Below, one piece after another: positions 1-33,439 of a stretch of DNA of 33,439 bases (the stretch's first letter is position 1; each line of letters starts with the position of its first letter). The DNA is taken from IMG/VR virus record IMGVR_UViG_3300034060_001689, positions 1 to 33,439 of that record; one strand, given 5' to 3'. The DNA comes from a virus. Made by a program: the position numbers and the translations under genes. The notes beneath the pieces were generated by a model, which was not told where the DNA came from, did no database searches, and saw only the letters and a program-made list of their open reading frames with translations.

Positions 1-1
1 C

Positions 2-361
2 CCTATTGAATCTATGAAATGTGGTACACCTGTAATTGGTAAAATTCCAAGAATGGTTCCAGAGTGGATGGGTACAATTGATCAAAATGGTACACTTAAC
101 TTAAATGATAATGGTATTTGGACAGCTAACCTTAATTCTATTCCTGATATTATCGCTACAATGGTAGGACTTTATTTAGAAGACGCTTTACCTGAAAATA
201 TTACAGAAGGAATGAAGGAGTATGAAACTAAATATACTACTGAAGAGTTCGTAAAAACACTTACTGATGTTTATGAAAGAACATTCGCTAACAGAATTGT
301 AGAGTTAGAAACAACTTATACACAACTTAGTGAAAAAGAATTAACTGAAGAGACTAAATAA
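2..361 (+). CDS. Glycosyltransferase, GT-B fold (group 1 type), 3' end only
   Basis: This is the C-terminal 119 residues of a gene that enters from the left edge; the frame is open from base 2, so the ATG at 14 is internal. The segment PIESMKCGTPVIG matches the conserved C-terminal donor-binding region of GT-B glycosyltransferases, where the Glu followed by a xCGTPV stretch belongs to the E-x7-E motif. Such enzymes move a sugar from a nucleotide donor to an acceptor. The last 40 or so residues are charged and helical and lie outside the core fold. A second glycosyltransferase follows after 21 bases, so the two probably act together, on virion protein, on phage DNA or on host surface glycan. 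The substrate cannot be read from the sequence. Confidence 0.75.
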   Translation, partial: PIESMKCGTPVIGKIPRMVPEWMGTIDQNGTLNLNDNGIWTANLNSIPDIIATMVGLYLEDALPENITEGMKEYETKYTTEEFVKTLTDVYERTFANRIVELETTYTQLSEKELTEETK

Positions 362-382
362 CATTAAATAAAAATTAAAAAT

Positions 383-1162
383 ATGTCAAAAAATATAACT
401 GTAATTTTACCAGTACACAAATTAGAAGAAAATTTATTAGGTGGTGCGATAAGTAGTGTTGATTCACAAAAAGTAAAACCTTCAGAATTATTAATTGTCA
501 CATCTGACGATGAAAATTTAAAAAAATTCCTTTCGGAATATGATTTTGGAGATTTAAAATCAATTGTAAGAATTGTAGAAAATGAAACAAAAGATTATAC
601 ATTCCAATCTCAATTAAATTATGGGGTTAGTCAATGTAATACTAAATATTTTACTTTCTTAGAATATGATGATGAGATTTCACCAATTTGGATCAAAAAT
701 GGTGAGGAATATATTTCTTCTTATCCTGAAGTAGGGGTATTTTTACCAATTGTTTTTGAAACAGATGAAAATGGTAAATTTATTTCATTTAGTAATGAAG
801 GTGTTTGGGCGAAATCATATACTGAAGAACCAGGATTATTAGATAATAATACATTACAAAGAGTACAAAACTTTAACTTTGATGGGATGATTGTTAATAA
901 AGAGACTTATGAACAACATGGTGGTTTAAAGAAAAATGTTAAATTAACTTTCACTTATGAGTTTTTATTAAGAATGACTTATCAATCAGTACCTGTAATG
1001 GTTATCCCAAAATTAGGGTATAGACATACTAATAATAGACCAGGTAGTTTATTTGATGAATATAAAACAACTATTGATGTTTTAGAAAGTAAATTTTGGG
1101 TAAATAAAGCTAAAAAAGAGTATTATTTTACTGAAGATAGAGAAATAACATATGAAGTATAA
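383..1162 (+). CDS. Glycosyltransferase family 2-like (GT-A fold)
   Basis: The 259-residue product opens with MSKNITVILPVHKLEENL, the first beta strand and nucleotide-sugar loop of GT-A enzymes. Around residues 90-100 it has FTFLEYDDEISP, which fits the metal-binding DxD region. Enzymes of this family transfer a sugar from a UDP or GDP donor with a divalent metal. No membrane segment is visible, so a cytoplasmic enzyme is likely. It lies between the GT-B gene and the late sigma gene with gaps of 21 and 8 bases and without a promoter motif of its own, so it is probably cotranscribed. Donor and acceptor are unknown. The family call is fairly safe; the role is inferred only from context. Confidence 0.75.
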   Translation: MSKNITVILPVHKLEENLLGGAISSVDSQKVKPSELLIVTSDDENLKKFLSEYDFGDLKSIVRIVENETKDYTFQSQLNYGVSQCNTKYFTFLEYDDEISPIWIKNGEEYISSYPEVGVFLPIVFETDENGKFISFSNEGVWAKSYTEEPGLLDNNTLQRVQNFNFDGMIVNKETYEQHGGLKKNVKLTFTYEFLLRMTYQSVPVMVIPKLGYRHTNNRPGSLFDEYKTTIDVLESKFWVNKAKKEYYFTEDREITYEV

Positions 1163-1170
1163 TTTAAAAG

Positions 1171-1908
1171 ATGTCAGAAACACCTAAAAAAAGAGGTAGA
1201 AAGAGAACATCAAATTTATATTTTGGACCAGAAGAGGAAGAAGCAGTAGTTATTTTTTTAACAAGTGAATCGTATAGAGAAAGAAATGAAATTTATAATA
1301 AGTACCTTAAATGCCCGTTGAATAAAATGATTGAATCAATCATTAGACGTTATAAACTTTATAGAAAAGATTATTCATTTGATGATATTCATACGGATAC
1401 ACTTTCGTTTTTAGCTACAAAAATGGAAAATTTTCGACCAGATAAAAATAAAAAAGCTTATTCTTATTTTGGTACAATATGTAAAAATTATCTTTTAGGA
1501 CAATTAATTAAAGAAGATAAAAAGATGAAATCTGATATTATCTATGATGATGTTTACAAAACCATAGAAAAAATGGATGATTTCATCTATACTATCGATG
1601 ATACTGAAAAAACACCATTAGATGAATTTATTGAGGAAATTTCAGCTAGTATAAAAGCCGAATTAAGTCATAATAAATTATCAGAGAATGAGATTAAAGT
1701 AGGTAATTCTTTAATAGATGTTTTAGATAATTGGGAAACTATCTTTGAACAAATTGAGAGTGGGAATAAATATAACAAAAATTTAATTCTTTCTTACATT
1801 AGAGAGATGTCTGATTTATCTACAAAGGATATTAGAGTTTCAATGAGAAGATTTAAGAAAATTTATAATATCCTTAAAAGTGATAAAATAAATGATGGTT
1901 TAATATAA
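1171..1908 (+). CDS. Late-transcription sigma factor, gp55-like
   Basis: The 245-residue product has a basic start (MSETPKKRGRKR) and a sigma region 2-like core at about residues 52-116. That core includes IESIIRRYKLY, then DFDDI-type residues (SFDDIHTDTLSF) and a KAYSYFGTICKNYL segment followed by KEDKKMK. The same pattern, a Phe-x-Pro/Glu-xx-K stretch followed by an A-Y-x-x-x-x-x-x-x-N block, is seen in T4 gp55, which directs host RNA polymerase to late promoters. The protein is longer than T4 gp55 (about 185 residues). The extra C-terminal part (about 205-240, LILSYIREMSDLSTKDIRVSMRRFKKIY) looks like a helix-turn-helix. It sits 8 bases after the glycosyltransferase and just ahead of structural genes. 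It probably reads the ATATTTAT boxes found throughout the window. A host-like group 4 sigma is less likely. Confidence 0.72.
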   Translation: MSETPKKRGRKRTSNLYFGPEEEEAVVIFLTSESYRERNEIYNKYLKCPLNKMIESIIRRYKLYRKDYSFDDIHTDTLSFLATKMENFRPDKNKKAYSYFGTICKNYLLGQLIKEDKKMKSDIIYDDVYKTIEKMDDFIYTIDDTEKTPLDEFIEEISASIKAELSHNKLSENEIKVGNSLIDVLDNWETIFEQIESGNKYNKNLILSYIREMSDLSTKDIRVSMRRFKKIYNILKSDKINDGLI

Positions 1909-1922
1909 ATTTTTGTTTATTG

Positions 1923-1930
1923 ATATTTAT
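1923..1930 (+). promoter_or_regulatory. Putative late promoter box ATATTTAT
   Basis: ATATTTAT followed by AGTAAAA, ending 15 bases before the ATG at 1946. It lies in the 37-base gap after the sigma gene. It also lies inside a longer TTG-started reading frame (from 1913), which argues that 1946 is the true start. Confidence 0.6.
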
Positions 1931-1945
1931 AGTAAAACGATTAAT

Positions 1946-2329
1946 ATGTCTAGACCTAAAAAAACAAAAATAAATTTAGATAAAAACAGTCTTCAAGAAT
2001 TGATGCAGGAAATTTACAATGACTGTACTAATATTATGAATAGTGCTAGAAAGGAACTTACAGAGAGAAAATCTAGATCAGATATAGAAGATATTAATGA
2101 TGAATACCAAATGGGTAAAGTCAATAATGAGACTTTAAAAATTATTGAAACGACTATTGATAAAAAATTAGCGTTAGCTAAATTACAAAGTCAAATAATC
2201 GGTGATAAAAAAGACTCTGATGATCAATCAAATATTGGTGGAGGTATTTCAGAACAAGATAAAGATGTTTTGAGACAACTTTTTAAAGAAAAATCTCAAA
2301 AAAATAACACAGAATATGATGTAGATTAA
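1946..2329 (+). CDS. Small charged coiled-coil-like protein, unknown
   Basis: I do not recognise a family. The product is 127 residues, starts MSRPKKTKINLDKN, and is strongly charged and mostly helical with no Cys. The C-terminal third carries a Gly-rich hinge (SNIGGGISEQD) before a final charged helix. The frame could extend to a TTG at 1913, but the promoter box at 1923-1930 lies inside that extension, so the ATG at 1946 is preferred. It begins a transcription unit that runs into the structural genes, with only 2 bases before the next ATG. A small structural, assembly or terminase-small-subunit-like role is possible, but nothing in the sequence proves any of these. Confidence 0.7.
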   Translation: MSRPKKTKINLDKNSLQELMQEIYNDCTNIMNSARKELTERKSRSDIEDINDEYQMGKVNNETLKIIETTIDKKLALAKLQSQIIGDKKDSDDQSNIGGGISEQDKDVLRQLFKEKSQKNNTEYDVD

Positions 2330-2331
2330 AG

Positions 2332-4002
2332 ATGTCGTTTAATATAAAAGAAAATATTGTATGTAAACCTACAGATGCTATTGAAACTCTAAAACAAAAT
2401 ATTATAGAGTTAATTTCTTTAAATAAAACTACATGTAATAATTTACCACAATTTAATATTCCAAGAACATTACCGAATGTACCTGACTTGAATCCGAGTC
2501 AGGCGGTAATTGACTTTTTAACTGATATATTAGCAATTGTCTCAGGAATCAATTTTGATGAAATGAGAATGCAATTAATTAGTTGGTTAGTAGAACAACT
2601 ATCACCCTTAGAAAAAGATTTAACTATTAATTTTAATAATGCACTTAAAGAATGTTTTGCTTGTAAAGTAGCACCTAAAATTCCTTCATGGATGTTTGTT
2701 ACACAAACAAATACTACAACTGATGGTGTTGGTTTAAATATTGAACTTAGTAAAGTAGATTTAGGTAGTACATTTGCGATAAATCCAAATAGTGAGGTAG
2801 GTAAATTATCTTATGATGGTAATGATGTAAAAGATATGAATGCTTTCCTATGGGAAGTTATTCAAAAAAATGGTACGCCTTTAGTATGGAAAGATCCTGT
2901 TAATGGTAGGGAAATAGCTGAATTTAGATATTATGAAAATAGTCCAGTAGCTTTTACTGAATCTATAAATGGTGTAGGGTATCAAAATAGTGTACCAAAA
3001 CAAAGAGTATTTAACATGAGAATTGTTAATACATATCAAAATGAAAGTCTAATAACTTTTATGAATGATTATTTCAGTAGTCAATCACCAATGTTTGATG
3101 TTGATAGGGTAATTCCTGAAATAATTGATCAACTTTATGGTATTATTAGTAGTAAAATTGATTTAGATGACGCTAGTTTTACTAAAAAGGTAGAATTTGA
3201 AGAAGCTATTATTGACTATGTTAATGGGGGTGTAGATAATATTGATGTTGAATTTGATGATTCTTTCTATGAATTTTCACCTTCTAAAATAAAAAATATT
3301 AAAGATAAAGTAGAACAAAAAAAATTAGGTATAAAAGTTTATAAAAATTGTTGTAGTAATGAATATAGTTATATACCTTATCAAGACACTTTAAATGGTT
3401 TTAATGAAATAAAATCAGCCACTACATTAAATCAAAGAATTGAAACATATACTAGAACTATTGAAAATTTAATAGAGTCTTCTTCTAAAAATGTAAAAAG
3501 TACAGATAAATCTTTAGCGTCAGCAGAATTTTTAGCGAATTTCATTTCTAGTTTACAGATTTCAATTACTAAAATAGTATTATCACCTAAAAATTTAATG
3601 ATGGTAAATTTTTTATATTTTTTAGTGAATGAAAAATCTATCGAAAGTGGTGATAATGTTAAGAAATTTTTAAAGTCTATCGAATGTGTCATTAGAAAAA
3701 TAATCGGTGATATTATTAGAAAAATTATATATGGGTTTTTATTACCTTTAGTACTTAGAGCTTTAAAAAATTTAATAGTGTGTGTTATCACTAAAAAGAT
3801 AAAAGAAAAGAATTTAAATTATTTAAGATCGTTAAATAGTTTAATACCACCTTCTATTAATGTGAATGTAGAAAGAATTAATGAATTATTTGGTAAAGTT
3901 AGTAATGTTACTTCAAAAGTAAGATCAGCAACTGATAGTATTAATATTAATTCTTTAAATAATGTAAATCTACAATTTGGGAAAAAAGGTAGATTCTGTT
4001 AA
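2332..4002 (+). CDS. Large structural protein, probably baseplate or tail associated, unknown
   Basis: The product has 556 residues and no family I can name. It starts MSFNIKENIVCKP. A Pro-rich stretch at about residues 41-56 (PQFNIPRTLPNVPDLNPSQ) is followed by a helical segment (AVIDFLTDILAIVSGINFDEM). A Cys-containing patch (CFACKVAPKIPSWMF) falls near residue 106. A long helical region at about 430-500 contains hydrophobic stretches (KIIYGFLLPLVLRALKNLIVCVI) that could be a membrane or packing helix. The gene begins 2 bases after the preceding stop and is followed 13 bases later by the next gene, in a run that includes a gp5-like hub protein. A baseplate or tail-tube-associated role is therefore inferred from neighbourhood only. 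Confidence 0.72.
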   Translation: MSFNIKENIVCKPTDAIETLKQNIIELISLNKTTCNNLPQFNIPRTLPNVPDLNPSQAVIDFLTDILAIVSGINFDEMRMQLISWLVEQLSPLEKDLTINFNNALKECFACKVAPKIPSWMFVTQTNTTTDGVGLNIELSKVDLGSTFAINPNSEVGKLSYDGNDVKDMNAFLWEVIQKNGTPLVWKDPVNGREIAEFRYYENSPVAFTESINGVGYQNSVPKQRVFNMRIVNTYQNESLITFMNDYFSSQSPMFDVDRVIPEIIDQLYGIISSKIDLDDASFTKKVEFEEAIIDYVNGGVDNIDVEFDDSFYEFSPSKIKNIKDKVEQKKLGIKVYKNCCSNEYSYIPYQDTLNGFNEIKSATTLNQRIETYTRTIENLIESSSKNVKSTDKSLASAEFLANFISSLQISITKIVLSPKNLMMVNFLYFLVNEKSIESGDNVKKFLKSIECVIRKIIGDIIRKIIYGFLLPLVLRALKNLIVCVITKKIKEKNLNYLRSLNSLIPPSINVNVERINELFGKVSNVTSKVRSATDSININSLNNVNLQFGKKGRFC

Positions 4003-4015
4003 AAAAATAAAAATT

Positions 4016-4420
4016 ATGGCGAACGATACTTCAGGAATATTTTCAACGATAGCGAATTTATTTAAAAATGTGTTTACTGTACCAGCACCATTAAAACCAA
4101 TTAATAAAGAAACCATTTTAGCTGGTGTTAAATTTAGAGAGGGTTTAAGTGCAATAGATATAGCCACTAAAATTATTGATAGAAAAAAAGATATTGGTAT
4201 AGGTATTGAAAATTTACCTAGTGGTGCTCAAAATATTGATTTATTGATGGAAACTATACGTGTAGAGGAAATTATTAATGCTTTATTAACTAATGCTAAA
4301 ATAGAGGTATCGATACCACCAGGAACACGAGTTATAACACAAGGTGCAAACTCTGGTGGACCTGTGGTTTCTATAGGTACAACATCTACAATAAGTAAAG
4401 GTGAAGGAATTATAAGATAA
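4016..4420 (+). CDS. Small structural protein, unknown
   Basis: The product from the ATG at 4016 is 134 residues, beginning MANDTSGIFSTIANLFKNVF. An in-frame ATG at 3977 would overlap the end of the preceding gene and add a Lys-rich stretch, so 4016 is the better start. The C-terminal third is beta- and Gly-rich (SIPPGTRVITQGANSGGPVV, then SIGTTSTISKGEG), typical of small virion proteins. The middle has an amphipathic helix (NIDLLMETIRVEEIINALL). It is followed after one base by the next ATG, so translation of the two is probably coupled. It may be a small baseplate component; no specific family is recognised. Confidence 0.7.
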   Translation: MANDTSGIFSTIANLFKNVFTVPAPLKPINKETILAGVKFREGLSAIDIATKIIDRKKDIGIGIENLPSGAQNIDLLMETIRVEEIINALLTNAKIEVSIPPGTRVITQGANSGGPVVSIGTTSTISKGEGIIR

Positions 4421-4421
4421 T

Positions 4422-4613
4422 ATGGAAAAGAGTTTTATAGATTGGGAAAATATTAGTAACGCTAAGATTAAAGAGAATTTAACTGTTTTATTACATGAAC
4501 ATACTGTAGTTAAAGATAAACTTTTAAAATTAACAGAAAAATTAGAAGAAATCGAAGATGATTACTATTATGGTAATTTAATACTTAGTAAAAGATTAAA
4601 AGGTGAAGAATGA
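4422..4613 (+). CDS. Small coiled-coil protein, unknown
   Basis: A 63-residue product with heptad-like leucines (LTVLLHEHTVVKDKLLKLTEKLEEIEDDYY) that suggest a short coiled coil. The ATG follows the previous stop after one base, and its TGA overlaps the next ATG in an ATGA arrangement. That tight packing is the main evidence that it is real. A small structural accessory or chaperone for the following hub protein is possible; nothing more can be said. Confidence 0.65.
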   Translation: MEKSFIDWENISNAKIKENLTVLLHEHTVVKDKLLKLTEKLEEIEDDYYYGNLILSKRLKGEE

Positions 4614-5914
4614 ATAATTATTATACTGATAGTACAAATACTGGTACAATACCTATTATAAAGGTAGCTGAGGTAACTGATATAACAGATATTACTAAAT
4701 CAGGAAGGATTAAAGTAAGGATAGTTGGTGTTGATGATAAAGAAAGTGATCAAACATTAATTGACTGTGTACCTTTACTTCCAAAATATTTAGTTACATT
4801 ACCAAAATTAGGTGAATGTGTTTTACTATTCCAATATGAATATCAATTAACTTCACCTACATCAGCGTTTAAAAGTAAGAGATTTTGGATTGGTCCTTTA
4901 ATTTCACAACCTAATAAATTGGAAGGTGAAATTTATAGTGACGCTTTATCAATTTTACCTGATGGTTATAATAAATTAAAAGATCCGAATATCGAAGAAG
5001 GTGTTTATGGTAATGATGAAGATATTATATTACAAGGTAGATATAATACAGATATTATACAAAAAGATAGACAAATTTGGTTAAGAACAGGAAAGTTTAT
5101 TGATGGTAACCCTACTAAATTTAATAGTAAAGATATAGGATATGTTCAATTAAAGTATGGTGGTGAAAAACTTAAAAGAGAATTAATCGATAGAGAAATT
5201 GTAACTTATGTTGAACAAACACCAGAAATAGAAATAAATGTTTTAGTTAATACATTTGACATAAATGGGATATTATTATCAGATAATTTACCAAAAAATT
5301 ATTATACAGGTTCTAATATTAGTAGAACTGAATATTTTATTAAAGTAAGAGATATTAAAAGTGGTAATATTATTAGTGAATCAAATGATACTACTTCTTA
5401 TGTGGGGGATAATTCAAGAGATTCAGCGATTAATAGTATTAAAAAATATGTAGATTCTGTAAAAGGTGAAAGATGGAGAATCAAATCAAGATCTACAGAA
5501 GTAATTGAAATTTATAATGGTAATAATGGTTTAGCGTTATTCCCAAGTAAAAGTATAGAAGTTAAAAAGAAAATTAAAGAGGTACAATTAACTAAAAATA
5601 ATAGTAAAACTACCAGTGTCATTAACGTAGTGGCGAATAAAATTAATTTTTTAAGTCACGATGGTGAACACACATTTAATTTATCTGACCCAAAAGAATT
5701 AATCACTGATGAAGAACAAGAAAAGATTAATAATAACGCTCACCCTATTGTATATGGGGATATTTTAGTTGAATTTTTAGAATTAGTTAAAAAATATGTT
5801 AATTCTCATGTTCATCCTTATCATGGTTTACCTTCTGATCCTAGTACAGTAAAAATAGATGTTTTAACATTCGATTTAAATAAGATTTTAAATAAGAATA
5901 TTAATAGTAATTAA
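4610..5914 (+). CDS. Baseplate hub protein with gp5-like OB fold, no lysozyme domain
   Basis: The 434-residue product begins with a beta-rich segment at about residues 16-75 (VAEVTDITDITKSGRIKVRI, then VPLLPKYLVTLPKLGECVLL). This fits the OB-fold domain of T4 gp5 and related phage base-V proteins. In T4, gp5 forms the central spike under the tail tube. No lysozyme motif is visible between the OB region and the C-terminus. The C-terminal segment near residues 380-415 has NNAHPIVYGD, then HVHPYHGLP. This His-rich feature recurs, as I recall, at the end of such OB-fold baseplate proteins in other T4-like phages. It starts by ATGA overlap with the 63-residue gene. The spike-type role is fairly likely; trimer details cannot be seen. 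Confidence 0.7.
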   Translation: MNNYYTDSTNTGTIPIIKVAEVTDITDITKSGRIKVRIVGVDDKESDQTLIDCVPLLPKYLVTLPKLGECVLLFQYEYQLTSPTSAFKSKRFWIGPLISQPNKLEGEIYSDALSILPDGYNKLKDPNIEEGVYGNDEDIILQGRYNTDIIQKDRQIWLRTGKFIDGNPTKFNSKDIGYVQLKYGGEKLKRELIDREIVTYVEQTPEIEINVLVNTFDINGILLSDNLPKNYYTGSNISRTEYFIKVRDIKSGNIISESNDTTSYVGDNSRDSAINSIKKYVDSVKGERWRIKSRSTEVIEIYNGNNGLALFPSKSIEVKKKIKEVQLTKNNSKTTSVINVVANKINFLSHDGEHTFNLSDPKELITDEEQEKINNNAHPIVYGDILVEFLELVKKYVNSHVHPYHGLPSDPSTVKIDVLTFDLNKILNKNINSN

Positions 5915-5915
5915 T

Positions 5916-5923
5916 ATATTTAT
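5916..5923 (+). promoter_or_regulatory. Putative late promoter box ATATTTAT
   Basis: ATATTTAT followed by ATATAAAG in the 24-base gap after the hub gene, ending 15 bases before the ATG at 5939. The spacing is the same as at the box before 1946. Confidence 0.6.
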
Positions 5924-5938
5924 ATATAAAGAAAAAAA

Positions 5939-7345
5939 ATGGTAATTAGAACATATATAGACAAAAACAATACTATAATTAAAGATACTTTAATTAATAC
6001 AGGTAGAAACCCTATCGCTGAATTATATTATGGTGGGAAAACAAGTGTAACTGAATATACAAGACACTTAATCTATTTCGATATAGATGATCTTCAAAAT
6101 AGATATAATAATGGTGAATTTGGTGATTTGTCTAATGTTAAACATACATTGAGAATGACTAATAGTTCATTCTTTGATACCGATTTACAAGCTCAAAAAT
6201 TATTAGATGGTAAACAAAGAACTTCTTCTTTTGATTTAGTATTATTTAGAGTAAATAAATTTTGGGATGAAGGATGTGGTTTAGATTACCAACAAACATT
6301 TTCTTATCAAGCTAATGATAATATTACCTTTGTAGAATCCGCTAGTAATTGGTTATATTCTACTACAACTACACAATGGGATGAACCAGGAGTTTATTCT
6401 GGTACACCATCTGGTATTACTGTTACCACACAACATTTTGATAAAGGGAATGAGAATATTGATATGGATATCACTAATGAAGTTAATAGTTTAATCACAG
6501 GTGGAACTACTAATTATGGATATGGTATTTCATTCGATCATGATATAGAAGATATAATTAAATCTCCTTCACAATATGTTGGGTTTTTTACAAGACATAC
6601 ACAAACATATTACGAACCCTTTGTTGAGACAGTATATAATGACCCAATTAAAGACGACAGGAGAAACTTTTATAGAGGAAAGGTAAATAGACTATACCTT
6701 TATACTAATGTGGGTGGAGAACCTGTTAATTTAGATAATAAACCTAGTGTAATCGTAAAAGATGGAGATGGTGTTATATTTAGTTCTATAACTACTGGAC
6801 AAACTGTACATGTAACAACAGGTGTTTATTATATAAATCTATATATTCCTAACACTGTAACTGATTGTACATTATTTACAGATACTTGGAGTAATTTAAA
6901 AGTTAATGGTATAAGTATATCTGATGTAGAATTAGAATTTGAACTTAAATCAGAAACTGAATACTATAACTTTGGGGATAGTGAATTCTTACCTATAGAA
7001 TACGCTGTTTCATTAAGTGGTATTAGAAGAGATGAAAAAATTAAAAGAGGTGATAAAAGAAAAGTTATTGTAAACGCTAGAAAACCTTACACAATTGATG
7101 AGGTAAGTTTAATAGATAATTTACAATATAGATTATGGATCAGAGAAGGTAATACACAAGTCAATGTGATAGATTGGACTGATGTTGATAGAACTTTTAT
7201 GAGAAATTATTTTATCTTAGATACATCTTGGATGATACCTAATGAATATTTCTTAGATATTAAATTAGTGTCAAATCAATTAGTAAAAACATACACTAAC
7301 TCATTAAAATTCTTTATTGAAAATCAAGTTGATTATCTACATTGA
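5939..7345 (+). CDS. Beta-rich virion protein with DNRLRE-like N-terminal part
   Basis: The product has 468 residues and is beta-rich throughout. Residues 1-230 contain features of the DNRLRE (TNFL-like) domain: a start with repeated short strands (YYGGKTSVTEYTRHLIYFDI), and then NIDMDITNEVNSLITGGTTN followed by YGYGISF. The C-terminal half (from about residue 240, FYRGKVNRLYLYTNVGGEPV) looks like Ig- or jelly-roll-like strands. Such arrangements are typical of baseplate, fibre or surface-exposed virion proteins. It has its own late box 15 bases upstream and is the last plus-strand gene of the block, overlapping the end of the convergent minus-strand gene by 9 bases. Fibre, baseplate wedge and decoration protein all remain possible. 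Confidence 0.65.
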   Translation: MVIRTYIDKNNTIIKDTLINTGRNPIAELYYGGKTSVTEYTRHLIYFDIDDLQNRYNNGEFGDLSNVKHTLRMTNSSFFDTDLQAQKLLDGKQRTSSFDLVLFRVNKFWDEGCGLDYQQTFSYQANDNITFVESASNWLYSTTTTQWDEPGVYSGTPSGITVTTQHFDKGNENIDMDITNEVNSLITGGTTNYGYGISFDHDIEDIIKSPSQYVGFFTRHTQTYYEPFVETVYNDPIKDDRRNFYRGKVNRLYLYTNVGGEPVNLDNKPSVIVKDGDGVIFSSITTGQTVHVTTGVYYINLYIPNTVTDCTLFTDTWSNLKVNGISISDVELEFELKSETEYYNFGDSEFLPIEYAVSLSGIRRDEKIKRGDKRKVIVNARKPYTIDEVSLIDNLQYRLWIREGNTQVNVIDWTDVDRTFMRNYFILDTSWMIPNEYFLDIKLVSNQLVKTYTNSLKFFIENQVDYLH

Positions 7346-8047
7346 AAACTCATAGTTTGAAACTTTATCTTTAACTATATCATAAATTTTACTTATAGTT
7401 TCGTATATTGAATCTGTAGTAATTTTTTCAGGATATGGATAATCAAAAGTGTAAAAACTTTTTTGTGTTCTGTCTCCATCACCTATACTGTAATTTATAT
7501 TTACTTCGAAGTTATTATCATCATCATAGTATTTTCTATTAGGATCTTCTTTTTTATTAAAAGACGCATAAACTATAATAGATTTACTATGATCATAACT
7601 TAATGGTAAATAAAACATAAATCCACTATACGAATCCCAAAAACGAATAACCCTTTCGGTTATTTCTTCATCACCTTTAATTTTTATTGGTATTGTCTTT
7701 TCAGGTAAATTAGCACCATTTTCAATATATTTAGCGAACTGTTCTGTTTGAGTATTTAAATATTTAAAGAAAATTTTATTCTTTTCAAAATTAGTTCTTA
7801 AATATGAAGATTCTGAAAATAAAATATCTCTTTTAGTTAAAAATGTATGAGATAAATCAAAAGCTGACTGATAATCCATCTCTAATTCTTCTATTAACAT
7901 GGCAGCATTGTCATAAACATTAAAATCATTTTCTAAACCATAAGTTTTAAAGAATTTTTTTAAAACCTTTTTTTCTAATGAAGTAAATTCATCACTATTG
8001 TCAATTACCATTGACTCTAAAAGTATTTCCTTTTTATTTTTAACCAT
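7337..8047 (-). CDS. Unknown protein downstream of the capsid gene
   Basis: I do not recognise this 236-residue protein. The first half is helical and acidic (SLEKKVLKKFFKTYG, then AAMLIEELEMDYQSAFDLSH). The second half is beta-rich with aromatic residues (VIRFWDSYSGFMFYLPLSYD). The N-terminus MVKNKKEILLESMVIDN contains LLE-S at residues 9-12, a match to the [LI]-x-E prohead-protease type of site. It is transcribed from its own ATATTTAT box and lies after the terminator of the major capsid gene. Its 3' end overlaps that of the convergent virion gene by 9 bases with no terminator between them. A minor head protein or an early-acting factor are both possible. Confidence 0.7.
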   Translation of the reverse strand: MVKNKKEILLESMVIDNSDEFTSLEKKVLKKFFKTYGLENDFNVYDNAAMLIEELEMDYQSAFDLSHTFLTKRDILFSESSYLRTNFEKNKIFFKYLNTQTEQFAKYIENGANLPEKTIPIKIKGDEEITERVIRFWDSYSGFMFYLPLSYDHSKSIIVYASFNKKEDPNRKYYDDDNNFEVNINYSIGDGDRTQKSFYTFDYPYPEKITTDSIYETISKIYDIVKDKVSNYEFSM

Positions 8048-8062
8048 AATGCAAATATAATA

Positions 8063-8070
8063 ATAAATAT
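8063..8070 (-). promoter_or_regulatory. Putative late promoter box ATATTTAT
   Basis: Read on the minus strand as ATATTTAT followed by TATTATA, 15 bases from the start codon at 8047. It lies just beyond the capsid-gene terminator. Confidence 0.6.
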
Positions 8071-8080
8071 AATAAAAATA

Positions 8081-8112
8081 AAAAAAGGGTAGAAAAAATC
8101 TACCCCTTTTTT
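8081..8112 (-). terminator. Intrinsic terminator after the major capsid gene
   Basis: GGGTAGA (8087-8093) pairs with TCTACCC (8099-8105) around a 5-base A loop. In the minus-strand sense the stem is followed by a T run, and flanking A and T tracts can extend it. It lies 19 bases after the stop codon of the capsid gene. Confidence 0.85.
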
Positions 8113-8131
8113 ATATTATCTAAAAAATTGA

Positions 8132-9883
8132 TTATCTCAATTCGTTGATATCAAATGTTACAACACCATCAACAGTTACAACACCATAGAAACGGTTGTT
8201 AACCATTTTCTTCGCGTATCTCGTCATAATACCTTTAGTCGGCGCGAAGTTGAAAGGATTTTGTAATGTTGGAGTCAATTGTAATGGTACGTAAGGAGCG
8301 TAGATATATCCTGTATCTAACAATGATTTACCTTTATGTCCTACGATAATTGAGTTAGCTGGTGCGTATGGATCACGATATACAGTATATCTACCACCTA
8401 ATGAACCAACTTTTTCAATACCCATATTGTATTGATCTTGCTCTGGTGTAGCGTTTGATACGTGGAAGTATTCTAAATCGTCAAAAATTGCTGAAACTTC
8501 AGAAGAAACAACGATAAAGTTAGCACCACCTCTCAAAGTAGATTTGTGGATTTGTGCAGAAATCTGATTGATTTTAGTAATCAACGTTTGATTCCACTCT
8601 TTTTGAGTGTAAGCGTTGAAACCACCACCATTGTTAGCACGTTTCCATCCGTTGTAATCCCATCTTAATTGCCAAGCTGCTCCTTTTCTCAAATCTCTTA
8701 AGATCTCTCTGTCGATTTCAGCTGCAACTTGCTCAGATAATAAAGCTGTTAATTCAGCTTCAGCATCGATGTTATGGAATGCACTAACGTCTTGTGCTAA
8801 TTCTGGAGACCAAGTAGCTCTTAATTTTCTCTCAGTAACTGATACTACTACTTCATCCAATTGGAAAGAAACCTCACCCATTTCTGTAGCGAATTCTAAT
8901 GATTCATATCTTCTCCAAGCTACAGTTAATCCTGTAAATGTAGAAGCTGAAGAAGCTCCGATATATCCATCAAATGTAGCTGATGCACAATCAACACAAG
9001 TTGGGTGTGTAAGATCTAATTCGATTAATAAAGAACCATCAGGAGTACAGATATCACTGTAATCTACGATACCTTTACCATATTTTTGAGTAACTAATCT
9101 AAAAGGAACTGTACCACCTGCTGCGATAATAGTGTTACCTGCTGCATCAGTGATAGCTGGTGTAGAAGTTACTGTTAAAGAAGCTAAGAAAGATTCAGTA
9201 TCCATTTCGTTACCATCTGGTCCTGTTAATCTACCTGCATTTGTAGTAGAGAAACCTGTAACAGCCATAGTAACGTGTCTGAATGAACCATCAGCAGCTT
9301 TTGGTTGAGCTGTAAGAGCTGTAGGAACTTTAACACCACTTGCGTTTAAAATTGCTCCGTAGTAACCATTAGTTGCGAAAACTGTTTGTTTACCTTTAGA
9401 TGAATCATATAAACCATCATTGTAAAATAAATCGTATAAAGATTTAGTTTGGAATTCTGTAAGTGTAGATTCTCCACAAGCTGAGATTGTACACTCAGGT
9501 AATGCTCCATGTCCATCTAAATCACTACCATTTAAAGGTACTTGAGTAGTAGATGTTTTTGGTACAAAGTAGAATAATTTACCAATCGGCATGTTCATAG
9601 CTTGTACAGATACGATATCATTAGCCAATAATTTAGAGAAAACTCTACGTACAATTGGGAAAACTACAGTTTCGAATGAACCTGATGAATCAGCAGATGT
9701 TGATTCGTTCAAAAGAGCTGACGCTTGGTTTTCATATAATTGTGCAATGTTTTCTTTAACATGTCCTTTTAAACCTTCTAAGAAACCTAATTGATTCCAT
9801 TTAGAAATAGTTTTAGTTCTGATTTGCTTTAGGTGTTCTAGTCCGATATTTCCAACTTCACCTGAATTTAACAAATGTCCCAT
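8132..9883 (-). CDS. 23: Major capsid protein precursor (gp23-like)
   Basis: The 583-residue product is the main shell protein of the head. Its family signature is at about residues 72-108 (ETVVFPIVRRVFSKLL, then SVQAMNMPIGKLF), with later conserved pieces WSPELAQDVSAFHNIDAEAE and EIDREILRDL, and a final APYVPLQLTPTL block, all matching T4 gp23. Residues 58-61 read LNE-S immediately before the conserved core. In T4 the prohead protease cuts gp23 after Glu65 in LTE-A, so processing after Glu60 is predicted here. The gene has more C/G at third positions than its neighbours, as expected for a highly expressed gene. It lies 36 bases after the scaffold gene with no clear promoter box of its own, and ends at a strong terminator. 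Confidence 0.95.
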   Translation of the reverse strand: MGHLLNSGEVGNIGLEHLKQIRTKTISKWNQLGFLEGLKGHVKENIAQLYENQASALLNESTSADSSGSFETVVFPIVRRVFSKLLANDIVSVQAMNMPIGKLFYFVPKTSTTQVPLNGSDLDGHGALPECTISACGESTLTEFQTKSLYDLFYNDGLYDSSKGKQTVFATNGYYGAILNASGVKVPTALTAQPKAADGSFRHVTMAVTGFSTTNAGRLTGPDGNEMDTESFLASLTVTSTPAITDAAGNTIIAAGGTVPFRLVTQKYGKGIVDYSDICTPDGSLLIELDLTHPTCVDCASATFDGYIGASSASTFTGLTVAWRRYESLEFATEMGEVSFQLDEVVVSVTERKLRATWSPELAQDVSAFHNIDAEAELTALLSEQVAAEIDREILRDLRKGAAWQLRWDYNGWKRANNGGGFNAYTQKEWNQTLITKINQISAQIHKSTLRGGANFIVVSSEVSAIFDDLEYFHVSNATPEQDQYNMGIEKVGSLGGRYTVYRDPYAPANSIIVGHKGKSLLDTGYIYAPYVPLQLTPTLQNPFNFAPTKGIMTRYAKKMVNNRFYGVVTVDGVVTFDINELR

Positions 9884-9919
9884 TTTTATTTTTTTTTATT
9901 TTTAATTGTTATTTTATTA

Positions 9920-11200
9920 TTATGAAATTCTTTTCATTAAATCTTTAATTGCTTTAATTTGTGGATCAACATATGCTGTAGATTCGTTCAAATTAGTAAC
10001 GTTTGCAGATTTTATAGTTTTATTTACTTTCACTTCAACAGACTCATTGATTGGTGATTTTCTATCTAACTCTTCTTTAATAGTTTTGTAAATGTTTTTT
10101 GATTCTTTAATTGTCTCAGCCCCATCAAACCTTTTTAGGATATCCATTTTTTCTTTTTTGGTTGTAGAGTGTTCCGTAAATAATCTATTTACATAAGCTA
10201 AATTTGTGTTAAAAATAGCAACTTCATTAAGTTTGTCTTTGAAAATATTAAGAGCTTTTTTGTATTCTTCATTTTTTTCTTTAAGCTCTTTGTATTCTTT
10301 AATCATCTTTGATTCAGCAACTGTTTTGTTTGTTTGTCTTTGTGTCAAAGGTTTACGATTTCTTTTAGATTCTTCGAAAGAATTTCTTCCTGAAGCCAAT
10401 CTAGCACCTGTGTATCTTTGTTTACCATCTGCTCTATGTCTTCTGATTCTATCTTCTACGATTTCCTCTTCTTCATCGATGTATTCACCTTCTTCCACAT
10501 CTTGAAACGCTCCGTATAAATCTGATTTATCATCCAATTCAATTTCGTAAATTGTTTCATTTTCATCTTCTTCATACATTGCACCTGAACCACATTCTTT
10601 ACAATACTCACCACCTTTTTCATCCATAGATTCTTTGATGTAGTATTCTGCTCCTGTTTCGTTATCAGTTAAGTGAATCCCTTCATCGTCTTTAACTACT
10701 TCAACAACATCGTTGTCTTTCATTAATTTAAATGCTTTGATTACTTTGTCATCTGGTGCTGTTCTTAAATCTCTAACTTCTAAATCATCTTCATCAGAGA
10801 ATTCTTCATCTCCTAAATCATTTAATCCATCTAAATTTAATTCAAATCCAGAAATCCCATCTTCATCTTCATCTTTATCTCCTTCCTCATCGGAAAGTGA
10901 ATCAAAATCTAAATCTAAATCGATTTGATCTTCATCTGAATCAGCAACTGGTTCTTCTTCTTTTACGTCAAGATCTAACTCAACGTCTTCTTCTTCATTA
11001 TCATCAGACCCTAATTCTGTAACATCGTCAATTTCTTCCTCTTCCTCATCTTCCTCTTTTAAAGATGACTCAACGATATTTTCAATTTCTTTCGACATAT
11101 GTGCCGCAAGCATTTCTTTCGTGTTGGCTTTTAAGGCATCCTCTAAAGATTTTGCTTCTAGCAAAAATTCTTCGATGATAGATTTTTTTTTCTCAGCCAT
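9920..11200 (-). CDS. 22: Prohead core scaffold protein (gp22-like), highly acidic
   Basis: The product has 426 residues, longer than T4 gp22 (269). Its N-terminus, MAEKKKSIIEEFLLEAKSLE, is followed by an extremely Asp/Glu-rich region at about residues 45-150. A Cys-x-x-Cys pair lies near residue 200 (YCKECGSG). The C-terminal helical part, at about 300-370, includes LNEVAIFNTNLAYVNRLFTE, a segment I associate with gp22-type scaffold. Scaffold fills the prohead and is later degraded by the protease encoded next door. Potential [LI]-x-E sites occur at FLLE-A near the start and NLNE-S near the end. It lies between the protease and capsid genes as in T4. The long leader (58 bases from box to ATG) is unusual for this window. 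Confidence 0.85.
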   Translation of the reverse strand: MAEKKKSIIEEFLLEAKSLEDALKANTKEMLAAHMSKEIENIVESSLKEEDEEEEEIDDVTELGSDDNEEEDVELDLDVKEEEPVADSDEDQIDLDLDFDSLSDEEGDKDEDEDGISGFELNLDGLNDLGDEEFSDEDDLEVRDLRTAPDDKVIKAFKLMKDNDVVEVVKDDEGIHLTDNETGAEYYIKESMDEKGGEYCKECGSGAMYEEDENETIYEIELDDKSDLYGAFQDVEEGEYIDEEEEIVEDRIRRHRADGKQRYTGARLASGRNSFEESKRNRKPLTQRQTNKTVAESKMIKEYKELKEKNEEYKKALNIFKDKLNEVAIFNTNLAYVNRLFTEHSTTKKEKMDILKRFDGAETIKESKNIYKTIKEELDRKSPINESVEVKVNKTIKSANVTNLNESTAYVDPQIKAIKDLMKRIS

Positions 11201-11258
11201 TTTGTTTTTTTTGTTATTATTATAAAATTATTAATATGCAGTTTTTATGCATTTTTTA

Positions 11259-11266
11259 ATAAATAT
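11259..11266 (-). promoter_or_regulatory. Putative late promoter box ATATTTAT
   Basis: Read on the minus strand as ATATTTAT then TAAAAAA, 58 bases before the scaffold ATG at 11200. The leader is long compared with most sites here. It probably also drives the capsid gene, which has no box of its own. Confidence 0.55.
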
Positions 11267-11307
11267 GCGTTACATACTAAAAGTTCATTTTTTTAAAAAA
11301 TTATTTT

Positions 11308-11994
11308 TTAGTCAATTAAAAAATTATCTAAACTATCTGTCAATAGATTATTATTTTTTTTAGTCGATTCTGACATCTGTTGTTCTTTAGATGGTTGATC
11401 ATTGTATATCCAAGAACCTGGTGTTGAAGGTGAGGTTACAATATCCCAACAGATTAATTCGAAATCTCTTTGTACAACATTTCTACCATTTTCTTTTTCT
11501 AATGAACCAACACCTCTAGATGATACACCTATTTTTAAACCTTTTCTTAAATAATTAGCAACCTTATCACCTTCACAAGAAATAATACCTTGTGTTACAA
11601 AACCAGGAGACATAATTATTTCTAATTTACCCATAAGTACATTACCTTCCCACCATAAGTCAACTACGTTATGAGAAATTCTACTAATAGATACAATAGA
11701 ACTTTCTGGGTGATCAGCTTCACCCAGTGCTCTTTTTTCTTTAATAAGTTTAAGATAATTTTCAGCCTCTCTTCTTAAGATGTCTTCTGGATAAACTCTT
11801 TCGTTTTTGTTTTCCACACCATACTTTTGCATAACTGCGTATACAATAAGAGGTTCTTCGATTATAGGTTGTCCTTGAGTTAGTTTATTTACTTCGTTTA
11901 TGAAGTGTCTATTGTCATTAGGGGATATATATCCTGAGTCATACTCAATCAAAATCCCCTTTTTATTTATTTCATTCTTTTTTAATATTTCCAT
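11308..11994 (-). CDS. 21: Prohead core protease (gp21-like)
   Basis: The 228-residue product carries the hallmarks of T4-type prohead serine proteases: NERVYPEDIL near residue 65, ADHPES with the candidate catalytic His at about 95, and IGVSSRGVGS with the catalytic Ser at about 158-159. It matures the prohead by cutting scaffold, capsid and internal proteins after [LI]-x-E. A longer frame starting at 12027 exists. However, the promoter box (12015-12022) lies inside it and the extra residues (VYLLIKYIII) look like translated promoter DNA, so the ATG at 11994 is chosen. It lies directly upstream of the scaffold and capsid genes, as in T4. The identification is firm. Confidence 0.93.
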   Translation of the reverse strand: MEILKKNEINKKGILIEYDSGYISPNDNRHFINEVNKLTQGQPIIEEPLIVYAVMQKYGVENKNERVYPEDILRREAENYLKLIKEKRALGEADHPESSIVSISRISHNVVDLWWEGNVLMGKLEIIMSPGFVTQGIISCEGDKVANYLRKGLKIGVSSRGVGSLEKENGRNVVQRDFELICWDIVTSPSTPGSWIYNDQPSKEQQMSESTKKNNNLLTDSLDNFLID

Positions 11995-12014
11995 AATAAT
12001 GATATACTTTATTA

Positions 12015-12022
12015 ATAAATAT
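12015..12022 (-). promoter_or_regulatory. Putative late promoter box ATATTTAT
   Basis: Read on the minus strand as ATATTTAT then TAATAAAG, 20 bases before the protease ATG at 11994. Its position decides the protease start. Confidence 0.6.
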
Positions 12023-12041
12023 ACCATTGGAAGTAAAAACT

Positions 12042-12479
12042 TTAAATTTTAGTTTTATAGAATGTAAAATAATCATTATTATCTAGACAATTCTCAACCA
12101 CATTATAGATTACATTTTTTGATGTTTCCATCAAGTTTGGTTGATTAATAGGTAAACCTTTTTTTTGGAATAGTGTGATCTCACACGACATAAAACTTCT
12201 TTTTTCTGGATTAAACCCTGAAGTTCTCATATCTAAATCTACAATATATCTATCATTGAAGAAAAAATCTTTATCGATATTGTTATTTATATTTTGTTTT
12301 ATTTTTTTACGTAGGTTATTTAATATGAAATCGTAATTAATATTTTCATCATGATTTTTAATCTCCCCCCACGCTGTTAAATTTATATATAAACTTTTTG
12401 ATTCTTTATTATTAACAGTACCTAATTTAGTTTTGTAATTTTTTAATAAATCTAACTTTAATTCTTTCCCTAATTTCAT
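12042..12479 (-). CDS. Unknown protein in the head block
   Basis: I do not recognise this 145-residue protein. It begins with a basic helix (MKLGKELKLDLLKNYKTKLG), followed by mixed strands and helices (SLYINLTAWGEIKNHD, then DRYIVDLDMRTSGFNPEKRS), and ends NDYFTFYKTKI. There is no Cys-rich or repeat feature. It stands between the protease gene and the 255-residue gene. It has its own late box 35 bases upstream, which argues for late expression. Given the position, where T4 has genes 67 and 68 between portal and protease, a small head or neck protein is the most natural guess, but no sequence similarity supports it. Confidence 0.65.
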   Translation of the reverse strand: MKLGKELKLDLLKNYKTKLGTVNNKESKSLYINLTAWGEIKNHDENINYDFILNNLRKKIKQNINNNIDKDFFFNDRYIVDLDMRTSGFNPEKRSFMSCEITLFQKKGLPINQPNLMETSKNVIYNVVENCLDNNDYFTFYKTKI

Positions 12480-12514
12480 TCATAGTATTCTTATTTTTTG
12501 TTATTTAAACTTTA

Positions 12515-12522
12515 ATAAATAT
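12515..12522 (-). promoter_or_regulatory. Putative late promoter box ATATTTAT
   Basis: Read on the minus strand as ATATTTAT then TAAAGTTT, 35 bases before the ATG at 12479. It is between that gene and the terminator of the 255-residue gene. Confidence 0.55.
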
Positions 12523-12551
12523 ACTCTTTTTAAGAGGGAAAGTCAAATAAC

Positions 12552-12578
12552 AAAAAAACCCATCGTTTGATGGGTTTT
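12552..12578 (-). terminator. Intrinsic terminator
   Basis: A perfect 10-base-pair stem, AAAACCCATC (12555-12564) with GATGGGTTTT (12569-12578), closes a 4-base loop. In the minus-strand sense it ends in a T run. It lies 7 bases after the stop codon of the gene ending at 12586. Confidence 0.85.
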
Positions 12579-12585
12579 AATAAAT

Positions 12586-13353
12586 TTAATTCGATGATAC
12601 AGATTCTTTCAAATTATATACTTTATTAATATCTGTTTGATATGAATTAATATCAAATTCCATATTTAATAATTTATCTTTTACTCTTAATAATTTATCT
12701 TTTAAATCTAAATCAGAAGATTCTGTTAATTTAGTATTGATGATTGTAATACATTCATTTTTAATTTTTTTAAATGTATTCGATTTATCTTCATCAGTAC
12801 CATTTAATATTGATTTAATTATTTCTTTTTCTGATTCATTAATATCTGAATATTTTGAATTTAATTTATTCACCGCCAATTTAGTTAATACACTAGGTGG
12901 TAAATCAATTACTTCTATGTTTTCAGTAATAGTTTCTTCTTCTACCTTTAACATATTATCTTTAATGAAATTAATCGACTCAGATATTCTATTAATATTA
13001 GAAGGTGTTTTTTTTGTTTTTACTAAAAAATCAATATGTTTGTATAGTTCTTCATTTACTTTAACTATAGATTTACCTTTTAATAAAGAAACAAGTTTAT
13101 TATTAGAATCAGTAGTGTTTAAAGATTTTAATAATTCGATATTTTCTTTAATGAAATCTTTAGCGTCAGTTTCATTTGTGAACTTTGTATTTTGAAGATT
13201 CTTATAAATTAAAAATTGATTCTTAAGGTTTTTATCCTCTTTTACCATTTTAATATATTTTGAAAATAATTTCTTACCCTTCTCATCTTTAGTGATAACA
13301 GATTCAATAATTATTTTTTCAAAAGTATCTTTTATATTCCCGAAATTTTCCAT
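12586..13353 (-). CDS. Helical protein at the position of T4 prohead core genes 67/68, unknown
   Basis: The 255-residue product is almost entirely helical and rich in Lys, Glu, Asn and Ser, with no recognisable family. It contains several [LI]-x-E-S sequences: IIE-S near residue 17, ISE-S, INE-S and LTE-S in the middle, and LKE-S five residues from the end. These match the cut sites of T4-type prohead proteases and would make the protein a good substrate. It lies between portal and protease, where T4 places the prohead core proteins 67 and 68. I infer a prohead core (internal scaffold) protein from site content and position, not from sequence similarity. It has a late box 13 bases upstream and a strong terminator downstream. 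Confidence 0.68.
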   Translation of the reverse strand: MENFGNIKDTFEKIIIESVITKDEKGKKLFSKYIKMVKEDKNLKNQFLIYKNLQNTKFTNETDAKDFIKENIELLKSLNTTDSNNKLVSLLKGKSIVKVNEELYKHIDFLVKTKKTPSNINRISESINFIKDNMLKVEEETITENIEVIDLPPSVLTKLAVNKLNSKYSDINESEKEIIKSILNGTDEDKSNTFKKIKNECITIINTKLTESSDLDLKDKLLRVKDKLLNMEFDINSYQTDINKVYNLKESVSSN

Positions 13354-13366
13354 ATTGTTTTTTATA

Positions 13367-13374
13367 ATAAATAT
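13367..13374 (-). promoter_or_regulatory. Putative late promoter box ATATTTAT
   Basis: Read on the minus strand as ATATTTAT then TATAAAAA, 13 bases before the ATG at 13353, in the 41-base gap after the portal gene. Confidence 0.6.
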
Positions 13375-13394
13375 CGTATTCGTTAAAAAAATTA

Positions 13395-15278
13395 CTATTT
13401 AATCAAATTATCTATTTCATTAGTTAAATCATTAATTTTTCTATTAAGACTTTCACTTTCTTTCTGAACATTATCTAAATCGTAAATTTTATCACTTTTA
13501 TCTAAACTTTCAGTTAATTTTTGTAAATATAAACCTTGATATCTTCTTACTTTTTCTTCATACTTTTTCTTATTATCTTCTACCAAAAGATCACCTTTTT
13601 TCTTTGTTGATTCAGTTGTAGGTTCAGTTGGTGGAGTAGTAGGTGTACTTGTTGATCCTCCTGATTCTAAACCACCAAAAGCTCCCTCTTCACCACCTTC
13701 TTCAGGTTGTGCTTCACCAGCTCCTGTAGTTAAAGCGTCAAAATCACCATATAATCTATCCACTCTATCGAACATACCTGATTTTTTAATTACATTAGCT
13801 GTTTGATCCATTTCAGCCGCTGCTGCTTTCTCTAATCTTTGTTGTTCTAAATCATTTCTGATTTCTTCTTCAGACATACCTAAAATTTCTTTTTTAGCTC
13901 TAGTCATAGACATTGCTCCGAATCCATTTCCTGCGTCTGTAACTAAATCTTTATAAAGTGTAACTTTTAATTGAGTTTGTTCTATCTTCAACATCTCTGC
14001 TTGTGTAGAAGGATTATTTAATGCTAACGTAAAGTTTTCTAATTCATCTTCTAAACCTAAAATATATAAATGGATAATTGCTATTTTATTAAGTTCTTGA
14101 ATCATTGATTGTTGAATTCTATTAATAGTTCTAGCAAATCTAATATCTTGTAAAGCTAAATTTTTACCTTCACCAGCAGCATCCTCAAAACCTAAAAATG
14201 GTTTCGGAACTCTCAATGCAGTAAACAACTTTTTTTGTAAATATTGAATATCCGCAATTTCAGAAAGGTTAGTTGCACCCGCCAAAGTTTCTATTGGACT
14301 TGGTGTGTTTGGATCCCTAACAGGTATGAAATAATCTTGATCCTGAGCCATCTGATTATATCTAGTATCTATTTGTCCAGTTTTCTGATCAATCACAGGA
14401 CTCTTTTTAAAATTGTTTGCGATTTTTTGTACGTATGATGGAACATCTGCTTCATCGATATTACCAACAAATATTTTGAATATTCTTCTTTCAGGTGCTC
14501 TCGTAACCCTGTAAATTAACATTGCGTCTTCAGAAAGTAATAACTGTTTCCATATTCTTCTAGCTTTTTCTAACATTGAAGTTCCATATGGTAATCTTCT
14601 ATCGTCACCTAATAATCTAAAGTGAGCCACTTGCCAAGCGTTAAATTCTACATCTCTACTTCCCCATACAAATTTTACAGGATTAAATCTATCTGTACTT
14701 TTGTTTGAAGAATTTTCACCAAAACCATCATTTTCTTTTCTTGAGATTTCAATATTAGGTAATTGTTTCACACCTAAAACTCCTTCTTCACTATCGATAT
14801 TTAAAAATAAAAAGTTATCCCCATACTTACAAGTATTTCTTGTCCACATTGGAAGTGATGTGTGAATATCTAATCTATTATAAAATAAATCTTGTAGAAT
14901 TCTTTTAACCCTTTTACTTTCTGAAAAAATATTTAACATTTTACCTTCACCATTTGGTGTGGTAGATTCTTCCATCATAATATCCAAAGCTGCTGCGATT
15001 TCGGGGAAAAATTCCATACCCTCAAAATCAGCGTAAGAAGCCAATCTAGTTGTTTCATAATATATGGAATGTTGATAAATTTCATTATCAACCTTTTGCC
15101 ACATATTAGCCAAATATTTATCTTGTTGTTGTTTTAATTTTTCAAATTCATACTCTTCTTTAGACTTTGTCCTTAGAATTTCTTTATCATTCAAAGAATA
15201 TTTAGATTTATTTTGTTCCTTTTTAATTTCAGGACCGAATAAATTACTTAATTGTTGAAATATTGTTTTTTTCGCCAT
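13395..15278 (-). CDS. 20: Portal protein (gp20-like)
   Basis: The 627-residue product forms the dodecameric ring at the head vertex through which DNA enters and leaves. Family features in order are FEGMEFFPEIAAALDIMMEE near residue 84, RNTCKYGDNFLFLN near 148, VKFVWGSRDVEFNAWQVAHF near 203, then RRIWKQLLLSEDAMLIYRVT and ALRVPKPFLGFEDA. All are typical of T4-type portals, and the length is close to T4 gp20 (524) with extra C-terminal residues. The C-terminal 150 residues add a Gly/Glu/Thr/Pro-rich linker (GGEEGAFGGLESGG, then TPTTPPTEPTTES) and a final coiled coil. That tail includes LTE-S, a possible protease site. A late box lies 24 bases upstream. Confidence 0.93.
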   Translation of the reverse strand: MAKKTIFQQLSNLFGPEIKKEQNKSKYSLNDKEILRTKSKEEYEFEKLKQQQDKYLANMWQKVDNEIYQHSIYYETTRLASYADFEGMEFFPEIAAALDIMMEESTTPNGEGKMLNIFSESKRVKRILQDLFYNRLDIHTSLPMWTRNTCKYGDNFLFLNIDSEEGVLGVKQLPNIEISRKENDGFGENSSNKSTDRFNPVKFVWGSRDVEFNAWQVAHFRLLGDDRRLPYGTSMLEKARRIWKQLLLSEDAMLIYRVTRAPERRIFKIFVGNIDEADVPSYVQKIANNFKKSPVIDQKTGQIDTRYNQMAQDQDYFIPVRDPNTPSPIETLAGATNLSEIADIQYLQKKLFTALRVPKPFLGFEDAAGEGKNLALQDIRFARTINRIQQSMIQELNKIAIIHLYILGLEDELENFTLALNNPSTQAEMLKIEQTQLKVTLYKDLVTDAGNGFGAMSMTRAKKEILGMSEEEIRNDLEQQRLEKAAAAEMDQTANVIKKSGMFDRVDRLYGDFDALTTGAGEAQPEEGGEEGAFGGLESGGSTSTPTTPPTEPTTESTKKKGDLLVEDNKKKYEEKVRRYQGLYLQKLTESLDKSDKIYDLDNVQKESESLNRKINDLTNEIDNLIK

Positions 15279-15302
15279 TAGTTTTTATTTTTATATAATA
15301 TA

Positions 15303-15310
15303 ATAAATAT
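15303..15310 (-). promoter_or_regulatory. Putative late promoter box ATATTTAT
   Basis: Read on the minus strand as ATATTTAT then TATATTA, 24 bases before the portal ATG at 15278. Confidence 0.6.
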
Positions 15311-15326
15311 AATGAAAAAATAAATG

Positions 15327-17120
15327 TTATTTGATTCCAAATAACCAGTTAAATTCACCACCATCATTAGGTGTTCCATTATTTTGTTGTGGGTTATATG
15401 AAGGTGTATTAGTATAGAATGGATTTACATAACCTGGTTGTGATTGAGTCACTTGTGTACCTGAAGATACATTTACCCAACTATCCAACATAGCCTTCGT
15501 TTGTTTTTCCAATTGTTGTAATTTCTTAAATGATGTTTGTACTACAAATATACACATAGCGTAAGCCATAATAATATCATCATGATACCCTTCCATATGA
15601 TCTGGTCTACCATTTTTATAAACAAATGTCCTCAATTCAGAAATTAATCTTTGAGATCTAATAATAGTTTTATTCTCTCTAATATGTTCTTCTAATTCAG
15701 ATACCATTTGTAACCTCGTATTACCAACGTTAAAACCGGGAACTTTATCACCTTCTTGATATTTTGTCTTAGAATATTTCTCACTCAATTTTCTACTTTT
15801 AGGATCATCATAATGTAAATGTTTATAATCCATTTCCAACAACTTTAAAACTGTTGCTACACCCATACCACCTGTAATATCTACAATTGTATAAGCGTTA
15901 TACATATTTCCATATTTATATATTATTTCTGCCAAAATATCTGGTGGTAATTTATATTGGAATTCCGCCACTTGTTCTAAATTCTCAAAATCTAAAATTA
16001 CTATAGTTGAACTATCTTTACCATCACCTCTACTAACATCCGCACCTAATATGTATTTATGACCCATTTCAGGTTCTTTCCATATCCACATAGCCTTCTC
16101 TAATTCAGCTGAAAATTTTGGTTGTATCACATTATTAATTTCATGATAAGTGATAAATTCATCATCTATTACGTTACCTCCAGAACCAATAAATGATACA
16201 TCTAACTCCTGAGCGATTTTTTTAGCGTCACCCATATCAGCTGCCATTTCCTCATACCAAGGGGATAATGGTTTCCAACCATCATTTACCATTATTTCAT
16301 AAAATTCTATGGTACTTTCATCAGTTTCATAAATTTTATCTAAATATTCCCACCTTAATTTAGTTCTACCTAATGATTCACAAATAATTTTTTCATCTTC
16401 ACCTCTTTTCCAATAAAGATTTCTATTATATCTTACATCTTGATACCACTTCATCTCAACAATATTGAAATTATTGTCTTTTTTCTTAGCCCCATCATAT
16501 GTTTTATAATATAACGGATCTAGGCCATTTGGAGTTGATATGAGTGAAATCTTACCACCTGTACCTAATGAAGCTAAAGCTGCTCCGAAAACTTCAGAAC
16601 CATTATCGATAAACGCCGCCTCATCCATTACTAAGAATGTTGGTGTAAATCCCCTTAATGCGTCTTTAGATGTTGCTAAGGCTCTAATTTCACAACCATT
16701 AGATTTTAATTTAATATGTCCCTTAGAATTTATTTCTAAATAATCAGTACCTTCTTCTAAACCCCAAACCCAATAAGGGACTTGATCTAAAAAATCTTTT
16801 ACTTTTTTAAGGAATTCTTGTGCTAGTGTTTGTTTATTGGCTAATATTAGAACCTTGTGTGGGTTATCAGGATCACCAAACGCTGTTTTCACTGCGATAT
16901 AAGCTGCCGTAGTTGTAGATACACCCGCCTGTCTGGGTTTAGTTACAATATTACGATTATGTTTTTCATAAGACCTAATAATTTCTTTTTGTTTATAAAA
17001 GAGTTTAAAAGGTACATTACCCTTTTGAGTAAGGTCAAAAGTTTTTAAAAACGTTTCTATTGCAAATATTGGATCTTCTAAACTACGAGCATATACTTTT
17101 AATTGCTCTATTCTATCCAT
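15327..17120 (-). CDS. 17: Terminase large subunit (gp17-like)
   Basis: The 597-residue packaging motor has an N-terminal ATPase and a C-terminal nuclease. The Walker A variant is KPRQAGVSTT (residues 61-70), Walker B is TFLVMDEAAF (161-170), and the coupling motif is LISTPNG (about 193-199). The nuclease acidic residues are in GADVSRGDGKDS (Asp361 and the following Asp), VDITGGMG (Asp414) and HDDIIMAY (513-520). The length and motif order agree with T4 gp17 (610 residues). The C-terminal 60 residues are low-complexity and Pro/Gln/Asn-rich. It has a late box 14 bases upstream. Unlike T4, the next gene downstream is the portal, with no tail sheath or tube genes between. Confidence 0.95.
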   Translation of the reverse strand: MDRIEQLKVYARSLEDPIFAIETFLKTFDLTQKGNVPFKLFYKQKEIIRSYEKHNRNIVTKPRQAGVSTTTAAYIAVKTAFGDPDNPHKVLILANKQTLAQEFLKKVKDFLDQVPYWVWGLEEGTDYLEINSKGHIKLKSNGCEIRALATSKDALRGFTPTFLVMDEAAFIDNGSEVFGAALASLGTGGKISLISTPNGLDPLYYKTYDGAKKKDNNFNIVEMKWYQDVRYNRNLYWKRGEDEKIICESLGRTKLRWEYLDKIYETDESTIEFYEIMVNDGWKPLSPWYEEMAADMGDAKKIAQELDVSFIGSGGNVIDDEFITYHEINNVIQPKFSAELEKAMWIWKEPEMGHKYILGADVSRGDGKDSSTIVILDFENLEQVAEFQYKLPPDILAEIIYKYGNMYNAYTIVDITGGMGVATVLKLLEMDYKHLHYDDPKSRKLSEKYSKTKYQEGDKVPGFNVGNTRLQMVSELEEHIRENKTIIRSQRLISELRTFVYKNGRPDHMEGYHDDIIMAYAMCIFVVQTSFKKLQQLEKQTKAMLDSWVNVSSGTQVTQSQPGYVNPFYTNTPSYNPQQNNGTPNDGGEFNWLFGIK

Positions 17121-17134
17121 ATTACTTTTTAATG

Positions 17135-17142
17135 ATAAATAT
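17135..17142 (-). promoter_or_regulatory. Putative late promoter box ATATTTAT
   Basis: Read on the minus strand as ATATTTAT then CATTAAAA, 14 bases before the terminase ATG at 17120. Confidence 0.6.
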
Positions 17143-17161
17143 GTAGGAATAGTATAAAAAT

Positions 17162-17986
17162 TTAATACGCTACTAATCTATCTTCTACCCAAGCTTGATA
17201 ATTAGGACCTAATTTATATGTAACATTGTTTCCACCACCAACTCTTTCTATAATTTTTGAATGTACTACAGCTGAAAAAAAAGTTGAGTATTGTCCTCTT
17301 GTGTAATGTGAACCAATATATTTTAAAAAATTTGTTTTAGTTTTATTTGGTATTTCAGGTGTATCTTTTATAAAAGTTATTAGTTTATCAACTAAACTAT
17401 TTTCCTTTTTATTGAATGTGATGTTATTATATTTGTGAAAAACCACTAAATTATTTTTTTTAGCTATTGTATTAACAACACTATCTAAATAATTACGATT
17501 TTCACCACCTAAATGTTTTCTATATAGAGAAAGTTTTTGTATAACTTTTTTAGGTTCTAATGTTTCTATTAAATTTTCTATAAATTTTTTTATATAAAAT
17601 GAAATTAAAAATGAAATCCTATGTTTTTCCGTATACCCACCAGAAGATCGATTATAAAGTTTATCTAAATAATTCATTTTATCGTTAATATTTTCTGGTA
17701 AAAAATAAATTTTCCCTAAAAGAAAAACACATATATCGATATCAGACTCATTATTTGGGTAATTAAAATTTTTGGTATTAAATAATTTTTGTAATAAAAA
17801 TTCTATTAGTATTTTACTTTTCTTAATCATTTCTAAATTAAACCCATAAGTATTTAATTTATTTAAAATAATATTAAAATTTTCTTCAAATTTAACTTCG
17901 TCAATAAATAACGTAATATATGAATCTAATTTTTCATTTTCAATAAGTAATCTTTTATATTGGGTTTCATTTATAATAATTTTCAT
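17162..17986 (-). CDS. Candidate internal head protein with winged-helix-like C-terminus, unknown
   Basis: The family of this 274-residue protein is not recognised. The N-terminus MKIIINETQYKRLLIENE matches the short MK-I-x-[LI]-[TN]-E-[ST] leader shared by several genes in this window, with a possible cut after INE at residue 7. The middle is helical and Lys/Asn-rich. The last 75 residues (VDKLITFIKDTPEIP, then HSKIIERVGGGNNVTYKLG) look like a winged helix: helices followed by a beta hairpin with a Gly-rich wing. It lies upstream of the terminase with its own late box 16 bases from the ATG. A DNA-binding protein packaged in the head is one inference; an assembly or regulatory protein is an alternative. 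Confidence 0.65.
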   Translation of the reverse strand: MKIIINETQYKRLLIENEKLDSYITLFIDEVKFEENFNIILNKLNTYGFNLEMIKKSKILIEFLLQKLFNTKNFNYPNNESDIDICVFLLGKIYFLPENINDKMNYLDKLYNRSSGGYTEKHRISFLISFYIKKFIENLIETLEPKKVIQKLSLYRKHLGGENRNYLDSVVNTIAKKNNLVVFHKYNNITFNKKENSLVDKLITFIKDTPEIPNKTKTNFLKYIGSHYTRGQYSTFFSAVVHSKIIERVGGGNNVTYKLGPNYQAWVEDRLVAY

Positions 17987-18002
17987 TTTTTTTAACTTTA
18001 TA

Positions 18003-18010
18003 ATAAATAG
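18003..18010 (-). promoter_or_regulatory. Putative late promoter box, variant CTATTTAT
   Basis: Read on the minus strand as CTATTTAT then TATAAAG, 16 bases before the ATG at 17986. It is the only one of the 17 boxes that departs from ATATTTAT. Confidence 0.5.
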
Positions 18011-18026
18011 TTATTACAAATAAAAA

Positions 18027-18050
18027 AATCCTGTAGTTTCTACAGGATTT
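18027..18050 (-). terminator. Intrinsic terminator
   Basis: AAATCCTGTA (18027-18036) and TACAGGATTT (18041-18050) form a perfect stem around GTTT. In the minus-strand sense the T run in AAATCC supplies the tail. It is 20 bases after the stop codon of the gene ending at 18071. Confidence 0.82.
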
Positions 18051-18070
18051 AATTTATTTTTTTTATAATT

Positions 18071-19513
18071 TTAAAGGTATTTGTGTAATTTACTTACTTT
18101 TTCAAAATCTCCAGAATCTAAAGCGTCATCTATAAGTTTTTGTAATTCACTTTTGGACATATTTTTATAATATGTATCTTCATCTTCTATTTCATCTGTT
18201 TCAGTAGAACTTTCATCACCTAAATGATTTAAGATGTCACCCATATCATCATATCCTGTCTCATCAAACATATCTTCTAAACTATCAGATTGATCTTCGT
18301 TATGTAAATCTTTTAATTCTTTCATAATTTCTTTACATCTTTGACTACCTGATAAAATTTCTTTCACAAATTCGTGGAATTTTTGAGCTGGTAATTTAGT
18401 TAATTCTCTAAATAACCATTGTTTGATATCATAATCCTCATCATCTACACATTCTAAGAATTTTTCCCACATACCTGGACCTAATCTCATACCCCATATC
18501 TCATTCGATGGTGTATCAGCTAATGATATAACTTGTTTTTGTTCTTCGAAATCTAAATGTCCTTCAGCCCAACTAGAAGCTGCTAATTCCATAGACCCTT
18601 TAATTAATTCATGAACTAATAATGGGAAAATCCATGCTTTAGCTACTACTACTGGATATTCTTCACCTTTACTTACTTCGATATTTTCACCACCATCTTC
18701 TTCATTTGAATCATCAGGATCATTAGAAAAATCTTTTTCAGCTTTTTTCCAAACAATTTTTTCAGTTCCACCAATTTGTCCACCCATAACAGTATCGGGA
18801 ATAACCCAATATTGGAAATCTGCGATAGACATAAGTTTACCATATAACCCCATTAATCTAGGATCAATAGAATCTAATTCATCAGCAACCATATGGAAAA
18901 TATAATGTCCTTTTTTAGCTGCTCCTTGCATCATTGCATTGATGATATTTCTTTTATCAACCTCAATTTCTAACTGTTCTAATCTTTCAGCACTTTTAGG
19001 TTGTTTTGATTGTGGTTGTGAAGATGGAGTTTCATCTTCCTCTTCCTCATCACTATCGATTGATAATTTACTTCCTGGTGGTACTAATTCCACTTCTAAC
19101 ATTTCTTGTGGGATATCAAACTCCTCAGAAACGATATCAATAGCTAATTGTTCTAAAGCATCTTTATGTCTAGCTTCTATTTGACTTACTTCACTCATAA
19201 TTCTAAACATTTCCTGCATAATTGTTGGAGATATGTTTTGAACACCATGATATCTTTTTACTTTATTAATGATTTCTTTAAATCTTTTAGATGCTATTTT
19301 TTCTGAATAGTTACTTAAATCACCCGTAGATGGTATAGATTTACTTTTTCCAAAAACGTGTTCACCACTTCTTAAAGTTCTCTCTAAACTTGGGTTCATT
19401 CTTTCAGGGTGTTCAGGATCGTACTCAACAGCTTCAGATAATCTTTTAACCCTAGCTTGTTCTCTAATAACTCTACCTGTAACTTCACTTATTATATTTC
19501 TACTTTTTTTCAT
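18071..19513 (-). CDS. Large acidic conserved-looking phage protein, unknown
   Basis: From the ATG at 19513 the product is 480 residues; a TTG at 19558 would add 15. The N-terminus MKKSRNIISEVTGRVIREQ resembles the MK...[LI]-x-E leader of neighbouring genes (IISE-V, then RLSE-A near residue 27). Acidic, low-complexity spacers (near 155 and 275, and at the C-terminus) separate globular parts. One contains HYIFHMVADELDSIDPRLMG and FQYWVIPDTV, another WIFPLLVHELIKGSMELAAS. The latter parts seem familiar from uncharacterised proteins of other phages, but I cannot name a family. The leader from the box to the ATG is 63 bases, long for this window. A head-associated or packaged protein is a reasonable guess from the N-terminus and position. 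Confidence 0.66.
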   Translation of the reverse strand: MKKSRNIISEVTGRVIREQARVKRLSEAVEYDPEHPERMNPSLERTLRSGEHVFGKSKSIPSTGDLSNYSEKIASKRFKEIINKVKRYHGVQNISPTIMQEMFRIMSEVSQIEARHKDALEQLAIDIVSEEFDIPQEMLEVELVPPGSKLSIDSDEEEEDETPSSQPQSKQPKSAERLEQLEIEVDKRNIINAMMQGAAKKGHYIFHMVADELDSIDPRLMGLYGKLMSIADFQYWVIPDTVMGGQIGGTEKIVWKKAEKDFSNDPDDSNEEDGGENIEVSKGEEYPVVVAKAWIFPLLVHELIKGSMELAASSWAEGHLDFEEQKQVISLADTPSNEIWGMRLGPGMWEKFLECVDDEDYDIKQWLFRELTKLPAQKFHEFVKEILSGSQRCKEIMKELKDLHNEDQSDSLEDMFDETGYDDMGDILNHLGDESSTETDEIEDEDTYYKNMSKSELQKLIDDALDSGDFEKVSKLHKYL

Positions 19514-19576
19514 ATTAATTTTTTTTACAAACCTAAAGCTTTTTTTTATATTAAACAATTTTAATGTTCTGTATAA

Positions 19577-19584
19577 ATAAATAT
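19577..19584 (-). promoter_or_regulatory. Putative late promoter box ATATTTAT
   Basis: Read on the minus strand as ATATTTAT then TTATACAG. It is 63 bases before the ATG at 19513 and 18 bases before an in-frame TTG at 19558, so either a long leader or a TTG start is possible. Confidence 0.5.
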
Positions 19585-19598
19585 CTTTAGTTTTCTTT

Positions 19599-20012
19599 TT
19601 ATAAACCTTTTTTAAATCTCTTAGCTAAATTTAAAGCTCTAACCTTAGATAAGTCTTCTTTATTTTTAGTTTGTACACCTGGTTTCTTTTTATCTGTATC
19701 GTATGACTTTAATTTTTTATCTACCGCAGATATAGATTTATCACCTTTAGTTAATTTAGTAGCTCTACCTTTTTCTAAATCTTTAGGTATCCAATTTTCA
19801 TCACCATCTTTTTCATTTATAGTAACAGATTTTACATCACCTGTTTTTTCATCCTTAACACCATAAGTACCTTTTTTTAATGTATTCATAGTATTAGTGA
19901 ATTCACTTTGTTTATACACCGCCATTTGTTCTACTTCATTAATATATTTTTCCATTAGATTTTTTTTAATGACATTTTTAATTTCGGATTCTGTTAAAAT
20001 TATTTTTTTCAT
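19599..20012 (-). CDS. Lysine-rich small protein, candidate internal head protein
   Basis: The 137-residue product is strongly basic (many Lys, ending RALNLAKRFKKGL). It begins MKKIILTESEIKNVIKK, the clearest form of the shared leader, with LTE-S at residues 6-9. Small basic proteins with a short cleavable N-terminal capsid-targeting sequence are the classic T4 internal proteins (IPI, IPII, IPIII), which are packaged and ejected with the DNA. The body has no recognised domain (TGDVKSVTINEKDGDENWIP in the centre). It follows the 132-residue gene after 8 bases with no promoter of its own, so it belongs to the operon starting at 22551. The internal-protein role is an inference from composition and leader. 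Confidence 0.65.
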   Translation of the reverse strand: MKKIILTESEIKNVIKKNLMEKYINEVEQMAVYKQSEFTNTMNTLKKGTYGVKDEKTGDVKSVTINEKDGDENWIPKDLEKGRATKLTKGDKSISAVDKKLKSYDTDKKKPGVQTKNKEDLSKVRALNLAKRFKKGL

Positions 20013-20020
20013 ATTAATAT

Positions 20021-20419
20021 TTAAGTATTTATTATTTGTTTATCGAATTTCAAAACCATATCTCTTTCATATAATTTATCGTTTACAGATTCAATATCTT
20101 CACCAAAAGAGAAAAATAATCTTTTTTCAGGATAATCATCATACCCTTCCATATTTTCCCAAGCTAAAGCGACAACACCATCTACAGCGTCCCACATAGC
20201 GAAAGAATCAGATTCTTGTACTAAATCTAATCTAAGTGTGGTATTTAAATTACCTGTCTTTTTAATAAAATTTTCTTCTGGTGGTTCTGGATTTCCTGAA
20301 GATGGATAAGAATCCCATCCTTCCCCGTCTATATCCTCTATAACGTCAGAAAAGAGGAATTCATAAATGTAATTCCCCTTCCAATTCTGTCCTACTTTAT
20401 TTATAAAAACTAGTTTCAT
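20021..20419 (-). CDS. Small acidic phage protein, unknown
   Basis: The 132-residue product has aromatic and acidic stretches: YIYEFLFSDVIEDIDGEGWD, then SYPSSGNPEPPEENFIKKTG, and QESDSFAMWDAVDGVVALAW. I have a general recollection of similar proteins in other T4-like phages, without a function. The start overlaps the previous stop by one base (TAATG), so translation is coupled to the 598-residue acidic protein. No leader motif of the MK-I-x-L-T-E type is present (it begins MKLVFINKVGQN). It could be a partner or chaperone of the coupled acidic protein. Confident as a gene, with no assigned role. Confidence 0.68.
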   Translation of the reverse strand: MKLVFINKVGQNWKGNYIYEFLFSDVIEDIDGEGWDSYPSSGNPEPPEENFIKKTGNLNTTLRLDLVQESDSFAMWDAVDGVVALAWENMEGYDDYPEKRLFFSFGEDIESVNDKLYERDMVLKFDKQIINT

Positions 20420-22215
20420 TATCTAAACATTCCTCTTCTTCTAAATGATGGTTTTGGTAAACCTCCTTCTTCCGCTTTAGGATTTGGGTTCACTAATGGT
20501 TTTTTAATTTTTTTCCACTTATCACCTTCACCTGGTTTAGTAATCGGTTTTTGAATTCCTGGTTCTTTAACTGGTGCTGGATTATTCATTTCGAAATCTT
20601 CTAATCCCGCTTTAGGATTTGGATTAACTAATGGTTTATTAATTTTTCTCCATTTGTCTTTTTCTCCTGGTCTAGTGATTGGTTTTTGAATTCCCGGTTC
20701 TTTAACTGGAGCTGGATTATTCATAATAAAATCATAATCTAATTCAATAAAATCTTCTTGATTGTTATGATTAGTTGATGGGTAATCAGCTCTACCATTA
20801 TTATCTTTATCTAAATCTAATCTATTTGGTATACCATCAAAATCACTATCAAAGTCGTAATCTGAAGTATTTTTTGATAAACCATTATTTCTTGGAAATC
20901 TATCTGTGAAATCTACTGATGAAGGAAATTCATTTTTTCCGTATCTTACACTATCCAAAACATCCATATCTTCATCCATCACTCTTTTTTTAGATGGTCT
21001 TTCACCTTTTCTTAAACCTTCGAAATCTTTTTTATTGATTACACCATAAGGTTTTCTTACATCGATATTTTTTCTATTATCTTTAAATGGAGAAGTACTT
21101 TCATTAGCGTCTTGTTCACTACATGTTGAACATCCTTTACCCATACATTCTTCACAAACGTATCTAGACTCTACCATTCTCTTATTATTAGATAATTTTT
21201 TCATTAATGTTTTTTTAGTAAAAGTTTTTGTTTCATCTACTCTTTTATATTTTTTACCATTAACTGTGATGAATTCATCTTCTTTCCCTTTTTTATTTTC
21301 TTCAGATAATTCTTCAGTTGGTTCATCAGATAATTCTTCATCAGTTTCTTCTGATTTAGGTTCGTTATCAAAACCACCTTCCTCTTCATCACCTTCTAAT
21401 TTTGAAATAATATCTTCTTTATCACCCTCATCCATATCATCTAAGTGCATTGCTGAAATTACAGAGTTGATAACATATTTTTCTATTTCAGGATCAACTT
21501 TTTCAGAATCTCTCATTAATTGAGTGATTTTACCAGTTAATTTTTGAATTTTTTTAGTAACTTCGTCACCATCTTCATTATCACCATCTTCTTCATCAGT
21601 ATCTTCTGTGTCACCAAAGTCCATATCAGCGATATCACCACCCATATCAACATCAACCTCATCTTCAACTTCATCTTCTACAGGAGCCTCAACTGGAGTT
21701 TCTTGTTTTGGTACATCTACTTTTAATACAGATTTAGCTTCTTCTAATTCATCATCAGAATCAGATATTAATTCTTTTTTTTCTTCTTCAGTTTCATCTT
21801 CTTCCATAACAAAACCAAATCCAACACCACCACCAAAAGCAACACCATCAGATTCAAAGATGTTTATGTTATTTTCAATACCATAAGATTCATTTAACAT
21901 ATCAAACTTTAAATTTAATTGTTTTAAAGCTTCAGAATAAGAATGGTATTTTTCACTACCTTTATTTTGTAAACCTCCGATATAGTTAAAATCTTCAGCT
22001 AAAAATTGTCCATTTGTTTTATTAGATGTTTTAATGAAGTAATCATGATTTTCTCTAACGATACCATAAACAATACCATTTGGACCTTTTTTTATTAATT
22101 CTAATTCAGAAAAACTTTTACTTTCATTTAAAGTAGTCATTTTCCCCATAAGGTCTAACATTCTATTTAATTTATCTTGACCTTTAAGACTTTTTGGATT
22201 TACATTATTTTTCAT
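20419..22215 (-). CDS. Very acidic multi-segment protein with C-terminal tandem repeat, unknown
   Basis: The product is 598 residues. An N-terminal domain at about residues 36-115 (SFSELELIKKGPNGIVYGIV, then EDFNYIGGLQNKG) seems familiar from other phage proteins, but I know no function for it. A very Asp/Glu-rich region follows at about 145-310. A Cys cluster (CEECMGKGCSTC, near 355) may bind a metal. A DSDFDGIPNRLDLDKDNNGR stretch near 475 is like the Ca-binding loops of TSP3 or dockerin domains. Two 45-residue repeats follow, and the tail is basic (KPSFRRRGMFR). LNE-S occurs near residue 30. The gene is 9 bases after the 108-residue gene, whose promoter it shares. The composition resembles scaffold, so a second core or head protein is possible, but this is not shown. 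Confidence 0.68.
   Translation of the reverse strand: MKNNVNPKSLKGQDKLNRMLDLMGKMTTLNESKSFSELELIKKGPNGIVYGIVRENHDYFIKTSNKTNGQFLAEDFNYIGGLQNKGSEKYHSYSEALKQLNLKFDMLNESYGIENNINIFESDGVAFGGGVGFGFVMEEDETEEEKKELISDSDDELEEAKSVLKVDVPKQETPVEAPVEDEVEDEVDVDMGGDIADMDFGDTEDTDEEDGDNEDGDEVTKKIQKLTGKITQLMRDSEKVDPEIEKYVINSVISAMHLDDMDEGDKEDIISKLEGDEEEGGFDNEPKSEETDEELSDEPTEELSEENKKGKEDEFITVNGKKYKRVDETKTFTKKTLMKKLSNNKRMVESRYVCEECMGKGCSTCSEQDANESTSPFKDNRKNIDVRKPYGVINKKDFEGLRKGERPSKKRVMDEDMDVLDSVRYGKNEFPSSVDFTDRFPRNNGLSKNTSDYDFDSDFDGIPNRLDLDKDNNGRADYPSTNHNNQEDFIELDYDFIMNNPAPVKEPGIQKPITRPGEKDKWRKINKPLVNPNPKAGLEDFEMNNPAPVKEPGIQKPITKPGEGDKWKKIKKPLVNPNPKAEEGGLPKPSFRRRGMFR
20455..20724 (-). repeat. Two tandem 135-base repeats inside the acidic-protein gene
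   Basis: Copies at 20590-20724 and 20455-20589 each encode 45 residues. Both begin MNNPAPVKEPGIQKPIT and carry the NKPLVNPNPKA or KKPLVNPNPKA segment; they differ at only a few internal positions and in the last six residues. They are Pro/Lys-rich and in frame, so they look like a recent duplication of a binding or linker module. Confidence 0.9.
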
Positions 22216-22224
22216 ATTTTATTT

Positions 22225-22551
22225 TTAATTTTCTTCTATTATTGGATTACCTGTTTTTATATTTACAAATTTGTAAGTTTCCGTTGTTGTTGAAGCGGAA
22301 ATTAATCCTGTGTCAAATACATCCGCTGGTTTATTATTACCTAAAAGTAAAAAACCTGAATTAAGTGTTGTTGTTGATCCATTAACTAAAATATCTAATG
22401 TTTCACCCGCTACACCTACTACAGATATACCATTAATAGTATAAGTACCATTTGTGTTAAAGTATATAGCACTATACACATTACTATTAAAGTTTACGGT
22501 TGTATTATTATGAATAACTGTGTATGTACCAGTTCTATAAGTTGTTCCCAT
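22225..22551 (-). CDS. Small beta-rich Thr/Asn/Gly protein, possible virion decoration protein
   Basis: The 108-residue product is beta-strand-rich and full of Thr, Asn, Gly, Val and Ile (VIHNNTTVNFNSNVYSAIYF, then GVAGETLDILVNGSTTTLNS), with no Cys or Trp. Such composition is common in small virion surface, decoration and tail proteins, but I recognise no family. It has a late box 16 bases upstream and is the first gene of the unit continuing into the acidic 598-residue protein. A structural role is inferred only from composition and the late box. Confidence 0.65.
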   Translation of the reverse strand: MGTTYRTGTYTVIHNNTTVNFNSNVYSAIYFNTNGTYTINGISVVGVAGETLDILVNGSTTTLNSGFLLLGNNKPADVFDTGLISASTTTETYKFVNIKTGNPIIEEN

Positions 22552-22567
22552 ATTTAATGTTTTCTAT

Positions 22568-22575
22568 ATAAATAT
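22568..22575 (-). promoter_or_regulatory. Putative late promoter box ATATTTAT
   Basis: Read on the minus strand as ATATTTAT then ATAGAAAA, 16 bases before the ATG at 22551. It probably drives the four-gene unit ending at 19599. Confidence 0.6.
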
Positions 22576-22586
22576 TACATTTTAAA

Positions 22587-22617
22587 TAAAAAAGCGATAT
22601 CAGATTAAATGATACCT
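22587..22617 (-). terminator. Intrinsic terminator overlapping the 3' end of the nucleotidyltransferase gene
   Basis: In the minus-strand sense GGTATCA pairs with TGATATC (one G-U pair) around a 7-base loop that contains the TAA stop codon (22605-22607). A T-rich tail follows after GC. The stem therefore includes the last codons of the gene. Confidence 0.6.
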
Positions 22618-23402
22618 CTAAATTGTTTTATAGTTTCGTGAAGTGTAAGTGATTTATCATACGCGTTAGTTTCTAATTCACTTAATTTATCTAGATATTC
22701 AGTTCTTCTTAAAACTTTAAAAGCGATGTTTTCGTATGAATATTCACCTTCTCTATCTAATCCAGATTGTCTCATTTTTTTTATCTTATCTTTAAGTGTT
22801 TTAATTCTTCTGATAGTTTTATCGTATTCAGCTCCTTTATATAAAAGGTAAATATCTTCTATAATATCTATAATTGAATTAACCTTTTCTTTCACTTTTA
22901 CAGAATCTATTTTCTTATCACCCTTTTCAGGTTTAATAACCCATCCATCCCATAAAACAGAATAAACCCCACTTGAAACGTGAGGTTCACTAACATCTTG
23001 TACATATAATTCAACATCATATCCTTTTATTTTAATATCATGTTTATCATTCCATAAATTCTTTTTAGAGTTGAAGTACTCTTTAACTAAATCTATATTT
23101 TCATCTACATCTTCAAAATTTAATAAAATATGTAAATCTACATCTGAAAATTTTGACCAGTTATAATTAGATAAACTACCAGTAAGGATAATATCTTGTA
23201 TATCCACCCAACTAATTTCAAGTGTTTCAAAAAAATCATCAGCGATTAATAACAATCTAGTACGTATTTCATCATACATATGTTGAGTTTCATCAAAAAC
23301 TTTAGGGTTTAATGTATCCCTTACTTTAAATGAAGATAAATCAATTTTTTCTCTTTCGATAATATCATTAACTTCGTTTTCTTCTAATCTTCTAATATCC
23401 AT
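22605..23402 (-). CDS. Predicted nucleotidyltransferase
   Basis: The 265-residue product has the polymerase-beta-type nucleotidyltransferase signature: LTGSLSNYNWSKFSDVDLHI, with Gly-Ser at residues 75-76 and the metal-binding pair Asp87 and Asp89, and a third acidic residue in VELYV (Glu131). Such enzymes transfer an NMP to a protein, nucleic acid or small molecule; the substrate is unknown. The second half is helical and charged (KTLKDKIKKMRQSGLDREGE). The first residues, MDIRRLEENEVNDIIERE, loosely match the shared leader (LEE-N), which raises the possibility that it is packaged and ejected. A late box lies 16 bases upstream, so it is probably expressed late, unlike a typical takeover enzyme. 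Confidence 0.75.
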   Translation of the reverse strand: MDIRRLEENEVNDIIEREKIDLSSFKVRDTLNPKVFDETQHMYDEIRTRLLLIADDFFETLEISWVDIQDIILTGSLSNYNWSKFSDVDLHILLNFEDVDENIDLVKEYFNSKKNLWNDKHDIKIKGYDVELYVQDVSEPHVSSGVYSVLWDGWVIKPEKGDKKIDSVKVKEKVNSIIDIIEDIYLLYKGAEYDKTIRRIKTLKDKIKKMRQSGLDREGEYSYENIAFKVLRRTEYLDKLSELETNAYDKSLTLHETIKQFRGII

Positions 23403-23418
23403 AAAATATTTTTTATAA

Positions 23419-23426
23419 ATAAATAT
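23419..23426 (-). promoter_or_regulatory. Putative late promoter box ATATTTAT
   Basis: Read on the minus strand as ATATTTAT then TTATAAAA, 16 bases before the ATG at 23402. Confidence 0.6.
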
Positions 23427-23448
23427 TAAGGAAAGTATAAATATGTTT

Positions 23449-23479
23449 AAAAATAAGAAACAGGCGTAATCTTATTTTT
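23449..23479 (-). terminator. Weak A/T-rich terminator-like hairpin
   Basis: AAAAATAAGA (23449-23458) can pair perfectly with TCTTATTTTT (23470-23479) around an 11-base loop. It follows the stop codon of the gene at 23500 on the minus strand. The stem is almost all A-T, so strength is doubtful. Confidence 0.45.
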
Positions 23480-23499
23480 ATCCTTTAATTATTTGTTTT

Positions 23500-23694
23500 C
23501 TATTTATTATTAATAGTCACTATTTCATATCTCTTATTTTCTTCCGTTGAATTGTTAAGAACTTGACAAATTCTCGTAACCTCTCCAAAACAACTTGTTT
23601 CGAAAACTTCGTAATTACCATTTAATAGTAAAACATTTTGTATCTTATCCTTACTTGATTTGATAACTTTTTTAATTTGATAACTTGTAATCAT
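23500..23694 (-). CDS. Small unknown protein
   Basis: The 64-residue product (MITSYQIKKVIKSSKDKIQN, then a beta-rich second half with FGEVTRICQVLN and a final YEIVTIN) has no recognised family. It starts one base after the stop codon of the KTSC gene, so it is translated with it as the last gene of a three-gene unit. The close packing is the main evidence that it is real. Confidence 0.55.
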   Translation of the reverse strand: MITSYQIKKVIKSSKDKIQNVLLLNGNYEVFETSCFGEVTRICQVLNNSTEENKRYEIVTINNK

Positions 23695-23695
23695 T

Positions 23696-23989
23696 TTATT
23701 TATTTTTTAATTGAATAATTTGTTCTAATAATGGTTTAACATTCACTATGTCCTTAGACATTTCATTTTTATATTTTTTAATAGTGGTGTTTAATGTTTT
23801 ACCTTGACTTTCTGAAGATTCAAATTTAATATAATCTTCCTTCTTTACATCTTCATAAACATATTGTCTTCCAGAACTAAAAATTAAAGCTAATTTTTTT
23901 TCTTTAATTAAATACTTTGAAGCTAAAATATTTGATGAATCAAATAAACACTCTATAGCGTTCTCTCCCTCTTGTTTTACTAATACCAT
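23696..23989 (-). CDS. KTSC-domain protein
   Basis: The 97-residue product contains a clear KTSC domain: residues near 25-70 read SKYLIKEKKLALIFSSGRQY, then YEDVKKEDYIKFESSESQGK, then TLNTTIKK. The closing lysine and the S-x-G-K-x-x-N element are the family signature. KTSC proteins are small and occur in bacteria and phages, and their molecular role is poorly known. The gene is the middle one of three, with gaps of 4 bases upstream and 1 base downstream. No late box is seen in front of the unit, so it may be expressed at a different time from the head genes. Confidence 0.78.
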   Translation of the reverse strand: MVLVKQEGENAIECLFDSSNILASKYLIKEKKLALIFSSGRQYVYEDVKKEDYIKFESSESQGKTLNTTIKKYKNEMSKDIVNVKPLLEQIIQLKNK

Positions 23990-23993
23990 AATT

Positions 23994-24218
23994 TTATTTT
24001 TTTATTAATTTATATGAATGAATTTTTTTCATTTCGTAGATTGTACCTTTTATTTCTTCCAGATTCCAATCCTCACCTTCAGTTTCTTCTGAAATGATAA
24101 CATAATCACCTGTGATGATCATAGCGGAATTTAAATATTCCTTTGTTTCGGAAGGGATGTCCATTCCATTTTTTAAAAGTAAAATAATTTTACCGAATTT
24201 TGGTGCTGATGAATACAT
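23994..24218 (-). CDS. Small unknown protein
   Basis: The 74-residue product (MYSSAPKFGKIILLLKNGMD, then NSAMIITGDYVIISEETEGE) is beta-rich with a short acidic centre and a basic C-terminus. No family is recognised. It opens the unit with the KTSC gene and the 64-residue gene. The 90 bases upstream hold the Hsp20 terminator and an A/T-rich stretch without the ATATTTAT box, so its promoter is not identified. Confidence 0.58.
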   Translation of the reverse strand: MYSSAPKFGKIILLLKNGMDIPSETKEYLNSAMIITGDYVIISEETEGEDWNLEEIKGTIYEMKKIHSYKLIKK

Positions 24219-24278
24219 ATATTTTATAATTTAAAAGTAAAAATAATAAATTAAATTTAAAACACAAAATAATATGAA

Positions 24279-24303
24279 AAAAAAATCCCCTCATTTGAGG
24301 GGA
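24279..24303 (-). terminator. Intrinsic terminator after the Hsp20 gene
   Basis: CCCCTC (24287-24292) pairs with GAGGGG (24297-24302) around ATTT. In the minus-strand sense a long T run follows. It is 6 bases after the Hsp20 stop codon. Confidence 0.88.
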
Positions 24304-24308
24304 CTGAA

Positions 24309-24791
24309 TTAACTAATTTTAATTTTCCTTGTATTTGTTTCCCAATCAGTAGTTTTTTCTTTAGGGATAAAAATAGTTGTAATACCATTTTTAGTTTTAG
24401 CGTGAATATCTTCACTAACAATATTTTTAGGTAATTTGAATGTACGTAAGAATTTAGTTTCGTGTAATTCTTTAGTAATGTATTTACCTGTAGTTGTTGT
24501 TGATTCAGTTTCTTGTTTTTCACCAGTTATCGTAATATGTTCTCCATGAATTTCGATATCTAAATCACTTTTAGTAATTCCTGGTGTGAAAATTTCATAT
24601 CTATAACCATTCTCATCCTCAAAAATATTAGTTAAAGGAACATTCGTTGTAACATTCTTTAATGTTGAGAAATCAGTAGTAGTTTTAGGAATAAAAGTAG
24701 TACCGAAAGTTGTTAATGGTTTTAAGAAAACATTTTCTTCTAAAATTGTGTCAAATTCTTTTAAAAATTTACTTAATTGTTTTTCTGTCAT
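24309..24791 (-). CDS. Small heat-shock protein, Hsp20 / alpha-crystallin family
   Basis: The 160-residue product has an N-terminal flexible arm and an alpha-crystallin domain at about residues 55-150. The domain runs NIFEDENGYRYEIFTPGITK, then LDIEIHGEHITITGEKQE, then ELHETKFLRTFKLPKNIVSE and GITTIFIPKE. A conserved arm-like IFIP motif is visible near the end. Such chaperones bind unfolding proteins without ATP and form oligomers. T4-like phages of several hosts carry Hsp20 genes, and here a ClpC-type unfoldase is encoded nearby, so both may serve protein quality control during infection or assembly. No ATATTTAT box is seen upstream. The family call is firm. Confidence 0.9.
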   Translation of the reverse strand: MTEKQLSKFLKEFDTILEENVFLKPLTTFGTTFIPKTTTDFSTLKNVTTNVPLTNIFEDENGYRYEIFTPGITKSDLDIEIHGEHITITGEKQETESTTTTGKYITKELHETKFLRTFKLPKNIVSEDIHAKTKNGITTIFIPKEKTTDWETNTRKIKIS

Positions 24792-24876
24792 TTTTGTTTT
24801 TATTTATTTATGTTATTTATTATTTTTTGTCTCTCTTAGACAAACTATGTACCAAAGTATAAATTATGTCAATTTG

Positions 24877-25800
24877 TCATGGGTTATTAATATGTTTTCC
24901 CTTTATCTTATAATAATTGACATCTATATCGTTTTCTTCTAATAAATTTTTTGGTATATAGGTTTCTCCTGTTTTTAAAAAATGATTCATTCTTTTTGTT
25001 CCGAAATCTATATTAAATTTTACTAAATCCACACCTATGAATTTTCTATTGTTTTTTAATGACGCTACACCTGTTGTAGAAGAACCAGCGAAAGGATCTA
25101 AAACTATATCTCCTTCATCACTACCTATCTTAACAAACCAATCAGCTAATTCTACTGTAAATGGAGCTGGATGTAAAACACTAGGATTTGATTCCGCCGC
25201 CGCTATTACTACATTGTGAGGTAAAGAACCTTTTTCATTTAATTCTTTTAATTGTGAATCATAGATACCATCTCTAGAATTTATCGTAGTAACAGGTTTT
25301 TTAAATCTACGTTTAGTAACTTCAGAATGTTCAGTTCTACAATTATCCGCCCTAAATTTAGGTTTATTAGAATTTGAAAAGTGGAATACATATTCATATC
25401 TATCTATCGCCCTATATTTACAATTTGTGGGCATCGCTTGTTTTTTAAACCATATATAAGGTTTCGCCACAAGAAACCATCCTTGTTTTCTCATCTTATA
25501 TTTTAACTCATCGATAACTGGATGAACTACACCATCATCAATTTTATCATTAATATTAAGGAAAAAACTCCCATTTGGTTTAAGTACTTTAAGAAATAAA
25601 TCTGTAAATTCTAAAAACCAATCAGCGTAATCATCTACATGTATAGAACCAATTTCACCATCATCATTACCACTATAATTTTTCCTCATTGAAAAATAGG
25701 GTGGAGAAGTAAAAATCATATCAACCTTCTCACCATTTTCAAACATTTTTTGTAAAACCTCCTTAGTATCACCAAAATGTAGTTCGTATTGACTTTCCAT
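24877..25800 (-). CDS. Site-specific DNA methyltransferase, beta class (SPPY type)
   Basis: From the ATG at 25800 the product is 307 residues; a TTG at 25824 would add eight. Motif IV is TSPPY (residues 31-35), followed by KVLKPNGSFFLNIND, HPAPF (210-214), and then the SAM-binding motif I DPFAGSSTTG (235-244) and a final FIGVDL. Motif IV before motif I is the beta-class order, and SPPY is typical of N4-cytosine enzymes, though N6-adenine cannot be excluded. No restriction partner is visible, so it is probably an orphan enzyme that protects phage DNA or marks it. It is divergent from the ClpC gene. It has a host-type promoter (see 25822-25853) instead of the late box, so early or middle expression is likely. 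Confidence 0.9.
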   Translation of the reverse strand: MESQYELHFGDTKEVLQKMFENGEKVDMIFTSPPYFSMRKNYSGNDDGEIGSIHVDDYADWFLEFTDLFLKVLKPNGSFFLNINDKIDDGVVHPVIDELKYKMRKQGWFLVAKPYIWFKKQAMPTNCKYRAIDRYEYVFHFSNSNKPKFRADNCRTEHSEVTKRRFKKPVTTINSRDGIYDSQLKELNEKGSLPHNVVIAAAESNPSVLHPAPFTVELADWFVKIGSDEGDIVLDPFAGSSTTGVASLKNNRKFIGVDLVKFNIDFGTKRMNHFLKTGETYIPKNLLEENDIDVNYYKIKGKHINNP

Positions 25801-25821
25801 AAAATTATTTTTAAATTTGAA

Positions 25822-25853
25822 CAAATATAGTAATATTTATTTAAAAAAACAAA
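25822..25853 (-). promoter_or_regulatory. Bacteroidota-type promoter TTTG-N20-TATATTTG
   Basis: On the minus strand TTTG (25850-25853) and TATATTTG (25822-25829) are separated by 20 bases. This matches the -33 TTTG and -7 TAnnTTTG elements of the Bacteroidota primary sigma factor. It lies 21 bases before the methyltransferase ATG at 25800 and overlaps the late-type box of the divergent ClpC gene. Confidence 0.65.
25833..25840 (+). promoter_or_regulatory. Putative late promoter box ATATTTAT
   Basis: ATATTTAT then TTAAAAAAA on the plus strand, 12 bases before the ATG at 25853 (18 before the ATG at 25859). It overlaps the spacer of the minus-strand host-type promoter, so the two could interfere. 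Confidence 0.5.
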
Positions 25854-28330
25854 TGGACATGAAAAAAGTCTTACCTATCGTAAAAAAAATCTTTAATATG
25901 TCAATCAAAGAGGCTAAACTTTATGATGATTTTGAAGTAAAAATAGAACATGTAATGATTTCAATCATTAATAACTATGATAATATTGCTATAAGAATAT
26001 TAGAGGATATGGGTATCGATGTTGATTTATTACATAAAAAGATTGAACGTAAGTTAGTAAAGAAGAAACCTAATAATTTAGAGAACTTTACAATGGATAT
26101 TCCTTTAAATGAATTAACTGAAGAAATAATAAAAAACGCCGAAATCGAGTGCGATTTATTAAAAGATAAATATTTAGATATACCACATATTGTCTTGTCA
26201 ATATTGTCGAAAAAAAATAACGTGAATACAATTCTTAAAACAATGAAAGTTACTTATAAAGAGTATCAAAAAGAAGTGAAAAAACATATTGTCCAAAACG
26301 CTATTGAGCCTATGGATAATGATGAAGACGCTTTCAAAAAAAATAAGAAAAATACTAAAAATGGAAAAACAAATGCTACACCTATTTTAGATAATTTTTC
26401 AACTGACTTAACTAAAAGAGCGTCAGAAGGTAAAATAGATCCTGTGATAGGTAGAGATGAAACTATTCAAAGGGTTGCTCAAATATTAGCGAGAAAAAAG
26501 AAGAATAATCCTGTATTAATCGGGGATCCGGGAGTTGGTAAGACGACAATTGTTGAGGGATTAGCTTTAAAAATAATTAATGGAGATGCTCCTAGAACAT
26601 TATTAGATAAGAGAATTATCTCATTAGACGTTACTTCTTTAGTTGCTGGTACAAAATATAGAGGACAGTTCGAAGAAAGGATTAAAGGTATCGTAGATGA
26701 ATTATTAGAAGTAGATAACGTTATTCTTTTTATAGATGAATTACATACTATAGTTGGTGCTGGAAATGCGTCAGGATCAATGGATGCTGCGAATGTATTA
26801 AAACCAGCTTTAGCGAGAGGTGATATTCAAGTTATCGGTGCTACTACATTAGATGAATACCGTTTACATATTGAAAAGGATGGAGCTTTAACAAGAAGAT
26901 TCCAACAAGTAATTATTCCAGCTACCACAGTGGAAGATACTATTAAAATATTGAATAAAGTAAAATCTTCATATGAAGAATTCCACAAAGTTTCTTATAG
27001 TGAAGAAACAATTGAAAGATGTGTGAAATTAGCTGAAAGATATATTACTGATAGAGAATTTCCCGATAAAGCTTTAGACATTTTAGATGAAGTTGGTTCT
27101 CGTTCTCAGGTTAATGCTAAACCACCAGAATCTATTAATAAAATAGAACAAAAAATTATTAGTTTAAAAGATAAGAAAACTCAGGTAGTTAAAAATCAAA
27201 AATATGAGGAAGCTGCTAAACTTAGAGATGAAGAAAGAATTTTAAATGAAAAATTAGAAATTGAAAAAGAAAAATGGTTAGATAGTTTAAATAAGAAAAG
27301 ACAAAAGATTACACCAGATGATGTAAATGAAGTCGTTTCAATTATGACTGGTATCCCATTAAATAGAATGAGTGGGGATCAAGGTAAAAGACTCTTAGAA
27401 ATGGAGAAAGATTTATATGGTTCAGTTATTGGACAAGATGATGCGTTAGTTAAAATAGCTCAATCATTAAGAAGAAATAGAGTAGGTATTAGAAACCCTA
27501 AAAAACCTATTGGTAGTTTTTTATTCTTAGGTCCAACGGGAACAGGTAAAACTCACCTTTCTAAAAAATTAGCGGAATATATGTTTGGAGATGATGAAGC
27601 GTTGATTAGATTTGATATGTCTGAATTCCAAGAAAAACATTCTGTATCTAGATTAATTGGGTCACCTCCAGGATATGTAGGACACGAAGAAGGTGGACAA
27701 TTAACTGAAAAAGTTAGAAGAAGACCATATTCAATTATTTTATTTGATGAGATTGAAAAAGCGAACAAAGATATCTACAATATTCTTTTACAACTTTTAG
27801 ATGATGGACAATTAACAGATAGTTTAGGAAGGAAAGTTAACTTTAAAAATTGTATGGTAATTATGACATCTAATGTTGGTGTTAGAAAACTTCAAGAATT
27901 TGGTGGAGGTGTTGGATTTGGTACTAAAACTAAATTAGATAAAGAAGATTCAATTAAAAGCGATATTTTAAAAGATGAACTTAAAAAACATTTCGCCCCA
28001 GAATTCTTAAATCGTTTAGATGATGTTATTATCTTCAATTCTTTAGGTAAAGAAGATATTGGAAAAATAGTTGATTTAGAAATTGTAAAATTAAGAGGTA
28101 GAGTAGGTGAGATAGGTTATGATTTAGAAATTGATAAAACAGCTATAGATTTCTTAATCGAAACTGGATATGATGAAGAATATGGTGCTAGACCTTTAAA
28201 TAGATCGATACAGAAATATATTGAAGATCCTGTATCTGAAGAAATTTTAGGTGATAAAGTAAAAATGGGACAAACAATAAAGATAAGTTATAATGAAAAG
28301 ACAGAGTCTATCGAAATAAAAAGTGAATAA
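25853..28330 (+). CDS. clpC: ClpC-type AAA+ unfoldase
   Basis: From the ATG at 25853 the product is 825 residues; an upstream TTG at 25817 would add 12 and is unlikely. In order it has a Clp N-domain (residues 1-150, two repeats), and AAA domain 1 with GDPGVGKT (224-231) and VILFIDE (290-296). A short middle part with a UVR-like KYEEAAKLRDEE (about 450-461) follows. AAA domain 2 has GPTGTGKT (560-567) and ILFDE (629-633). The short middle domain with UVR motif points to ClpC and not ClpB. Pore-loop sequences (TKYRGQ and PGYVG) are intact. A VGF triplet at about 687-689 sits where ClpA and ClpC carry the ClpP-docking loop. It presumably unfolds substrates for a host ClpP, since no ClpP is seen here. 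A strong terminator follows. Confidence 0.92.
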   Translation: MDMKKVLPIVKKIFNMSIKEAKLYDDFEVKIEHVMISIINNYDNIAIRILEDMGIDVDLLHKKIERKLVKKKPNNLENFTMDIPLNELTEEIIKNAEIECDLLKDKYLDIPHIVLSILSKKNNVNTILKTMKVTYKEYQKEVKKHIVQNAIEPMDNDEDAFKKNKKNTKNGKTNATPILDNFSTDLTKRASEGKIDPVIGRDETIQRVAQILARKKKNNPVLIGDPGVGKTTIVEGLALKIINGDAPRTLLDKRIISLDVTSLVAGTKYRGQFEERIKGIVDELLEVDNVILFIDELHTIVGAGNASGSMDAANVLKPALARGDIQVIGATTLDEYRLHIEKDGALTRRFQQVIIPATTVEDTIKILNKVKSSYEEFHKVSYSEETIERCVKLAERYITDREFPDKALDILDEVGSRSQVNAKPPESINKIEQKIISLKDKKTQVVKNQKYEEAAKLRDEERILNEKLEIEKEKWLDSLNKKRQKITPDDVNEVVSIMTGIPLNRMSGDQGKRLLEMEKDLYGSVIGQDDALVKIAQSLRRNRVGIRNPKKPIGSFLFLGPTGTGKTHLSKKLAEYMFGDDEALIRFDMSEFQEKHSVSRLIGSPPGYVGHEEGGQLTEKVRRRPYSIILFDEIEKANKDIYNILLQLLDDGQLTDSLGRKVNFKNCMVIMTSNVGVRKLQEFGGGVGFGTKTKLDKEDSIKSDILKDELKKHFAPEFLNRLDDVIIFNSLGKEDIGKIVDLEIVKLRGRVGEIGYDLEIDKTAIDFLIETGYDEEYGARPLNRSIQKYIEDPVSEEILGDKVKMGQTIKISYNEKTESIEIKSE

Positions 28331-28340
28331 TTAATAAATA

Positions 28341-28366
28341 GGGGGATTTTTTAATCCCCTTTTTTT
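28341..28366 (+). terminator. Intrinsic terminator after the ClpC gene
   Basis: GGGGATT (28342-28348) pairs with AATCCCC (28353-28359) around TTTT, followed by a run of seven T. It is 11 bases after the ClpC stop codon. Confidence 0.9.
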
Positions 28367-28388
28367 ATAGAAAAATTTTTTAAAAATT

Positions 28389-28418
28389 TTTGTAAATTAA
28401 AATTAATTCGTATATTAG
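28389..28418 (+). promoter_or_regulatory. Possible host-type promoter TTTG-N18-TATATTAG
   Basis: TTTG (28389-28392) and TATATTAG (28411-28418) are 18 bases apart and end 19 bases before the ATG at 28438. The second element differs from TAnnTTTG at one position. The gene has no ATATTTAT box, so a host-type promoter is plausible. Confidence 0.45.
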
Positions 28419-28437
28419 TAGAAATAAAATAAGAGTT

Positions 28438-29265
28438 ATGAAAAATTTATTTTTATCATTAGTGTTATTATTAAGTGTGAATGGTTTTACTCAAAGTCAT
28501 AACGACACTTTAAAAAAATGGTATTCTGTTAATAAATTAGCGGTAGAGAAAGAATTTGTTCGTTTAATCGATTCAGCTAGAAGTTCTTTACTTTTGAAAA
28601 AAACTGTTATTTATCGTTCAGATGATGGTTTTTCACAAAAAGAATTAAGAACAATTGTAAAAAAAGAAACAGCTGAAGGTAACTTTTGTCAAGTAATAAA
28701 AAAATCTAAAAGTCATAAAATATTTTATATTTTAATCACAAAAAACTTTCATGTTGTAAAAATGGAATATGATAGTTTATTATCGTTAGCTGCTGGACAT
28801 CACGCTAAATATTTAAGTGAAGTTGTTGAAAAAAGTGGTTATATTAGTCATGAAGAATATAAAAACTATTCTGGGTACATTTATAATGGATCATTACCAA
28901 TTTTAGAATACCCATCCGATAGAGTTAAATATTATTGCCCTTCAAGATATTATGCTGGAGAATGTTTAATTGATGGTATTGTTGGGCATATTGCTACCTT
29001 AGAAAAAGAAGCCGCTATTAATTATTGGGTGAAAAATATTAATCATATAAATGTTAAATCAGTTGCTAAAAAGTTTTTTGAAGATTTCAAATCATCTAAA
29101 AAACATTGGGAGGCATTTATGAGACTATCTGATATCGATCTTATGGGTGTTTATTTTTTAATGAATTTCGAAAATTCACAAATGGAATTTGTAACTGTTA
29201 TGGGTAAAGATAAAGAAAAATATATTAACCCTATGTACGATGTTGAGGGTTTAACATTAAAATAA
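28438..29265 (+). CDS. Secreted CAP/SCP-like protein
   Basis: The 275-residue product begins with a typical signal peptide (MKNLFLSLVLLLSVNGFTQS), so it should be exported to the periplasm or beyond. The C-terminal half resembles the CAP (SCP/TAPS) fold. A helix LAAGHHAKYLSEVV has His122, the element YYAGECLIDGI has Glu175 where CAP proteins have GEN/GEC-type residues, and SSKKHWEAFM has His223 in a SPGHRxxL-like position, followed by DLMGVYFLMN. The His-Glu-His arrangement agrees with the CAP cavity residues, but the fold call is from pattern only. Two Cys in the middle could form a disulfide. It is flanked by terminators and has a host-like promoter, so it is a single-gene unit. Export, adhesion, lysis or host modulation are all open. 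Confidence 0.6.
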   Translation: MKNLFLSLVLLLSVNGFTQSHNDTLKKWYSVNKLAVEKEFVRLIDSARSSLLLKKTVIYRSDDGFSQKELRTIVKKETAEGNFCQVIKKSKSHKIFYILITKNFHVVKMEYDSLLSLAAGHHAKYLSEVVEKSGYISHEEYKNYSGYIYNGSLPILEYPSDRVKYYCPSRYYAGECLIDGIVGHIATLEKEAAINYWVKNINHINVKSVAKKFFEDFKSSKKHWEAFMRLSDIDLMGVYFLMNFENSQMEFVTVMGKDKEKYINPMYDVEGLTLK

Positions 29266-29290
29266 GGGGATTTAATCCCCTTATTTTATT
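29257..29290. terminator. Bidirectional terminator between convergent genes
   Basis: AATAAGGGGATT and AATCCCCTTATT form a near-perfect palindrome (about 29261-29285) flanked by A and T runs. It overlaps the stop codons or last bases of both convergent genes (29265 plus, 29286 minus) and can serve both. Confidence 0.85.
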
Positions 29291-30878
29291 TATATAATAT
29301 ATTATCTAACCATTTTGGTAATCCTGTAAATGTTCCTGTATTTCTAGAAATATTTTTACCTGATTTATCATATTTTGCTTGTGTAAGGTCAAACCAAGAA
29401 GCTATTCTTTTACCACCTTCTGATTTACTTGAGTCAACATAAATAATTGCTTGTCTTAAATTACCTTCATTAGAACCTAATGTAATTTTAGGTGGTTTTA
29501 TTTTTTCACTAATTTTTACAGCAACTCCTTTAATATAAAGTCTAGCATATTGTCCAGAACCTTCAGCACCCGCAGGATCAACATTACCACCTGTATCAGT
29601 AACTCTCCACTCAACTTTTTCGGTAACATCATTAAGAATTGTTATATTCCCTAAAACATCTCCAAGTGAAGAACCATTAATCGATTTAATTAAACTTAAT
29701 ATTCTTTGACCTCTATTCCAAGATAAAAGATTGTTAGCATCAACATTTCCTTTATTTGTTTCTATTGGTTTCTGATTATAATTAATTCCTTTTTTAACAA
29801 CATTACCACTTCTATCGTGTGTAAAATCAACTACACCTTTATAATAGTTACTCGCTGATGAAATTACACTAATACTATTTATATCTAAATTTTTATAACC
29901 TTTTTTATTAAGTTCTTCCCCAATTTTAGTTAAAAGTGATTTTTTAGCTTCTTCGTTATTTTTAAAAGTTGAGAATCCTGTTGTAAACGCTTCTGAAAGT
30001 TCTACAACTAAATCAACAGGTGTTTTTTCTTTTATTATTATCTCTGGGGTTTTAGTACCTTCTTCTGGTCTATTAGATGACACACCAACAGTAAGTATAC
30101 CATCAGCAGGGACATCACCTTTAACTGCCATAAAAAAACCACTTTGTGTTGGTTGTTTAACACCACCTACATTCCCAAAAGTTATTAAATAATATTGTTG
30201 TTCACCTTTCAAAAAAGATTCCACATTTTGATTCAATACCCATGACGCTATATCTTCAGGATTTGTAGATTTCATTAATATTGATTCATTAGAAGCATAT
30301 AAAGGAATTTCAGGTGTTTCTGTTTTTTCATCTTCACCTTTAATAGATCTACCATTTACAAATTCCATCGGTGTAACAGATTTATTAAGAGCTTCTACTT
30401 TAATATTCCCAAAATTAGAGGTTTTTTTAATGTTTAAAGTACCATTCAAAAGTCCTGTTCTAAAAACCTTATTCATATTAGAACCTTTAACCTGAGCTTT
30501 AGAAACAATCCCTTCAGATATTTTTTTAGCTAACTCATCACTTATTTTAAGTGATCTTGGTGACTTATTCGCAACTTCCTTTATATCTTCAGCAAATGTA
30601 TCTTCAGTTAAATTTGTAATATCTTCCTGAGACGCTTCTTTATCTTTCTTTTTTTCTGTAGAACCACCACCTATACCACCACCGAATTGTCCTTGATCTT
30701 TTGGGGTAGTTTTAATATTTTTTCCTAGATCTTGTTCTTTAAGAAGATATTTCTCAATCATCTTCTCTTCTATTAGTCTGTCATATGAAGTTACATTTTC
30801 ATTATATTCTTTAGAATCGAAATTTATTAATTTTCTCATCTTATATAATTCTTCACTTAAATTAGTTTTTCTTTTCAT
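29286..30878 (-). CDS. Large unknown protein with Gly-rich hinge and possible OmpA-like part
   Basis: I do not recognise a family for this 530-residue protein. It begins MKRKTNLSEELYKMRKLINF, a loose form of the shared leader (LSE-E). A helical segment (MIEKYLLKEQDLG, with LKE-Q) follows, and then a Gly-rich hinge near 65 (GQFGGGIGGGS). The middle is mixed and includes ASNESILMKSTNPEDIASWV. The region near 330-400 (NSISVISSASNYYKG, then LLSWNRGQRILSLI) faintly recalls an OmpA-like peptidoglycan-binding fold with its N-x-x-LS-x-x-R helix, but the similarity is weak. The late box lies 22 bases upstream and a bidirectional terminator lies at its 3' end. It could be a structural or ejected protein. 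Confidence 0.62.
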   Translation of the reverse strand: MKRKTNLSEELYKMRKLINFDSKEYNENVTSYDRLIEEKMIEKYLLKEQDLGKNIKTTPKDQGQFGGGIGGGSTEKKKDKEASQEDITNLTEDTFAEDIKEVANKSPRSLKISDELAKKISEGIVSKAQVKGSNMNKVFRTGLLNGTLNIKKTSNFGNIKVEALNKSVTPMEFVNGRSIKGEDEKTETPEIPLYASNESILMKSTNPEDIASWVLNQNVESFLKGEQQYYLITFGNVGGVKQPTQSGFFMAVKGDVPADGILTVGVSSNRPEEGTKTPEIIIKEKTPVDLVVELSEAFTTGFSTFKNNEEAKKSLLTKIGEELNKKGYKNLDINSISVISSASNYYKGVVDFTHDRSGNVVKKGINYNQKPIETNKGNVDANNLLSWNRGQRILSLIKSINGSSLGDVLGNITILNDVTEKVEWRVTDTGGNVDPAGAEGSGQYARLYIKGVAVKISEKIKPPKITLGSNEGNLRQAIIYVDSSKSEGGKRIASWFDLTQAKYDKSGKNISRNTGTFTGLPKWLDNILYK

Positions 30879-30900
30879 CTATGATACTCTTTTATATATT

Positions 30901-30908
30901 ATAAATAT
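30901..30908 (-). promoter_or_regulatory. Putative late promoter box ATATTTAT
   Basis: Read on the minus strand as ATATTTAT then AATATATAA, 22 bases before the ATG at 30878. Confidence 0.6.
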
Positions 30909-30937
30909 ACATAGATAGTAAAAAAAGTATAACAAAA

Positions 30938-30968
30938 AAAAAGGATCTGTTATTCAGACCCCTTTTTA
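30938..30968 (-). terminator. Intrinsic terminator after the frameshifted gene
   Basis: In the minus-strand sense GGGTCTG pairs with CAGATCC (one G-U pair) around AATAA, followed by a run of nine T. It lies about 40 bases after the stop codon at 31003-31005. Confidence 0.75.
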
Positions 30969-31002
30969 AAAATTTTCATTTTTTTTACTATCGTTATATT
31001 TT

Positions 31003-31430
31003 TTAGAAACAACTAAAAGCGATATTACTAATATGTTTTATAATTTGATCATATTCTTCATCAACTGATGACATTTCAGAATTAATGAAAGTCAGTAAGT
31101 CTTTACCTGATAATTTTTTTATATTAATATTACATTTTTTTAAACCAGCACAATCTTTAATGTATTTAACCGCATGTAGAACTAATCCTTCATTATCATC
31201 AATTCTATCTGTTAAGGCATCATATATATATGCTGCTGGATTTTCCCTTATATTTGGTGATTCAGTTTCTACTTTTTTTTTTGACCTTTCGGTTGTTCAG
31301 TAATAACTCTACCTTTGTTATTTTTCAAAGATTCAGTAATCTCTTTTCTTTTTTCTCTTTTAATCTCGTTTACGATAGTTTCTATTAAAGTAACCATTTC
31401 AGATTCCGTAAGTCTTATTTTTTTTTTCAT
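31003..31430 (-). CDS. Leader-bearing protein read through a -1 frameshift at an A-tract
   Basis: The zero-frame product is only 53 residues (MKKKIRLTESEMVTLIETIV onward), ending at TAG 31269-31271. If the ribosome slips back one base on A-AAA-AAG just before that stop, the frame stays open to TAA at 31003-31005. That gives about 142 residues whose second part reads VETESPNIRENPAAYIYDAL and later DCAGLKKCNINIKKLSGKDL. Both parts use the same A/T-rich codons and there is no second start, so they look like one gene. A late box lies 23 bases before the ATG and a terminator after the second part. The N-terminus is the best match to the shared leader (LTE-S). Programmed frameshifting, a real mutation and a homopolymer sequencing error are all possible. 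Confidence 0.6.
31272..31283 (-). other. dnaX-like slippery sequence with adjacent stop codon
   Basis: On the minus strand the codons are CAA AAA AAA AAG followed by TAG. The heptamer A-AAA-AAG in the correct phase is the type used in the bacterial dnaX gene. The ten-A run also permits transcriptional slippage. Confidence 0.6.
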
Positions 31431-31453
31431 AGTGTTAATTTTATTTTTTTATT

Positions 31454-31461
31454 ATAAATAT
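31454..31461 (-). promoter_or_regulatory. Putative late promoter box ATATTTAT
   Basis: Read on the minus strand as ATATTTAT then AATAAAAAA, 23 bases before the ATG at 31430, in the gap after the LRR gene. Confidence 0.6.
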
Positions 31462-31483
31462 ATAAAAATTTTGTAAAGTTTCA

Positions 31484-33142
31484 TTATTTAGATAAGAAAG
31501 GGTTAGTATCTGTAGATGAATTTAACCACTCATTATATTTCGATAAGGATTCTTCATTGAAGTTACCTGGATCAATTCTGAAAACCATAAGTTCATTCTC
31601 AGTTAATTCAACTAAACCATTAATATCTAAATTAACTACTGGGTTAGAACTAATATTTAAAGCGAAAATATTAGGGAATTTTTTTGACCAACCTGTAAGG
31701 TTTACATCTTTAATACTATTGTTTCTAAAAGAAGCTACTTGTAATTTAGACGCTTCAGGTAATTTATCTAAAGATGGTAGTTTAGTTAAACCACATCCTT
31801 CAGCTGTTAAATTTGTTAAATTTTTAAAATTACTTAAATCTGGTAATTCACCTAATGGTAAATTATTAAAATCTAATTTCTCAACATCGGGATTTAAAAA
31901 TTCAACTAATGAAATCCCTTTAACATTAGATAATAACCATTTTAAATATTTATTATTGTTTAATGGACCTTTATCTAAAGAAGCTTTTTGTTTTATACTC
32001 TCAACACCTTCTTTATATACTTCTGGAGAAATAACTGATTCAACAGAACCACCAAATTTATTTAAATAATTAATATATTTACTTTCCATTAATCCAGATC
32101 CTTTTTTAATATCCATTTCCGCCAAAGCAGTTAATTCTTTTAAGAAGAAATTTCTTAATCCTGAATATTTACTAAGTACCTCTTGTAATGTGATTTTAGC
32201 ACCTGGTTTATCGATAGAAGCATTACTTTTATCATGTATCTGATCACTTTCAAAATGAAATTGTAATGGATAAATAATATTATCTTTTTCTGTAAATAAT
32301 TCTTTCGGCATAATTACATAATAATCTGATAAAGAACCATCAGGTTTCAGATGATCTCTTCTATATCTATCAAAGTATGTATTATCCTCTCTTCTAGTAC
32401 ACCAAGTAGCTAATGGACCTAATGGTTCACAACTTGATTCACGAGTTAATGGTGTATATACTAAAACACTACCATCTCTATAAGCTAATTTAGCCTCACC
32501 TAAATCTATATATTTCTTTAACTTTTTCCAAAGAGGACTTTCTGAACCTTCACCTTCACCTTCTTCATCTTCATCATCAGCAGTTTCTATAAATGGACTA
32601 ATCACAGTATATAATTGAGACAAACTAGTATATTGATTTATATCTGAAACATTTTGTGGAGCATTTGGTCTATTAGGAGCACTTCTTTTAAATAATTTTT
32701 TATTTTTTATTTTATCAAAAATACCTAAAAATTCATTTACTTCCATTAAATCTTCGCTAACAAATCTAATCGCAGCTTCTTCATCACCTTCCGCAATGTG
32801 TTTTAAAAACACATTTATAATCCATTGTACATATTGTTTATTAGTAGTAGGATCACTTGAAACTATATCATTAAAAGTTTGATCAGTTAATTTGATAGAT
32901 TCTTTACCTTTTTTACTTTTTACTTTATAAGCTAAATCAATACCATCATGATTTTGTAAAGGTTTTAATGAATCTTTTTGTGGTTTCATTCCTCCTGGTA
33001 TTCTTTCTTCACCTGATTCTAACTCACCTTCTACTGATTTATCTAAAATTTTAGGATCAATTACATATTGTCCTTTTAAAAATTGTACTCTATCTTCTTT
33101 TAAAAGGGTTTTTAATTGATTTTCTGTTATTATATATTTCAT
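31484..33142 (-). CDS. LRR protein with a WCT-motif domain and prohead-type leader, unknown
   Basis: The 552-residue product begins MKYIITENQLKTLLKED, one of the clear forms of the shared leader (ITE-N, residue 7). A helical part follows (YVQWIINVFLKHIAEGDEEA near 105). After an acidic linker (about 186-200) comes a domain at about 205-310 with LGPLATWCTR and YYVIMPKE then PLQFHFESDQIHD. I recall this WCT domain from other phage proteins of unknown function. The C-terminal third (about 421-512) contains leucine-rich repeats: KLDFNNLPLGELPDLSNFKN, then LTAEGCGLTKLPSL, then NIFALNISSNPVVNLDI. LRRs usually bind protein. The late box is 17 bases upstream. A packaged, perhaps ejected, protein that binds a host target is the most interesting inference, but no target is visible. 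Confidence 0.7.
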   Translation of the reverse strand: MKYIITENQLKTLLKEDRVQFLKGQYVIDPKILDKSVEGELESGEERIPGGMKPQKDSLKPLQNHDGIDLAYKVKSKKGKESIKLTDQTFNDIVSSDPTTNKQYVQWIINVFLKHIAEGDEEAAIRFVSEDLMEVNEFLGIFDKIKNKKLFKRSAPNRPNAPQNVSDINQYTSLSQLYTVISPFIETADDEDEEGEGEGSESPLWKKLKKYIDLGEAKLAYRDGSVLVYTPLTRESSCEPLGPLATWCTRREDNTYFDRYRRDHLKPDGSLSDYYVIMPKELFTEKDNIIYPLQFHFESDQIHDKSNASIDKPGAKITLQEVLSKYSGLRNFFLKELTALAEMDIKKGSGLMESKYINYLNKFGGSVESVISPEVYKEGVESIKQKASLDKGPLNNNKYLKWLLSNVKGISLVEFLNPDVEKLDFNNLPLGELPDLSNFKNLTNLTAEGCGLTKLPSLDKLPEASKLQVASFRNNSIKDVNLTGWSKKFPNIFALNISSNPVVNLDINGLVELTENELMVFRIDPGNFNEESLSKYNEWLNSSTDTNPFLSK

Positions 33143-33159
33143 ATTAAATTATTTTACTT

Positions 33160-33167
33160 ATAAATAT
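33160..33167 (-). promoter_or_regulatory. Putative late promoter box ATATTTAT
   Basis: Read on the minus strand as ATATTTAT then AAGTAAAA, 17 bases before the ATG at 33142. Confidence 0.6.
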
Positions 33168-33193
33168 AACGTTTTTATTAAAAATTTCCAAAT

Positions 33194-33439
33194 TTAATTT
33201 ACTACATCAGATCTAACCCAACCTGAATCGATACCACTCACAGGTTTAGTAAGTTTTACCTTATACCAATTAAAACCTTTACTATCTACAAATGTTTTAA
33301 TTATTGATCCAATTTTATTAGGGTATTTTATTGTTGAAATTTTATCACTTTCTCTATCAGCGTATTTTCTTACATTAACATAATTATCACCACCTGATAC
33401 ATTTTTAGGGTAAATTACATCACCAATTGATTTTTTAGT
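33194..33439 (-). CDS. C-terminal part of a bacterial SH3-domain protein, 5' end missing
   Basis: The frame is open from the right edge to TAA at 33194-33196, giving 81 visible residues with no start. They read as one SH3b-type domain: NYVNVRKYADRESDKISTIK, then IIKTFVDSKGFNWYKVKL, then GWVRSDVVN. The VNVR start, the W-Y-K-V centre and the GWV end are typical of the fold. Such domains often bind cell-wall peptides and are found in lysins and wall-directed proteins, but also elsewhere. The N-terminal part, which would decide the function, is outside the window. The stop is 52 bases from the next gene start. Confidence 0.7.
   Translation of the reverse strand, partial: TKKSIGDVIYPKNVSGGDNYVNVRKYADRESDKISTIKYPNKIGSIIKTFVDSKGFNWYKVKLTKPVSGIDSGWVRSDVVN

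Follow-up and report, generated by a model that had tools for sequence, protein, structure and literature searches.

Why do otherwise unrelated proteins of one phage begin in the same way? The window that we analysed is the whole of a 33,439-base stretch of viral DNA, IMG/VR virus record IMGVR_UViG_3300034060_001689. The earlier note had pointed there to a leader common to the proteins starting at 33142, 31430, 20012 and 17986, and had proposed that it marks a set of internal head proteins. A strict regular expression for the leader motif, run over both strands of the window, matched only at these four positions, each of them the start of a minus-strand ORF, and this first part of the claim held. 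Of the 30 called genes that encode 80 aa or more, 3 have the motif; in 20,000 shuffles of the N termini it turned up 0.0066 times on average and at most once.

The four proteins differ in their bodies. A 552-aa protein with an LRR-like C terminus (31484..33142, minus strand) carries the leader at residues 1-16, MKYIITENQLKTLLKE/D (33095-33142; the slash marks the boundary). An alignment of six orthologs shows M1, K2, Y3, I5, E7, N8, Q9, L13, L14, E16 and D17 retained; AlphaFold has low confidence at residues 1-20 (pLDDT 49, 58), and Foldseek returns LRR matches. In the 53-aa Lys-rich protein (31269..31430, minus strand), the leader takes up residues 1-22, MKKKIRLTESEMVTLIETIVNE/I (31365-31430), and has the same form as the strict leader family (IRLTESE..I..IVNE). 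The 137-aa protein (19599..20012, minus strand) has it at residues 1-21, MKKIILTESEIKNVIKKNLME/K (19950-20012); orthologs read IYESEIKRA(V/I)RRKLME/R, so that the second LxE is retained and the first LTE has become IYE. The fourth, a 274-aa protein with a winged-helix-like C terminus (17162..17986, minus strand), begins with MKIIINETQYKRLLIE/N at residues 1-16 (17939-17986). Among its 11 orthologs E7 and Q9 are invariant, E16 is present in at least 90% and the middle parts diverge. AlphaFold places a helix at leader residues 7-16 with low confidence (pLDDT about 62) and residues 21-70 at pLDDT of at least 90, and the protein has weak local ArsR-like matches. Foldseek searches did not assign a firm function to the bodies of the leader proteins.

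Looser forms had also been claimed at 19513, 30878 and 23402. The first two held as the same phenomenon. The 480-aa protein at 18071..19513 (minus strand) has a leader at residues 1-27 that ends RLSE/AVEYDPEH (19433-19513), given in full as MKKSRNIISEVTGRVIREQARVKRLSE/AVEYDP. The 530-aa protein at 29286..30878 (minus strand) has a long leader of a second kind, residues 1-48, ending YLLKE/Q (30735-30878); against the proteins at 27071 in contig G009 and 63154 in contig G005, only the first 44-48 aa can be aligned, at 68-69% identity. Two further minus-strand genes resemble these. A 598-aa protein (20419..22215) has a conserved N terminus ending TLNE/S at residue 31 (22123-22215), retained in the orthologs of G003, G004, G005 and G009, and a 236-aa protein (7337..8047) has a short one ending LLE/S (8015-8047), conserved in orthologs as [VI]LLE/[SA] or VILE/S. 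The 598-aa product is large and acidic, and a 'MNNPAPVKEPGIQKPIT' repeat occurs in it twice, close to the C terminus. The claim for 23402 failed, as did that part of the claim of unrelated bodies which rested on it: its N terminus is shared across a conserved family of nucleotidyltransferases and lacks a conserved [LI]xE end. We also rejected the protein at 12586-13353, whose site is not retained in all relatives (VVD, VAD).

We then searched viral contigs with the strict back-translated pattern MKKI[IV]RLTExDL. At least 120 stretches of viral DNA contain the strict leader, and the 143 matches in the loci examined lie at ORF N termini. The statement in the earlier note that similar leaders exist elsewhere was correct; large uncultured phage contigs have them in abundance. 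For the anatomy of the leader, 138 leader proteins from uncultured viral contigs were reduced to 92 unrelated body clusters. A short N-terminal leader common to unrelated proteins is what membership in a T4-like targeting system asks for, as is an L/I-x-E end, and both tests were met. The leader is an amphipathic helix of 16-22 residues, not merely a motif within the first ten, and it ends at the second [LIV]-x-E. E22 is present in 82 of the 92 unrelated proteins, and position 20 (P3) is I, V or L in 91 of 92, including V, which lies outside the strict L/I, in 15. Information reaches about 3.5 bits at E22 and then collapses, staying under 0.45 bits from residue 25 onward. The cut after L/I-x-E is an inference from sequence, and its likeliest final position is the second [LIV]xE, not only the LTE of residues 6-9. 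The T8-E9-x-D11 stretch resembles a helix cap, an inference on our part. Nearly all leader DNA sequences are distinct (119 of 121), and synonymous codons vary while the residues stay fixed; selection therefore acts on the protein, not on the DNA.

The boundary is equally sharp when one family of bodies is followed. In the family of the 18071-19513 protein, all 14 distinct ortholog N termini, 22-36 aa long, have [LI]xE as their last three residues, with the conserved [AG][IV]EYDP following at once, and they do so with nine different triplets (ISE, ITE, LVE, LRE, LNE, LSE, IVE, LIE and LTE). More generally, orthologs swap, gain or lose leaders at the [LI]xE boundary, with the body starting beside the leader; the list of swaps was refiltered to exclude truncated ORFs. 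For example, the protein at 100309 in contig G001 begins MSLKFLNIINE/E and that at 47444 in G010 begins MRDIIRKILLE/E. Both the swapping and the boundary would be expected of a modular tag that carries a protease site, as far as can be inferred from sequence alone. Several orthologs have no leader at all, and therefore packaging would not always be needed. We also observed homologous pairs with and without a leader (e.g., 7857 in G001 and 78207 in G005), as if one form entered the head and the other was produced inside the cell. Near N termini [LI]xE is enriched, with an observed/expected ratio of 1.7-1.8 at residues 3-20 vs 1.07 at residues 61-80.

The protease expected of such a system is encoded in the window. 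Its minus strand carries a T4-like head module of capsid protein, scaffold candidate, S77 prohead protease, portal and terminase. The gp21-type S77 protease (11308..12027, minus strand; PF03420 E 8.8e-23, phrog_207 E 4e-41) is 30% identical to T4 gp21 and has the HP and GVSSRG motifs, so a protease of this class with catalytic motifs occurs in the same phage as the leaders, a further test of membership that was met. Its called start (12027) is probably 33 bases early; relatives begin at MEILKKNE (window 11994), and the MEIL codon at 11994 is probably the true start. The gp23-like major capsid protein (8132..9883, minus strand; phrog_138 E 7.4e-68) has a likely maturation site, ALLNE/S, at residue 60, with the propeptide at 9704-9883. 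The site reads LL[NST]E/[SA] in all listed relatives, and the counterpart in T4 gp23 is FLTE/A at residue 65; the capsid protein thus carries the leader-type [LI]xE motif at the T4 position, which was likewise a test. Between the protease and capsid genes lies an acidic gp22-like scaffold candidate (9920..11200, minus strand), assigned by composition and by this position. Its N terminus contains FLLE/A, retained as [AF]LLE/A in most relatives and replaced by LLD/A in some. A gp20-like portal protein (13395..15278, minus strand; phrog_213 E 1e-58) and the terminase large subunit (15327..17120, minus strand; phrog_2 E 1e-47) complete the module. The nearest portals among cultured phages are those of Microcystis phage Mel-JY01 and Flavobacterium phage immuto, and relatives of the protease were located in viral contigs, the largest (G001) of 253,879 bases. 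The window also has a Clp-type AAA+ unfoldase-like gene at 25817-28330 and an Hsp20 gene at 24309-24791; the Hsp20 has a short N-terminal stretch ending LKE, a position at which [LI]xE occurs in most orthologs.

How many genes carry such leaders? The earlier note described one leader family, and this has to be corrected, since more exist: besides its leader (shape A) there are two short shapes, B and D (MKNIIRKILKE/S and MKLSKLITE/N), and a longer one, C. In G001, 45 of 259 genes match one of the four shapes, where shuffling gives 3.7 and internal windows give 5.4. With about 4-5 expected false matches among the 45, this leaves about 40 tagged genes in one 254-kb contig vs a handful in T4. Patterns B-D were devised after inspection of G001, and the other genomes, though related, are the fairer test. 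Six other relatives have 7 to 20 matching genes each vs about 1 expected; enrichment in G002 is weaker (7 of 73 genes). Pfam names few of the bodies (peptidoglycan-binding, cell wall hydrolase, M23 peptidase, lysozyme, ferritin and amidotransferase). The ferritin is probably a false positive of pattern B. Phage immuto has leaders of its own, MENFDLKKFLVE/N and MKKSQLRQIIKE/A, and each T4-like lineage appears to use a distinct tag. We found no description of these leaders in the literature searched.

The leader is restricted to phages and linked to the S77 protease. A search of 84,980 prokaryotic genomes with the strict leader gave one match, in a 4-kb contig with three leader genes. This contig, DFKH01000032.1, is titled an Alphaproteobacteria MAG and looks like a phage contig, probably misbinned. 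A tblastn search of a phage collection with the 24-aa leader gave no match, the query being too short for this to mean much. PF03420 (S77) is present in 15 of 17 leader contigs of at least 100 kb vs 2 of 11 tRNA-picked control contigs of that size (Fisher p 0.0004), and in 21 of 21 leader contigs with a strong capsid match. Contigs picked by NrdA were dropped as a control set; they were only close relatives of immuto. A referee may point to the leader contigs without S77. Thirty of these 31 also lack a terminase match and the remaining one has its terminase at the contig edge; they are therefore probably fragments. Three controls (G074, G094 and G111) have a looser leader pattern and no S77, and they too lack a terminase match. 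Common ancestry of a single phage group may possibly explain part of the linkage. The co-occurrence predicted earlier held, and the case that would have refuted it, a leader common without a gp21-type protease, was sought and not found in the contigs examined.

Among known systems, the closest is that of T4. The targeting sequences of IPI, IPII, IPIII and Alt (PMC9026906, PMC9958956) are likewise short N-terminal leaders on unrelated bodies with an L/I-x-E end, and the protease class (S77) and capsid maturation site are the same. T4 gp21 cleaves on the C-terminal side of L/I-X-E, and a propeptide may contain several of its sites; the IPIII leader needs 10 residues, and Alt is cut at ITE-6 (PMC9026906, PMC5694885). 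The T4 leader, however, is about 10 aa long, whereas those of the window's type have 16-22 aa or more, another sequence and at least four shapes. Against the T4 leader MKTYQEFIAE the membership test was not met: the form is alike and the letters are different. We conclude that the logic is that of T4 capsid targeting, with different letters and a much larger cargo set. The jumbo phages phiKZ and SPN3US also have a large internal protein load and process many head proteins after Glu, by gp175/gp245, which act on inner-head propeptides (PMC5694885). They differ in the motif (S/A-x-E or A-x-E), in the protease family (S80) and in having several propeptides of more than 100 residues, mostly not a shared tag (PMC5694885). 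The P3 residues of the leaders fail the test for such a site.

Published virion data bear on the principle. S-CREM2 (OR473000) is a T4-like cyanophage with a virion proteome (Table 3 of PMC10665884); like the window phage, it has leaders on unrelated proteins, and these were found in virions. We applied a motif taken from the T4 IPs, [FYLW]xx[FW][LIMF]xE within the first 30 residues. It is present on 6 of 26 non-structural virion proteins vs 2 of 153 undetected ones (p 0.00012; data of PMC10665884), and absent from downstream windows of S-CREM2 proteins. The six are a SAM hydrolase, a kinase, a Cas9-like nuclease, a cytidylyltransferase and two hypotheticals; the four named proteins share a T4-like start that ends F[LM]xE, and MKNFSSFLTE/A is an example of an S-CREM2 leader. 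The motif was picked after the virion N termini had been listed, so the smallest p-value is optimistic; a looser version gave p 0.0045 and two cruder patterns gave 0.05 and 0.01. The comparison excluded a few CDS and all genes past base 150,000. The authors caution that non-structural virion proteins may be carry-over (PMC10665884), and the relevant passages of their paper describe no leader. A leader common to these proteins argues against carry-over, and it is a likely reason for the presence of the SAM hydrolase, kinase and Cas9-like nuclease in the virions. The S-CREM2 leader resembles that of T4, not that of the window; the result thus supports the tag principle among T4-like phages and does not bear directly on the leader of the window.

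The reading best supported by far, and in our judgement very likely correct, is that the leaders are lineage-specific capsid-targeting sequences removed by the phage's gp21. On this reading the leader, a short amphipathic helix at the N terminus, would dock the protein that carries it into the core of the scaffold during prohead assembly; the S77 protease would then cut after the terminal [LIV]-x-E, and the mature body would stay inside the head. An additional cut after the earlier LTE is possible, as in Alt, given the L/I-X-E rule of T4 gp21 and the several sites that one propeptide may contain. Docking, cutting and packaging are proposed by analogy with T4, with no protein-level data for the window's leader family. 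Delivery of the bodies into the host along with the DNA would go one inference beyond packaging, an extension from the T4 IPs and Alt. The earlier proposal of a marked set of internal head proteins is thus supported, every computationally testable prediction having held; that the window's own proteins are cleaved, packaged and ejected is an inference.

The rival that survives best is that the leader is a docking helix for another phage structure or a host factor, such as the baseplate, membrane or polymerase, and that gp21 does not cut it. Docking of any kind could rely on an amphipathic helix alone, some leader proteins have peptidoglycan-binding or lysozyme domains and could be tail-associated, and there are no direct cleavage data. 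However, conservation stops at a triplet that fits the gp21 rule and leaves the middle residue free, this site recurs in the phage's own capsid protein, and tagged non-structural proteins of S-CREM2 occur in virions. We consider this rival unlikely. Less likely still is a DNA-level feature, either a start region spread by recombination or a translational or regulatory signal. Recombination would give the same start on unrelated bodies, but nucleotide leaders are nearly all distinct and vary at synonymous sites. Chance likeness of low-complexity N termini in an AT-rich genome (window GC 24-34%, Lys and Ile common) is practically ruled out by the 45 matches seen in G001 vs 3.7-5.4 in shuffles and internal windows, and by the phage-only distribution of the strict leader.

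There is also a bolder reading, to which we incline with reservations: large T4-like phages, mostly uncultured, may load dozens of proteins per head through lineage-specific tag families, any protein may become cargo by gaining a tag, and the tags may be readable from sequence alone. If true, this would reveal hundreds of unknown delivered protein families. The head cargo of large phages, and what they pass to the host, has been established in only very few cases. With a searchable tag, the cargo of thousands of uncultured genomes becomes a question of sequence, and the tag points to candidate anti-defence and host-takeover proteins. In LR756508.1, a 484-kb uncultured phage, about a dozen neighbouring small proteins of the form MKxxExKLRxxIREEIxxxxxE lie within 42 kb, near head genes.
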